Positions 1-57,821 of a DNA stretch of 57,821 nucleotides are shown piece by piece. Made by a program: the position numbers and the translations under genes. The stretch covers positions 1 to 57,821 of the forward strand of contig JANXXP010000187.1 of NCBI GenBank assembly GCA_025350595.1, given 5' to 3'. Origin of the DNA: Bacteroidota bacterium. GTDB lineage: Bacteria > Bacteroidota > Bacteroidia > Bacteroidales > VadinHA17. Under the pieces are notes generated by a model. It was given only the letters and a program-made list of their open reading frames with translations. It searched no databases and was not told the origin of the DNA. How positions within the stretch are numbered: the first letter of the stretch is position 1; every line of letters starts with the position of its first letter.

Positions 1-660
1 ACTCAATGCCACCTGGTTTAATTGAATTGTAGCGCCAGACATAACATCAAAATTATATTTTTTGTTACTCCTGGCTGCCAGAAATCCCATAAAGCCAAGA
101 AATGGTAATGTTGCAAGATTTTTCAGGACTTCGCGACGCGATCCCGAATATCCTTTCTGGTCCTTCACGGACTGGTGACCTGTCTTTGGTTTCCTGAGAA
201 TCTCAATCACCTTGTCGATTCCATATCCTCTTTCGTTATAAAATACCAGGACAAGTAATACTATTGTCTCGATAAATAATTTGTCAACAATATACAGATG
301 ACCCTCGCCAATATTAAAAAGCGAGGCGCCGAAGGGAGGGTAGGCAAAATAGTACATAGTCAACATTGCGGCACCGGCAATAGCGGCAATCCTGGTAAAA
401 ATACCCAGAAACAATGCTATGCCTATTAGCAACAGCCCGTACATGTTTAGTATATCAATCACTTTCAGAAGACCCGGAGAAGCTGCCATTGAGTGATATA
501 AGCCTGACAGTGGTCCGGTGGAGTTGGAGAGATATGAATATGAACTCCAGTTGGAGATGGCAAGCTTTGAAATCCCTTCATACAAAAAATGCCAACCAAC
601 TGCCATCCTGAGAGCGGATATTAAAAGCTTTTTCCAGTCAATCTGAGACAAATTTTTCAT
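1..660 (-). CDS. DoxX-family membrane protein with internal Tat-like motif (partial, runs off left edge)
   Basis: An open minus-strand frame starts at an ATG at 660 and stays open to the window edge, giving 220 residues without a stop. The first ~150 residues have the DoxX layout: an N-terminal amphipathic start (MKNLSQIDWKKLLISALRMA), a G-W-H-F-L-Y-E-G-I-S-K-L segment typical of DoxX/quinol-oxidase-associated proteins, then three hydrophobic helices. After a charged linker, around residues 172-195, comes S-R-R-E-V-L-K-N-L followed by a hydrophobic stretch, which resembles a twin-arginine signal inside the protein. The part beyond it is cut off, so a fused exported domain is possible but unseen. 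It is divergent from a Tat-exported Gfo/Idh/MocA gene, sharing a 170-bp intergenic region. DoxX proteins are linked to quinone-dependent electron transfer; a role as electron acceptor for the neighbouring oxidoreductases is inference. Confidence 0.75.
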   Translation of the reverse strand, partial: MKNLSQIDWKKLLISALRMAVGWHFLYEGISKLAISNWSSYSYLSNSTGPLSGLYHSMAASPGLLKVIDILNMYGLLLIGIALFLGIFTRIAAIAGAAMLTMYYFAYPPFGASLFNIGEGHLYIVDKLFIETIVLLVLVFYNERGYGIDKVIEILRKPKTGHQSVKDQKGYSGSRREVLKNLATLPFLGFMGFLAARSNKKYNFDVMSGATIQLNQVALS

Positions 661-830
661 TTGAAATCCGGTTTTTATGTATTAAAATTATTGATAACCC
701 AATTATGCAAAACTTAAACATCCATAAACATACAACATTTTTTAAAATGATTAACCTTTTGATGGTATTTGAGAGCCGGTCGGTTTTTATTACTATTTTT
801 GATAATGCAAGACTGTAATTTTCAATGTAT

Positions 831-2108
831 ATGAAAAGAAGAAAATTTATCCGGATCACTTCCGCCGGATCGGCTGCCTTGGCAGCAAATCTCTTTATTC
901 CCGTATTCGGGCAGGAGAAAAAGCTAAAGATAGGGCTCATCGGCTCGGGCTGGTATGGTATGGTTATAGCTAAAGCTGCCCTGAAGGTAGGTGGAGTTGA
1001 AGTGACAGCTGTCTGTGATGTTGATTCTGACCACCTTAACAACAGCGCAAGTGAGCTTGAGAAGCTACAGGGGTCAAAACCCAGAGCGTTTAAGTATTAC
1101 ACAGATCTTCTTGATATGAAGGGACTTGACGCTCTCTTTATCGGCACACCTCCTCACTGGCATGCCCTCATTTTCATTGCAGCTTGTGAAAAGGGTCTGG
1201 ATATTTATTGTGAGAAACCTCTGTCGTACGATATACAGGAAGGACTGGCTATGATAAATGCCGCCAATAAGGCAGGCAACATCATACAGATTGGATTCCA
1301 GCGTAGGCAAAGCGAAGCATTCAGGAAAGCAAAGGAACTTATTGACAGCGGAAGGATCGGAAATATTCACCAGGTCAATGCCCAGATACATTATATTCCT
1401 GAATTGAAGGCTACAACTGTCCAGCCACCGCCGCCTTCACTCGACTGGGAGGAGTGGTGCGGACCTGCTCCAAAACTTGACTACTGCCCCAATATTGGCC
1501 ATATAGCCTGGAGACTCGAAAAGGAGTATGGTAATGGCCATCTTGCGGACTGGGGCATTCATCACATAGATATTATCAGATATATCATGGGTGAGGGAAT
1601 GCCTGAGAAGATCTATTCATCAGGGGGAATTTTTGAACTGAAGGGCAAGATTACCACCCCCGATACCCTGATTTCTGAAATGACTTTTAAATGCGCTCCT
1701 GTTGTATGGCAGCACAGACTCTGGGGTAAAGGTGATGTAAACGGGGAGTACAATAACGGGATATTTTTCCATGGAGAAAAAGGGACCTTATTTGCCACTG
1801 ATTCAGGTATTTCTATTTTCGATGCGGGTAATAACGGGAAAAGGGAAGATATGTCAATTCCTACAGAATCCATGCAGGAGAATCATATGAAAAACTTTGT
1901 TGATGCCGTCCGGTTAAAAGATAAAAAACTTATTATCTGTACTCCTGAAGATGCTTTTAAATCTACAGCAACGGTTCAGCTTGCAATGATCTCATATAAT
2001 ACCGGGTCGACTGTAAACTGGGATGTTCAGAAGAAAGAGATAACTGACAACCCGCAAGCCTCGAAGCTTCTCAGGAGGGAGTACAGGGGGAAATATATTC
2101 ACCCATAA
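831..2108 (+). CDS. Gfo/Idh/MocA-family oxidoreductase, Tat-exported
   Basis: Probable NAD(P)-dependent sugar or polyol oxidoreductase acting in the periplasm. The N-terminus (MKRRKFIRITSAGSAALAAN) is a twin-arginine signal. A Rossmann fold follows with the G-L-I-G-S-G-W-Y-G nucleotide-binding loop, then the family's E-K-P motif (Lys129 from this start), and a C-terminal half with W-G-I-H-H-I-D typical of the substrate-binding domain. Length (425 residues) is normal. An ATG six bases upstream (825) is possible, but the start at 831 places the twin arginines correctly. Downstream lies a hairpin and then a Tat-exported FAD oxidoreductase. Many Tat-type members of this family in Bacteroidota hold their cofactor tightly. 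Family assignment is firm; the substrate cannot be read from sequence. Confidence 0.9.
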   Translation: MKRRKFIRITSAGSAALAANLFIPVFGQEKKLKIGLIGSGWYGMVIAKAALKVGGVEVTAVCDVDSDHLNNSASELEKLQGSKPRAFKYYTDLLDMKGLDALFIGTPPHWHALIFIAACEKGLDIYCEKPLSYDIQEGLAMINAANKAGNIIQIGFQRRQSEAFRKAKELIDSGRIGNIHQVNAQIHYIPELKATTVQPPPPSLDWEEWCGPAPKLDYCPNIGHIAWRLEKEYGNGHLADWGIHHIDIIRYIMGEGMPEKIYSSGGIFELKGKITTPDTLISEMTFKCAPVVWQHRLWGKGDVNGEYNNGIFFHGEKGTLFATDSGISIFDAGNNGKREDMSIPTESMQENHMKNFVDAVRLKDKKLIICTPEDAFKSTATVQLAMISYNTGSTVNWDVQKKEITDNPQASKLLRREYRGKYIHP

Positions 2109-2114
2109 AACAGA

Positions 2115-2140
2115 TGTGGCGTAATTCTCACTACGCCACA
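2115..2140 (+). terminator. Perfect 9-bp hairpin after the Gfo/Idh gene
   Basis: TGTGGCGTA at 2115-2123 pairs perfectly with TACGCCACA at 2132-2140 around an 8-base loop, starting 7 bases after the upstream stop codon. There is no clean T-tract after it, so it may be a weak terminator or a 3'-end stabiliser rather than a canonical intrinsic terminator. Confidence 0.5.
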
Positions 2141-2258
2141 ACGCATTTATTATAAAACTAATTACCCCTATGGTTTTATATAATCAGAAACAAAAAACTA
2201 ATTCTTTTGTTCGAAGGAAACCCTTATCGGATATTTCCAAAATAAAAAATAACTCAGA

Positions 2259-3635
2259 ATGAAAAAAGTAAAAATCAACCGGAGAATATTTCTAAATAAT
2301 TCCCTTGCTGCAGGTGCATTTTCTTTATTTGGAGGGACAGCTGCCGGTAAATTCCCGGGAGCTGACTTTGTACTTCCTGATGATCAATACAAAGAACCGG
2401 CTAAAGCGCTTCCAGTTTATGGGAGGTACGATGTAATTGTCGTGGGAGGAGGGCCTGCAGGATTTGCTGCTGCCCTTGCCAGTGTACGAAATGGCGCCAG
2501 AACTTTGATAATTGAAAGATTCCCATTTTTTGGAGGTACAGCAACAGCCTCGCTTATGCTGAATATAAATGGTTTCCGGAACCAGGTCAAACCGGATGGA
2601 CTGCAGACAAGCAAAGGTATCCCTGAGGAAGTTATCCTCCGACTTAAGGAAATAGACGGCCTGGGAATATCCAGTTATAAGCAGGAACAATATTCGGGTG
2701 AAAAGGGCAGACTGACTTACAGTTATGCCATAGATGGCGAGAAAACCAAATATATTCTCACAAAAATGCTCTATGATGAGGGAGTGCATATCCTTTTTCA
2801 TACGCTTTTTGCAGATGTTATTATGGATGGAGATAACATTACGGGCATTATCATTGAAAACATTTCGGGAAGGCAGGCAATTTTCGGAAAAGTGGTTGTT
2901 GATGCAAGCGGAGATGCTGCGGTGTCGTACAAGGCAGGTGTTCCGTATTGGAAAGCGAATCTGAAGACCGGTAAGCATCTGCCCAATTGCCTAATGTACA
3001 AGGTCAGTATCGATCCCCAATATGCTGAAAAACTAGGAGGTCCAAGAACCAATAACTCACTGCTTTTATGGGGTCCGGTCTCAGAAACGGATGGAGTGGA
3101 TGCGGATGACCTGACAAAAGGTGAGATAGAGTCGAGATTGAAAGTATTCGAACATTTTAAAAACAATCAGAAAAGCCGTGCTCCCTTACTGAATGGAGCT
3201 TACATAACTGAAACTGCTCCTCATCTGGGAATCAGGCAAACACGTTTTATTGAAGGACTCTTTAAAACTACTGCTGATGATGCTATTCAGGGCAGGAAAT
3301 TTGATGATTCCATAGCAATGTCCGCCTGTCCGATAATAAGCTATTATGGATACAGACGTTATCTTGAGCACGAAGGGTATGAGATTCCTTATCGCTGTTT
3401 ATTGCCGCAAAAGGTCGAAGGATTAATTGTTGCGGGACGATGTATCTCTTCCGATCAGCAATCATATGAATCCTGGCGGGCTATGGCTCCCACTATGTCG
3501 ATCGGGGAGGCAGCCGGAACTTCAGCCGCCCTCTGTGTAAAAGCACGAAAATCACCTAAGGAGCTGGATGTGGAAATGCTCAGGGATCAGTTAATCAGAC
3601 AGGGTGCTGAAATCGGGCAGAATAAGAAGGATTAG
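2259..3635 (+). CDS. FAD-dependent oxidoreductase (FAD_oxidored type), Tat-exported
   Basis: Flavoprotein of the FAD_oxidored family, 458 residues. The N-terminus has a twin-arginine-type leader (INRRIFLNNSLAAGAF). A Rossmann dinucleotide-binding loop V-G-G-G-P-A-G-F-A-A-A follows at about residues 62-72, ending in the acidic E-R that contacts the FAD ribose. The C-terminal part has G-L-I-V-A-G-R-C-I-S and an M-S-I-G-E-A-A-G-T-S-A-A segment, the usual second FAD-binding region. It lies downstream of the Gfo/Idh gene, separated by a hairpin, and converges on the AraC-family gene. Related proteins occur in many Bacteroidota and Planctomycetes sugar loci with unknown substrates. A role in oxidising a sugar or inositol released by the PUL is inference. 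Confidence 0.85.
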   Translation: MKKVKINRRIFLNNSLAAGAFSLFGGTAAGKFPGADFVLPDDQYKEPAKALPVYGRYDVIVVGGGPAGFAAALASVRNGARTLIIERFPFFGGTATASLMLNINGFRNQVKPDGLQTSKGIPEEVILRLKEIDGLGISSYKQEQYSGEKGRLTYSYAIDGEKTKYILTKMLYDEGVHILFHTLFADVIMDGDNITGIIIENISGRQAIFGKVVVDASGDAAVSYKAGVPYWKANLKTGKHLPNCLMYKVSIDPQYAEKLGGPRTNNSLLLWGPVSETDGVDADDLTKGEIESRLKVFEHFKNNQKSRAPLLNGAYITETAPHLGIRQTRFIEGLFKTTADDAIQGRKFDDSIAMSACPIISYYGYRRYLEHEGYEIPYRCLLPQKVEGLIVAGRCISSDQQSYESWRAMAPTMSIGEAAGTSAALCVKARKSPKELDVEMLRDQLIRQGAEIGQNKKD

Positions 3636-3682
3636 GATATGTTCAATAGAAAATAAAATTGGTGGGTGCTTATAACCTTTTT

Positions 3683-4558
3683 TTAGGCTCCATTTTTTAA
3701 ATATTGCTTTGCATACTCACCTGCAGTGACTCCTGTGATTTCTTTAAACGTCCGGTTAAAATGTGAGATATTATTATATCCTGTTGAATAGCATATTTCC
3801 GTAATAGTAATATCTCTGTTTATCAGCAATTTGCATGCATTAGCTATTCTTATTTCATTTATAAATTGAGAACAGGTTTTGTGGGTCCTGCTTTTAAAGT
3901 ACCGGCAAAAAGATGCCTTATTAAGATTGACAAGACCGGCAAGCTCTTCAAGCTTAAATTCTTTGGTGTAGTTTTCCATTAAAAAACTCATTACCCTGTT
4001 AATCCTTTCCTTATCGGGAATATTAACCGGACTGGTGTAGCCTATGCCTGAGAGCAAGGTAAATCCCCTGGCATTTGATAATGCATTCAGCGTTTCTAAA
4101 AATAATATTATCCTCTCGAAGCCGGAAGAATTGTAAACCCGTTTGATCAGCTCGGATATTTGTTTATGCTCTTTACCTTTAATTAATATGCCCTGCTGTC
4201 CAAGAATAAAGAGTTTTTTAATATTTGCAGATTCATATATGTCAAAAAAATTTTTACCCAGTGCATCCTCCGTGAACTGGATCACATAAACATCTACCAT
4301 TAAGTCTTTATCGCCTTTATAAAAATCATGATCGTTTCTCCACACATGAGGCAGATTTGGACTGATGAACATTAAATCTCCATCTCCGAAATGGCCTACA
4401 TGATTTCCCATAAAACGGATGCCATAGCTTCTTTCAACAAATATTATCTCAGCCTCGGGATGATAATGCCATGGATAGTCCATATAAGGGACAATCTCCC
4501 GTTTTACGAATATTGAGGACGATAGATTCGGTATTACTTTTTCAAGTTTAGCTTTCAT
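3683..4558 (-). CDS. AraC-family transcriptional regulator
   Basis: A 291-residue regulator. The N-terminal ~130 residues form a cupin-like sensor (W-H-Y-H-P-E-A-E near residue 30, then L-P-H-V-W-R), the usual sugar-sensing half. The C-terminal ~95 residues carry the two helix-turn-helix motifs of the AraC/XylS fold: L-E-E-L-A-G-L-V-N-L-N-K-A-S-F-C-R-Y-F-K, and I-T-E-I-C-Y-S-T-G-Y-N-N-I-S-H-F-N-R-T-F-K. It is divergent from susC1, and the 181-bp intergenic region holds the best copy of a 21-bp-spaced direct repeat (4605-4638) that recurs elsewhere in the window. The inference is that this protein binds those sites and activates the locus. It is the only DNA-binding regulator seen; there is no hybrid two-component sensor or anti-sigma pair. 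Confidence 0.92.
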   Translation of the reverse strand: MKAKLEKVIPNLSSSIFVKREIVPYMDYPWHYHPEAEIIFVERSYGIRFMGNHVGHFGDGDLMFISPNLPHVWRNDHDFYKGDKDLMVDVYVIQFTEDALGKNFFDIYESANIKKLFILGQQGILIKGKEHKQISELIKRVYNSSGFERIILFLETLNALSNARGFTLLSGIGYTSPVNIPDKERINRVMSFLMENYTKEFKLEELAGLVNLNKASFCRYFKSRTHKTCSQFINEIRIANACKLLINRDITITEICYSTGYNNISHFNRTFKEITGVTAGEYAKQYLKNGA

Positions 4559-4604
4559 ATATGGTAACTAATTGTGACAAAAACCGAATTTACGAGTAAA
4601 TATA

Positions 4605-4638
4605 TGCAAATATAGTGTCATGAATTGAAAATACAGTA
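4605..4638 (+). promoter_or_regulatory. Operator A: 21-bp-spaced direct repeat, likely AraC-family site for susC1
   Basis: TGCAAATATAGTG (4605-4617) is repeated as TGAAAATACAGTA (4626-4638), starts exactly 21 bp apart. The spacing puts both half-sites on the same face of the helix, as in AraC-family operators. It lies 102 bp upstream of the susC1 ATG and 47 bp from the divergent regulator start. Equivalent pairs with the same spacing and orientation lie at 27884-27917 and 45399-45432. Confidence 0.75.
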
Positions 4639-4739
4639 GTTTCTTATTAAACTCTGATGATCTAATTTTCATTTCTTGAATGAGATTATTTCAATTTTTC
4701 AAAGACGAGCTCATTAATAGCCTATTAACTTAAAAGCTT

Positions 4740-7700
4740 ATGAAAAGAAATGAACCAAACGGAGAACCGCTTCATCGTTCTCCCTTGAAAACAATTTTGA
4801 TCATGGGTATAGCTTTAGTCCTCCTGATCCCAAAAATCTTGCAGGCACATGAAAACTATACCGTTGTGAACTTTCCTTTGGCTGATCTGGCATTCACATC
4901 ATTACCTGCCAGTACGATGGTGCCGGCAGAAGAACAGCAGCGCAAAATAAGCGGTACTGTAACTGATGTTAATAGTGGTGAATTACTCGCCGGTGTTAAT
5001 GTGCTTATTGAAGGTACAACTGTTGGCGCAAACACTGGTGCAGATGGCAAATACACTATCCAGACCAATGAAGCAAACGGAGTGCTGGTGTTTTCCTTTA
5101 TAGGATATACCACCCAGAAAGTATCTTTTTCCGGACAGGCAGTTGTTGACGTAAAACTGTCAACAGAAACAAAGCTTATGGATGAGATTGTTGTTGTCGG
5201 CTATGGATCACAGAAAAAAATTAATGTCACTGGTTCCGTCGCCACAATTTCAGGAACTGAGATTAAATCATTACCTGTAAAGGATGTCGGTACAGCATTG
5301 GTAGGAAGGCTGCCGGGCATAATTGCAGTTAACCCGGGTGGAGTACCTGGACAAAATTCTCCTGCGGTATCCATAAGGGGTTTTTCCAATATGCTTATAA
5401 TAGTTGATGGCGTTGAATACCCCTTTGGCTGGGACCAGATAGATATGTCGGACATCGAAAATGTTTCTGTCTTGAAAGATGCCTCTGCATCGATATACGG
5501 AGCAAGGGCAGGCAATGGCGTGCTGCTTATTACAACCAAACATGGAAAATCAGAAACACCCACATTTAATTTTAATGCTTCCTATGGTTTTGAATCACCA
5601 ACACGTATGCCACATCCGGTCAACGCTTCCACATTTGCACGTATGTCGAACGAAGCCGGGCTTACAACATGGACTCAGGAACAAATTGATAAATTCAAAA
5701 ATGGTACGGATCCGGCCTATCCAAATACAGACTGGTATGGAGAAGTCTTTAACAAGACATCACCCATATCAAAGTATAATCTCAGTTCAACAGGGGGATC
5801 TGACAAGTTGAATTATTTCTTTTCCGTAGGCTATTTTAATAATGGCGGGATGTTAAAAAGCGGTGATCTTGACTATAATCGGATTAATTTTCGGTCTAAT
5901 GTAGAAGCAAAGGTCGCCAGGGGATTTACAGCTTCTGTCAAAATCGGGGTAAGACAGGAAAAGATATCAGCTCCTGCAGCTTCACAATCTCAATCAAATG
6001 ACATAAATAATCTGTTCTGGCTGGTTTTGCAGGATGCTAATTTTGCGCAGCCGACATTCCCGGCTCATTATCCGGATCCGACAAAGTTATCCTTTACGGG
6101 GCACAGTTCAACCCAGCCTATTGGCAGATCGAACAAGAGCTTCTCAGGATATACAAATGATGATACAAAATACCTGGATGGTGAAATAAACTTAAAATAT
6201 GAAACGCCTTTCTTACAAGGATTATCTGCCAGAGCTAACTTCTCCACCAATAATTCATTTTCCTATACCAAACAATTTGGGAAGCAATTTTTTTATTGGA
6301 ACCATGACCCTGCAACCGATATATATTCAAATCCGATGCCCGCTCAGCAATCAGAAAATCTTGACAGGGAAACTATGTACAGATATTCCCAGATTACTTC
6401 ACAGATACAGCTGAATTATGATAAGACAATAGGAGTCCATTCAATAAATGCTCTTTTTCTTGGTGAGTATATTGATTATGGAAACAATACTTTCTATGGT
6501 TTCAGGAAAAATTATCTCAGTACTGCTGTTGAGCAGCTTTTTGCAGGAGGTGATGCAGATAAAGATGCTTCTGGTACCCAGTACCAGGATGGCCGTATAG
6601 GTTATGCAGGACGTATTAATTATGCCTACGCCGGTAAATATCTTGCCGAAGTGACTGTTCGTTATGATGCATCATCGAGATACGCCTCGGACAAAAGGTG
6701 GGGGACATTTCCAAGTATTTCTCTTGGATGGCGCCTGTCTCAAGAACAATTTATAAAGAATATATCGGCTATAAATAATCTTAAGTTAAGAGCCTCGATG
6801 GGAAAAGCGGGAAGTGATGCTGACGTGCCGGCTTATTCGTATATAGCCGGCTATGTTTATGGATTGGGAAATGTTTTTGGAACTTCAATTAATAAGGGTA
6901 TTATATCAACCGGTATTCCAAATCCAAATTTAACCTGGCAAACATCCACCAACTATAATCTGGGTCTCGATGGCGGTTTCTGGAAAAATTTACTGTCGTT
7001 CGAATTTGATGTGTTTTACCGAAGGGTTGAAAATGTAGCTGGACAGAGGAGCAAATCCATTCCTATTACTTTTGGAGCAGGGCTGCCCCAGGAACCTATA
7101 AATAGTTTTGATGACAGAGGATTTGAATTGACTTTGAGGCATGAAAATAGTATTGGTGAAATCAGATATTCCCTTAGCGGTATGTTAACCTATGCAAGGT
7201 CGAAATGGATACACTATGATGAACCCATTTATCCGGATGCAGCTACAAGGGAACGTCTCGGGTATTCGGGTATGTGGAAAAACAGGCTTATCGGATATAA
7301 AGCACTGGGGCTCTTCCAGACCCAGTCCGAAATAGATAATTGGGCCGATCAGGACACACAGCGTAATGCAACCATCAAACCTGGTGACATAAAATATGAA
7401 GATTACAACAAGGATGGGGTAGTGGATTTCAAGGACGAGCATGAAATAGGAAAGGGTTATGTTCCCGACATTATGTTTTCATTCAACCTGACTCTGGAAT
7501 ATAAAGGATTCGATTTCAATGCATTATTTCAGGGCGCTTCAGGTTTCAATGGCTATGCTCATCAGCTTCCGTTTGAAAACGGGACTGTTCCCTTTACTTA
7601 TATGACTGATTACTGGACACCAGAGAATACCGGTGCGAAATATCCAAGGTTAGTGAGCGGGGAGGCTGAAAATAACAAGAAGTTCTCATCATTCTGGCTT

Positions 7701-7967
7701 ATGAATGCCACCTATCTTCGTCTTAAAAACGTTACTCTGGGTTACACCCTTCCAAAAAGCGTATCTGAAAAGCTAAAAATCAGATCATGTCGTATTTTCA
7801 TAACAGGATTGAATATGCTTACTTTTGATAATGTATATCCATTAGATCCCGAAGCAAGTATCAGTAAGCTAAATCCGAATGGAGGTCCCACTTTCACGGG
7901 TGGCAATGGAGGATACAATTATCCCCTGATGAAAAACTTTCAGGGAGGTATAGATCTAAATTTTTAA
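4740..7967 (+). CDS. SusC-like TonB-dependent outer-membrane transporter 1
   Basis: A 1075-residue glycan importer of the outer membrane. A long N-terminal leader is followed by a carboxypeptidase-regulatory-like beta-sandwich at about residues 68-145 (K-I-S-G-T-V-T-D through F-I-G-Y-T-T-Q), a TonB-box-like D-E-I-V-V-V-G-Y-G, a plug domain with S-I-R-G-F and L-K-D-A-S-A-S-I-Y-G-A-R-A, and a C-terminal beta-barrel ending in aromatic-rich strands (G-G-I-D-L-N-F at the end). There is no STN domain, so signalling to an anti-sigma factor is not expected. The partner SusD starts 93 bp downstream. Control is likely through operator A and the divergent AraC-family regulator. An arabinofuranose-containing substrate is inferred from the GH51 genes that follow. 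Confidence 0.95.
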   Translation: MKRNEPNGEPLHRSPLKTILIMGIALVLLIPKILQAHENYTVVNFPLADLAFTSLPASTMVPAEEQQRKISGTVTDVNSGELLAGVNVLIEGTTVGANTGADGKYTIQTNEANGVLVFSFIGYTTQKVSFSGQAVVDVKLSTETKLMDEIVVVGYGSQKKINVTGSVATISGTEIKSLPVKDVGTALVGRLPGIIAVNPGGVPGQNSPAVSIRGFSNMLIIVDGVEYPFGWDQIDMSDIENVSVLKDASASIYGARAGNGVLLITTKHGKSETPTFNFNASYGFESPTRMPHPVNASTFARMSNEAGLTTWTQEQIDKFKNGTDPAYPNTDWYGEVFNKTSPISKYNLSSTGGSDKLNYFFSVGYFNNGGMLKSGDLDYNRINFRSNVEAKVARGFTASVKIGVRQEKISAPAASQSQSNDINNLFWLVLQDANFAQPTFPAHYPDPTKLSFTGHSSTQPIGRSNKSFSGYTNDDTKYLDGEINLKYETPFLQGLSARANFSTNNSFSYTKQFGKQFFYWNHDPATDIYSNPMPAQQSENLDRETMYRYSQITSQIQLNYDKTIGVHSINALFLGEYIDYGNNTFYGFRKNYLSTAVEQLFAGGDADKDASGTQYQDGRIGYAGRINYAYAGKYLAEVTVRYDASSRYASDKRWGTFPSISLGWRLSQEQFIKNISAINNLKLRASMGKAGSDADVPAYSYIAGYVYGLGNVFGTSINKGIISTGIPNPNLTWQTSTNYNLGLDGGFWKNLLSFEFDVFYRRVENVAGQRSKSIPITFGAGLPQEPINSFDDRGFELTLRHENSIGEIRYSLSGMLTYARSKWIHYDEPIYPDAATRERLGYSGMWKNRLIGYKALGLFQTQSEIDNWADQDTQRNATIKPGDIKYEDYNKDGVVDFKDEHEIGKGYVPDIMFSFNLTLEYKGFDFNALFQGASGFNGYAHQLPFENGTVPFTYMTDYWTPENTGAKYPRLVSGEAENNKKFSSFWLMNATYLRLKNVTLGYTLPKSVSEKLKIRSCRIFITGLNMLTFDNVYPLDPEASISKLNPNGGPTFTGGNGGYNYPLMKNFQGGIDLNF

Positions 7968-8060
7968 CTATTATTTCTTCATTTATACTATTCGGGAAAG
8001 ACAATGATCAGATTGGATGAAGTTTTAATAACGTAATATAAATAAATAAAATAATCAGAT

Positions 8061-9824
8061 ATGAAAAATTCCATAAAAACTATAATATCTTTTCTTTTGG
8101 TGATGCTCTTTGCACAGAGTTGCCAGAATAAGCTTCTTGATAAAGAACCATTAGACATTATTTCTGATGCAGTGGTTTGGGATGACCCTGCTTTAACGGG
8201 TGCCTACATGGCCAACCTATACGGCCGCATAACTCCTTTGGCCGGATTATATGGAACTAATATTTTTGGAGGTTATGATGACTTTAATGTTTTCGCTTCC
8301 ATTGTCGCCTCAGGTGAGGGATGCACCAATTTACCATGGAATCTGACTCTCATAGGGCAGGGTATATTGAATGGTTCAGGAGGTGAGCTGGAATATTTTG
8401 ATTATGCAATTATTCGAGACATTAATATTTTTCTCATAAATCTTAAAAGAGGAAAAAATACGGCAGATCTAAAGACCCAGTACAATGCTCAGGCAAGATT
8501 TTTGAGAGCCTTTGTCTATTTTGAAATGGTGAAGCGATATGGAGGAGTTCCAATAATAATGACTCCCCAATCCATTGATGCCGATTCTGCCACCTTATTT
8601 GTCAAGCGAAATAAAGAGCAGGAAGTATATGACCTGATAGGTAAAGAATGCGATACTATTTCAACTATTCTTCCGGCTACAGATCAGCCGGGAAGAGTAA
8701 CAAAATATGGTGCGCTTGCCCTGAAAAGCAGGGCTATGCTTTATGCTGCAAGCATTGCAAAATACGGAACAGTGCAACTGGATGGAGTAGTGGGGATTCC
8801 TGCATCCGAGGCAAATAAATACTGGCAAGCTTCACTGGATGCTTCTAAGAAAATCATAGATGACGGACAATTTGCACTGTTTAATAAATACCCTGATAAA
8901 GCTTTTAACTATCAGAGTATATTCCTGGAAAAAGATAACATTGAGGTAATTCTGGCTAAAAAGTTTTTTGATATTAATTATGGTCATAGCTGGGACGATT
9001 TTGAAAATCCTAATGGCAATTACACCTATTGGGGTTGTACCTACTCTCCGAGTGCTCAAATGGTAGACTCATATGATATGCTTGATGGATCTGATGGCAA
9101 AATCGACTGGCAGAATTTAAAAGGATACCTCAGGCCTATTATGTTAAAAAAGGATCCAAGGTGCGAAGCATCAATAATGTACAACGGCACTCCGTGGATT
9201 GGGAACAGGGATACGGTAGCCCTCTGGAAAGGTGTTTATAGCGAAACCGGTGAAAAACTGCTTACTGAGTATGCTACTTATAATGGCAGAGATGTTGTTG
9301 GATTGGATGAAACTACATTTCAGCGGCCTTCAACCGGCTTCCTCCTGAAGAAATTCCTTGATCCGACTCATAAGTTTCCCATTACAAACTCCTCATATCA
9401 GGACTGGCTTACGTTCCGTTATGCGGAGATCCTCCTGAATTATGCTGAAGCTTCATTTGAGCTGAATGGTCCAAATGCCGATAATCTGAATGCTGTTAAC
9501 CAGATCAGGGACAGAGCCGGTGTAGCAGTTTTGTCGTCAATAACCCTTGACAAGATTCGTCATGAACGGAGGATTGAGCTGGCATTTGAGGAACATACCT
9601 TCTATGATTTAAGACGCTGGAGGGTGGCAGACCAGGAATTGAATACCAACAGGTTAGCTGCTTTTGCATACTGGCATTTTAATACAACGCCTAACCAGTA
9701 CGAATATGAAGTTTCTAATGCAGAAACTTTTAACCGCGTATGGAAATCGGCATATAATTACCTCCCGATAAATGAAACCAGAATTAATAATAATCCTAAT
9801 TTGGTAGAAAATCCTGGTTATTGA
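8061..9824 (+). CDS. SusD/RagB-like glycan-binding lipoprotein 1
   Basis: A 587-residue surface glycan-binding lipoprotein, partner of SusC1. The lipobox is F-A-Q-S-C, with the lipidated Cys near residue 21. The fold is the usual alpha-helical TPR scaffold: A-R-F-L-R-A-F-V-Y-F-E-M-V-K-R-Y-G-G-V-P is the conserved helix pair, and R-H-E-R-R-I-E-L-A-F-E-E-H-T-F-Y-D-L-R-R-W is the C-terminal family signature. The end N-P-N-L-V-E-N-P-G-Y is the typical SusD terminus. It is followed by a hairpin that probably lowers readthrough into the GH51 gene. Confidence 0.95.
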   Translation: MKNSIKTIISFLLVMLFAQSCQNKLLDKEPLDIISDAVVWDDPALTGAYMANLYGRITPLAGLYGTNIFGGYDDFNVFASIVASGEGCTNLPWNLTLIGQGILNGSGGELEYFDYAIIRDINIFLINLKRGKNTADLKTQYNAQARFLRAFVYFEMVKRYGGVPIIMTPQSIDADSATLFVKRNKEQEVYDLIGKECDTISTILPATDQPGRVTKYGALALKSRAMLYAASIAKYGTVQLDGVVGIPASEANKYWQASLDASKKIIDDGQFALFNKYPDKAFNYQSIFLEKDNIEVILAKKFFDINYGHSWDDFENPNGNYTYWGCTYSPSAQMVDSYDMLDGSDGKIDWQNLKGYLRPIMLKKDPRCEASIMYNGTPWIGNRDTVALWKGVYSETGEKLLTEYATYNGRDVVGLDETTFQRPSTGFLLKKFLDPTHKFPITNSSYQDWLTFRYAEILLNYAEASFELNGPNADNLNAVNQIRDRAGVAVLSSITLDKIRHERRIELAFEEHTFYDLRRWRVADQELNTNRLAAFAYWHFNTTPNQYEYEVSNAETFNRVWKSAYNYLPINETRINNNPNLVENPGY

Positions 9825-9853
9825 ACTAACTTATTGAACAAAGCAATGAATTG

Positions 9854-9896
9854 GGGGTGTCCTGAGGAAATTTAATTCAAGCCTTCCGGACACTCC
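9854..9896 (+). terminator. Hairpin after SusD1 (attenuator/terminator)
   Basis: GGGGTGTCC (9854-9862) pairs with GGACACTCC (9888-9896) with one G-U pair, and the stem continues inward with GAGG against CCTTC. There is no strong T-tract. The position just after SusD and before the enzyme genes fits a partial terminator that keeps susCD expression above that of the downstream genes; that role is inference. Confidence 0.5.
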
Positions 9897-9991
9897 TGAA
9901 ATTCATGCTCTTGAAGATAATTTATAGGTGCCGGTAAAACAATCAGGTGTTTACTCATTTATACTTTTATTACCACATAAATAACAATACT

Positions 9992-11968
9992 ATGAAACCA
10001 GTCCAGTATCTAATAAGATTTGCAAAAGAAATTCAGACATCAGCCATTATAATTTTGTTTCTGACAGGAGATATTATCTTTGCACAATCCAGTTGTACTG
10101 TTGATATCTCCAGGCCGGGAGCTGCTGTGGCTCCTATTTGCAGAGGACAGCAGATTGAAGAATTCAACCACCAGGTTCAGGGAGGTTTCTATGCCCAGTT
10201 GATAAATAATCCCTCCTTTGATGAGTTGAAAAATCCGATTGCCGCCTGGTCTATGGTCAAAACAGGATCTTCCGATGGAATTTTGTTATCGAAAACTGCT
10301 GATGAATCAGGGATGATTAATAATTTTCAGAAGCGTTGCATAAACATGAATGTCACTTCAGTGGCATCAGGAAGTGTTGGTCTTACAAATGGTGGTTACT
10401 GGGGGATAGGCTTGAAAAACAATACAACATATAAAGTTTCTTTCTGGGCTAAGAAAGGTTTGAATTTCAATGGTACTCTGACAGTAAAATTGGAAAGCAA
10501 TGACGGTACTGTATACGCTCAATCTGAAAAATTTACTCCAGTTGCCACATGGCAGCATTTTACATGTGATCTGACCACAAGTGGCATTTCAACTGTTGTC
10601 GGGACAAATCGTTTTGTAATCTACGCTTCAGCTAAAGGTGATGTTTATTTTGACGTGGTTACATTGATGCCGCCCACATGGAAGAATCGTGCAAACGGTC
10701 TCAGACCGGATTTGGCCGAAATGATGGCCGCTCTTAAACTAAAATATATACAGTTTCCGGGAGGATGCACTGCTGAATCCGCAACTATGGATAGATGCTG
10801 GAACTGGAAGAATTCCATCGGTCCGCTTGAACAAAGACCAGGTTCAACCAGAAGCCGCTGGTGGTATAAAAACGACCTCTATTTTGGTCTGGACGAGCAT
10901 CTTCAATTGTGTGAAGATTTAAATGCAGAACCTGTCTATACAACTTCTGCCGGAATTGATGAAAGACCAAATTTGCCTGAATTTTATGCAATGGCTTCTC
11001 TTGATGACATGCAGCCGATTATTGACGATATACTGGATTTGATAGAGTATTGCAATGGATCCACCTCAACAAACTGGGGCGCAAAGCGTGCGTCAAACGG
11101 ACATGCCTCACCATACAATCTTAAATACATTGAGATCGGGAATGAAAATTATTTTACCGTAGAAGATTATAATAAACGTTATCTTATGATATTTAATGCT
11201 ATAAAATCTGTCTATCCTGATATAAAAATTATGTATAATGGTCAGTGTATTGGCAATGAACCTTCTCATATTTATGGAAATCCGGTTGATTTTACGGATA
11301 ATCATTTTTATTTTGGTTTCGATAATAATTTTTATAACAGATATGATAGTATCGACCCTGCATGCAAAATAATATGTGTTGCTGAGTATGCCTGCATGGG
11401 AGATGACGGTTCAAAAAAGGAAAGCTGCAATTTATTGAAAACGCTAGCCGATGCGGCATTTATGATCGGATGCGAAAAGAACTCTGAAAAAATGTGGTGG
11501 ACAGGATATGGTAATTACGGTGCGCTAAACGGACATAATGATTTTGGACCCAATATCGTAGTAAATAATAGTGTGTCGGCTTACGGATCCCCTTCCTATT
11601 ATATGCAAAAAATGCTTTTTGCAGATAATCCCGGAACACGTGTTTTACCTTTTACGCAGAATACGGTCAATTGCTACTGGTCAGCATCAGTTGATAATGA
11701 ATCAGGTAAAAATGATATACTCCTTAAAGTAGTTAACAATAAAAACACATCAGAAACTGTAAATATTAATCTTAAAGGTGCTGAGAATGTTAATCCTTCA
11801 GGCTATTCAACTACTTTAACAGGGGCTCCCGTTGACGAGAATTCACTGGACAATCCGACTAAAGTGATACCTGTAGCAGGTAAGTTTAAATCAGGACGAA
11901 GTTTTAAATATTCTTTCGCCGCTTATTCAGTAACCGTCCTTAGAATAGGGATATCAGGATTAAAATGA
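9992..11968 (+). CDS. GH51-type alpha-L-arabinofuranosidase, paralogue A
   Basis: Exo-acting arabinofuranosidase of the eukaryote/Bacteroidota GH51 type, 658 residues from this ATG. A GTG at 9947 is in frame, but the ATG at 9992 gives a normal signal peptide ending in I-I-F-A-Q. The order is: E-E-F-N-H-Q-V-Q-G-G-F-Y-A-Q-L-I-N-N-P-S-F (N-terminal GH51 signature); a carbohydrate-binding-like beta-sandwich (about residues 85-220, W-G-I-G-L-K-N-N-T-T-Y-K-V-S-F-W-A-K); a TIM barrel with F-P-G-G-C and W-N-W-K-N-S-I-G-P-L-E; acid/base Glu385 in G-N-E-N; nucleophile Glu465 in V-A-E-Y; and a C-terminal beta-domain ending in V-T-V-L-R. Both catalytic residues are intact. A sugar symporter starts 6 bp after its stop codon, so the two are surely co-transcribed. 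Confidence 0.9.
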   Translation: MKPVQYLIRFAKEIQTSAIIILFLTGDIIFAQSSCTVDISRPGAAVAPICRGQQIEEFNHQVQGGFYAQLINNPSFDELKNPIAAWSMVKTGSSDGILLSKTADESGMINNFQKRCINMNVTSVASGSVGLTNGGYWGIGLKNNTTYKVSFWAKKGLNFNGTLTVKLESNDGTVYAQSEKFTPVATWQHFTCDLTTSGISTVVGTNRFVIYASAKGDVYFDVVTLMPPTWKNRANGLRPDLAEMMAALKLKYIQFPGGCTAESATMDRCWNWKNSIGPLEQRPGSTRSRWWYKNDLYFGLDEHLQLCEDLNAEPVYTTSAGIDERPNLPEFYAMASLDDMQPIIDDILDLIEYCNGSTSTNWGAKRASNGHASPYNLKYIEIGNENYFTVEDYNKRYLMIFNAIKSVYPDIKIMYNGQCIGNEPSHIYGNPVDFTDNHFYFGFDNNFYNRYDSIDPACKIICVAEYACMGDDGSKKESCNLLKTLADAAFMIGCEKNSEKMWWTGYGNYGALNGHNDFGPNIVVNNSVSAYGSPSYYMQKMLFADNPGTRVLPFTQNTVNCYWSASVDNESGKNDILLKVVNNKNTSETVNINLKGAENVNPSGYSTTLTGAPVDENSLDNPTKVIPVAGKFKSGRSFKYSFAAYSVTVLRIGISGLK

Positions 11969-11974
11969 TATTAA

Positions 11975-13318
11975 ATGAACAAAGGTAAAGATTCCCGTTT
12001 CTTAGTACTGGTCACTGTTGTTGCCGCTCTCGGTGGCTTGCTTTTCGGATTTGATGAAGCTGTGATCTCCGGTGTAACTCCTTTCATAGGCCCATATTTT
12101 AACCTCAATGATATCTGGTTGGGGTGGACTGTAAGCAGCCTTCTGATCGGTTGTATGATCGGTGTGATTGCATCCGGCAAACCTGGAGATCTATTCGGAC
12201 GAAGGAAAATGCTGCTTTTGGCGGCAGTTCTCTTTGTAATATCTGCTCTCGGATCGGCGCTTTCCACTCACCTTATTATTTTTATTGCATTCCGGTTACT
12301 TGGAGGAATAGCGGTTGGAGCTGCATCTATGTTGTCCCCGATGTATATCTCAGAAATCGCTCCCGCTGACAAAAGAGGCACACTCGTTTCGCTCAACCAA
12401 CTTGCCATTGTAACAGGCGATCTTGTGGCCTACTTCTCCAACTATCTCTTGTATTCTACAGGAGATCAGAACTGGCGCTGGATGCTGGCAGTGATGGCGA
12501 TTCCGGGATTGATATTCTTTCTTTCACTGATATTTGTACCGGAAAGTCCTAGGTGGCTGATGCAACACAACCGCAAGGATGAATCATTCAGAATTTTAAA
12601 GAGAATAAACGGAACAGAATCAGCTTCAATTGAACTGAAAGCTATTGAAGACTCGATTGCCAGTGATGAGCCCACGAGCTACACGGAAGTCTTCTCTAAA
12701 AGGATGAGATACATTCTATGGGTAGGGATATTACTGGCAATTTTTCAGCAGGTAACAGGCATAAATGCTATCATGTACTACGCACCAATGATCTTCAAGA
12801 AACTTGGCAATGGCACAGATTCAGCACTTATCCAGACCGCTATTCTTGGAGGAGTTCTCTTTCTGTTCACACTTGTTGCCATAAGATGGATTGACCGTTG
12901 GGGGCGAAAACCACTAATGATTTGGGGAACCGTAGGAATGGCAGTTTCCCTGACTTTTGTTGCGATTGCATATTTCCTGAACAAGCTTCAGGGTTACTTC
13001 ATCCTATTCTTTTTTCTGACCTACATGGCTTCGTTTGCAGCGTCGATAGGTCCCGTGACGTGGGTGATGGTGTCAGAGATCTTTCCCAACAAAATAAGAA
13101 GCAAGGCTATGTCAATCGCTATTGTAGCTTTATGGGCTGCAAATTTCCTGGTTACGCTTACCTTCCCTGTCATCTTAAACCGTTTAGGAGGTGGTGTTGC
13201 CTTCCTTATTTTTGATGTGATGTGCGTGTTATTGCTTTTGTTTGTAATCTTTAGACTTCCTGAAACAAAAGGAAAAAGTCTGGAAGAACTGGAGAACATA
13301 TTTTTGAAACGCAAGTGA
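11975..13318 (+). CDS. MFS sugar porter (XylE/AraE-like sugar/H+ symporter)
   Basis: A 447-residue inner-membrane importer of the sugar-porter branch of the major facilitator superfamily, with 12 predicted hydrophobic segments. Family signatures are visible: G-D-L-F-G-R-R-K between TM2 and TM3, P-E-S-P-R-W-L after TM6, Q-Q-V-T-G-I-N-A-I-M-Y-Y-A-P in TM7, D-R-W-G-R-K-P-L after TM8, and P-E-T-K-G-K-S-L-E-E-L at the C-terminus. It starts 6 bp after the GH51-A stop and is the only obvious monosaccharide importer in the window. This makes it the likely route for released pentose into the cytoplasm. Which sugar it carries (arabinose, xylose or other) cannot be decided from sequence. Confidence 0.93.
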   Translation: MNKGKDSRFLVLVTVVAALGGLLFGFDEAVISGVTPFIGPYFNLNDIWLGWTVSSLLIGCMIGVIASGKPGDLFGRRKMLLLAAVLFVISALGSALSTHLIIFIAFRLLGGIAVGAASMLSPMYISEIAPADKRGTLVSLNQLAIVTGDLVAYFSNYLLYSTGDQNWRWMLAVMAIPGLIFFLSLIFVPESPRWLMQHNRKDESFRILKRINGTESASIELKAIEDSIASDEPTSYTEVFSKRMRYILWVGILLAIFQQVTGINAIMYYAPMIFKKLGNGTDSALIQTAILGGVLFLFTLVAIRWIDRWGRKPLMIWGTVGMAVSLTFVAIAYFLNKLQGYFILFFFLTYMASFAASIGPVTWVMVSEIFPNKIRSKAMSIAIVALWAANFLVTLTFPVILNRLGGGVAFLIFDVMCVLLLLFVIFRLPETKGKSLEELENIFLKRK

Positions 13319-13319
13319 C

Positions 13320-13408
13320 TTGCCAACTTAATTTTGACAAAATATGCAAAGTTGCCAGTTGGCAAACAACAGTTTGCAATTGCCAACTGCAGATTGCCAA
13401 TTGCCAAC
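13320..13408 (+). repeat. Intergenic island of TTGCCA-based short repeats
   Basis: Between the symporter and the URO-D gene, TTGCCA occurs five times in under 90 bp (starting at 13320, 13352, 13380, 13394 and 13401), several extended to TTGCCAAC. There is one inverted copy, TGGCAA at 13360-13365, which forms a small palindrome with the 13352 copy. The last two copies are adjacent 7-mers. It is not coding. The design (short degenerate heptamers in both orientations) matches that of the unrelated-sequence island at 34446-34633. Confidence 0.65.
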
Positions 13409-13497
13409 TAAAGGTTTGCGACATAATACGGTTGAATTGACATTCGTGATTTGTAATTGGATAACATCTGAGATTTTATTACCTGTAAGATTTAATT

Positions 13498-14751
13498 ATG
13501 AATTCAAAAGAGAGGATCCTAGCAACACTGAACCACAGGCAGCCAGACAGGTTAGCAATAGATTTTGGTGCAACCGCTACATCTGGCATTCATGTGCTGG
13601 CAGTTGAAAAACTGCGCGAGTATTATGGACTTGACAGACATCCTGTTAAGGTTATAGAACCGTACCAGATGCTTGGCGAGATCGAACCTGACCTGGCTGA
13701 AGTGCTTGGTGTTGACATTATTGGAGCCTGGGCCAAGAACACTATTTTTGGTTTTGCCAATGAAAACTGGAAAGGATTTAAAACCTTCTGGGGACAGGAA
13801 GTGCTGGTGCCTGGTAATTTTAACACCACAAGCGACAAAAACGGAGATCTGCTTATGTTTCCCCAGGGCGATATGACAGTACCGGCTAGCGCCAGAATGC
13901 CAAAAAGCGGATATTTTTTTGATGCCATTATAAGACAACAACCATTAATTGAAGAGGAGCTGAACCCGGACGATAACCTCGAAGAATTCGTCTATATTAC
14001 GGATGAGGAGCTGAAATACTGGGATATGCTTATTGAAAGCTCTCTGAAAAAAGGGAAAGGTATAATATGCAATTTCGGTGGCACATCCCTTGGTGATATC
14101 GCCCTGGTACCCGGACTTGACATGAAAAATCCCAAAGGAATCAGGGATGTTGCCGAATGGTACATGTCAATCATTATGAGAGCCGATTACATCCATGCTG
14201 TCTTTGCAAAACAGACTGATATTGCGTTGTCGAATCTCAAAAAGATTTTCAAGGTTGTCGGAAACCGCGTTGACGCTGTTGAAATTTGCGGCAACGACTT
14301 TGGCACTCAGAATTCGCTTTTCTGCTCTCCGGAAACCTTCGAGGAAATGTATGCTCCCTATTTCAGGAAAATAAACGATTGGGTACATGAGAACACAACC
14401 TGGAAAACATTCAAACACTCTTGCGGAGCAATTGTACCATTGCTTAATAACTTCATCGATGCGGGTTTCGACATTCTGAACCCTGTGCAAATTAATGCTG
14501 ATGGCATGGATCCGAAATTTTTAAAAGAAAATTTCGGCGACAGAATTATATTCTGGGGAGGCGGTGTTGACACACAAAAGACGCTGGCATTCGACTCCCC
14601 ATTTGATGTTGAAAAACAGGTGCTTAGCATGTGTGAAATTTTCAGTAAAAACGGAGGATTTGTATTTAACACTGTTCATAATATACAGGCAAATGTACCG
14701 GTCGAAAATATAACAGCTATGATCAGAGCCTTGAAAATCTTTAATCACTGA
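13498..14751 (+). CDS. Uroporphyrinogen decarboxylase-like (URO-D/MtaA) family protein
   Basis: A 417-residue cytoplasmic protein of the URO-D superfamily, which includes heme-pathway decarboxylases and the zinc-dependent MtaA-type methyltransferases. It opens with N-S-K-E-R-I-L-A-T-L-N-H-R-Q-P-D-R, the usual start of the MtaA-like branch. It carries F-K-H-S-C-G-A-I near residue 306 (the Zn-binding His-x-Cys of methyltransferase members) and W-G-G-G-V-D-T-Q near residue 358. It is not heme-pathway HemE: the sequence is longer and the neighbours are all PUL genes. Relatives are frequent next to sugar-oxidation genes in Bacteroidota, Planctomycetes and Verrucomicrobia, with unknown reactions. 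It follows the symporter after a repeat-bearing 179-bp gap. Confidence 0.85.
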   Translation: MNSKERILATLNHRQPDRLAIDFGATATSGIHVLAVEKLREYYGLDRHPVKVIEPYQMLGEIEPDLAEVLGVDIIGAWAKNTIFGFANENWKGFKTFWGQEVLVPGNFNTTSDKNGDLLMFPQGDMTVPASARMPKSGYFFDAIIRQQPLIEEELNPDDNLEEFVYITDEELKYWDMLIESSLKKGKGIICNFGGTSLGDIALVPGLDMKNPKGIRDVAEWYMSIIMRADYIHAVFAKQTDIALSNLKKIFKVVGNRVDAVEICGNDFGTQNSLFCSPETFEEMYAPYFRKINDWVHENTTWKTFKHSCGAIVPLLNNFIDAGFDILNPVQINADGMDPKFLKENFGDRIIFWGGGVDTQKTLAFDSPFDVEKQVLSMCEIFSKNGGFVFNTVHNIQANVPVENITAMIRALKIFNH

Positions 14752-14763
14752 TAAAATTTGAAT

Positions 14764-14800
14764 CCAGGTAAATAATTATCCATTTAAGTGCAAACAACAT
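14764..14800 (+). repeat. Upstream leader shared with GH51-G (copy 1)
   Basis: The ~37 bases before the GH51-B ATG (CCAGGT... ATTTAAGTGCAAACAA...) match the ~38 bases before the GH51-G ATG at 55568-55605 at roughly three of every four positions. Both end directly at the start codon. This shows the two genes were duplicated with their 5' leader, not only as coding sequence. Confidence 0.6.
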
Positions 14801-16801
14801 ATGAAAACACGAGAAGTTAATCCGACAGTCAGAGGGATATTGACAATACTGACCGTCATTTGCCTTGCGACAATTATATCATGTAAACAATCTAAAACAT
14901 CAAGTTGTATCGTCGACGTTTCCCACCCGGGTGTTGCTGTTGCTCCAATTTGCAGAGGGCAGGAGCTGGAGGAATTTAATCATGGAATTGAAGGAGGATT
15001 ATATGCGCAGATGATCAACAATCCGTCATTTGAAGAGGTTGTAGATGCCTGGGGTGCTCCATACCCCGACAAATACTGGGATATAGTAAAACAAGGTTCA
15101 TCAGCGGGATCAATATCCGGACAAACCTCGGCAAATACAGGCATGCTGAACAGCCATCAGGTTCATTGTATTAAGTTATTAGTCAATTCTGTTGCTTCGG
15201 GAAGCGTAGGTTTAAAAAATGATGGATTCTGGGGGATGAAATTAGAAAATAATACAACTTACCAGGTTTCTTTCTGGGCTAAGAAAGGTTCAAACTTTTC
15301 CGGTACCCTTACAGCAAAACTAGAAAGCAGCGATGGCACTTCCTATGCTTCCCGCACCTTTACTCCAACTGCAAGCTGGGCAAATTACAAGTGTGATCTT
15401 GTTCCCAGTGGTATTAAATCTGTTTCGGAGAACAACAGATTCGTGATTTATGCCTCTTCAACCGGTGATATATTTTTTGATGTGATAACAGTAATGCCGC
15501 CGACCTGGAAGGGTCGTGGCTGCAGAATTGATGTCGCTCAAATGATGGATTCCATGCATCTTGCATTCTTAGCCTATCCTGGTGGATTTGATGCTCACTG
15601 GGCAAATTACAATTATTGCAGGAGGTGGAAAGAATCTATAGGTCCTTTAGAGGAAAGAGGCGGTTCCACCTCTTATTGCTGGGGTTATAAAAACGACCTC
15701 TATTTTGGTACGGATGAATTTTTTCAGCTGGCCGAGGATTTAGGCGCTGAGCCGATGTACGTGTTCACAGCAGGAATTTTCAGCGATGATTGCTGTAAAC
15801 TGCCGATAATCTATACCCCTCTTGATTCAATGTCGGTAGTAATAAATGATTGCCTGGACTTTTTGGAGTACTGCAATGGAGCTGTCTCAACCAGATGGGG
15901 CGCAGTCCGTGCAAAAAATGGTCACCCGGCTCCATATAATCTTCATTATGTACAGATAGGAGCCGAGAATAATCACCGCGCAAATGACTCGGCTGCCTAT
16001 GCCCCACGTTACCGTATGATTCACGATGCTATAATCAAATATTATCCTGATATGAAAATAGCATTTAATGGTCATTTTTACGGCGAAGTTTCACATCCGG
16101 AGGGCCAATCTTTCTGGGCTGTCGATGACCATTTTCTTAGCAATGACAATTCAAACCGGTATAACTTTTATGATTCTGTCAATTCCGATCCCGGTATAAG
16201 AAGGTTTATGATACAGGAGTATTGTTCATCGCATAAAGGAATGGCAGCAAATGTGGATGCCGACTTCAGCGATGCACTTTCTGATGGTATCTTCATGCTG
16301 GGTTGTGAGAAAAATTCTGAAAGAATGTCATGGACCGGCTATGGCAATTTCGGATCAATAGTAGGACATGGTGATTATGGTTGCAATTTACTCTGGTTCG
16401 ATGCTGTATCCTGTTACGGTAATCCGGGATATTATATGCATAAAACATTATTCGGGGATAACCATGGAACCCGGATATTGCCATTTACTTCCAATGCAAG
16501 GATCACTTACTTTTCCACCTCTGTTGACGAAGCTGCCGGCAAAAATGATATACTGATTAAAGCAGTAAATAAAACTGACAGTTCAGAAGCTATCGTTATA
16601 ACTCTTAAAGGTGCATCCAGTGTTAATACTGACGGGCATTACACAACGATTACCGCTGCTAATGATGCCGATAATTCAATTGCGAATCCTGTAAATATTT
16701 TCCCGAGGGAAGGGACCTTCAGGACAGGTAATAGTTTTACCTACACCTTTCCGGCTCGTTCAATGACGGTGCTGAGGATCAGAGCTTTAAAACAGAAGTG
16801 A
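14801..16801 (+). CDS. GH51-type arabinofuranosidase-like lipoprotein, paralogue B (divergent active site)
   Basis: A 666-residue member of the same family as paralogue A but clearly diverged. The leader ends in the lipobox T-I-I-S-C, so it should be membrane-anchored. N-terminal E-E-F-N-H-G-I-E-G-G-L-Y-A-Q-M, the beta-sandwich domain, and the barrel motifs W-K-E-S-I-G-P-L-E-E and Q-L-A-E-D-L-G-A-E-P are present. Two active-site segments differ from the other copies: the barrel loop reads Y-P-G-G-F instead of F-P-G-G-C, and the acid/base Glu389 is preceded by Ala (G-A-E-N) where clan GH-A enzymes have an almost invariant Asn. The nucleophile Glu473 (Q-E-Y) is kept. It may have altered specificity or weak activity. 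Its leader peptide and upstream bases match paralogue G. Confidence 0.82.
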   Translation: MKTREVNPTVRGILTILTVICLATIISCKQSKTSSCIVDVSHPGVAVAPICRGQELEEFNHGIEGGLYAQMINNPSFEEVVDAWGAPYPDKYWDIVKQGSSAGSISGQTSANTGMLNSHQVHCIKLLVNSVASGSVGLKNDGFWGMKLENNTTYQVSFWAKKGSNFSGTLTAKLESSDGTSYASRTFTPTASWANYKCDLVPSGIKSVSENNRFVIYASSTGDIFFDVITVMPPTWKGRGCRIDVAQMMDSMHLAFLAYPGGFDAHWANYNYCRRWKESIGPLEERGGSTSYCWGYKNDLYFGTDEFFQLAEDLGAEPMYVFTAGIFSDDCCKLPIIYTPLDSMSVVINDCLDFLEYCNGAVSTRWGAVRAKNGHPAPYNLHYVQIGAENNHRANDSAAYAPRYRMIHDAIIKYYPDMKIAFNGHFYGEVSHPEGQSFWAVDDHFLSNDNSNRYNFYDSVNSDPGIRRFMIQEYCSSHKGMAANVDADFSDALSDGIFMLGCEKNSERMSWTGYGNFGSIVGHGDYGCNLLWFDAVSCYGNPGYYMHKTLFGDNHGTRILPFTSNARITYFSTSVDEAAGKNDILIKAVNKTDSSEAIVITLKGASSVNTDGHYTTITAANDADNSIANPVNIFPREGTFRTGNSFTYTFPARSMTVLRIRALKQK

Positions 16802-16822
16802 GTATTTTAAAAACTTACCCAG

Positions 16823-16827
16823 GGAGG
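16823..16827 (+). promoter_or_regulatory. Strong Shine-Dalgarno-like GGAGG
   Basis: GGAGG (within AGGGAGGAA) lies 7 bases before the ATG at 16835. Most genes in this window lack such a sequence, as is usual for Bacteroidota, so this start is unusual in having a classical ribosome-binding site. It also supports the chosen start. Confidence 0.5.
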
Positions 16828-16834
16828 AATCAGA

Positions 16835-19423
16835 ATGAAAATTCAAACAAAATCTATTTGTCCAATTTTTTTTAGTTTATTGTTTAGTCTGAATCTGACC
16901 TCACATTCGGGTATGTTTGCTTCAACTAGCACCAAAACTTTACAGGATGTCTGGTCTGAATGTGATCTGATGTGGTTTAAACCTGACAATATCCAGGGTT
17001 CAGTAACCTCGTTTTTTGACAGATACACCACATTCTATAAAGATGTTATCGGTGAAAAAGGTCTTATTCTGAATACAGGATGGTTGGTTTCTCCTATGGC
17101 CTGTTGGACAGGTACACTTTCCGACAAAATTTATATTCCGACCTTTAAAGGTCACCCTTATCCTGATTGGACATATCAGAACTTAAAAGATTTGGTTTTA
17201 ACTTTGAAAAGTGAAGCTTCTGCAAGAGGCATCGCCAATTTCATGATTGGTGTATGGATGTTTGGAAATCTAAACCCCTACAATAATAGTTATGACGAAT
17301 GGAGCACAAGGCACAGCGAAAGCTATGGCTCAATATCTCATCCAGTGCCCGGTTGGCTCGATTATAATGCTTTGTTGAAATCTGATAAATTTAAGTATGC
17401 TGAATATCCAAATGGTATTTCAGCCGGGACAAAACTGAATACCTTCTTAGGTAAGCAGGTAGCAAATTTTACATCGGCTATGAGCCTTGATATTATTGAA
17501 TTTAGAGACGGAATGTTAGGCAAGAGTCTCTATAATACTCCTGAAAGGGGTTGTGATCCGAACTATTTTAAAGGCTTGAAGTTGTTCATGCAGACAATAA
17601 AGAACACCAATTCCAGTCTTAAAATAATGGGCTACAGCACCGGGTCATCAGCAGTTGGAGAGCTAAGGTGCCAGGGCTTCGACATTGAAGATCTGGCGAA
17701 TAGTAATCTTCTGGACTATTATGTTACACAATCATGGCCTGCTATTTTTTATGATGTATGTCGACAACCTAATGATGCTGGGTACGCTGAATTTCAGCTC
17801 TACACGGGTTTAACGCGTGCTATGCTTTCAAAGACAAAATGCAAATACTATATACTGACTGAGACGATTGACGCCTGGGAGGCGGGCGACCCTGCACTTT
17901 ACCAGATAAAATACAATACCAGAATGGAGTGGTGGCTTTATATTAACATGTTCTATATATCCGGTAACGGGTTGGTTAATGCCCCTGATGGGGTTTACAT
18001 TTCCTGGCTTGACTCTTGCTTACCGGATGAAGAAGATTCGCTTATGACAGCCGAAGAAGTTTCTTTTACAAAAGAAAGCATTGACCTTGCGGTAAACAGC
18101 GCAAGGGATGTGGACAAGGTTTATGGCTGTTCGATTTTTTATAACGACGATTTCATGCACTGGATAAATAGCATTAATCCTACCGGGAATTACGGTGAAC
18201 TTATTGATCTGGACTTTACGATGATGACTCAATTAGGTATACCCTTATGCTCGGCTGCAAGAATTGAGGATTTAGATGAAAAAATTGCCGGGGATTTTCC
18301 GGTGCTGCAGACCCCAAATCAATTGCCGGCGAGTGTGATTAAAAGGATACGAAATTACGCGAATAATGGAGGTCCCATGGTTATAGTAGGTTCAAGTAAT
18401 GCAATTGACCCTGATCTAAAATCATTGGCTAATACTATTTATTGGAGTCCTTCCGACTTTATAGGGAATACACATGGAGTATACTCAAAAGACCCGAATT
18501 ATACAAAAATTGCCACTGAGATTAATGCAATGGCCAGGAAAAAAGGACTCTCATATATGGCAGATGACCCGCTTCAGATAGGGATGTGGCAAATGTGGCG
18601 GGTCCGCGATAACATCAACTACCTGCAGATAGCAAATTACCATGACTTTAAAAATGAGTCGGAGGCAACTGACAAAATGTACAAGGTTAAGATTTCAAGA
18701 TCACAACTGAGTCTCACTAATGCACCATATCATCTTGAGAATATTTATACCAAAGAAGTTCTTGGTCAGGTTGCTTCAGATAATAACTATCTGACATTCA
18801 GTATTTATGTTCCTCATCATAATTCTTTTATATGTAAAATTGTTCCAGGAGAGGTTTCAATTCAAAGCCTTGCTCCTGTCTCATCAAGGAAGGGTTTATT
18901 ACTGGCAGGGTATGATGGAAGCAATAATGGGACAAACAGAAGTTATCTGGGGAATAATAGAGATTATTGTGTTTATAAGATTAACTCAACAAGACCTGGC
19001 TGTAAAAATATCCTGCTCTCAAAATTTACTGCAAAGGAGGATGGGAAAGGTGTCAGGATAAAAGCAAAATTTGATTCAAAGGTCACAGGCAAAGTTAAGT
19101 GTGCCATATATTCTGACAGCATCGGTTCACCTAAGAATTTTCTGCAGAGTACAAACGAATTGACAAATCCGGGAGCTGGCTGGCAAACATTTACTTTAAA
19201 GTCTTCAGAAAGAATACTAAGAGGTGCAGACTACTGGCTATCCGTATTCAGTGATTCCGATGCTTTTGCTTTGTGCCTTGATCCTACCGACGGAGGTGAT
19301 ATTGAATATCCTCAATCGGTTACTTATGGCAACTGGCCATTACAGATGATCTCTGCACCAAACCGGACAGGCAGGTTTTTGTTATATATTGAAAGTGAAG
19401 CATCTATAGGCGTTCACCAATGA
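16835..19423 (+). CDS. Uncharacterised secreted protein, probable TIM-barrel glycoside hydrolase with C-terminal beta-sandwich
   Basis: An 862-residue protein I cannot assign to a named family. A signal peptide (MKIQTKSICPIFFSLLFSLN...) is followed by about 430 residues with the strand/helix rhythm and aromatic content of a TIM-barrel glycoside hydrolase. Candidate catalytic acids sit at predicted strand ends: I-I-E-F-R-D-G near residue 222 and Y-Y-I-L-T-E-T-I-D near residue 347. A middle part (residues ~480-560, P-M-V-I-V-G-S-S-N) resembles the amidotransferase-like domain found in some glycosidases. The last ~170 residues look like an Ig/jelly-roll domain, perhaps carbohydrate-binding. It sits between GH51-B and GH51-C in the same direction, so a role in the same breakdown pathway is likely. 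Confidence 0.7.
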   Translation: MKIQTKSICPIFFSLLFSLNLTSHSGMFASTSTKTLQDVWSECDLMWFKPDNIQGSVTSFFDRYTTFYKDVIGEKGLILNTGWLVSPMACWTGTLSDKIYIPTFKGHPYPDWTYQNLKDLVLTLKSEASARGIANFMIGVWMFGNLNPYNNSYDEWSTRHSESYGSISHPVPGWLDYNALLKSDKFKYAEYPNGISAGTKLNTFLGKQVANFTSAMSLDIIEFRDGMLGKSLYNTPERGCDPNYFKGLKLFMQTIKNTNSSLKIMGYSTGSSAVGELRCQGFDIEDLANSNLLDYYVTQSWPAIFYDVCRQPNDAGYAEFQLYTGLTRAMLSKTKCKYYILTETIDAWEAGDPALYQIKYNTRMEWWLYINMFYISGNGLVNAPDGVYISWLDSCLPDEEDSLMTAEEVSFTKESIDLAVNSARDVDKVYGCSIFYNDDFMHWINSINPTGNYGELIDLDFTMMTQLGIPLCSAARIEDLDEKIAGDFPVLQTPNQLPASVIKRIRNYANNGGPMVIVGSSNAIDPDLKSLANTIYWSPSDFIGNTHGVYSKDPNYTKIATEINAMARKKGLSYMADDPLQIGMWQMWRVRDNINYLQIANYHDFKNESEATDKMYKVKISRSQLSLTNAPYHLENIYTKEVLGQVASDNNYLTFSIYVPHHNSFICKIVPGEVSIQSLAPVSSRKGLLLAGYDGSNNGTNRSYLGNNRDYCVYKINSTRPGCKNILLSKFTAKEDGKGVRIKAKFDSKVTGKVKCAIYSDSIGSPKNFLQSTNELTNPGAGWQTFTLKSSERILRGADYWLSVFSDSDAFALCLDPTDGGDIEYPQSVTYGNWPLQMISAPNRTGRFLLYIESEASIGVHQ

Positions 19424-19475
19424 CTATGGAACAGAAAATCAAAATATTATTCATTCTTATAAAAATTATTAAAAA

Positions 19476-21449
19476 ATGAAACACTTTAACAGATTTGTTT
19501 TTAGACAATTGCTGATTCCGGCAACAATCGTTCTTTTGGTATTGACTATATTGTCGTGTGCTCAAAATACCGGGCCGACAATTACTGTTGACCTTTCCAA
19601 ACCTGGTGCTGTCGTTGCAGATATCTGCAGGGGACAGCAAATTGAGGAATTCAACCACCAGTTTGAAGGAGGACTCTACACGCAATTAATAAACAATCCT
19701 TCATTTGAGGAGCTGAAAAACCCCATAGCTGAATGGTCGCTGGTAAAATCAGGATCCTCAAATGGGAATTTATCCTCTCAAACTTCTGCGGAGACAGGCA
19801 TGCTTAACAAATATCAGAAGCACTGCATAAGCCTTAAAGTTACCTCGGTGGCTTCAGGGGATGTAGGTCTGGCTAATGGAGGTTATTGGGGGATTGGATT
19901 GAAGAACAATACTACATATAAAGTCTCTTTCTGGGCTAAGAAAGGTTCAAATTTCAACGGTACCCTGAAAGCAAAACTGGAGGGCAAGGACGGCAAGGTT
20001 TACGCACAATCGGCAGAATTTAAACCAACTACAGCCTGGCAGCATTTTACCTGTGATCTTATGACCAGCGGTATCACAAATGTTACCGGAAATAACCGTT
20101 TTGTAATCTATGCATCAGCTACTGGCGATGTTTTCTTTGACGTAGTTACCGTTATGCCTCCAACATGGAAGAATCGGCCGAATGGTCTTCGTCCTGATCT
20201 GGGTGAAAAGCTGGCAGCTCTGAAACTCAAATTTGTTCAATTCCCCGGTGGATGTACGGCAGAGTCATGCGGTATGGATACCTGCTGGAACTGGAAGAAT
20301 TCAATCGGTCCCCTGGAAGAGAGGTTAGGTTCCACAAGAAATAACTGGAATTATAAAAACGACCTCTATTTCGGAATGGATGAGTATTTACAATTATGCG
20401 AAGATCTTGGAGCAGAAGCGGTTTATGTTACCTCGTCAGGAATCAGCGAAACACCTCATAGCCCGTTATATGGTGTTTGTCCGACTGACAAAATGCATCC
20501 TATTATCAGCGATATTCTGGATTTGCTCGAGTACTGCAACGGATCAGCCACAACAAAGTGGGGATCAAAACGTGCTGCCAATGGGCATCCGAAGCCTTAT
20601 AATCTAAAGTTTATTGAAATTGGTAATGAAAACGGGTGGGAAACAGCGAAGGAGTATAGCCCAAGATATGCCACGATCCACGACTCTATCCTTGCTCATT
20701 ATCCTGAAATGAAGATTATGTATAACGGTTTTCGTCAGGAAAATCTGGTTTCACATACTTTTGGCAATTCTGTTGATTTCGTGGATGAACATTTTTATCT
20801 GAAGGATCTTTCAGGTCTGTACAACAAATATGATAGTATCGACCCGGCCTGCAAAAAAATATGTGTTGCGGAGTATGCATCCTCAATCCATGGAAACGGG
20901 GGAGATGTAATCGGCAATTTCGGAGATGCTCTCGGAGATGCAGCGTTTATGCTTGGATGTGAAAAGAATTCCGAAAGAATCTGGTGGACAGGATATGGAA
21001 ATTATGGAGGAATGGTGGATCATAGTAATTTTGGTCCCTGTATTGTTTGGAATGATGCTGTCTCCTGCTTTGCTTCACCGTCATATTATATGCAAAAGAT
21101 GATGTTCTCCGATAATCAGGGAACCCGTGTTCTGCCTTTTACTCAAAACCTGTCTAATTGCTTCTGGTCAGCATCTATCGATACCGAATCCGGTAAAAAT
21201 GATGTACTCGTGAAAGTTGCTAACACTAAGGGCACTGCTGAGACGGTAAATATTATTCTCAAGGGAGCCGGGAAAGTTGATAGGGTGGGTCATTCCATGA
21301 TATTAACCGGAGTTCCGGATGATGAAAACTCCATCGCGAATCCGACCAAAGTAGTTCCGAAAGAGGGTACTTTTACCGCAGGCACCAGCTTCAAGTATGA
21401 GGTTCCGGCTTATTCGGTTACTGTACTAAGAGTTGGAATTTTAAAATAA
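19476..21449 (+). CDS. GH51-type alpha-L-arabinofuranosidase lipoprotein, paralogue C
   Basis: A 657-residue GH51 paralogue. The leader ends in the lipobox T-I-L-S-C (Cys near residue 28), so it is expected to be anchored, unlike paralogues A, D and F. Domain order is as in A: E-E-F-N-H-Q-F-E-G-G-L-Y-T-Q-L signature, a beta-sandwich with W-G-I-G-L-K-N-N-T-T-Y-K-V-S-F-W-A-K, a TIM barrel with Q-F-P-G-G-C and W-N-W-K-N-S-I-G-P-L-E-E-R, acid/base Glu385 (G-N-E-N), nucleophile Glu466 (V-A-E-Y), and a C-terminal beta-domain ending V-T-V-L-R-V-G-I-L-K. All key residues are present. It is 52 bp downstream of the 862-residue protein and 89 bp upstream of paralogue D. Confidence 0.9.
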   Translation: MKHFNRFVFRQLLIPATIVLLVLTILSCAQNTGPTITVDLSKPGAVVADICRGQQIEEFNHQFEGGLYTQLINNPSFEELKNPIAEWSLVKSGSSNGNLSSQTSAETGMLNKYQKHCISLKVTSVASGDVGLANGGYWGIGLKNNTTYKVSFWAKKGSNFNGTLKAKLEGKDGKVYAQSAEFKPTTAWQHFTCDLMTSGITNVTGNNRFVIYASATGDVFFDVVTVMPPTWKNRPNGLRPDLGEKLAALKLKFVQFPGGCTAESCGMDTCWNWKNSIGPLEERLGSTRNNWNYKNDLYFGMDEYLQLCEDLGAEAVYVTSSGISETPHSPLYGVCPTDKMHPIISDILDLLEYCNGSATTKWGSKRAANGHPKPYNLKFIEIGNENGWETAKEYSPRYATIHDSILAHYPEMKIMYNGFRQENLVSHTFGNSVDFVDEHFYLKDLSGLYNKYDSIDPACKKICVAEYASSIHGNGGDVIGNFGDALGDAAFMLGCEKNSERIWWTGYGNYGGMVDHSNFGPCIVWNDAVSCFASPSYYMQKMMFSDNQGTRVLPFTQNLSNCFWSASIDTESGKNDVLVKVANTKGTAETVNIILKGAGKVDRVGHSMILTGVPDDENSIANPTKVVPKEGTFTAGTSFKYEVPAYSVTVLRVGILK

Positions 21450-21538
21450 AAAAGAGCCTGGATCTCTTAAAGAGCAATTTATTTCGACTGCATCTGGCAT
21501 CCGGATCTCATTTTTAACAATTTAAAATATCGAATGTT

Positions 21539-23512
21539 ATGAATCTTCTGAATAGACACGGAATGGTCCTGGCAATAACAACCATCTGCTGTGCTGGAAC
21601 GATCATGGTCCAGGCACAAAATTCAAATTCAGGCTGTACCGTTAATGTATCAAGTCCGGGCGCAATTGTCGCTCCCATTTGCAGGGGCCAGCAGGTAGAG
21701 GAGTTCAACCACCAGTTTGAAGGAGGGTTGTATGCACAGTTAATTAACAATTCCTCCTTTGAGGAATGGAATAATCCTATAGCTAATTGGTTCATTGTAA
21801 AAACAGGATCCTCAGACGGAAAAATAAGCCCCCGCACTCCTTTTGAAACCGGTTTACTGAACAGGTATCAGAAACATTGCATGAACCTGATGGTTACATC
21901 GGTATCATCAGGGAGTGTGGGCGTTGCAAACGGAGGATACTGGGGAATTAAGCTGGAGAACAGTACCAGGTATAAGGTTTCATTCTGGGCCAAGAGGGGT
22001 TTGAATTTCAACGGTTCCCTGAAAGTGAAGCTGGAAAGCAATAATGGTTCCGTTTACTCACAATCCGGAGATATTAAACCAACCATGACCTGGCAGCATT
22101 ATGCGTTCAATCTTATTACATCCGGTATATCTGAGGTAACTGGCGACAACCGTTTTATCATCTATGCTTCAGCAACCGGTGATGTTTACTTTGATATAGT
22201 TACAGTAATGCCCCAAACCTGGAAAGATCGCCCCAATGGTTTGCGTCCCGATCTGGCAGAAAAAATGAATGCCTTAAAATTGAAATATATACAGTTCCCT
22301 GGTGGTTGTACAGCAGAGTCTGCCCATATGGATACTTGCTGGAACTGGAAGAATTCAATTGGTCCGCTGGAAGAGAGAGCCGGAGCCACAAGATTCGGCT
22401 ACGGATATAAAAACGACCATTATTTTGGCCTTGATGAGTATTTTCAGTTGTGTGAGGATATGGGAGCTGAGCCGGTTTATACTACCTCGGCCGGAATAAA
22501 CGAGAGGCCCGAGCCAGCATGGTGGCCATCTTCCCTTTGTCCGCTTGATAAAATGCAGCCAATAATAGACGATATATTGGATTTACTGGAATACTGCAAT
22601 GGTTCAACCTCAACCTACTGGGGAGCTAAGCGTGCCTCTAACGGACATCCGGTGCCTTATAATCTCAAATACATCGAAATAGGCAATGAAAATTATTTTA
22701 TGCTCGATGACTATAACAAGCGTTATCCGATGATCTACAATGCTGTAAAAGCCGCTTATCCTGATATTAAAGTAATGTATAATGGCAATTGTTTCGGCAA
22801 AGAACCTTCACATACTTATGGTAATCCGGTTGATATCACTGATAATCATTTTTATTTTGATTTCAGTACAAACCTGTACCACAGATACGATACCATTGAC
22901 CCGGCTTGCAAAAAAATATGTGTTGCTGAGTACGCATGTATGGGCAATGATGGTTCTAAAAAGGAAAGCTGCAATTTATTGAAGACACTTTCCGATGCGG
23001 TTTTCATGCTTGGATGCGAAAAAAACTCCGATAAGATATGGTGGACCGGATATGGCAATTATGGCGCACTTACAGGACACAATGATATTGGGCCGAATAT
23101 TGTGGTTCATAATAGTGTATCATCCTATGGTTCGCCGTCATACTATATGCAAAAAATGCTATTCTCAGATAATCAGGGAACACGTGTTTTACCATTCTCA
23201 CAGAATACTACAAATTGTTACTGGTCAGCATCTGTCGATACTGAATCAGGTAGGAACGACGTACTACTAAAAGTCGTTAACAATAAAAGCACCTCCGAAA
23301 CTGTAAGCATAACTCTTAAAGGTGCCGGAAAGGTTGACCCACTAGGTCACTCCACTACACTGACCGGCGCACCGGATGATGAAAATTCCATTGCAAATCC
23401 GACCAAAGTAGTGCCGTCAGCCGGTACATTTACTGCAGGCACCGGTTTCAGATATGTTTTCCCGGCATGGTCAGTTACAGTTCTCAGAGTTGGAGTTTCA
23501 AAGCAGAAGTAA
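21539..23512 (+). CDS. GH51-type alpha-L-arabinofuranosidase, paralogue D
   Basis: A 657-residue GH51 paralogue with a signal-peptidase-I leader (MNLLNRHGMVLAITTICCAG, cleavage near V-Q-A-Q). It is closest to paralogue A: both share the insert-rich barrel segment N-E-N-Y-F, followed by the N-K-R-Y motif, and the V-A-E-Y-A-C-M-G nucleophile segment with the following K-K-E-S-C-N-L-L. Acid/base is Glu384 and nucleophile Glu464. The binding-like beta-sandwich and C-terminal beta-domain are complete. A-like (N-E-N-Y) and C-like (N-E-N-G) copies differ right after the catalytic Glu, suggesting two substrate-contact types in the set. It is the last intact gene before the decaying block that begins at 23560. 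Confidence 0.9.
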   Translation: MNLLNRHGMVLAITTICCAGTIMVQAQNSNSGCTVNVSSPGAIVAPICRGQQVEEFNHQFEGGLYAQLINNSSFEEWNNPIANWFIVKTGSSDGKISPRTPFETGLLNRYQKHCMNLMVTSVSSGSVGVANGGYWGIKLENSTRYKVSFWAKRGLNFNGSLKVKLESNNGSVYSQSGDIKPTMTWQHYAFNLITSGISEVTGDNRFIIYASATGDVYFDIVTVMPQTWKDRPNGLRPDLAEKMNALKLKYIQFPGGCTAESAHMDTCWNWKNSIGPLEERAGATRFGYGYKNDHYFGLDEYFQLCEDMGAEPVYTTSAGINERPEPAWWPSSLCPLDKMQPIIDDILDLLEYCNGSTSTYWGAKRASNGHPVPYNLKYIEIGNENYFMLDDYNKRYPMIYNAVKAAYPDIKVMYNGNCFGKEPSHTYGNPVDITDNHFYFDFSTNLYHRYDTIDPACKKICVAEYACMGNDGSKKESCNLLKTLSDAVFMLGCEKNSDKIWWTGYGNYGALTGHNDIGPNIVVHNSVSSYGSPSYYMQKMLFSDNQGTRVLPFSQNTTNCYWSASVDTESGRNDVLLKVVNNKSTSETVSITLKGAGKVDPLGHSTTLTGAPDDENSIANPTKVVPSAGTFTAGTGFRYVFPAWSVTVLRVGVSKQK

Positions 23513-23559
23513 GTGCCAGTTCAAACCATACAAAAATAAAAAATGTAAGATCTTAATGC

Positions 23560-24867
23560 ATGATAACACAGAGAGAGCAATGGGAGAGAGCTAAAAAGCT
23601 ATTGCCAGGAGGTGTAAATTCTTCTACAAGGTTAAACCAGGCAATCGGAACCCCATTTTATGTTTCGAATGGGAAAGGAAGCAGGGTGACAGGAATAGAT
23701 GGGCATGAATATATTGATATGTGCTGTGCGCATGGAGCAGGGCTGTTAGGGAATGCTCACCCCGCAATAGATGAGGCATTGAAGAAGGCAGCAGGAATGG
23801 GTTATGTCAATTCATTTGAAACCGTTTTTCACGAAGAATTGGCGGCTTACGTTGTGGATACCGTTGCCTGTGCTGATAAAGTCAGGTTCTGTTCCTCCGG
23901 ATCAGAAGCCACAATGCACCTGATCAGGGCATGCAGGGGATATACCGGTAAAAATAAGATAATCAGAATAGAAGGGCATTTTCATGGTTACCATGAAATG
24001 ATATATATTGGAGGCCAGCCCCCAAAATCAGAATTCCCGCGAAACCGGAAAAATCCGTAAATTGAATCGGCAGGTATACCACAGCTGTTTGCTGATTTAA
24101 TCATCCCTTTACCATACAATGACAAAGAAGCCCTTGAGGAGGCGGTCAGCAACCATGCTGATGAAACTGCCATTCTGATCCTTGAACCCATAAATTTCAA
24201 TTGCGCAGGGATTCGTGCCGATGACGATTACCTTCAATTGGTAAGGAGACTGACTGCAGAAAATAACATTGTTTTATTCTTCGATGAAATACAGTCGGCT
24301 TATAAAAAATCATTCCAGGCGGCTCAGAATGAACTTGGAGTTATCCCCGATGTTACGACTATCGGGAAATCTATCGGTGGTGGATTGCCATTGTCAGCTT
24401 TTTGCGGCAGAAAGGAGATAATGGATAGTTTCGCCCCTGAAGGTAAAGTACAGCACAGCGGGACATTTAATGCCCATCTTATACCGGTGCTTGCAGGGCT
24501 TGCATTCATGAAAGAAGCTTCCAAACCCTATTTCTATCCGAAGCTACAGGAAATCGGAGATCAATTATATAATGGTATAAATAAGCTCATTGAGGAAAAT
24601 AATCTGAACATGGTTGTCCCCAGTTTTGGAGCGCGGTTCAATATACTGACCGGAAGGAAAACACCTGCAAAAAAATATGAGGATACTTTTTGCCATGATA
24701 ATCAGGTCTTCCTTGGTATTCTTAAGAAATGCTTTGAAAAAGGAGTTTATTTTCATGATTATGGAGGTGGCCCTGCTCATCATGGTTATAGTATACAACA
24801 TACACCTGAGGACATCTCATTTGTTTTAGAAACTTTAGAAGAAGTTCTGTTAAACAGTAATAAATAA
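23560..24867 (+). pseudogene. Class III aminotransferase (glutamate-1-semialdehyde aminomutase-like), broken by TAA
   Basis: The frame would encode 435 residues of a PLP-dependent class III aminotransferase close to glutamate-1-semialdehyde 2,1-aminomutase: L-L-P-G-G-V-N-S-S-T-R at the start, C-S-S-G-S-E-A-T-M-H for the PLP phosphate, G-H-F-H-G-Y-H, F-D-E-I-Q-S for the pyridine Asp, and T-I-G-K-S-I-G-G-G with the PLP Lys at codon 270. A TAA at 24058-24060 (codon 167) interrupts it, yet the frame continues on both sides without any shift, so a single substitution explains it. The PLP Lys lies after the stop, so neither fragment can work alone. It is the first of three consecutive broken genes. 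An intact class III aminotransferase lies at 34689. Confidence 0.85.
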
Positions 24868-24919
24868 GGGCAAAATAAATTCATCATTCAGTTAAGTAGT
24901 TCAATTAAAAAATTTCATT

Positions 24920-25711
24920 ATGAGTTTAAATTTTTCAGGAAAACATGTTCTGGTAACAGGAGGAGCTATGAGCATCGGAAAGGACATAGCAAAACAATTT
25001 GCAGAATCCGGAGCCATGCTCACAATATTCGATTACAATGAAAAGGCACTGGCAGAAACGGGAAAGGAATTTTCTGAAGCAGGTTACAGAGTAAACACAA
25101 TTCTGGTAGATGTTTCGGATCAGGATACAGTTATTGATTGTGTCAGTAAAACTGAGGCAGTATCACCCGTCGATATTTTAATAAATAATGCAGGGATTTG
25201 TCCAGTTACTCCTTTCCTTAACATTGAGAGAAGTGAATGGCAACTTGTATTGGATGTCAATCTTTCCGGTGCTTTTTACGTAGCTCAGGCAGTCTGCAGG
25301 TACATGGCAAAACGCTAGAGCGGTTCGGTCATCAATATGTCGAGCAAAAACGGTCTGGACGGTGAATTTGGGCATTCTCATTACAATTCAAGCAAAGCCG
25401 GACTGGTTTTGCTGACAAAAACAATGGCTATTGAACTTGCTCATCTCAATATCAACGTTAATGCCGTATGTCCGGGATATGTTAGGGGGCCTATGAATTT
25501 TGAAGTAGACAGCGATGAATTTGTTCAGGAGTTTGCAGAACGATACATCCCAATGAACAGAGTAGGTAAATTCGAAGACATTTCGCCTTTATTCTTATTT
25601 CTGGCCAGTGATCAGGCAAAATACATTACCGGACAAACATTTGTAATTGATGGTGGTCAGCTGGCGGGACAAAAACCATGGAAAGATTTACTTAAGCAGA
25701 TTAAAGGGTGA
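24920..25711 (+). pseudogene. Short-chain dehydrogenase/reductase, broken by TAG
   Basis: The frame would encode 263 residues of a classical SDR: V-T-G-G-A-M-S-I-G cofactor loop near residue 12, I-N-N-A-G near residue 90, the catalytic Ser in N-M-S-S-K, Tyr155 and Lys159 in Y-N-S-S-K, and V-C-P-G-Y-V after them, ending in the common F-V-I-D-G-G-Q motif. A TAG at 25316-25318 (codon 133) falls where relatives usually have Lys or Gln (A-K-R-x-S-G-S-V-I-N-M-S-S). The reading frame is unbroken on either side. The catalytic residues lie beyond the stop, so the truncated product should be dead. It follows the broken aminotransferase by 52 bp and probably formed an operon with it. Confidence 0.85.
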
Positions 25712-25783
25712 TAATTAAATCCTCCCCTTTATAAGTATGAATATATCATACTCATATCTATTTGAGATAAAGGCATAAATATG

Positions 25784-25817
25784 AACAAATAGAGGGTTAT
25801 AAGTCGAAAAAGCATTA
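25784..25817 (+). promoter_or_regulatory. Operator D: degenerate copy of the 21-bp-spaced direct repeat
   Basis: AACAAATAGAGGG (25784-25796) and CGAAAAAGCATTA (25805-25817) are 21 bp apart and keep about 10 of 13 consensus positions in each half, on the same strand as the other copies. It lies 12 bp before the ATG of the broken GH51-E, closer than the intact sites. It is best read as an eroding site in a decaying segment. Confidence 0.4.
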
Positions 25818-25829
25818 ATAACTTAACCA

Positions 25830-27832
25830 ATGGGAAAACATATGAATGTGAGAGGATCACTGAGCGAACTTTGGATGGTTTTGGCTCTGATAGTTTTTCT
25901 TAGTGTTAAAGGAACCCTTATTCAAGGACAAACTGCCAGTTCAACCTTTACGGTTTTCGTATCAAATCCAGGAGCTTTAGTAGCTCCTGTCTGCAGAGGC
26001 CAGCAGATTGAAGAATTCAACCACCAGTTTGAGGGAGGATTATATGCCCAGCTGATCAATAATCCCTCCTTTGAAGAGATAGATCACAAATTTAACAGTA
26101 TCCCGGCAGCTAACTGGTCTGTGGTAAAATCGGGATCGTCAGATGGCATTTTATCTGGTCAGACTTCTGAAGAAACAAGTATGCTGAACAGCCATCAAAA
26201 TCATTGCATTAAGCTTACGGTTACTTCTGTAGCTTCAGGAAGCGTAGGCCTTGCAAATGGAGGATACTGGGGGATCAAACTGGTAAACGATACAAAATAC
26301 AGAGTTTCTTTCTGGGCTAAAGGAGGATCAAATTTCAAGGGTACTCTAAGAGCAAATCTGGAAAGTAACGGTGGTAAAGTTTATGCTCATTCAGCTGATT
26401 TTAAAATTGATGCTAACTGGAAGCATTTTATATGCGATCTTACTACCAGTGGTATATCAAATGTTCAGGAACCAACCGGTTTGTAATTTATGCCTCAGCT
26501 ACAGGTGCTGTCTATATTGATGTGGTAACGGTCATGCCCCCGACATGGAAGGATCGTCCAAATGGTTTGCGGCCCGATCTGGCAGAAAAGCTGTATGACT
26601 TAAAGTTCAAATATATACAGTTTCCGGGAGGATGCACTGCCGAGTCTGCAAGTATGGATAAATGCTGGAACTGGAAGAACTCAATCGGTCCCCTCGAAGA
26701 GAGGTCAGTTTCTACAAGAAATCGATGGTGGTATAAAAACGACCTTTATTTTGGTCTGGATGAATACTTTCAATTGTGCGAAGACCTGGGAGCAGAACCG
26801 GTTTATGTAACCTCTGCCGGAATTGATGAGAGGCCAAATTCACCAGAATGGTATGCAGTCTGTCCTCTGGACAAAATGAAGCCGATAATTGATGATATTT
26901 TGGATTTATTGGAATATTGCAATGGATCAACCTCAAATACCTGGGGTGCTAAACGTATGGCAAACGGTCATTCAGAGCCATATAATCTGAAGTATATAGA
27001 AATTGGCAATGAAAACGGGAGGAAGGAAACAGCTGATGAGTACAGTTCACGATATTCTATGATCTATAGCCGTATAAAGGCAGCTTATCCTGATATTCAA
27101 GTTATGTACAACGGCAGCCGTGGATTAAATGAATATTCGACCACTATGGGTAATCCTGCTGATTTCGTTGATGAGCACTTTTATGAGAAAGATCTTTCAG
27201 TTTTGTACAACAAGTACGATAGCATAGATCGGGCCTGCAAAAAAATATGTGTCGCAGAGTATGCATCCAATAGCCTGTCCAATGCAAAACTTGAAATCGG
27301 CAATTTTGCAGATGCACTTGGAGATGCAGTATTCATGCTTGGTTGTGAAAAAAACTCTGAAAGAATGTGGTGGACAGGATATGGCAATTATTCCGGTTTT
27401 GTTGGTCATTGTGATTTTGTACCCTGTATAGTCTGGAATGACGCTGTATCTAACTTTGCATCCCCTTCATACTATATGCAAAAAATGTTATTCTCAGATA
27501 ATCAGGGAACATGTTTGTTGCCATTCACCCGGAATACCACAAATTGTTACTGGTCGGCATCCATTGATACCGATTCCGGTAGAAACGATGTACTGCTCAA
27601 AGTTGTAAATAAATCAGGCTATTCCGAATCTGTGGAGATAATTCTTAATGGTGTCGGAAAAGTCGATCCTGCAGGTCATTCTTTTACTTTAAAAGCTGCT
27701 CCGGAAGATGAAAACTCGCTTGACAATCCATCCAGAGTGAAACCGTCTGCGGCTATGTTTGCTGCAAGTCCCTGATTTAATTACGTTTTCCCGGGGTATT
27801 CGATTACAGTGCTCAGAATAAGTTGTTTACGC
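25830..27832 (+). pseudogene. GH51-type arabinofuranosidase, paralogue E (frameshift, premature TGA, lost natural stop)
   Basis: Homologous over its full length to paralogues A, C and F, but with three lesions. Near 26466 the frame shifts by one base: ...I-S-N-V is followed in the next frame by S-G-T-N-R-F-V-I-Y-A, so one T appears lost from a GTTTCAGG-like site. At 27773-27775 a TGA cuts the C-terminal beta-domain. The frame after it still encodes F-P-G-Y-S-I-T-V-L-R-I, but it then runs on to 27892 because the normal stop is gone. The segments around both catalytic Glu (G-N-E-N-G; V-A-E-Y-A-S) are intact, so the decay is recent. The signal peptide is also intact. A sequencing error could explain one lesion but hardly three. 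Confidence 0.85.
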
Positions 27833-27883
27833 GTGAATATTGCTCCTTTGTTGTGGCAAAACATAACAAGAAGCATCAATTTA

Positions 27884-27917
27884 TGCAAATAGAGTGTTGT
27901 GATTTGAAAATGAAGTG
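27884..27917 (+). promoter_or_regulatory. Operator B: 21-bp-spaced direct repeat upstream of the GH3 operon
   Basis: TGCAAATAGAGTG (27884-27896) and TGAAAATGAAGTG (27905-27917), starts 21 bp apart, match operator A in sequence, spacing and orientation. It lies 72 bp upstream of the preferred GH3 start at 27989. It probably makes the GH3-to-SUMF1 gene run part of the same AraC-family regulon. Confidence 0.75.
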
Positions 27918-27988
27918 GTTTTTTGAAAGAATAGGATTTAATAGCTTAGATGACTAACAGTTTGTTAAGGAGGACTAAAACAAGAGAT

Positions 27989-30364
27989 ATGAAATTATTC
28001 AACAAAAAAGCTCTCCTTTTAACCATTCACCTGGCCTTTTTAACTGTCTTGTTCCTTAGTAGTTTAAATGGGCAGATATTGCCTTATAAAGATGCAGGTT
28101 TAAAGGTGGAGGAACGGGTAAAAGATCTGATGAACCGGATGACTATTGAGGAGAAAGTCAACCAGATGCTCAAGCTTAACCTTGCTGATCTGAAACTTGA
28201 CAAAGAAGGAAATATTACAAAAGAGTCTTTAGAAAATTTGTTTCATGGTGAAAGTATCGGATGTCTCGATCCTCCGATTATTGATGTTAAAGGTATCGCA
28301 AAGTATTCAGAAGCAGCAGATCAGTATCTTAGAAAGAATACAAGATTAGGTATCCCTGCAATTCAGGTAGAACTGAGTGGTCTGCATGGTCAATTGGCAT
28401 ATGGTGCAACTAATTTTCCTCAGGCAATCGGACAAGGCTGTACCTGGAATACTTCACTGATCAGAAAAATGGCTGAGATTATAGCGTTCGAAGCCAGCTC
28501 AACCGGTTGCGACCAGGCTTTCTCGCCCTTGTTTGATCTCGCCAGAGATCCCCGTTATGGCAGGGTTGAAGAGTGTTTTGGAGAAGACCCTTACCTCGTT
28601 GCTGAAATGGGGAAATCTTTCGTAATTGGAATGCAGGGAGACCCCGAAATAACAAAAGAATATATTCCTGAACACCATCTGATAAGTACGGCAAAACATT
28701 ATGTTGCATATTGCACTCCAACTGCAGGAATAAACATAGCACCGGTTGAAGTAGGGCCACGGGATTTGAGAAGTTTGCATTTATATCCCTTTGAAAAAGC
28801 GGTTAGAGAAGCCAATGTCTATTCAGTTATGCCTTCTTATAACGAGGTAAATGGTATCCCGGTGCATGCAAGCGAATATCTGCTCCGTGATATTCTGCGA
28901 AAGGAATATGGCTTCAAGGGTTATGTATTTGCCGATTATGGTGCAGTAGGTATGTTACAGTTTGCTCATCATCTTACGGCAAATAAAGCTGAAACTGCTG
29001 TTCTTGCTCTTAAGGCGGGTGTCGACCAGGAAGGCTCTGATTATGCTTATTCTGAGCTGATCAATCTGGCAAAAGGTGACAAGGACATTTTAGTATTTGT
29101 TGACGAAGCTGTGAAGAATATTCTTACAGTCAAATTAAGGGCAGGATTGTTTGACAGACCATACTTTGCACCTGAAAAAATATCAGATATTGTTCATACA
29201 AAAGAGTCAGTTAACCTTGCACGTGAAATAGCTGAGGAATCTGTTGTACTTCTTAAAAACCGGGATAATATTCTGCCTCTTAAACTTTCGAGTCTTAAAT
29301 CTATTGCGGTGATTGGACCTAATGCGAATCAGGTTCAATATGGTGATTATAGTATCACAAAAGATAATTCCTCAGGAGTTACGATCCTTGCAGGAATAAA
29401 AAACATTACAAAAGGCAAGGTTACCGTCAACTATGCAAAAGGTTGTGGCATCACTGATCTGGACAGCAGTGGATTTAAAGAAGCAATTAATGCAGCAAAA
29501 AAAAGTGAGGTGGTTATACTCATAATTGGAGGAACGAGTATGTCTTTGTCAGGAACAGGATGGGGTGAATTAGCAGATGAAGGAGCTTATCCGACATGCG
29601 GGGAAGGATATGACAGGGCGGAATTGACTCCTCCGGGAATTCAGCCGGAGCTGATTCAGGCAATATCTAAGACCGGGAAGCCAATAGTACTGATTATGGT
29701 TCACGGACGGGCCTATAGCATTAAATGGGAGAAAGAACATATCCCTGCAATTCTAGATGCCTGGTATCCGGGAGAGGAGGGCGGAAATGCTGTCGCCCGT
29801 ATCCTTTTCGGAGAGGTAGTACCCTCCGGGAAACTGACAGTTTCTGTTCCTCAATCCGTAGGTCATGTACCCGTATTTTATAACTATAAACCCACGGGGA
29901 GAGGGAACTATCACAAACCAGGAACCAGAGAAAAACCCGGAAGAGATTATGTATTTTCTTCAACGGATCCTTTGTTCCCGTTTGGATTTGGCCTAAGTTA
30001 TACTCAATTTGAATATTCGGATCTTAAAATCGACCATACACAATTAAGAGCAGCAGATACGGTAAAATTATCTTTTAAGGTTAAAAATGTTGGCGCTGTA
30101 ACGGGGAAAGAGGTTGCGGAGGTCTATATACACGACAAAGTAAGTTCGGTAACTACGCCCGTCGAAGTATTGAAAGGGTTTAAGAAGACGGAAATAAATC
30201 CGGATGGAACAACTACTTTAAGTTTTTCAATTCCATGCAAGGAACTTGGCCTTTGGGATCAGAATATGAATTATGTAGTTGAACCCGGTGAATTCGATAT
30301 TATGATCGGAGCATCTGCAGAGGACATACGACTAAGGGATATAATAATCATAACTAACAAATAA
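27989..30364 (+). CDS. GH3 glycoside hydrolase (beta-glucosidase/beta-xylosidase-like)
   Basis: A 791-residue secreted exo-glycosidase of family GH3. An upstream ATG at 27950 is in frame, but the ATG at 27989 (MKLFNKKALLLTIHLAFLTV) gives a clean signal peptide and leaves room for a promoter behind operator B. Domains: N-terminal TIM barrel (V-E-E-R-V-K-D-L-M-N-R-M-T-I-E-E-K; D-P-R-Y-G-R-V-E-E-C-F-G-E-D-P; K-H-Y-V-A-Y), nucleophile Asp316 in F-A-D-Y-G-A-V, alpha/beta sandwich (E-E-S-V-V-L-L-K-N; L-D-A-W-Y-P-G-E-E-G-G), and a fibronectin-III-like end. The set is complete. It probably heads a long operon, as the next gene starts 4 bp after its stop. Backbone-sugar specificity (glucose, xylose or arabinose) is not readable. 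Confidence 0.93.
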   Translation: MKLFNKKALLLTIHLAFLTVLFLSSLNGQILPYKDAGLKVEERVKDLMNRMTIEEKVNQMLKLNLADLKLDKEGNITKESLENLFHGESIGCLDPPIIDVKGIAKYSEAADQYLRKNTRLGIPAIQVELSGLHGQLAYGATNFPQAIGQGCTWNTSLIRKMAEIIAFEASSTGCDQAFSPLFDLARDPRYGRVEECFGEDPYLVAEMGKSFVIGMQGDPEITKEYIPEHHLISTAKHYVAYCTPTAGINIAPVEVGPRDLRSLHLYPFEKAVREANVYSVMPSYNEVNGIPVHASEYLLRDILRKEYGFKGYVFADYGAVGMLQFAHHLTANKAETAVLALKAGVDQEGSDYAYSELINLAKGDKDILVFVDEAVKNILTVKLRAGLFDRPYFAPEKISDIVHTKESVNLAREIAEESVVLLKNRDNILPLKLSSLKSIAVIGPNANQVQYGDYSITKDNSSGVTILAGIKNITKGKVTVNYAKGCGITDLDSSGFKEAINAAKKSEVVILIIGGTSMSLSGTGWGELADEGAYPTCGEGYDRAELTPPGIQPELIQAISKTGKPIVLIMVHGRAYSIKWEKEHIPAILDAWYPGEEGGNAVARILFGEVVPSGKLTVSVPQSVGHVPVFYNYKPTGRGNYHKPGTREKPGRDYVFSSTDPLFPFGFGLSYTQFEYSDLKIDHTQLRAADTVKLSFKVKNVGAVTGKEVAEVYIHDKVSSVTTPVEVLKGFKKTEINPDGTTTLSFSIPCKELGLWDQNMNYVVEPGEFDIMIGASAEDIRLRDIIIITNK

Positions 30365-30368
30365 ATAT

Positions 30369-31874
30369 ATGAATCGTCAATTTGTACTTTTTCTTGCAAT
30401 GTTGTTTTTTACAGCTGACATATATGCTGAAGAACTGCATATCGGCACTGCTACAGCTGATATTACTCCTAAACTGCCTGTGGCGCTGATGGGGCAGTTC
30501 AACCTAAGGATAGCAGACACAGTAGAAACACCTTTGACAGCCAATGTAATAGCCCTGGAATCAAGGGCTGGCAATCAAACCCTTGATATGGCAATAATGG
30601 TTGCCTGCGACGTTGTTGGAATCCCTGAGAAATTACTTAGAAATGTACGCGATGAAGTACATAAAAAAATACCGGAAATACATGTGGAAAAGATTTTTAT
30701 GACTGCAATACACACCCACACAGCACCGGTTTTAGATAATGACCCTACCTCTTCGTTCAGATATCAGATCCCGAAAAAAGGAGTTTTGCAGGTAGAGGAA
30801 TATGATCTCTTTTTTGTTCAGCAAATAACTGAAGCGATTGTTAAAGCCTGGAAAAATCGTCACCCGGGAAGTGTTACCTGGGGTCTGGGTCATGCAGCAA
30901 TTGCCTATAACCGGAGAGTGGTTTATTCAAAGGCCGTTCCCACTCCGGGTTATTTTTCTAACGGATCAGCACAAATGTATGGAAATACCAACCTTCCCGA
31001 TTTCATAAATCTGGAAGGAATGGAAGATCATGACGTCAATACGCTTTTCTTTTGGGATAATAGTGGCAAATTAATTGCAATGACTATTGAAGTTCCCTGT
31101 CCTGCGCAGGAAGTTGAAAGCCGGTCAGCTATCAATGCTGATTACTGGTATCCTGTCCGGGAGAAGCTGAAGCAGCGATATGGATCTGATCTCTGTGTTC
31201 TCGGATGGATAGGTGCTGCGGGTGATCAATCACCCAGACCGATGTACCGTAAAGCCGCGGAAGAACGAATGATCAAATTACGAAATTTAAACCGGTTGGA
31301 AGAAATAGGCAGACGAATTGTCCTGGCTGTCGAAGAATCGTACGAAACTGTTAAGAATGACAGGCATGACAATGTACAATTGACCCACAGGGTGGAGACA
31401 CTTGCGTTACCGATGCGTTTGGTGACAGAGCAGGAATATGAATTCTGCAAATCAGAACGTGATAAAGCATCGGCAGAAATGGCTGCAGACTCGTCAAAGG
31501 CAAATGATGTTCTGGCTCGAATGACATGGAACAGGGGTGTTGTTAACCGCTTCGAAAAGCAGAAAACTGATCCCAGTCCAAAAATGGATGCAGAGATTCA
31601 CATATTACGTATCGGAGATGTTGTTATCTGTACAAATCAATTTGAACTTTTTACAGATTACGGGATCCGGATACAGGCCCGAAGCAATGCGCTGCAGACA
31701 TTTGTCATCCAGCTGGCAGCAGGGACAGGTTCATACCTCCCTACTGAAAAGGCTCTTAAGGGTGGAGGATACAGCGCTGTTATACAAAGCGACGTAGTTG
31801 GTCCTGAGGGGGGTCAGATATTGGTTGACAGCACTGTAAAACTGATCAATGAAATGTTCGTTAGCGAAAAGTAA
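30369..31874 (+). CDS. Neutral/alkaline ceramidase-like hydrolase 1
   Basis: A 501-residue secreted protein resembling the N-terminal catalytic domain of neutral/alkaline non-lysosomal ceramidases, which are zinc amidases. A signal peptide ends near D-I-Y-A-E. The domain starts with I-G-T-A-T-A-D-I-T-P. The zinc-site motif I-H-T-H-T-A-P is at about residues 116-122, and G-A-A-G-D-Q-S-P-R contains Ser288 at the place of the nucleophile in the ceramidase G-D-V-S-P-N motif. The C-terminal Ig-like domain of true ceramidases is missing (501 against roughly 650-700 residues). It starts 4 bp after GH3. It is closest to the protein at 53979, with an extra ~10 residues after N-R-R-V-V-Y. Similar proteins in Bacteroidota PULs have unknown substrates; an amide- or ester-linked group on a glycan is as likely as ceramide. 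Confidence 0.8.
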   Translation: MNRQFVLFLAMLFFTADIYAEELHIGTATADITPKLPVALMGQFNLRIADTVETPLTANVIALESRAGNQTLDMAIMVACDVVGIPEKLLRNVRDEVHKKIPEIHVEKIFMTAIHTHTAPVLDNDPTSSFRYQIPKKGVLQVEEYDLFFVQQITEAIVKAWKNRHPGSVTWGLGHAAIAYNRRVVYSKAVPTPGYFSNGSAQMYGNTNLPDFINLEGMEDHDVNTLFFWDNSGKLIAMTIEVPCPAQEVESRSAINADYWYPVREKLKQRYGSDLCVLGWIGAAGDQSPRPMYRKAAEERMIKLRNLNRLEEIGRRIVLAVEESYETVKNDRHDNVQLTHRVETLALPMRLVTEQEYEFCKSERDKASAEMAADSSKANDVLARMTWNRGVVNRFEKQKTDPSPKMDAEIHILRIGDVVICTNQFELFTDYGIRIQARSNALQTFVIQLAAGTGSYLPTEKALKGGGYSAVIQSDVVGPEGGQILVDSTVKLINEMFVSEK

Positions 31875-31918
31875 AAATTTGTTCTGCTTACTAAAAACGG
31901 GATTAATAAACACGCCAT

Positions 31919-33283
31919 ATGAAAAATGATAAAAACAACCTGACCGCTGCATTCGTCGGCTTCGGAGAGGTTAATTCTCCGCAACAATTAATTAAATCAA
32001 AATGCTTAAAGGCACTGGAAGAGGTCAAATCTCTGGGGATTAAAATCATAACCACAGACCCGGTTACTGATGATCCCAATGGAGTTGATGTCAGAAGAGC
32101 AATTGCTGACCTTCAAAAAGGGGATTTTGATTTACTGATCATCTGTCTTGCCGGATGGATTCCATCCCATGCAGTTATTTCTATCACAAAGGAATTTAAG
32201 TGTAAACCAATGATCTTATGGGGCCTTACCTGTGATATTGAAAATGGCCGCATTGTCACTGCTGCACCTCAGGCCGGGACAACAGCCCTTCGAAAAGTTT
32301 TTCAGGATCTGGGGTACCGGTTCAAATATATTTATAATATCATTGGAAATCCCTCTCCATTGGACAAAATACTAAGTTTTGCTCTTGCAGCCGGTGCCGT
32401 AAGATCTATAGAAAATACTAAAGTTGGAATGATGGGCTTCCGGGATATGAAACTTTATAATACTCTTTATGAGGGGCTCTCCCTGAAATCAAAAATCGGA
32501 ATCGAAATTGAGTTTTTTGAAATGCTGGAAATGCTTCAACTTAGTGAAAAAACACAAGAAATCGAAGTTACCGCCTTATTGGATAAAATTAAAAGGGAAT
32601 GGGATTTCGAGAAACCAGCTGATGATAATTTCCTTAAGCAGGGTATTCGCTATTATCTGGCAGTAAAGAAAATTGCCGAAGAAAACCTGTTCGATGCGAT
32701 TTCTTTGAAAGATGTTGACGGGATGAAGAAGATATTAGGTTTTCCACCTGCAATGATTTTTATGTTGCTATCAGATGAAATTAAGTTATGCACAATTCCT
32801 GAAAATGATGCTATGGGTGCTGTAACGCAATTGATTGTAAAACATATTACAGGGCAATGTGCGGCATATCTTGAGTTTTATGAATTTTTTGAGAAGAGTG
32901 TCCTTATGGGCGTGCCTGATTTTGTACCGGCCGAAGTTGTAAACGGGAGAGTGAAAGTAACACCTGCTGCTTTTGGCAATATCAGCGGTGGACTCCTGAA
33001 TATATCAACATTAAAAACCGGTTGTCTTACAATGGCGCGGTTGTCAAATACCGGAGATAAGTATACCATGCATATCTGTACCGGTGAGGGGAAACTAAAA
33101 TCGTGGGAAGAAGCTGGATGGGATTACCCTGCTCCACAGCTTCCCAGTCTGGAAATTTTCCTTGATGTTACTGTTGAAGATTTTGCACAAAAAGTCTCAG
33201 GTCAGCATTATATGATTGCATACGGGAACCATCTGCAAGCCTTATCCGATTTCTGTTTCATAAAGGGTATAGAAGTTATTTAG
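31919..33283 (+). CDS. L-fucose/L-arabinose isomerase-like protein (cytoplasmic)
   Basis: A 454-residue protein with the fucose/arabinose isomerase fold and no signal peptide. The N-terminal half carries Rossmann-like segments (A-F-V-G-F-G-E-V-N; D-L-L-I-I-C-L-A-G-W-I-P-S-H). The C-terminal half has E-N-D-A-M-G-A-V-T-Q, where isomerases place metal-binding acids, and G-Q-H-Y-M-I-A-Y-G-N-H near the end, as in the sugar-binding part of the family. It is too divergent to call FucI or AraA. The next gene, a PfkB-type kinase, starts 8 bp after its stop. Isomerisation of a pentose or deoxysugar followed by phosphorylation is the simplest reading (inference). It is also distantly like the Tat-exported protein at 42701. 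Confidence 0.8.
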   Translation: MKNDKNNLTAAFVGFGEVNSPQQLIKSKCLKALEEVKSLGIKIITTDPVTDDPNGVDVRRAIADLQKGDFDLLIICLAGWIPSHAVISITKEFKCKPMILWGLTCDIENGRIVTAAPQAGTTALRKVFQDLGYRFKYIYNIIGNPSPLDKILSFALAAGAVRSIENTKVGMMGFRDMKLYNTLYEGLSLKSKIGIEIEFFEMLEMLQLSEKTQEIEVTALLDKIKREWDFEKPADDNFLKQGIRYYLAVKKIAEENLFDAISLKDVDGMKKILGFPPAMIFMLLSDEIKLCTIPENDAMGAVTQLIVKHITGQCAAYLEFYEFFEKSVLMGVPDFVPAEVVNGRVKVTPAAFGNISGGLLNISTLKTGCLTMARLSNTGDKYTMHICTGEGKLKSWEEAGWDYPAPQLPSLEIFLDVTVEDFAQKVSGQHYMIAYGNHLQALSDFCFIKGIEVI

Positions 33284-33291
33284 TAGAAGAC

Positions 33292-34425
33292 ATGAAGAAG
33301 TTTGATGCTGTTGTTGCAGGATACACTTGTGTTGACATGATTCCTGATTTCAAAAAGACAAATTCGGTTACCAGTTTATCAAACCTTTTTATTCCTGGGA
33401 AATTAATAGAGATCGACGGGATAAATTTTGTGCTGGGTGGAGTCGTACCAAATACCGGATTGGCAATAAACAAATTCAATAAAAAAGTTTTTCTTAATGG
33501 ATTGGTTGGAGATGATGTCATCGGTAAAATTGCAATTGAATGGTTAGATAAATATAATCTTTCGGAGGGAATGTGGACAACAGATAAAGCTGGCACAGGT
33601 TTCAGCATTGTTATAGCTCCTCCGGGTATAGATCGCATCTTCCTGGAGTCACCAGGTTGTAACGAGATATTTGATTCAGGATTTATCAATTTTGATGCTG
33701 TTGCCAAAAGCCGGTTGTTTCATTTCGGATATCCACCGCTGTTAAAACAATTCTATCAGACTGATGGGGATCAGTTAGTCAGACTGTTTTCCAGAGTACA
33801 AAAAATGGGAGTCGTAACTTCCCTGGATTTCAGTCTGCCTGATCCTGAAAGTGAGTCAGGCTGCATTAACTGGCCGGAGGTAATGAATAAAATATTACCA
33901 TACACAGACATCTTTGTTCCAAGTCTGGATGAAGCTATCCAGATTATGAATCCCGGGAAATATTCTGAGCTTTTATCTTCGGTGGCCAGCTCTGAAGTTG
34001 CGGATAAACTGATTCTAAATTCAATAAGGGAGATAGGCAGACAGTTTGTCGGATCGGGGGTTAAAATACTATTAATCAAAGCAGGTCACCTGGGAGCCTA
34101 TCTTCTGACCGGTGATGTCTCATCATTAAATGAGAAGGCGGGTTTGTTACTGGAAACTGATAAATGGAATAATTGTGAGATTTGGTGTAATGCATATAAA
34201 GCTGATCCTATAAAGATAAAAAACTCATCAGGAGCAGGGGATACTGCTGTTGCAGCATTCCTTTCAGCAATCCTTCAGGATGAAAGCCCCGATTCTTCGG
34301 TTAAATATGCAGCCATTGCTGGAAGAAACAGCTTGTATTGCAAAAATATTCATGATGACCTCAGCGACTGGCATGAGATGACAGAGGAAATTAAAGTTGT
34401 TGATAATAAATTAATTAAATTCTAA
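33292..34425 (+). CDS. PfkB-family carbohydrate kinase
   Basis: A 377-residue ribokinase-like sugar kinase of the cytoplasm. The first signature, G-G-V-V-P-N-T-G-L-A-I-N-K-F and G-L-V-G-D-D-V-I-G-K, binds the sugar. The second, N-S-S-G-A-G-D-T-A-V-A-A-F near residue 309, contains the anion hole and catalytic Asp. It is 8 bp downstream of the isomerase-like gene, so the two are almost certainly translated together. It could phosphorylate the ketose made by that protein. There is no FGGY-type ribulokinase in the window. It is slightly longer than the typical ~310 residues because of an insert around residues 225-260. It is followed by a 263-bp gap filled with short repeats. Confidence 0.9.
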   Translation: MKKFDAVVAGYTCVDMIPDFKKTNSVTSLSNLFIPGKLIEIDGINFVLGGVVPNTGLAINKFNKKVFLNGLVGDDVIGKIAIEWLDKYNLSEGMWTTDKAGTGFSIVIAPPGIDRIFLESPGCNEIFDSGFINFDAVAKSRLFHFGYPPLLKQFYQTDGDQLVRLFSRVQKMGVVTSLDFSLPDPESESGCINWPEVMNKILPYTDIFVPSLDEAIQIMNPGKYSELLSSVASSEVADKLILNSIREIGRQFVGSGVKILLIKAGHLGAYLLTGDVSSLNEKAGLLLETDKWNNCEIWCNAYKADPIKIKNSSGAGDTAVAAFLSAILQDESPDSSVKYAAIAGRNSLYCKNIHDDLSDWHEMTEEIKVVDNKLIKF

Positions 34426-34445
34426 GCTGTCGGATGTGGGAAGTA

Positions 34446-34633
34446 GTCATTTGCCTTCGACGTCATTCGGCCGGAGTTTACCCCGTACATCGGGGGCCGT
34501 CATTCAGTAGTCATTAGCGCTTCGGGCGTCATTAATGGTCATTTACGCGTAGTTTATTCCCCACGGCGGGACGCGTCATTTTGACTTCGGAATAACAATT
34601 GAATGACAATGAATGACCATTGAATGACTTCGG
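34446..34633 (+). repeat. Intergenic island of GTCATT/AATGAC short repeats
   Basis: In a 188-bp non-coding stretch GTCATT occurs seven times (starting 34446, 34462, 34499, 34510, 34528, 34538, 34575) and its complement AATGAC three times (34602, 34612, 34623), with GACTTCGG twice (34583, 34626). Direct copies occupy the left part and inverted copies the right part, so the RNA or single strand could fold back on itself. The block also holds GC-rich patches unlike its surroundings (for example CCGTACATCGGGGGCCG). It separates the kinase from the aminotransferase. Confidence 0.75.
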
Positions 34634-34688
34634 ATTTCTGGCACACTAGTAACTAAAAACGTTAAGATAAACATTCAAATATAATGGT

Positions 34689-36077
34689 ATGAAAAACTTT
34701 AATAAAGTATCAAAGGGATGGTGGAAAGAAAGTGCCATTGGGATTCCTAATCTCATAACTGAAACACCCGGTCCGAAATCTAAGATCATGCACGCAAATA
34801 CTGCAAAGTATATGAAAGGGCTGAGTTCACAGGTAAAATTATTTCCTGTCTGTTTCGAAGAAGGTTATGGCATAACCTTAACAGATGTTGATGGAAATAA
34901 ATACCTCGATTTTTCATCAGGGATTTACGTCACTTCCCTGGGTCATTGCCATCCAAAAATATCAGAAGCGATATCTTATTGGGCAAAAAAACTGATGAAT
35001 GCGCATGACTTTACTACGCCGGTAAAGGAAAAACTGATGGAGAAAATGGCCGGCATTCTCCCTGGCAGATTGAATGCAATTCAATTATATTCCGACGGCA
35101 CAGCATCGGTAGAGGCAGCTATCCGTGCTGCACGTGCCATAACCAATAAGCATGAATTTATTTCAGCCTATCGTGATTTTCATGGAAAGACATTGGGTGC
35201 AGTAAGCTGTGCTCAAATGTACAGGGGCGAGACTTACAGCTATGGACCAACACGTGCAGCGGGCTTTTACATGGTTCCCCGCCCTGATCCCTATCGTCCC
35301 CTCTGGACAAAGAATGATGGCTCAATAGATACGGACGCGTATATCAGATTTTATGAAGATTTTATTAAAGAAGGAACTGTAGGCAATGTAGCTGCATTTG
35401 TTCTGGAGCCTGCACAGGGTTGGGCGGGAAGCATATTCCCTCCTGATGATTTTTTCCCAAAGCTTAAGACGTTGTGTGATAAATATAAGATACTTATTTA
35501 TGATGATGAAGTGCTAGCAGGTATGGGCCGAACAGGTGAATGGCTTACTCTTAATCACTGGGGTGTTATTCCTGATATTGTAACATTTGGGAAATCGTTT
35601 GGCAACGGATTTCCTGTTACAGCAATGGTTGTAAGCGAAGAAAACGGAGGCGCCCTTGAAAAAATTTCTGCATCATCCAGTTATGGAGGAAATCCGATGG
35701 CCTGCGCTGCTGCACTGGCATCCATTGAAGTAATTGAAGAGGAGGATATTCTGCAAAACGTTCGCAATGTCGGAGGTTTTTTCATGAAACGCATGGAAAA
35801 AATGAAAGAGCAACATCCAATTATAGGTGATGTCAAAGGTAAAGGTTTCCTGTTGGGTATTGAACTTGTAAAAGATAAAAAAACAAAAGAACCCTTTGAT
35901 GAAGCCGGGAAACTTGTTTATCAAAAAGCTTTCAGAAAAGGATTGGCCTGGATTCCCGCCGGTCATATTCTCCGTATGTCTCCTCCGCTGATTATGGATG
36001 AAAAATATGCCTCTCAGGGAATGGATATTATTGAAGAAGCAATTACAGAAGTGGAAAAAGAATTTGGATACAAATAG
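34689..36077 (+). CDS. Class III PLP-dependent aminotransferase
   Basis: A 462-residue cytoplasmic enzyme like 4-aminobutyrate/ornithine-type aminotransferases. Motifs in order: D-V-D-G-N-K-Y-L-D-F-S-S-G near residue 71; Y-S-D-G-T-A-S-V-E-A-A for the PLP phosphate; D-F-H-G-K-T; A-F-V-L-E-P-A-Q-G; Y-D-D-E-V-L-A-G-M-G-R-T-G with the pyridine-contacting Asp; and F-G-K-S-F-G-N-G with PLP Lys302. Everything needed is present. It is 3 bp upstream of a Gfo/Idh/MocA gene, suggesting an oxidation-then-transamination pair on a sugar or polyol carbonyl. That pairing is inference. It may do the job of the broken aminotransferase at 23560, although that one belongs to a different subgroup. Confidence 0.92.
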   Translation: MKNFNKVSKGWWKESAIGIPNLITETPGPKSKIMHANTAKYMKGLSSQVKLFPVCFEEGYGITLTDVDGNKYLDFSSGIYVTSLGHCHPKISEAISYWAKKLMNAHDFTTPVKEKLMEKMAGILPGRLNAIQLYSDGTASVEAAIRAARAITNKHEFISAYRDFHGKTLGAVSCAQMYRGETYSYGPTRAAGFYMVPRPDPYRPLWTKNDGSIDTDAYIRFYEDFIKEGTVGNVAAFVLEPAQGWAGSIFPPDDFFPKLKTLCDKYKILIYDDEVLAGMGRTGEWLTLNHWGVIPDIVTFGKSFGNGFPVTAMVVSEENGGALEKISASSSYGGNPMACAAALASIEVIEEEDILQNVRNVGGFFMKRMEKMKEQHPIIGDVKGKGFLLGIELVKDKKTKEPFDEAGKLVYQKAFRKGLAWIPAGHILRMSPPLIMDEKYASQGMDIIEEAITEVEKEFGYK

Positions 36078-36080
36078 ATT

Positions 36081-37235
36081 ATGATGCAAAGGAAAGAGAT
36101 CAGAGTAGGTATTATAGGACTCGGACTCATGGGCAGAGAATTTGCAAGTTCTGTATCCCGTTGGTGCAGCTTACTTTCAGAGTCTCCAAGACCTGTTATA
36201 ACCGGTATTTGTGATAAAAACAAAGATATCTGGAAATGGTATACCGACAATTTCCGTGACATTCGCCTGGAAACTGATAATTACCTGGAGTTACTGGATT
36301 CAAAAGAGATTGATGCAATCTATTGTGCGGTTCCCCATAACTTGCATGAACAGTTTTATATTGACATCATAAACGCCGGTAAACACCTGTTGGGAGAAAA
36401 ACCTTTTGGCATTGATAAGGAGGCAAATAAGAATATCCTGAAAGCGGTAGATGCAAATCCGGAAGTTATAGTGCGTTGCAGTTCAGAATTTCCATATTTC
36501 CCTGCATGCCAGCAACTGATCAAATGGTTACGGGCAGGCAAATATGGAAGGATTATTGAGGTAAAAACCGGCTTTCACCATTCAAGCGATCTGGATCTTT
36601 CGAAGCCGATCAACTGGAAAAGAATGATTAAAATAAATGGTGAATATGGTTGCATGGGTGATCTGGGAATGCATACGTTGCACATTCCTTTTCGCATGGG
36701 ATGGAAGCCAACCAGTGTATATGCTGACCTTCAGAAAATTGTAAAAACACGTCCGGATGGAAAAGGAGGAATAGTCCCGTGTGAGACCTGGGATAATGCT
36801 GTCCTTACCTGTAAAAGTATTGATCCTGAGACCGGACAGGATTTTTCAATGGTGGTAGAAACGAAAAGGATGGCCCCGGGTGCGACTAATAACTGGTTCA
36901 TTGAAGTGTTTGGCACAAAAGGCTCAGCCCGGTTTTCGACACACAATCCCAGAGCTTTCGAATTCCTGGTTTCAGATGGGAAAGAACAGGGTTGGACAAA
37001 AATTGATACCGGATCACAGTCTGCAATACCTACTATAACGGGGGGGATATTCGAATTTGGTTTTTCTGATGCCTTCCAGCAGATGATAGGAGCATTTATG
37101 GATGAATTATCTGAGAATGGATCCAGCCATCCTTTCAAAAATGTCACTCCGGAAGAAACAATGTGGAGTCATAAACTCTTTACCGCTGCTCTGGAATCTC
37201 ATAGTACCGGCGAAAGGATAGCCTTAGCTTTGTAA
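36081..37235 (+). CDS. Gfo/Idh/MocA-family oxidoreductase (cytoplasmic)
   Basis: A 384-residue NAD(P)-dependent oxidoreductase without an export signal, unlike the Tat-type copy at 831. The Rossmann motif is V-G-I-I-G-L-G-L-M-G at residues ~8-17, followed by the catalytic-region G-E-K-P-F-G (Lys107). The second half has G-D-L-G-M-H-T-L-H-I-P-F, with the Asp and His commonly involved in proton transfer. Its start lies 3 bp after the stop of the class III aminotransferase, so the two are coupled. A second ATG directly follows the first; either could start. The likely substrate is a sugar, inositol or their acids (family knowledge), and it cannot be narrowed further. Confidence 0.9.
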   Translation: MMQRKEIRVGIIGLGLMGREFASSVSRWCSLLSESPRPVITGICDKNKDIWKWYTDNFRDIRLETDNYLELLDSKEIDAIYCAVPHNLHEQFYIDIINAGKHLLGEKPFGIDKEANKNILKAVDANPEVIVRCSSEFPYFPACQQLIKWLRAGKYGRIIEVKTGFHHSSDLDLSKPINWKRMIKINGEYGCMGDLGMHTLHIPFRMGWKPTSVYADLQKIVKTRPDGKGGIVPCETWDNAVLTCKSIDPETGQDFSMVVETKRMAPGATNNWFIEVFGTKGSARFSTHNPRAFEFLVSDGKEQGWTKIDTGSQSAIPTITGGIFEFGFSDAFQQMIGAFMDELSENGSSHPFKNVTPEETMWSHKLFTAALESHSTGERIALAL

Positions 37236-37295
37236 TTGTCTTATGAGCTGAAAAAGACTTTGTTTAATCAATTGCAATCTGTTAAAGAAAATAAT

Positions 37296-38879
37296 ATGAA
37301 GCCAATGATAGAATCAACAGTAAATTTCAGGAATTTCAGTGATAGGAATATTCTGAAATCGAGATCACTTATTGCAATTATGTTGTTAATGATGTTCTGT
37401 TTTACAGGATGTTCTGAAGATAAAAAATTGAAGGATGGAGGTTTACGCATTGGCTGGGCAATTGACGATATTACTCCGGATGGTCCTGCATCATTGTTTG
37501 GTCAATATTATGAAAGAATATCAACAAATGTGCAAAGCCCTCTAAAAATTACTGCATGCGCAATGGAATCTACGGATGAGAAGGGTAACAAAGAACAGGC
37601 AATAATGGTATCGGCAGATCTGTTGCTAATTCCAAGAGCATTGCAGGATTCGGTGAAAATCAGAGTAAAGCCCCAAATTCCTGATTTTGACACAAGAAAG
37701 CTCTTTTTGAATGCAACACATACGCATTCAGCACCTAATCCTGGCCTTGACTGGAAAGTTGATGCAAAACCGGATTCCGGCTATACAAAATTTTTGTCAG
37801 ACAAACTATCGGCGGTGGTTGTCTCAGCCTGGAAAAGCAGAAAGCCGGCCGGAATAAGCAGGAGTTTAGGATATGCAGTTGTTGGTCATAACAGACGTGT
37901 GAAGTATGCGGATGGTACTGCAGAAATGTATGGTGAGACTGACAGATCCGATTTTGTCGGAATGGAAGGGGCCAGTGATCCCGGGGTTGACATGCTATTC
38001 TGCTGGGATTTAAAAAAGAAATTGACCGGGATCATTATTAATGTTTCCTGCCCGGCGCAAGTTACCGAAGCAAAATACTATGTTTCAGCAGATTACTGGA
38101 GCGAGGTCAGAAAGGATCTTATTTCAAAGTACTCTAAGGACCTTTATGTTTTGTCTCAGGTCGGTGCTGCAGGTGATTTATCTCCCCGCGATCTGCCTCG
38201 GGGTTATAAAGCTGGTGAGACCAATATGTGGGATATTCCTGGAATAGTAGAGATTGGAAGGAGGCTGACCCAGCTGATTGATGCAGCTTATCCTGAGGCA
38301 ATGAATAACATTCAAACCGCCCTCGCATTTAAGCATACAGTCCTGAATATTGACCTTCCTGTAAGAAAAGTGACAGAGGATGAGTACAAAAAAGCTTTAA
38401 AAATAGTTAATGAAATACGTTCCAGGGAACCTAAAGATTCAAATTCTCCAAATACAGCATGGAATCGATTCCTGAAGGAATTGCACGATAATGAAAAGAT
38501 AAAGGGATATGGCCCCTGGGATAATAAAGAGTCTGATTATGGCCGTCTGAAAATAAATGAGAGGGTTTTAAATATTTATGCAAATCAGGATTTACACCCT
38601 CTATATAATTTGGAGCTACATGTAATTCGTCTTGGGGATGTGGCAATAGCTTCCAATCCTTTTGAACTATATGTGGATTATGGATTTGCGATAAAAGGGA
38701 GAAGCAAAGCCAAGCAAACCTTTGTGGTTCAGTTAAGCGGAGATTACGGGGATTACCTGCCTACAGCAAGAGCTATTCCGGGAGGCCAGTACAGTGCTTT
38801 AGTTTCTGTTATTGGCCCAATAGGGGGTCAAATGCTGGTCGACACGACAGTGAGTCTGATCAATCGAATGTGGAAGTAA
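37296..38879 (+). CDS. Neutral/alkaline ceramidase-like lipoprotein 2
   Basis: A 527-residue member of the ceramidase-like group. An in-frame TTG at 37236 exists, but the ATG at 37296 gives a normal lipoprotein leader ending in C-F-T-G-C. The catalytic domain begins R-I-G-W-A-I-D-D-I-T-P. The zinc motif is A-T-H-T-H-S-A-P, and the motif around the putative nucleophile reads G-A-A-G-D-L-S-P-R with Ser296. A longer insert near residues 360-430 (G-P-W-D-N-K-E-S-D-Y) distinguishes it from copies 1 and 4. It is more like the copy at 52528 (shared F-G-Q-Y-x-E-R-I-S). It follows the Gfo/Idh gene and precedes the interrupted GH20-like gene by 11 bp. The natural substrate is unknown. Confidence 0.8.
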   Translation: MKPMIESTVNFRNFSDRNILKSRSLIAIMLLMMFCFTGCSEDKKLKDGGLRIGWAIDDITPDGPASLFGQYYERISTNVQSPLKITACAMESTDEKGNKEQAIMVSADLLLIPRALQDSVKIRVKPQIPDFDTRKLFLNATHTHSAPNPGLDWKVDAKPDSGYTKFLSDKLSAVVVSAWKSRKPAGISRSLGYAVVGHNRRVKYADGTAEMYGETDRSDFVGMEGASDPGVDMLFCWDLKKKLTGIIINVSCPAQVTEAKYYVSADYWSEVRKDLISKYSKDLYVLSQVGAAGDLSPRDLPRGYKAGETNMWDIPGIVEIGRRLTQLIDAAYPEAMNNIQTALAFKHTVLNIDLPVRKVTEDEYKKALKIVNEIRSREPKDSNSPNTAWNRFLKELHDNEKIKGYGPWDNKESDYGRLKINERVLNIYANQDLHPLYNLELHVIRLGDVAIASNPFELYVDYGFAIKGRSKAKQTFVVQLSGDYGDYLPTARAIPGGQYSALVSVIGPIGGQMLVDTTVSLINRMWK

Positions 38880-38890
38880 TATAATTGTTA

Positions 38891-40615
38891 ATGAAGGGCA
38901 ATCATTTTGTCATTTTGTTCAGCTTATTATTGGGATGCCTGGGCTGTACCCCGGCAGGCACATACAGATACGTTCAGGTATCTCCTCCTGGTCAGGCAAG
39001 TTTAATAATGAAGCATACAGCTTCAATTTTTGCTACCCGGATAGCTGAGCATAGCGGAGCCAGGGTAGTTGATGGAAATTCTAGGGCCCTAAAAGTTGTT
39101 CTAAGAATAGATCAGAATATCGGTAAGGAGGGATTCAGAATAGAGGATGGGGATGGAGGAGTAAAAATTACAGGCAATGATGAACGGGGGCTGCTCTATG
39201 GTGTGGGTAAATTCTTACGTACATCCAGCTACAACAAGTATGGTATAGAACCGGGGAAGTGGAGAGGTGTCTCTGTCCCCGAAAAACCTATACGGGGAAT
39301 CTATTTCGCTACCCACTTCTACAATTATTACCAGACTGCACCCATAAAGGAAATTGAAAGCTACATAGAAGACCTTGCCCTCTGGGGTACCAACAATATC
39401 ATGATGTGGTTCGACATGCATCATTTCAAGGATGAGAATGACCCTGAAGGGATGGTGTTTCTGAATCGTCTCAGGCAAATTGCCAATGCTGCCCGCGAAG
39501 TGGGTATGGGTGTATCATTTACTATGACTGCCAATGAGGGGTATGGGGAGAGTCCTGAGGAACTACGTGTTAAACTTGGTGGATCCAGGGGAGGAGTTTA
39601 TTTTACTGATATATGTCCGAGCGTCACGGGGGGTCAAGAGTACATTGTAAAAATCCGGACCAACTTTTTTAACCGCATAAAAGACCTTCAACCGGAATTT
39701 GTTTGCATATGGCCTTACGATCAGGGTGGTTGTGGTTGTAAAGAGTGTATGCCTTGGGGTTCCAATGGTTTTATCAAAATATCAAAAATACTCTCAAAGC
39801 TGACAAGACGAATGCTACCAGGCTCAAAAATCATTCTTTCCACCGGGGATTTCGATGCCATCGAGCGGAAGTCCCTTAACGAAGTGCTGGCAAAGGACAA
39901 AAGCTGGATCGACGTAATACTTTAAGAGCATGCGGATGAGAGCTACAATGCAGGTTACGAATCCGCACCCGGTAATCTTCCTGTGGTGCGATTTCCCGAA
40001 ATAAGCATGTACAACACCTTCCCCTGGGGAGGCTTTGGGGCCACTCCAGTTCCAATGCAAATCAAAAAATCCTTTGATAATAAATTTGGTAAGTATGTAG
40101 TAGGTGGATTCCCATACTCGGAGGGCATATTTGAGGACATCAACAAGGTGGTTTGCGGTCAGTTGTTTTGGGATTCCAGCCAGCCTCTTGACAATATTCT
40201 AAAGGAATATGCCAGCTACGAGTTTGCCTCAGAATTTGCCGACAGCCTTGTGAGTGTGATACATATACTCGAGCAAAACCACCATTGGCGTTGGTGGCCG
40301 GAGATGCTAAATGATGTAAAGCTCACTTTAGACTGGTTCCCCTGTAAAGGTGCTAAATTACAGGAAGATCCGGGAGCAGAGCATGGTTACACTATCATGC
40401 AGAGTGTTGATAGAAAACTTCCAGACCGGGTAAAATCCTCATGGCGCTGGCGTACCCTTTATATCCGAACCATGTTGGATGCTGAGCTCAAGGCTAACGG
40501 CGGATCTCCTAATGAAAATTGCAATGAGGGATTCAGAGAGTTGGCAAAAATATATCACACTTCAGCTAAATCTGACCCTTGTTTAAGACCGCCTGTTAAA
40601 GGGGCGGGGTATTGA
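38891..40615 (+). pseudogene. GH20-domain/DUF4838-like glycoside hydrolase lipoprotein, interrupted by TAA
   Basis: The full frame would give 574 residues. A lipoprotein leader ends L-L-G-C-L-G-C. A short alpha/beta domain like the N-terminal domain of GH20/GH67 enzymes (V-K-I-T-G-N-D-E-R-G-L-L-Y-G-V-G-K) follows, then a TIM-barrel-like part (W-G-T-N-N-I-M-M-W-F; M-T-A-N-E-G-Y-G; W-P-Y-D-Q-G-G-C-G-C-K-E-C). The Cys-rich segment recalls DUF4838 and alpha-glucuronidase-like proteins. A TAA at 39923-39925 (codon 345) breaks the frame, which then continues in the same phase (E-H-A-D-E-S-Y-N) to the stop at 40615. One substitution explains it. Flanking genes on both sides are intact, so this is an isolated lesion or a sequence error. 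Confidence 0.72.
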
Positions 40616-40674
40616 TTTTTAATATAAGTATCTTAATGATAAATGAATTGATGAATTTTTAAAAAATATTAATT

Positions 40675-42660
40675 ATGAAAAAAGCTAAAAATGAGATCCG
40701 TTTCCTTACCCTTCTTCGGATTGGTTTCATAGTAATAATTGTTTGGTGCTCTGGAAATCGCTTAATCCTTGCACAGGATATCAGTTCCAGCTGTACTGTA
40801 GACGTCTCACGACCCGGTGCTGCAGTTGCTCCTGTATGCAGAGGACAGCAGCTTGAAGAATTCAACTACCAGTTCCAGGGTGGATTATATGCCCAGCTTA
40901 TAAACAATCCTTCATTTGAGGAGCTTAATGACCCAATTTTGAATTGGACATTAGTCAAATCAGTATCATCCGGAGGGAAACTGGCAAGTCAGACTTCAAG
41001 TGAGACCAGCATGCTGAACAGGAATCAGGAGCATTGCATTAAACTTGAAGTCACTTCTGTGGCATCAGGACCCGTGGGCCTGGCAAACGGGGGATACTGG
41101 GGAATCAAATTAGAAAACCATACTAAATATAGAATTTCTTTCTGGGCCAAAAAAGGTCAGAATTTCAATGGAATATTAAGAGCAAAACTAGAAAGTACTA
41201 ACGGAAAGATTTATGCACAATCAAAAGATTTTAATCCCACCACAAACTGGCAGCATTTTACCTGCGATCTGACTGCAAGCGGTATATCAGATGTCAGCGG
41301 ATCCAACCGGTTTGTGATATATGCTTCCACCACCGGTGATCTCTATTTTGATGTTGTAACGATAATGCCACCAACCTGGAAGAACAGGCCCAATGGCCTG
41401 CGACCCGATCTGGCGGAAAAACTGGATGCTCTAAAAATGAAATTTATACAATTCCCGGGTGGTTGCACTGCTGAGTCATACAAGATGAGTGAGTGCTGGA
41501 ACTGGAAGAATTCAATCGGTCCCCTGGAACAAAGACCCGGCTCCACGAGAAACCGCTGGTTATATAAGAACGACCTCTATTTTGGTCTGGATGAGTATTT
41601 GCAACTATGTGAAGATTTAGGAGCTGAACCGCTATATGTCACTTCGTCAGGGATAAGTGAAGGATCAGGGGACAAACAGTGGTATGGCATTTGTCCACTC
41701 GATAAAATGCAGCCAATTATTGGAGACATTTTGGATATGATACAGTACTGCAACGGATCTGCAAAAACTAAATGGGGTGCTAAACGGGCTGAAAATGGTC
41801 ATCCGGAGCCATATAATCTCAAATACATCGAAATAGGTAATGAAAATGGGTGGGAAACAATAAAAGAATATATCCCACGCTTTTCCATGATCCGCGATTC
41901 TGTTCTGGCCCACTACCCTGGTATGAAAATAATGTTTAACAGCACAAATCTACCTTCGGTCGATTTTTGGAATTCCGTTGATTTTGCTGATGATCATTAT
42001 TATCAGAAAGATCTCTCAGTCTTGTACCACAAATATGATACAATCAACCCACCCGACAATAAGAAAATATGTATTGCCGAGTATGCGTCCTCTGTTAAAG
42101 GAAACAGAGGAGATGTAACTGGTAATTTTGGAGATGCTCTTGGAGACGCAGTTTTCATGCTGGGATGTGAAAAAAATTCCTGGAAAATGTGGTGGACGGG
42201 ATATGGTAATTATGCAGGCTTAGTTGGTCATGGTAATTTCGGGCCATGTATTGTATGGAATGATGCAGTATCCTGCTTTGCAACACCTTCATATTATATG
42301 CAAAAGATGTTATTCACAGATAATCATGGAACCCGTGTTTTGCCGTTTACTCAAAACACTGTGAATTGTTACTGGTCTTCATCTCTTGATACTGAATCCG
42401 GTAAGAATGATATACTCTTAAAAGTAGTGAACAATAAAGGAACAGCGGAATCTGTGAATATAACTCTCAATGGGTCAATTAATGTTAATCCCGACGGTCA
42501 TTCCACTACTTTAACGGGTGTCCCGGATGCTGAAAACTCACTTGTAAATCCGACCAATATAATCCCGTCAGCAGGTAAATTTACGGCAGGCAAAAGTTTT
42601 ATTTATAGTTTCCCTTCATATTCGGTTAGTGTCCTGAGGATTGGATTATTAAATAAATAA
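40675..42660 (+). CDS. GH51-type alpha-L-arabinofuranosidase, paralogue F
   Basis: A 661-residue GH51 paralogue with a signal-peptidase-I leader ending near L-I-L-A-Q. It carries the same series of motifs as paralogue C: E-E-F-N-Y-Q-F-Q-G-G-L-Y-A-Q-L, the beta-sandwich domain, F-P-G-G-C-T-A-E-S, W-N-W-K-N-S-I-G-P-L-E-Q-R, acid/base Glu390 (G-N-E-N-G-W-E-T), nucleophile Glu469 (I-A-E-Y-A-S), and a C-terminal beta-domain ending V-S-V-L-R-I. It is complete and probably active. It is separated from the five left-hand copies by the whole GH3 operon and lies between the interrupted GH20-like gene and the Tat-exported isomerase-like gene. Confidence 0.9.
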   Translation: MKKAKNEIRFLTLLRIGFIVIIVWCSGNRLILAQDISSSCTVDVSRPGAAVAPVCRGQQLEEFNYQFQGGLYAQLINNPSFEELNDPILNWTLVKSVSSGGKLASQTSSETSMLNRNQEHCIKLEVTSVASGPVGLANGGYWGIKLENHTKYRISFWAKKGQNFNGILRAKLESTNGKIYAQSKDFNPTTNWQHFTCDLTASGISDVSGSNRFVIYASTTGDLYFDVVTIMPPTWKNRPNGLRPDLAEKLDALKMKFIQFPGGCTAESYKMSECWNWKNSIGPLEQRPGSTRNRWLYKNDLYFGLDEYLQLCEDLGAEPLYVTSSGISEGSGDKQWYGICPLDKMQPIIGDILDMIQYCNGSAKTKWGAKRAENGHPEPYNLKYIEIGNENGWETIKEYIPRFSMIRDSVLAHYPGMKIMFNSTNLPSVDFWNSVDFADDHYYQKDLSVLYHKYDTINPPDNKKICIAEYASSVKGNRGDVTGNFGDALGDAVFMLGCEKNSWKMWWTGYGNYAGLVGHGNFGPCIVWNDAVSCFATPSYYMQKMLFTDNHGTRVLPFTQNTVNCYWSSSLDTESGKNDILLKVVNNKGTAESVNITLNGSINVNPDGHSTTLTGVPDAENSLVNPTNIIPSAGKFTAGKSFIYSFPSYSVSVLRIGLLNK

Positions 42661-42700
42661 GCGGAATATTGTTATAAATAAAAACTAAAATCACTATATC

Positions 42701-44260
42701 ATGAAACGCAGAGATTTCATTGAAAAAACAACATTAGCTGCAAGCGGAATAACGTTGTTACCTTCTTTTGGGCGGGGTATAGGTGCAACGTCACTGATGC
42801 CTTCTTTTGCAAAAAGATTTACTGATGAAGCTGGATTGGGAATAACTTCAGCCCTGGCTACTATTCTCAGGGTGCATGTCATTAATACCGCGATGCTCCA
42901 TAGTGGTGCATGGGAAGGCTCTTGTCGTACCGGGGATTTAAAAGACCTGACTTATGAAGCTGACAAGAAAAATATGGACAGCAGACTTGAAGCAATCAAA
43001 AAAGAACTTGCATCACTGAAGTTAGCGCCTTCCATCGAATTTGTAGAACCAATTTCAATTTATACCTGGGCAGAAAAGGGCAATCCAGATATTAAAATGC
43101 CTCAGGAGCAGCTTGAACTTATAAGCAAGACTGACTCTAACACCGATTTGTATGTTGTTTCAGATCCTTTTGCAGGATGGAAAATTGCAGAGACATATAA
43201 AAAACCTGTTGTTATACTGCAGAGAGCAGGCTGGGGAGTTGATATGATTCCGGCAGTCCGCCGGATGGGACTACCCAGTTTTCATGTAATGGATTATGAT
43301 GAGCTGATCAGCCTGCTGAATGTGTTTTATGCAAGAAAAGCCATTCAGAACACACGTATCTTGACTGTTACAAATTTCCCAAACAGGCTACCATGGGGTC
43401 TGATTAGTAATATGCCTGACGTTGGAGTATTAAAGACCAGGTATGGCGTCGAAAACAATTTCATGAATTATAAGGATTTTTTTGGAGTGATGGATGCTGT
43501 GGGAAAAGACGGAAACGTGTTGCGTAAAGCCGGAGAATTTGCAGATGAGCTGATTAGAAAAGCGGATAGTAACAATATGACACGTGAAGATATTATTAAA
43601 GGACTCATGTTTTATTACGCGACTATTTCTAATATGTCAAAGACAAACAGTAATGCTTTTACCATAGAGTGTTTCGAGCTATGTGCATCTCAGAATCCCT
43701 GGAACAGGAGATTCACTCCATGTTTGACTCATGCATTATTGAAGGATACAGGATTCCCTTCTACCTGTGAGAGTGATTATAATGCACAAATGGCTATGAT
43801 GGTTGGAATGTACATTTCCAGAAAAGCCGTATATATGGGTAACCCGACTATTGATAAAAAAGGCAGCACCCTTAATCTTACTCACGATGTGGCCTCTCTT
43901 AAAATGAATGGTTTCGATCAGCCCGACTCGCTATTTGATATTCAGAGCTTTGCAAAATCCGGATTTGGCCCGACATTGCGGCACGATTTTACAAAAGATA
44001 TAGGTCAAAAAGTGACAGTCTCAATTTTCGATCCATCAGGTTCAAGTATATTAATTTCAAGTGGTGAAATTATCAGTGGAGGCGGAGTAAAGGGATTTGG
44101 CTGCATACAGAATGTGGATATCAAAATTCCGAATGGTTTTGAATTCTGGCGTGTATCACAGAACTTCGGCCAACATATAACTATGGTCTATGGCGATTAT
44201 ACTCAGGAGATAAGAAATCTGGGAGATATTATGAAATTCGAAGTAGTGAATATAACTTGA
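42701..44260 (+). CDS. Tat-exported fucose/arabinose isomerase-like protein
   Basis: A 519-residue protein with a twin-arginine leader (MKRRDFIEKTTLAASGITLL), so it should be folded before export. The rest matches the fold of the L-fucose isomerase group, most clearly in the C-terminal G-Q-H-I-T-M-V-Y-G-D-Y, which parallels G-Q-H-Y-M-I-A-Y-G-N-H of the cytoplasmic protein at 31919. A region near residues 320-390 (T-I-E-C-F-E-L-C, C-E-S-D-Y-N-A-Q) holds the acids that would bind the metal. Sugar isomerases are usually cytoplasmic, so periplasmic location is odd. It could act on free sugar or be a binding protein evolved from an isomerase. It follows GH51-F by 40 bp. Confidence 0.72.
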   Translation: MKRRDFIEKTTLAASGITLLPSFGRGIGATSLMPSFAKRFTDEAGLGITSALATILRVHVINTAMLHSGAWEGSCRTGDLKDLTYEADKKNMDSRLEAIKKELASLKLAPSIEFVEPISIYTWAEKGNPDIKMPQEQLELISKTDSNTDLYVVSDPFAGWKIAETYKKPVVILQRAGWGVDMIPAVRRMGLPSFHVMDYDELISLLNVFYARKAIQNTRILTVTNFPNRLPWGLISNMPDVGVLKTRYGVENNFMNYKDFFGVMDAVGKDGNVLRKAGEFADELIRKADSNNMTREDIIKGLMFYYATISNMSKTNSNAFTIECFELCASQNPWNRRFTPCLTHALLKDTGFPSTCESDYNAQMAMMVGMYISRKAVYMGNPTIDKKGSTLNLTHDVASLKMNGFDQPDSLFDIQSFAKSGFGPTLRHDFTKDIGQKVTVSIFDPSGSSILISSGEIISGGGVKGFGCIQNVDIKIPNGFEFWRVSQNFGQHITMVYGDYTQEIRNLGDIMKFEVVNIT

Positions 44261-44283
44261 TCAATAGAAAAAGAATATTAACT

Positions 44284-45237
44284 ATGAACTTGTTGAATAA
44301 AATTAACTTCCCACTCTGGGTGATTCTTTCTCTTAACTTAACAATAGAGGCTCAATCCGATAATAATAACCTTGCTGTTGTTAATCACCTTGGAGAGATG
44401 ATAACTATACCGGCTGGGACATTTATTATGGGTAACGATAATGGCAGCTGGGAGGAAAAACCGCAGCATCCTGTTTATCTTCCCACCTATCAGATTGGGA
44501 AATATGAGGTTACAAGAGGCGAGTACAGAAAATTTATTGTCGCAGGCGGATACAATGATCCCAAATACTGGTCAGCGGAAGGATGGGTTTGGAAAGAAGG
44601 AAATGTAATTGTGTATGCAGGAATGTATGGTAAAGTCAGCTATGGCGTTAGATCTGATACCAAAACAAAAAGAAGTTCGCCTGATCACTGGGACGCTGAG
44701 CAGGAATGGATAGGACATGATTATGGTCACCCCCGTTTCATTCAGACGGACAGGCACCCGGTTGTCGGAGTGACCTATTTCGAGGCGGAAGCATACTGCA
44801 ACTGGGCTGGAGGGAGATTACCCACGGAAGCTGAATACGAGAAAGCTGCGCGATGGACAGGAACCCATTCCAACCTTTACCCTTATGGCGATATTTGGGA
44901 TCCTGAGAAGAGTAACAATCCGGATGATCATAATCCTGCAGGTGGAGGATACAGGGTTAACCAGAGTGCTCCGGTAGGAAGTTATCCTTCTGGCGCCAGC
45001 CCGTATGGATGCATGGATATGATAGGAAATGCATATGAATGGTGTGCTGACTGGGCAAAATCATACCCCGGATGCTCAAAACCATTTGATTATACTGGAA
45101 AATACCACATTGTAAAGGGAGGTTGCTGGGATGATCCCAGGACCACATGCGCCTACAGGAGCTGGTATCTGCCACCAAGCAGTTGCGGCGTAGACGGTGG
45201 TGACAGCGACATTATCGGATTCCGTATCGCTAAATGA
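44284..45237 (+). CDS. SUMF1/formylglycine-generating-enzyme-domain protein (secreted)
   Basis: A 317-residue secreted protein of the FGE-sulfatase (SUMF1) family. A TTG at 44257 overlapping the previous stop is in frame, but the ATG at 44284 gives a proper signal peptide (MNLLNKINFPLWVILSLNLT). Family motifs: I-P-A-G-T-F-I-M-G near residue 42, Y-E-V-T-R-G-E-Y, H-P-V-V-G-V-T-Y-F-E-A-E-A-Y-C-N-W, R-L-P-T-E-A-E-Y-E-K-A-A-R, D-M-I-G-N-A-Y-E-W-C-A-D-W, and G-F-R-I-A-K at the end. No sulfatase gene is present in the window, so activation of a sulfatase is not supported here. Many PUL members of this family have other or no known activity. It is the last gene before the IS insertion. Confidence 0.88.
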   Translation: MNLLNKINFPLWVILSLNLTIEAQSDNNNLAVVNHLGEMITIPAGTFIMGNDNGSWEEKPQHPVYLPTYQIGKYEVTRGEYRKFIVAGGYNDPKYWSAEGWVWKEGNVIVYAGMYGKVSYGVRSDTKTKRSSPDHWDAEQEWIGHDYGHPRFIQTDRHPVVGVTYFEAEAYCNWAGGRLPTEAEYEKAARWTGTHSNLYPYGDIWDPEKSNNPDDHNPAGGGYRVNQSAPVGSYPSGASPYGCMDMIGNAYEWCADWAKSYPGCSKPFDYTGKYHIVKGGCWDDPRTTCAYRSWYLPPSSCGVDGGDSDIIGFRIAK

Positions 45238-45283
45238 AGCCCGGAAAATAAGGACCTGTATTAACTATTTAATAACTGGGAAT

Positions 45284-45376
45284 ATGAATAAAATGCTTAT
45301 TGTCCTGTTGTCAGCACTCGTTCTCCAGAAATTGAATAACATAAACATCAACCTAAAGGTCTTCGTTCTCTTTTAA
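45284..45376 (+). other. Possible remnant: orphan 30-codon signal-peptide-like frame
   Basis: A short frame starts at ATG 45284 and ends at TAA 45374-45376. It encodes M-N-K-M-L-I-V-L-L-S-A-L-V-L followed by an unrelated-looking tail. It looks like the first part of a secreted-protein gene whose body has been lost. It lies between the SUMF1 gene and operator C in an otherwise gene-free 240-bp stretch. It could also be chance. Confidence 0.25.
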
Positions 45377-45398
45377 CCATAATAAAAGCATTAATTTA

Positions 45399-45432
45399 TG
45401 CAAATGCAGTGTTATTATCTGCAAATGCAATA
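45399..45432 (+). promoter_or_regulatory. Operator C: 21-bp-spaced direct repeat, cut off from susC2 by the IS
   Basis: TGCAAATGCAGTG (45399-45411) and TGCAAATGCAATA (45420-45432), starts exactly 21 bp apart, match operators A and B in orientation and spacing. Here the two halves are nearly identical to each other. The IS4-type element begins about 46 bp downstream and places 1.6 kb between this site and the rest of the susC2 leader. Confidence 0.75.
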
Positions 45433-45478
45433 GTTTTTTATGAGATTTTTTCTGCATAAATTCGATTATGTTAATAAT

Positions 45479-47074
45479 TGAAGTTTCGCAAGTAAGAAAA
45501 AGTTAAGATAATGACATAAAAAAAGCAATGGGAATTTTCAGATATCTGTGAATTTCAGTATATTTAAAGTGACCAAACAATAAATAACTGATCCCAATGC
45601 TTAGTAATAAAGGTACAAATATTTTCTCTGAGATTAATAGTTTTTTTCCGGAGAATGATAATAGAAAAGCAATTAATAGCATAATGGATATTGCCCGGCA
45701 TCTGAAATTAAACGGTAAATTTTTGTCAATTGAGAGTAATAACAACTGCAAGTTCACACGGTTACAGGTGTTACAGCTATTATTGCTATTTCCTTTATTC
45801 ATGGTCAAAAACGCTTTTCATTATTCTGAATCCATTCTCTTTAAGGTTCTCTCATGCAAGAAGGATGTTTTCTACCGCTTTATGGCTAATAGTTCTTTGG
45901 ACTGGAGACAGATCTTGTACAGGATCAATCTGCAGTTGATCGGGAAAATCGCAGTCAGAGCCGATTCCTGCAGTGGCAAGGATCCTGTTTGCCTCATTGT
46001 TGATGACTCTGACTTGCCCAAAACCGGCAAAAAGATCGAGAGAATAGGTCGGATATTTTCTCACGTGACTCACAGCTCCATTCTCGGCTTTAAGGCTCTT
46101 TTTCTTTGTCGCACTGATGGCAAGACTCAGACCGTTCTGGACTTCTCGCTTCATGGTGAAGAAGGGAGCCGGCCGGAAAAACCTTACGGGATGACCAGGG
46201 ACCAGCGTCAAAAGCAGTACCACAGGGAGCGCAAGGGAACAGAGGCCGTACAGGAGAGGATTGAAGAGTACACGCAAAAGAAAACCCAGAAAGCTATAGA
46301 CATGGTCAGAAGGGCCATCAAAGAAGGGATACGTTTTGATTATCTGCTCTCTGACAGTTGGTTTACCTGTAGCGATATAGTGAGGTTTATCAAATCCAGA
46401 CATGCCAGGTGTCATTTTCTTAGTATGATCAAAATGGCCAAAACCAAGTACCGTTATGAAGGGAAGATGAGAAGTGCCAAAGAGATGGTAAAGCTTCTTC
46501 AGACAAGGAAGGAGATCAGTTACAGCCGACGTCTGAGGTCTTACTACGGGCAGGCGGAAGTGGAACTCTTCGGCATAAAGGTTAAACTCTTCTTTTGCAG
46601 ACGAACGAGAAATGGAGACTGGAGTGGACTGCTGACCACCAACACTAAACTTGATTTCTTCGAAGCCTATCATATTTATTCAATGAGATGGTCCGTCGAA
46701 GTATTTTTTAAGGAAGCCAAGAGCCTGCTTGGACTGGGGAAATCCCAATCCAGAGATTTTGCCTCCCAGATAGCCAGTATCTCCATCACGGTGCTCCAAT
46801 ACAACATTCTTGGAACTGTCAAGCGGTTTAAATCCTATGAAACCATCGGAGGACTTTTCCATCAAGCTACTGATGGCGTTGTTCAGCTCTCGGTTACAGA
46901 ACGAATATGGGGAATCCTTCAGGAACTGGTCAGGATAATAGCCGAGGCATTCCAGATCGACGATGAAAGAGTCATGGATACCCTCATTAACCGTAGTGAA
47001 ACTTTTAAGCATTTTATAAATCTTGATAACCTCGAACTAAAGCAAGCGGCTTAAAATCACTTGCGAAACTTAAA
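45479..47074 (+). mobile_element. IS4-family insertion sequence, complete, with inverted repeats and target duplication
   Basis: Terminal inverted repeats: AAGTTTCGCAAGT at 45481-45493 and its exact reverse complement at 47059-47071 (13/13). One or two further matching bases sit outside a single mismatch. The direct repeat TTAATAAT flanks the element at 45471-45478 and 47075-47082, a 7-8 bp target duplication (one base is ambiguous between repeat and IS end). The element is about 1.6 kb and carries one intact transposase gene. A perfect inverted repeat and intact target duplication suggest a recent insertion. It sits between operator C and the susC2 leader, in the same orientation as the PUL genes. 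Confidence 0.9.
45597..47054 (+). CDS. IS4-family DDE transposase
   Basis: A 485-residue transposase filling the IS. The first catalytic Asp lies in C-L-I-V-D-D-S-D-L-P-K-T, the second in L-L-S-D-S-W-F-T, and the Glu in the IS4 signature Y-S-M-R-W-S-V-E-V-F-F-K-E-A-K, which fits Y-(2)-R-(3)-E-(6)-K. The N-terminal ~110 residues are helical and basic, as expected for end recognition. The stop lies 5 bp before the right inverted repeat. The gene is intact. A long minus-strand frame overlaps it but is a shadow. Confidence 0.95.
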   Translation: MLSNKGTNIFSEINSFFPENDNRKAINSIMDIARHLKLNGKFLSIESNNNCKFTRLQVLQLLLLFPLFMVKNAFHYSESILFKVLSCKKDVFYRFMANSSLDWRQILYRINLQLIGKIAVRADSCSGKDPVCLIVDDSDLPKTGKKIERIGRIFSHVTHSSILGFKALFLCRTDGKTQTVLDFSLHGEEGSRPEKPYGMTRDQRQKQYHRERKGTEAVQERIEEYTQKKTQKAIDMVRRAIKEGIRFDYLLSDSWFTCSDIVRFIKSRHARCHFLSMIKMAKTKYRYEGKMRSAKEMVKLLQTRKEISYSRRLRSYYGQAEVELFGIKVKLFFCRRTRNGDWSGLLTTNTKLDFFEAYHIYSMRWSVEVFFKEAKSLLGLGKSQSRDFASQIASISITVLQYNILGTVKRFKSYETIGGLFHQATDGVVQLSVTERIWGILQELVRIIAEAFQIDDERVMDTLINRSETFKHFINLDNLELKQAA

Positions 47075-47205
47075 TTAATAATCCAGAGAGAGTTTTTTTA
47101 ATCTTCTTTTGACCTTTAATTATTCAAAGCATCCGGAGAAGTATAAATTAAATAATATTGAGTTTAAATCTTAAAGATCTTGCCTATGCAAAAATTTATA
47201 AAAAG

Positions 47206-47241
47206 ATAAAAAGGGGAAAATAGTTTACAGCTATTTTCCCC
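47206..47241 (-). terminator. Minus-strand intrinsic terminator in the susC2 leader (possible antisense RNA end)
   Basis: GGGGAAAATAG (47213-47223) and CTATTTTCCCC (47231-47241) form a perfect 11-bp stem with a 7-base loop. On the plus strand no T-tract follows, but an A-rich run precedes the stem. Read on the minus strand, the stem is followed at once by TTTTTATCTTTTTA, the layout of an intrinsic terminator. It would end a transcript running leftward from the susC2 5' region. Antisense small RNAs in susC leaders are known in Bacteroides; applying that here is inference. Confidence 0.55.
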
Positions 47242-47328
47242 CGCATTAAGTCCAGGTTAATTACCAATCACACCCGGTATTGTACAACGGGTAATCATGT
47301 TTAACTCTAACTAATATCTTAAAAAATT

Positions 47329-50300
47329 ATGAAAAAAGAAATTGTTCCTTATTTTTCTCCATGGGAAAAAAGTAAAATCCTCTTAATTCTGAAACTATCA
47401 ACCATTTTGATGGTAGTATTCTCACTAAGTCTTTCAGCAAAGGGAGCAGGTTCTCTAAAAGAAAATCTGCAACAGGGTACTGTTAAGGGAACCGTTACCG
47501 ATGAAAAAGGTAATTCTTTGACCGGTGTCACTGTTATTGTGAAAGGAACTACTAATGGCACTCTTACTGACGCATCAGGTAAATATACATTAAATAATGT
47601 ACCTAAGAATGCCACTCTGGTCTTCAGTTTTGTTGGTATGTCAGATCAGGAAGTCTTATCAAACGGACAAATGGCGATTGATGTTATATTGAAAGAGGTG
47701 GTGACGCAATTAAACGAAGTAGTGGTGACCGGATATACCGCACAAAGAAAGAAAGATATCATCGGTGCAGTATCTATTGCAGATATGAAAACCTTAAAAT
47801 CGATAGCAACCGGATCAGGAGTTGTTGCCCTTCAGGGGCAAGTTCCAGGCCTTAATATTATCAATAATGGTTCTCCCGGAAGCGCCAGCCAGATTTATAT
47901 ACGTGGTCTGAGTTCCTTTGGCGAGAACAGGCCATTGGTGCTGGTGGACGGAGTGGCAGAGAATCTCGATCAGATCAATTCGAGTGAAATTGAATCGGTA
48001 CAGGTATTGAAAGATGCCGGAGCTGCTGCGATTTACGGAGTCAATGGATCAAACGGTGTAATAATCGTAACAACGAAAAAAGGAAAAGCCGGAGCCCCTT
48101 TAGTTACATATGATAGTTATACCGGTGTTCAAATGCCTATAAGTGGCAATCCATTTAATTTAATGAATTCCCAGGATTGGTGGAACCTGCAGGTTGCGAC
48201 AAGGCCAAACGAGTATAGCGGACCAATGCCTGATTATATGTACAGAGCACCTGGAGGTCAACGATCATGGGCCTTTGAAGGTGACCCTGCTGTTGATCCC
48301 TCCAAATACGTTTTTGATCCCAGTAATAGTAATAACAATTATATTATAGGGAAGGTTAATAAATCCGGAACCAATTGGTTTCAGGCGGCTTTTAAACCAG
48401 CATGGCGTACCAATCATATTTTATCGGTAAGTGGCGGAACGGAGAAAGGAAGATACCTGTTTTCATTGAATTATCTGAATGAAAACGGTACTCTTATTGA
48501 GACTTATCTTAAGAGTTATTCCGCAAGAATAAATACCGATTTTAATGTTGGTAAACATATCCGTATTGGTGAAAATGTTAATTTGTATTACTTTTCGAAT
48601 AATGGATATTCGAATACGGGAGAAGGGACTGTTATAAATCGTATTGTCTCTATGATTCCATTGACACCGGTTCAGGATATTAGTGGAATCCAATACTGGG
48701 GAACATTTGCCACCCCAACTGTTGGGAATAATTCGGTGAACCCGGTTTATATGCAAAAAACTTTATATAATAATCGAAACAATAATATTATAATAAGAGG
48801 GAATGTATATGCTGAGGTTGACTTTTTAAACCATTTCACAGCACGCACCAGTTTTGGCGGGAGTACAACAAACGCTTATAATGTTAATTTTACACCCATT
48901 AATTATACTGATGCAACCTCTTACGCATCCCCTAACTCTTTAGGTGAGAGCAGTAACTATGACCTTTATGAAATTTGGACCAATACTCTTAAATACGATA
49001 ATACATTTGGCAAACACAAACTGACAGTATTAGGAGGTTCAGAATACGTTCATTATTTGGGAAGAGCTCTTTATGGAAGCAGACAGGATTTTTTCCTTTC
49101 TGATTTTTCCTACCTGATTTTGCCAAACGGGCAGAAACAAATTACCAACTCCAGCGGTGCATACGAAAACGCTCTGTTTTCTCTTTTCGGTCGTTTGGAT
49201 TATTCTTATAATAATAAATATCTGCTGGGAGTGACCGTTCGACGTGATGGTTCTTCAAGATTCGGCGCAGACAGCAGATATGGCGTCTTTCCGTCAGTAT
49301 CATTGGGATGGCGCTTATCTGAGGAAGCGTTTATGAAAAATATATCCTGGATCAATGATCTTAAGATCAGAGCAAGTTATGGATCATCAGGTTCGCAGGC
49401 CAACGTCGATAATGCAAATGCGTTTACCCTCTTTGGTACCTCTTTGTACCGCTCCTACTACAATATCACCGGACAAGCTAATACTAACACCCCGGGGTAT
49501 TATCCAAGTCGTTTTGGGAATAGCAAAACCGGGTGGGAAAAAGATATAATAACCAATTTCGGGATCGATGCTACTATTCTGAATAATAAGCTCCAATTAT
49601 CAGCAGAAATATACAAAAAAGCAATAAGTGGATTATTATTTCCCCAGCCATTACCCTCAACTGCCGGCGGTGCTACACCTCCTTCAATAAACATTGGTGA
49701 CGTTAATAATAAAGGTTTTGAGTTATCTGCAAACTACAGGAGTAGCATTAATGATCTGAATTTTACGATCGGTGGTAACATTACCCATTATATTAATACA
49801 ATAGTTAGCATACCTGGCGCCCAATATTTTGATGTTTCGAGTGACACACGCTTTGGGGTTTATCAGCGCAACGAGGTAGGTCACTCAATAGGTGAATTCT
49901 ATGGTTATAAGATCGAACGCCTCTTCCAATCTGATGCCGATGTTGCCGCATCACCAACCCAACAGGATGCACAACCAGGAGTGTTCAAATACGCGGATTT
50001 AAATGGAGCCACTTATGAAGATGGTAAACCAGATGGAAAGATTGATCCCAACGACCGCACTTTTCTGGGTAGTCCACATCCCAAGTTTACATATGGAATA
50101 AATCTTGGACTGACTTACAAAAACTTTGATTTCCTCATGAATTTCTTCGGGTCATATGGAAATAAAGTAATGAACGAGGTTAAATCGTACACCTATTTCT
50201 CATATTTCAGATGGAATGTGAATAACGATATCTTAAATCAGTGGTCTCCGAAAAATACAAGCTCGAATGTTCCGAAATATTTAAGTTCCAGCAGTTTCAG

Positions 50301-50577
50301 TGAAAACTCCGCAATGAATTCATTTTTAATTGAAGATGGCTCATTTCTGAAATGCAGATCATTAATAGTGGGATATACATTGCCAACTTCTGTTGTTGAA
50401 AAAGTTAAGATACAGAAATTAAGGCTATATATCCAGATTATGAACCTGTTCCAGATTACAAAATACAGTGGATTGGACCCCGAAATACCAGGTACATCGC
50501 AAACTTTTGGAGTAGATCTGGGAAACTATCCGAACAACCAGAAGCAATATCTATTTGGTGTTAATCTGTCATTTTAA
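47329..50577 (+). CDS. SusC-like TonB-dependent outer-membrane transporter 2
   Basis: A 1082-residue glycan importer. A leader with one hydrophobic helix (residues ~20-36) is followed by a carboxypeptidase-regulatory-like domain (V-K-G-T-V-T-D-E-K-G-N-S-L-T-G-V-T through F-V-G-M-S-D), the TonB-box-like L-N-E-V-V-V-T-G-Y, a plug with I-Y-I-R-G-L-S-S-F and V-L-K-D-A-G-A-A-A-I-Y-G-V-N-G, and the beta-barrel to a final aromatic residue (V-N-L-S-F). The sequence is only distantly like SusC1, so the pair probably takes a different oligosaccharide. A 255-bp leader with two hairpins lies between the IS and the start. The partner SusD starts 26 bp after its stop. Confidence 0.95.
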   Translation: MKKEIVPYFSPWEKSKILLILKLSTILMVVFSLSLSAKGAGSLKENLQQGTVKGTVTDEKGNSLTGVTVIVKGTTNGTLTDASGKYTLNNVPKNATLVFSFVGMSDQEVLSNGQMAIDVILKEVVTQLNEVVVTGYTAQRKKDIIGAVSIADMKTLKSIATGSGVVALQGQVPGLNIINNGSPGSASQIYIRGLSSFGENRPLVLVDGVAENLDQINSSEIESVQVLKDAGAAAIYGVNGSNGVIIVTTKKGKAGAPLVTYDSYTGVQMPISGNPFNLMNSQDWWNLQVATRPNEYSGPMPDYMYRAPGGQRSWAFEGDPAVDPSKYVFDPSNSNNNYIIGKVNKSGTNWFQAAFKPAWRTNHILSVSGGTEKGRYLFSLNYLNENGTLIETYLKSYSARINTDFNVGKHIRIGENVNLYYFSNNGYSNTGEGTVINRIVSMIPLTPVQDISGIQYWGTFATPTVGNNSVNPVYMQKTLYNNRNNNIIIRGNVYAEVDFLNHFTARTSFGGSTTNAYNVNFTPINYTDATSYASPNSLGESSNYDLYEIWTNTLKYDNTFGKHKLTVLGGSEYVHYLGRALYGSRQDFFLSDFSYLILPNGQKQITNSSGAYENALFSLFGRLDYSYNNKYLLGVTVRRDGSSRFGADSRYGVFPSVSLGWRLSEEAFMKNISWINDLKIRASYGSSGSQANVDNANAFTLFGTSLYRSYYNITGQANTNTPGYYPSRFGNSKTGWEKDIITNFGIDATILNNKLQLSAEIYKKAISGLLFPQPLPSTAGGATPPSINIGDVNNKGFELSANYRSSINDLNFTIGGNITHYINTIVSIPGAQYFDVSSDTRFGVYQRNEVGHSIGEFYGYKIERLFQSDADVAASPTQQDAQPGVFKYADLNGATYEDGKPDGKIDPNDRTFLGSPHPKFTYGINLGLTYKNFDFLMNFFGSYGNKVMNEVKSYTYFSYFRWNVNNDILNQWSPKNTSSNVPKYLSSSSFSENSAMNSFLIEDGSFLKCRSLIVGYTLPTSVVEKVKIQKLRLYIQIMNLFQITKYSGLDPEIPGTSQTFGVDLGNYPNNQKQYLFGVNLSF

Positions 50578-50603
50578 TTTACTAATAGTTAAAGCATTAG
50601 ATC

Positions 50604-52385
50604 ATGAATAAAAGATATATAAAAGTAATTTATGCAATAAGTTTGGTATCGGTGATAACGTTTATTGCATGTAAAAAATCATTAGAGATTGCGCCAGTAG
50701 GTGCCACTACCAAATTAAATATGGCAACTAAAAGCGGCATTAATGGTTTATTAATAGGTGCTTATCGTGGCCTTATTATGGATGGCACCATCTGGTGCAA
50801 CTGCAGCAACCAATCCTATTCATTACTTGGTACGAATGAGTTGGCGTGGGGTTTATCAGGTTTACCATATCTGTCTATGTTTGAACAGCATGTGATAGGA
50901 CCGACAAACAGCTTTTTAATCGATGACAGATGGCGTATTTGTTATGATGGAATCCAACGTGCAAATTTTATATTGCGTTTGTTACCGGATGTGCCTCCAA
51001 ACCAGCTCACTGAAACGCAAGCCACACAAATAAAAGCTGAGGCAATATTTATAAGGGCAATATTGCATTTTGAATTAGCGAAGGATTTTCTCAATGTGCC
51101 TTATGTAGATGAGTCCGTGACTTTCGACGCTCAAAATTATAACGTACCTAATACTGAATCGATATGGCCGAAGATAGAAGCAGATTTTCAATTTGCTGCA
51201 GATAACCTGGCTCCGACAAATGCTTACAGAGGCAGGGGAAACAGCTGGGCTGCAAAATGCTTTTTAGCTGAGGTATATATGCAACAACATAAGTATGTCA
51301 ATGCATTACCTTTGCTTACAGATGCTATAAACAATGGAGTAACTGCAGGTGGGCAAAAATATGCATTGAACAAATTATACTATGATAATTTCGATCCCGC
51401 AACTAAAAACAGCACTGAATCAGTATTTGCAGTTCAATTTACTGTAAAAGACGGCTCATATGGCTCAAATGGTCAATTAGGTCTATGTTTGGTTTTACCA
51501 CTGGTACCTGGGTGTGAGGGAAGTGGCCTGGGTGGTGTATCCAGGAGTACGATAAATACCTTTAAAACAGATGCGGTTACAGGCTTACCTCTTTTTGATA
51601 CATACGATGATTTTGATTTACCGGATAATGCATATATAGCTGACAGTAATCCATTCACTCCTTATGCAGGAACACTTGATTCAAGGTTAGATAATAGTGT
51701 AATGCGCAGGGGAATTCCTTTGCTTGATTGGGGATTGCCTATAAGTGCCTGGTATTATAATAAAGTAGTATCAAGTCCTTACAATATGATAAAGTATTTT
51801 TTCAGGAAATCTCAAAAGGATATACTCTCAGAAACTATAGGTTGGGATTATGTCACCTCTGCAAATTATGACATGATTCGTTTTGCGGATGTACTGTTAC
51901 TAGCGGCAGAATGCGAAGTGGAAGCCGGAAGTCTGGCAAATGCTGAAGCATATGTAAACCAGGTCAGAGAACGTGCAGCTGATCCTGACGGTTGGGTAAA
52001 AACCTATATTGATGATAACGATCCGTCTAAAGGATTTACTGCTACCCCCGCTGCAAATTACAAGGTAGGTCTGTACTCAGGCCAGTTTAGTAAGGGACAA
52101 GACTATGCCCGTAAAGCAGTTCGTTTTGAAAGAAGGCTTGAGCTGGCATTTGAAGGGCATTATTTCGGTGATCTACAACGCTGGGATAATGGCACAGGTT
52201 ATATGGCCGATCAAATAAATCATACTATTGATCATGAAAATTTACAACCTGCTGAACACGCACCAAGCCTCAAGAATGCAAAATTCATCAAGGGGAAACA
52301 CGAAATATACCCTATACCTCAGGCACAAATTGATAATAGTAAGGTAAATGGAACATCAACACTGGTACAAAACCCCGGGTATTAG
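50604..52385 (+). CDS. SusD/RagB-like glycan-binding lipoprotein 2
   Basis: A 593-residue lipoprotein, partner of SusC2. The lipobox is T-F-I-A-C (Cys near residue 23). Conserved helices: E-A-I-F-I-R-A-I-L-H-F-E-L-A-K-D-F in the TPR scaffold, F-A-D-V-L-L-L-A-A-E-C-E-V, and the C-terminal V-R-F-E-R-R-L-E-L-A-F-E-G-H-Y-F-G-D-L-Q-R-W signature. It ends in the typical L-V-Q-N-P-G-Y. It is separated from the next gene by a strong intrinsic terminator, so susC2-susD2 form their own transcription unit. Sequence divergence from SusD1 agrees with a second ligand. Confidence 0.95.
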   Translation: MNKRYIKVIYAISLVSVITFIACKKSLEIAPVGATTKLNMATKSGINGLLIGAYRGLIMDGTIWCNCSNQSYSLLGTNELAWGLSGLPYLSMFEQHVIGPTNSFLIDDRWRICYDGIQRANFILRLLPDVPPNQLTETQATQIKAEAIFIRAILHFELAKDFLNVPYVDESVTFDAQNYNVPNTESIWPKIEADFQFAADNLAPTNAYRGRGNSWAAKCFLAEVYMQQHKYVNALPLLTDAINNGVTAGGQKYALNKLYYDNFDPATKNSTESVFAVQFTVKDGSYGSNGQLGLCLVLPLVPGCEGSGLGGVSRSTINTFKTDAVTGLPLFDTYDDFDLPDNAYIADSNPFTPYAGTLDSRLDNSVMRRGIPLLDWGLPISAWYYNKVVSSPYNMIKYFFRKSQKDILSETIGWDYVTSANYDMIRFADVLLLAAECEVEAGSLANAEAYVNQVRERAADPDGWVKTYIDDNDPSKGFTATPAANYKVGLYSGQFSKGQDYARKAVRFERRLELAFEGHYFGDLQRWDNGTGYMADQINHTIDHENLQPAEHAPSLKNAKFIKGKHEIYPIPQAQIDNSKVNGTSTLVQNPGY

Positions 52386-52460
52386 ATAAATGGCATAATT
52401 TTCGTCTTTTAATAATAAAGGGTTAACTTATCAGACTTTATATTGTTATTGTTTTTGAAT

Positions 52461-52498
52461 TGTCTGTTGTTCTCCAAAAGGAACAACAGACATTTTTT
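52461..52498 (+). terminator. Intrinsic terminator after susC2-susD2
   Basis: TGTCTGTTGTTC (52461-52472) pairs perfectly with GAACAACAGACA (52481-52492) across an 8-base loop, followed directly by six T (52493-52498). This is the clearest intrinsic terminator in the window. It separates susC2-susD2 from the ceramidase-like gene at 52528, which must have its own promoter or depend on readthrough. Confidence 0.9.
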
Positions 52499-52527
52499 CC
52501 GGGTATTCAAACAATTTAAAATGCGAT

Positions 52528-53913
52528 ATGAAAAACTATTTTGTCCATTTATTAATAATTCCGGTGATTCTTTGTTCATGTATTTCAAAAAGGTCATCAG
52601 GAGTCTCAGAAGTGCAGGGAATCAGGATAGGATGGGCATCCACCGATATCACACCCAATAGACCGGTCCAGTTATTTGGACAATATGGTGAGCGTATCTC
52701 AGAGGGAGTGCATGACCCTCTTTATGCTACGGCAATGGCAATTGAGTCAGCATCCGGTGACATGCAGGCGATAATGGTTTCAATGGAGATTCTTGAGGGC
52801 ACATTCAATCTGCAAAAGGATTTGAGAAATTTACTTTTCGGACAGCTTCCCGGTTTCAACCTCAGGAATCTGATTATAAACGCGACCCACACCCATACGG
52901 CACCTTATCCATTTACTCCGCCCGATAGAAGCCAGCCAGCCGGTTTGATGACAGGAGAGGAATACCGTAACCAGATATTGCTGCCCAAATTAACCGAAAT
53001 TGTTGTTGCGGCCTGGAAAAACAGGACAGCAGCAGCAGTAGGATTTTCAAAGGGCATGGCTGATGTAGGGTACAGCCGTATATGTGTCTACCAGGATGGA
53101 CACAATGTAATGTTAGGGAGTACGGTAAACGATAAAGGTTCCCCTTTCGTGGGGTTTGAAGGTGGAAATGATCTATCGCTGAATCTGATGTACTGCTTTG
53201 ATACAGGTGGCAATATCAAGGGTATAGTTATAAATATCGCCTGTCCTGCCCAGGATGTAGCCAGTTTATCTGTTGTATCGGCAGATTTTTGGGGTGAAGT
53301 ACGGAGCCAGCTGCAGGTCAAATATCCGGGGATTTTTATACTCGAACAATGCAGCGCTGCAGGGGATCAGGGGCCGTGGAATTTGTCGGCCGGTGAAATG
53401 GGGGATACCAGTTGGAGCAGACGAGCAACTCATGCCAACAGAATTGTCAATGAGGTCAGCAGGTTGTTCACTACTGCTCAAAGCTGCCGCAAGTCATCTG
53501 CCGAATTAAGTAACCAGGTCCGGGACTACACCTTAACCCAAAAAGCATGTTATGGCATCACTCCATTTACCTGGGAACTACACACAACAAGGATCGGTAA
53601 TGCTGTTTTTGCCAATAATCCCTTTGAGCTTTATATCGGCTATGGAAATGCAATCAAAGCTCAGAGCATAGCGGCCCAGACATTTCTTGTGCAGCTTTCA
53701 GGAACAGCCAGTGACGATTTTTTAATTAATTATACTTATAAGGGAAATTATTTATATGTTGGTCAATTAGCCGGATATTTACCGACGGCCGAAGCTGTTT
53801 CCGGGGGCGCATATGGGGCACAGGATGAAAATGGAAGAGTTGGTCCGGCCGGAGGTACTCAACTGGTAAGCCAAACGGTTTCACAAATCAACAGCTTGTT
53901 TACCGGCAGGTAG
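52528..53913 (+). CDS. Neutral/alkaline ceramidase-like lipoprotein 3 (nucleophile position is Gly)
   Basis: A 461-residue member of the ceramidase-like group. A lipoprotein leader ends V-I-L-C-S-C. The domain starts I-R-I-G-W-A-S-T-D-I-T-P, and the zinc motif is A-T-H-T-H-T-A-P. The segment matching the ceramidase G-D-V-S-P-N motif reads S-A-A-G-D-Q-G-P-W, so the nucleophilic Ser is replaced by Gly282. The usual N-R-R following the second zinc region is S-R-I here. If the group works by the known amidase mechanism, this copy should be inactive or use another residue. It starts right after the terminator that follows SusD2 and lies 65 bp before copy 4. Confidence 0.78.
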   Translation: MKNYFVHLLIIPVILCSCISKRSSGVSEVQGIRIGWASTDITPNRPVQLFGQYGERISEGVHDPLYATAMAIESASGDMQAIMVSMEILEGTFNLQKDLRNLLFGQLPGFNLRNLIINATHTHTAPYPFTPPDRSQPAGLMTGEEYRNQILLPKLTEIVVAAWKNRTAAAVGFSKGMADVGYSRICVYQDGHNVMLGSTVNDKGSPFVGFEGGNDLSLNLMYCFDTGGNIKGIVINIACPAQDVASLSVVSADFWGEVRSQLQVKYPGIFILEQCSAAGDQGPWNLSAGEMGDTSWSRRATHANRIVNEVSRLFTTAQSCRKSSAELSNQVRDYTLTQKACYGITPFTWELHTTRIGNAVFANNPFELYIGYGNAIKAQSIAAQTFLVQLSGTASDDFLINYTYKGNYLYVGQLAGYLPTAEAVSGGAYGAQDENGRVGPAGGTQLVSQTVSQINSLFTGR

Positions 53914-53978
53914 CCTATTAAAAATTAATATATTTCTTTAACATCATTTCTACATATTAAGCTAAAATATATATTATT

Positions 53979-55523
53979 ATGGAAAAAGAACAAGAAAATA
54001 CGAAGATTACTGTGCCAGTGCAAATCAGTTCAAGACGTGATTCCATAAGACGATTCAAGAAAATCTCAGTTGGCCTCTTTCTCATCACTATGTTATGGGT
54101 TATGAACTTACAGGCAGCGAAATTAAAAATCGGTACCGCTGTAGCCGACATAACTCCGGCACTTCCTGTGGCCTTATCCGGGCAATTCTACTTACGAATA
54201 GCAAAGACAGTGGAGACACCTTTGACAGCTAATGTAATAGCCCTGGAATCACGCGACGGTAACCGTTCTCTCGATGCAGCGATAATGGTCTCCTGCGACT
54301 TAGTAGGTATCCCAACCGGAACTCTTAAAATGCTACGTGATGAAGTGCATAAACAAGTACCGGAATTAGATGTGAGAAAAATCTTTCTGAATGCAATTCA
54401 CACTCACACAGCCCCGGTATTAGAGAATGACTTAGAGTTTACATTCAAATATCCAATTCCAAAAAAAGGAGTTTTGCAGGTTGAAGACTATAATATTTTC
54501 TTTGTTCAGAGAGTAACCGAAGCAATTGTTAAGGCGTGGAAAAATCGTCGCCTCGGAAGTGTTTCATGGGGTCTTAGTCATGCAGCTGTTGCATACAATC
54601 GAAGAGCTGTTTATGCTGACGGATCAGCCAAAATGTATGGGAATACCAAGCTTCCTGAATTTTTAAATCTGGAAGGGATGGAAGATCACGACGTCAATAT
54701 CCTTTTCTTTTGGGATAAAAGTGGTAAATTAATTGCTATGACAATAGATGTTCCCTGTCCAGCACAGGAAGTTGAGAACCGATCAGCTGTTAATGCTGAC
54801 TACTGGCATCCTGTTCGTGAGAAGTTAAGACAACGCTTTGGCCCTGACCTTTGTGTCCTTGGGTGGATAGGTGCTGCAGGCGATCAATCACCCAGGCCGA
54901 TGTACCGTAAGGCTGCTGAAGAACGGATGATCAAACTTCGTAATTTAAGCCATTTGGAGGAGATCGCCAGGCGTATTGACCTGGCGGTTGAAGAAGCTTA
55001 CGAAACTGTTAAGGATGATCGTTATGTCGATGTACAATTAATCCACAGGGTGGAAACCTTGAGTTTACCGATACGTTTGGTTACAGAACAGGAATATATA
55101 CTCTGCAAAGGAAACCTTGATAAAGCTGCAACACAGATTGCTGCAGACTCAACGACGGCAAACGAGGAGCTGGCTCCTATGGCATGGAACAGAGCAGTTG
55201 TTGAACGTTTCGAGAAGCAGAGAACGGATCCACATCCAAAATTGGATGTGGAGTTACACGTGCTTCGCATCGGGGATGTGGCAATCTGCACCAATGAATT
55301 TGAACTTTTTACCGACTATGGGATTCGAATTCAGGCACGGAGCAATGCATTGCAGACATTTGTTATCCAGCTGGCTGGACCCGGATCGTACCTGCCTACT
55401 GAAAAGGCTGTTAAGGGTGGAAGTTATAGTGCTGTTGTACAAAGTAATCTGGTAGGACCGGAAGGCGGTCAGATTTTAGTTGACCGTACTGTTGGACTGA
55501 TCAACAGTATGTGGCCAAAATAA
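53979..55523 (+). CDS. Neutral/alkaline ceramidase-like hydrolase 4
   Basis: A 514-residue protein closely related to copy 1 at 30369: long identical stretches such as E-T-P-L-T-A-N-V-I-A-L-E-S-R, L-N-L-E-G-M-E-D-H-D-V-N and S-P-R-P-M-Y-R-K-A-A-E-E-R-M. It has an N-terminal extension of about 35 basic and polar residues before the hydrophobic leader segment (S-V-G-L-F-L-I-T-M-L-W-V-M), so the exact start is uncertain, though no later ATG gives a full leader. The zinc motif is A-I-H-T-H-T-A-P and the putative nucleophile Ser304 is in G-A-A-G-D-Q-S-P-R. It is probably a recent duplicate, separated from its twin by about 23 kb. Confidence 0.8.
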   Translation: MEKEQENTKITVPVQISSRRDSIRRFKKISVGLFLITMLWVMNLQAAKLKIGTAVADITPALPVALSGQFYLRIAKTVETPLTANVIALESRDGNRSLDAAIMVSCDLVGIPTGTLKMLRDEVHKQVPELDVRKIFLNAIHTHTAPVLENDLEFTFKYPIPKKGVLQVEDYNIFFVQRVTEAIVKAWKNRRLGSVSWGLSHAAVAYNRRAVYADGSAKMYGNTKLPEFLNLEGMEDHDVNILFFWDKSGKLIAMTIDVPCPAQEVENRSAVNADYWHPVREKLRQRFGPDLCVLGWIGAAGDQSPRPMYRKAAEERMIKLRNLSHLEEIARRIDLAVEEAYETVKDDRYVDVQLIHRVETLSLPIRLVTEQEYILCKGNLDKAATQIAADSTTANEELAPMAWNRAVVERFEKQRTDPHPKLDVELHVLRIGDVAICTNEFELFTDYGIRIQARSNALQTFVIQLAGPGSYLPTEKAVKGGSYSAVVQSNLVGPEGGQILVDRTVGLINSMWPK

Positions 55524-55567
55524 AGTTAATCAATGCGTTATATATCAAAATCACATTAATTGAGACT

Positions 55568-55605
55568 CCAGGTGTATGATTATTCATTTAAATGCAAACA
55601 AAAAT
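55568..55605 (+). repeat. Upstream leader shared with GH51-B (copy 2)
   Basis: CCAGGT followed by ATTCATTTAAATGCAAACAA up to the ATG at 55606. It corresponds to 14764-14800 before GH51-B with about three quarters identity and one length difference. It also supports the ATG at 55606 as the real start of GH51-G, since an in-frame ATG at 55576 falls inside the shared leader. Confidence 0.6.
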
Positions 55606-57612
55606 ATGAAGACGTACACAGTTAACTTAACAATCCGGGGGATTTTGAAACTGACAACCGTCATTTGCCTTGTGACAATTACGGCATGTACGCAATCTAA
55701 AACATCAAGCTGTATCGTCGATGTTTCTCACCCGGGTGTTGCTGTTGCTCCAATTTGCAGGGGGCAACAGGTTGAAGAATTCAACCACCAGTTTGAGGGA
55801 GGTTTATATGCCCAGTTGATCAGCAATCCTTCATTCGAAGAAGTTGACAGCGTTGGTGATAATGCTCATTTTCTAAGATTCTGGTCATTGGTAAAACAAG
55901 GCTCCTCAGAGGGTAGTCTTTCCACTTCCACAACGAATCTGCTCAATTCATATCAAACGCATTGCCTTAAGCTCGACATTACCTCTGTAGCGTCCGGTGA
56001 TGTCGGAGCAGCAGACTCGGGTTACTGGGGAATGAAATTGGTGAATAATACCACTTATAAGGTCTCATTCTGGGCTAAAAAAGATGCCAATTTTGCTGGT
56101 AACCTTTTGACAAAGCTGGAAAGCAATGGCGGCAAATCTTATGCATCATTTACGTTTAAGCCAATCACAAAATGGGCGCACTACACATGTGATATCACCT
56201 CCAGCGGTATTTCAAGTGTTACAGGAACAAACAGGTTTGTCATTTATGGTACCACCACCGGTACTGTTTATATTGACGTCATTACTGTTATGCCTCCGAC
56301 CTGGAAAAATCGTCAAAATGGTTGCAGGCCCGATCTCGCCATGGTGCTGGACTCTTTGAAATTAAAATATTTACAGTTTCCGGGCGGTGCCGCTACCGGA
56401 GGACTTAATCTGTCAGAATCCTGGTATTGGAAAGGCTCAATTGGTCCGATAGAAGAAAGATCCCCCGTCAAAGCAAATATCTGGAAATATGGAAACGATC
56501 ATTTCTTTGGTTTGGATGAGTATCTTCAATTGGCAGAAGATTTAGGAGCAGAGCCAATGTATACCACCATGGCCGGCATTATTCCCTACTTGAACGGCGT
56601 TCGTAATCTCTATAATAATATTGATTCGATGAGAGCAATAATATCAGACATTTTGGATTTAATTGAATATTGCAACGGAGCTTCTGGAACTTTTTGGGGA
56701 AATAAACGTATAGCAAACGGTCATTCGGCAGCTTATAACCTAAAATACGTTGAAATAGGTAATGAATGCCAGATGGACACTACGTTTCATGGTAATTGGA
56801 GTCAATATACAACCCGTTTCACTATGATCCGCGATTCGATAATAGCTCATTATCCGAATATGAAAATCATATATAATGGTAGTCATAACCTTTTTGGTAG
56901 TTCAACAGCGAATGGGTGTAAGATGGATTATACCGATGAACATTTTTATCCTGATCTTACTGAAAAGAATTTTCACAGGGCGTATGAAAAATACAACAAT
57001 ATCAATTTGGGTGTTGGAAAAATATGTGTAGCGGAGATGGCCAATCAGACACAGGGGTGTGCACCAAATGAAATTGGAAATCACAAGGATGCTGTTCGGG
57101 ATGCTGTATTTCATCTGGGATGCGAAAAAAATTCTGCAAGAATGTGGTGGACCGTCTATGGCAATTATGCGGGTTTTGTTGGCCACGGTGATTATGGACC
57201 ATGTCTTGTCTGGAACGACGCGGTGTCTTACTTCTGTACCCCATCTTACTATGGACAAAAAATTTTGTTTTCCGATAATTCCGGAACCCAAATTTTGCCA
57301 TTCACTGAGAATACAGACAATTGTTATTGGTCGGCATCTGTCGGCACTGAAGCTGGTAAAAATGATGTACTCCTGAAGGTGGCTAACCCGACAGCTGCTT
57401 CAGAATCGGTAGATATAAGTCTCAAAGATGTTGTTAAAGTTGATCCTAATGGTCATTCAACCACCTTAACAGGCGCTCCTGATGACGAAAACTCACTTGC
57501 CAATCCGGCCAGAGTAATACCCACAAATGCTACGTTTATGGCCGGAACCAATTTTAAGTACCTATTCCCGGCCTGGTCGGTTACTGTTCTTAGGCTCAAA
57601 GTTTTAAAATAG
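55606..57612 (+). CDS. GH51-type arabinofuranosidase-like lipoprotein, paralogue G
   Basis: A 668-residue GH51 paralogue, sister of B: the leaders share R-G-I-L, T-V-I-C-L and the Cys followed by Q-S-K-T-S-S-C-I-V-D-V. The lipobox is T-I-T-A-C. The beta-sandwich, W-K-G-S-I-G-P-I-E-E-R barrel motif and C-terminal beta-domain are complete. Acid/base is Glu387 in G-N-E-C and nucleophile Glu477 in V-A-E-M. The substrate loop reads F-P-G-G-A instead of the F-P-G-G-C of the A/C/D/E/F copies, and the nucleophile is followed by Met rather than Tyr. It is probably active but with changed subsites. It is the last PUL gene before a transposase remnant or partial IS. Confidence 0.87.
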   Translation: MKTYTVNLTIRGILKLTTVICLVTITACTQSKTSSCIVDVSHPGVAVAPICRGQQVEEFNHQFEGGLYAQLISNPSFEEVDSVGDNAHFLRFWSLVKQGSSEGSLSTSTTNLLNSYQTHCLKLDITSVASGDVGAADSGYWGMKLVNNTTYKVSFWAKKDANFAGNLLTKLESNGGKSYASFTFKPITKWAHYTCDITSSGISSVTGTNRFVIYGTTTGTVYIDVITVMPPTWKNRQNGCRPDLAMVLDSLKLKYLQFPGGAATGGLNLSESWYWKGSIGPIEERSPVKANIWKYGNDHFFGLDEYLQLAEDLGAEPMYTTMAGIIPYLNGVRNLYNNIDSMRAIISDILDLIEYCNGASGTFWGNKRIANGHSAAYNLKYVEIGNECQMDTTFHGNWSQYTTRFTMIRDSIIAHYPNMKIIYNGSHNLFGSSTANGCKMDYTDEHFYPDLTEKNFHRAYEKYNNINLGVGKICVAEMANQTQGCAPNEIGNHKDAVRDAVFHLGCEKNSARMWWTVYGNYAGFVGHGDYGPCLVWNDAVSYFCTPSYYGQKILFSDNSGTQILPFTENTDNCYWSASVGTEAGKNDVLLKVANPTAASESVDISLKDVVKVDPNGHSTTLTGAPDDENSLANPARVIPTNATFMAGTNFKYLFPAWSVTVLRLKVLK

Positions 57613-57709
57613 AAGCAAACAAGAAACTCTTAATTAGAAGTTATTCTGTCAGATTTTTAAATAAAGTTTTGAGGAATAAGTAATCAATGTCGTTTAGTTA
57701 AGAATTTTG

Positions 57710-57821
57710 TTATAATCGCTTGTAGTTCATCGAATAAGGTCGTTTTTGCTTAAATTTTCTTGATACTTTTCTTCCAGGCCTGATGATTTCACGGGTTTTT
57801 TCCACGATATCATCGAAGGCT
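57710..57821 (-). CDS. Probable transposase C-terminus (partial, runs off right edge)
   Basis: An open minus-strand frame enters from the right edge and ends at a TAA (complement of 57710-57712), giving 36 residues: A-F-D-D-I-V-E-K-T-R-E-I-I-R-P-G-R-K, then a basic tail ending S-M-N-Y-K-R-L. This looks like the basic end of Bacteroidota IS4-type transposases, from memory of the family only. If right, a second IS borders the locus. It is too short to be certain. Confidence 0.4.
   Translation of the reverse strand, partial: AFDDIVEKTREIIRPGRKVSRKFKQKRPYSMNYKRL

Follow-up and report, generated by a model that had tools for sequence, protein, structure and literature searches.

The window, by which we mean the whole 57,821-nt stretch of DNA analysed here, carries four intact ORFs for ceramidase-like proteins (A, B, C and D), which lie among the following genes:

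27950–30364, + strand: GH3 enzyme, ending 4 nt before A; nearest PDB entries of beta-xylosidase and isoprimeverose type
30369–31874, + strand: protein A (A-type), 501 aa, with a Sec-like leader (by eye)
31919–33283, + strand: isomerase-like protein, with sugar-isomerase matches (SftI, AraA) at sub-threshold level only
33292–34425, + strand: PfkB-family sugar kinase, 68% identical in locus L006 and 62% in L028
34689–36077, + strand: class III aminotransferase, 88% identical in L006 and 91% in L028
36081–37235, + strand: Gfo/Idh/MocA oxidoreductase adjoining protein B, 79% identical in L006 and 77% in L028
37296–38879, + strand: protein B (B-type), with a lipoprotein-like leader (FTGC, by eye)
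47329–50577, + strand: SusC-like TonB-dependent transporter upstream of C and D, 54% identical in L017 and 58% in L125
50604–52385, + strand: SusD-like lipoprotein, 52% identical in L017 and 57% in L125
52528–53913, + strand: protein C (C-type), 461 aa, with a lipoprotein-like leader (LCSC, by eye)
53979–55523, + strand: protein D (A-type), 514 aa, directly after C
55576–57612, + strand: GH51-like enzyme, after D

Protein C is the first gene downstream of SusC/SusD. The frame of B opens at a TTG (37236–38879, from 37236), and the ATG at 37296 chosen in the sequence-only reading fits the leader better. That reading had placed the four genes in a sugar-utilization island, as the SusC/SusD pair, GH51 and GH3 genes of the window bear out; these, together with an AraC regulator, are features shared with the polysaccharide utilization loci of Bacteroidota. 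Besides the GH51-like enzyme, six further PF06964 matches lie near positions 11384, 16259, 20910, 22928, 27257 and 42103. The isomerase-like protein has homologues of 78–81% identity in L006, L007 and L028, and the solved structures nearest to the aminotransferase are 7vno (archaeal 4-aminobutyrate aminotransferase-type) and 9wqz (an Ala/Ser racemase). Stop-codon reassignment was rejected as an account of the broken genes in the window: their in-frame stops are TAA, TAG and TAA, and all three stop codons are used among the ends of 30 window ORFs.

The two motifs that had first suggested a ceramidase relationship, HTH[ST]AP and AAGDx[SG]P, are both present in each of the four proteins, as HTHTAP or HTHSAP and as AAGDQSP, AAGDLSP or AAGDQGP. 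Protein A is 75% identical to D, 41% to B and 36% to C. The neutral ceramidase model PF04734 matches A (E 3.4e-7, 29.7 bits), B (5e-4, 19.3 bits) and C (1.4e-7, 31.0 bits), while D is without a match at E 0.01; all four miss the curated Pfam cut-off of 32.1 bits, and at E 6.5e-8, which approximates that cut-off, 4 of 48 tested members of the clade described below pass. A profile built from 48 clade members matches the Pseudomonas aeruginosa ceramidase 2zws at 2.2e-9 and the human enzyme 4wgk at 4.4e-7, and the AlphaFold model of A (pLDDT 94) superimposes on 2zws with Z 33.5 (402 residues aligned, rmsd 3.4), on 2zxc, also from P. aeruginosa, with Z 32.0 and on 4wgk with Z 31.1, the next row falling to Z 4.1. 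Foldseek places the same model with the ceramidase fold at E 1.4e-25; weaker structure matches (xanthine dehydrogenase, NylC and others) lie far below the ceramidases and were taken as noise. Given the PF04734 matches, the matches of the 48-member profile and the model Z of 33.5, the resemblance to neutral ceramidase is homology, not chance, and the ceramidase-like fold read from the motifs is upheld. The C-terminal domain present in 2zws had been said to be missing here, and for A this is so: model residues 19–501 pair with residues 1–491 of the 646-residue 2zws chain, where the alignment stops.

We are confident that the four proteins belong to a distinct, cross-phylum and mostly unannotated clade of the neutral ceramidase fold. 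The split between this clade and canonical-type relatives has support 1.0 in both trees (unrooted; a re-rooted tree shows 0.055 at the clade-side node). Canonical-type bacterial PF04734 paralogues occur in the window's own genome (C198), in L006 (11824–13242), in L012, L013 and L014 and elsewhere; by profile comparison they share the fold family of the clade, and sometimes its operons (11 operonic cases), but they sit on a separate branch. Among the literature matches listed, none dealt with this clade or with a sugar-acting ceramidase-fold protein.

The zinc site of the clade differs from that of ceramidases. We take the zinc ligands of 2zws to be H97, H204, E411 and Y448, and counted the residue letters at these positions off alignments. 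The clade shares the HTH motif, the GD loop and three of the four ligand equivalents with neutral ceramidase: H115 (H97, in the HTH motif) is found in 130 of 131 sequences with one gap, H117 in 131 of 131, E426 (E411) in 131 of 131 and Y456 (Y448) in 130 with one gap. The second zinc His (H204), in contrast, is replaced throughout, being Pro in 116 sequences, Thr in 14 and Ser in one (0/131; likewise 0/122 in an earlier set), and an invariant Gln (131/131) stands two residues further on. The canonical-type relatives keep this His in 18 of 18, a set which, like the loci, includes close relatives, so that these counts are not independent events. Of five loci tried for this set (L001 and L099–L102), the ORF finder recovered two, L001 and L100. 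Protein A illustrates the pattern, with P245 at the lost His followed by Q247 and with H115/H117, E426 and Y456 retained. The Ser of the GDxSP motif (S288) is also variable in the clade (Ser in 79 of 122, Thr in 21, Val in 15), and in the window it is Ser in A, B and D and Gly in C (GDQGP). Residues H115, H117, R182, E426 and Y456 are essentially invariant across phyla, and E216 and Q247 are invariant, and W260, R300, H340 and H411 nearly so, in the clade and not in the canonical-type relatives; one of the analyses behind this comparison covered only matches of at least 400 bits from loci other than those of the window.

Our survey of gene neighbourhoods covered 78 loci drawn from the best 80 of 295 matches; 28 of the loci span at least 21 kb, and the records nearest the window's genome may be absent from the set. 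A conserved linkage of GH51 with ceramidase-like genes, as the sequence-only reading had proposed, did not hold up across these genomes: a GH51 model found a match in 1 of the 78 loci, and of 22 Bacteroidota genomes that carry the ceramidase-like family, five have PF06964 above cut-off and one has it near the family. Among 116 relatives, GH51 lies near the family in three of nine carriers (the window's own genome included), a figure in which absence says little where carrier contigs are short (for example the two of genome G807, of 4.9 and 6.4 kb). In the 29 of these relatives that were searched for it, all 9 carriers have GH51, as do 19 of the 20 near genomes that lack the family. The link is thus local, not family-wide, and GH51 is ruled out as the defining partner.

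The recurrent partners are instead tandem paralogues, SusC/SusD, DUF7133-cytochrome c, AP_endonuc_2 and Gfo/Idh proteins. A tally of 169 operonic against 484 other ORFs, covering 74 of the 78 loci, gave 19 vs 7 for AP_endonuc_2, 14 vs 5 for DUF7133, 13 vs 8 for Gfo/Idh and 11 vs 4 for other PF04734 proteins; its seed families were themselves chosen among clusters that recur in these loci, so p-values are descriptive. Loci L047, L060, L070 and L077 are without a family gene in the tally, apparently displaced by a longer antisense frame, as is one gene of L025. The run that follows SusC/SusD in L020, L022 and L026 consists, as far as its genes are labelled, of ceramidase-fold paralogues together with a DUF7133 protein and AP_endonuc_2 proteins; it differs from the polysaccharide utilization loci of Bacteroidota in having no glycoside hydrolase among those genes (one 186-residue ORF of L022 is unlabelled). 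DUF7133 proteins presumably act as dehydrogenases, and AP_endonuc_2 and Gfo/Idh enzymes are tied to oxidative sugar routes. Two single-ORF fusions join the family to other domains, an AP_endonuc_2-like domain in L078 (30.3 bits, just below the 31.1 cut-off) and a SASA carbohydrate-esterase domain in L029 (35.1 bits, above cut-off).

Amine and deacetylase genes are confined to some lineages. Polysaccharide-deacetylase homologues occur in six loci (four operonic; five Sphingobacteriales-type and one Agriterribacter), and L119 has a PIG-L deacetylase and a DegT aminotransferase, neither of which found a match elsewhere in the loci examined; an amine theme was therefore rejected as general. A GntP-like permease lies near the family in L012, L014 and L030, and IlvD with an SDR protein in L012, L013 and L030, while SMP-30/gluconolactonase was found in 2 of 67 aligned ORFs (of 70 unlabelled operonic ORFs, three short or overlapping ones being excluded).

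The clade, which appears to comprise the catalytic domain alone, looks exported, and its link to sugars is likely. Our preferred reading, to which we give a little less than an even chance, is that these proteins are exported metallo-hydrolases acting on a sugar-derived substrate, in which they would cleave an acyl linkage that is most likely an amide. His, Glu and Tyr, perhaps joined by Gln, would hold a metal ion to activate water for cutting this bond in a substrate imported via SusC/SusD, and downstream sugar enzymes would then take up the product. We infer an amide as the likeliest bond because an aminotransferase and Gfo/Idh module lies beside the family in the window and in two relatives (L006 and L028); the reaction would then be an N-deacylation that retains ceramidase chemistry on a polar substrate. 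The polysaccharide-deacetylase homologues and the PIG-L and DegT genes of L119 are further hints of an amide, whereas the restriction of such genes to some lineages, the sugar-acid neighbours of other loci and the variable Ser of GDxSP count against this reading. Since different paralogue types are kept together, they may act on different acyl groups or sites of one substrate. A sugar substrate with an amide- or ester-linked group had already been suggested from GH51 linkage; the substrate remains reasonable because of the fold and the sugar island, although the linkage itself is not family-wide. More broadly, it is possible, if doubtful, that the clade represents a new carbohydrate-active metalloenzyme family, with a ceramidase fold in which Gln or another hard donor stands in for the zinc His. 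In Bacteroidota two to four co-inherited paralogues of this family would serve one sugar-derived substrate imported by SusC/SusD, and further relatives would be spread over several other phyla.

A lactonase or esterase of oxidized sugars is an unlikely but serious alternative, in which a periplasmic DUF7133-cytochrome c protein would oxidize a sugar and the ceramidase-fold protein would open the lactone or remove an O-acyl group before uptake. The operon enrichment of DUF7133-cytochrome c and AP_endonuc_2 and the SASA fusion speak for it, and the sugar-acid neighbours (GntP-like, IlvD/SDR, SMP-30/gluconolactonase) fit a lactonase equally well; however, DUF7133 has no match in the window, the blastp labels of near-relative loci L117–L128 show none either, and ceramidases of this fold cleave amides. 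Less probable still is a non-hydrolytic sugar metalloenzyme of the isomerase, lyase or retro-aldol type, whose changed ligands would have changed the reaction and which would work with AP_endonuc_2 and Gfo/Idh proteins in oxidative sugar cleavage. The AP_endonuc_2-like fusion, the operonic Gfo/Idh genes, the clade-specific invariant residues and the variable GDxSP Ser are consistent with such an enzyme, but the ceramidase fold is the only clear match and the mechanism is purely conjectural.

Genuine ceramidase or sphingolipid amidase activity, for example on plant GIPC lipids as the sequence-only reading had suggested, is very unlikely, and a sphingolipid target finds no support in the results: the fold, the HTH and GD motifs and the three retained ligand equivalents would suit it, but the second zinc His is gone in every clade sequence, the window proteins fall short of the Pfam cut-off, A is without the C-terminal domain and sugar enzymes are the recurrent neighbours. 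That these are binding proteins or pseudoenzymes, with catalysis lost along with the zinc His, we think about as unlikely, since, against the lost ligand, the SusC/SusD linkage and the two lipoprotein-like leaders (by eye), the near-invariance of H115, H117, R182, E426 and Y456 across phyla argues for chemistry.

If the reading of a sugar-directed acyl hydrolase is true, the fold known from sphingolipid amidases extends to a large branch, for the most part unannotated, whose metal site is altered and whose genes stand in a sugar context, and genomes with ‘ceramidase’ labels on such genes would be misread as those of lipid degraders; a new chemistry of acyl sugars or amino sugars would then be open to testing in Bacteroidota, Verrucomicrobiota and Planctomycetota.

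Two further candidate partners were set aside, sulfatases for want of enrichment (2 operonic vs 11 other) and GH3 as not significant over all loci (3 vs 3). Homologues of the GH3 enzyme do lie near the family in L005, L006, L028 and L044, and also in L125, L126 and L127. The arrangement of the paralogues is itself regular: a C-type gene precedes an A-type gene in eight of the eight runs that hold both, including the C–D pair of the window, whose order thus recurs in other Bacteroidota arrays.

Four ceramidase-fold proteins encoded in the window fall in a separate clade whose zinc site is altered:

30369-31874, + strand: protein A
37296-38879, + strand: protein B
52528-53913, + strand: protein C
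53979-55523, + strand: protein D

The four open reading frames, with the HTH[ST]AP and AAGDx[SG]P motifs that a sequence-only reading had assigned to them, are all present; identity to A is 75% for D, 41% for B and 36% for C, and by eye all four begin with a leader for export, which is Sec-like for A and D and lipoprotein-like for the other two. None of them reaches the Pfam cut-off for PF04734 or has an NCBIfam match at E 0.01, and 4 of 48 clade members pass at about Pfam's PF04734 cut-off. The four genes are intact, unlike four others in the window:

23560-24867: class III aminotransferase gene, interrupted by an in-frame TAA
24920-25711: SDR gene, interrupted by an in-frame TAG
25830-27775: gene for a GH20b/GH67-N-like protein, interrupted by an in-frame TAA
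38885-40615: GH51 gene, interrupted by a frame change

The ceramidase-like fold suggested by the motifs was confirmed by a structure model and a profile comparison. The model of A, built from an alignment of 48 relatives (mean pLDDT 94, pTM 0.92), gave Foldseek probability 1.0 for neutral ceramidases only (Pseudomonas aeruginosa 2zws, 1.4e-25; next row probability 0.41), and a second structure comparison gave Z scores of 33.5 (2zws), 32.0 (2zxc, same species) and 31.1 (human 4wgk), with the next entry at 4.1. Model residues 19-501 align with chain residues 1-491, so that A has the whole catalytic domain and lacks the C-terminal one, as had been claimed. Profile-profile comparison of the clade with canonical-type relatives, PF04734 proteins that keep the zinc histidine, gave probability 100 and E 8.7e-42.

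The ceramidase zinc ligands, which we take to be H97, H204, E411 and Y448 (letters at these positions counted off alignments), correspond in A to H115, P245, E426 and Y456, the histidine column falling over P245 in both the merged and the profile-profile alignments. This column holds histidine in 18/18 canonical-type relatives versus 0/122 clade members; in 131 clade sequences (the 122 plus nine from near genomes) it is Pro in 116, Thr in 14, Ser in one and His in none. Two residues on, Q247 is Gln in 131/131 clade sequences, and V, T, D or F in canonical-type relatives; E216, likewise fixed in all clade members, is replaced by Ala in 11 of the 18. The serine of GDxSP varies within the clade (Ser in 79/122, Gly in C). 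Tree support for the split between clade and canonical type is 1.0. Near-invariance of the remaining zinc-site residues across phyla argues for active enzymes with a changed metal site, in which Q247 would be a candidate ligand. The window's own genome also encodes a canonical-type PF04734 protein above the Pfam cut-off, zinc histidine kept (G000 C198:52131-52739, locus L001).

A scan of public genomes, from which the best 80 of 295 matches were kept, placed the family at 78 loci with 118 distinct members above 400 bits; the phyla include Bacteroidota, Verrucomicrobiota, Planctomycetota and Acidobacteriota. It is patchy: at E 1e-60, 2/395 genomes of the class carry it, the same two were recovered among 395 of the phylum, and 9/116 relatives are carriers, the window's own genome counted each time. 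Runs of two to four family genes are common across loci, and the family tree resolves A-type (25 tips, support 0.954), B-type (5, 0.895) and C-type (12, 0.855) members. C-type precedes A-type in 8/8 runs having both (loci L005, L006, L020, L022, L026, L044, L046 and window C-D); A itself is an additional A-type gene 20 kb upstream of C. Three loci (L020, L022, L026) repeat the run SusC-SusD-C-type-...-A-type-DUF7133-AP_endonuc_2, and what looks like a short form of it is seen in the window, where C and D come after the second SusC/SusD pair. The genome that holds L028 also contains locus L125, in which a SusC/SusD pair sharing 57-58% identity with that of the window precedes a C-type gene. A DDE-type transposase ORF (45597-47054) lies between the window's two gene groups.

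The neighbourhood is one of sugar enzymes. In an operon tally with seed families chosen after the fact, related loci and 74/78 loci usable, we found enrichment of AP_endonuc_2 (19 versus 7), DUF7133 with cytochrome c (14 versus 5), Gfo/Idh (13 versus 8), canonical-type PF04734 (11 versus 4) and SusD (6 versus 2). In two cases the family is fused within one ORF to a domain of such an enzyme: an AP_endonuc_2-like domain (L078 7319-9619; 30.3 bits, just under the cut-off of 31.1) in one and a SASA carbohydrate-esterase domain (L029 9992-12556; 35.1 bits, cut-off 24.8) in the other. Close to the window's lineage, an isomerase-like/PfkB/class III aminotransferase/Gfo/Idh module is shared with L006 and L028 at 62-91% identity, and a Gfo/Idh gene adjoins both B and its counterpart in genome G796 (L117). 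One divergent member (TTAQ for CPAQ, HSHTSP for HTHTAP) shares a gene run with PIG-L deacetylase, DegT aminotransferase, DHDPS-family, aldo/keto reductase and CBM9 genes (L119 4477-15332); the run looks like amino-sugar catabolism. Elsewhere we find a polysaccharide-deacetylase homologue (L012, L013, L014, L030), IlvD with SDR (L012, L013, L030) and a GntP-like permease (L012, L014, L030).

The fold, the replaced zinc ligand, the order of the paralogues and the sugar context are shown by these data. Clade proteins may use a metal to activate hydrolysis of an acyl bond in an imported substrate derived from sugar. We favour an amide as the bond cut, since amide cleavage is the known chemistry of the ceramidase fold and some members have aminotransferase and deacetylase genes as neighbours; a lactonase or esterase, to which sugar-acid genes near other members point, is nearly as open. 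The sphingolipid target once envisaged is unsupported by neighbours or active site.

Nor was GH51 borne out as a conserved partner: a check for co-occurrence across genomes revealed no conserved link, with GH51 in 1/78 loci (best 80 of 295 matches) and near the family in 3/9 carriers among the 116 relatives (the window genome, G796, which holds L006, and G769). GH51 is present in 9/9 carriers and also in 19/20 near genomes lacking the family; 5/22 family-carrying Bacteroidota genomes have it above cut-off, near the family in one of the five. An 862-residue protein among the window's GH51 genes (16835-19423) has no Pfam match at E 0.01, and of the nine PF06964 (GH51-type) matches in the whole genome, seven fall within 9947-57612.
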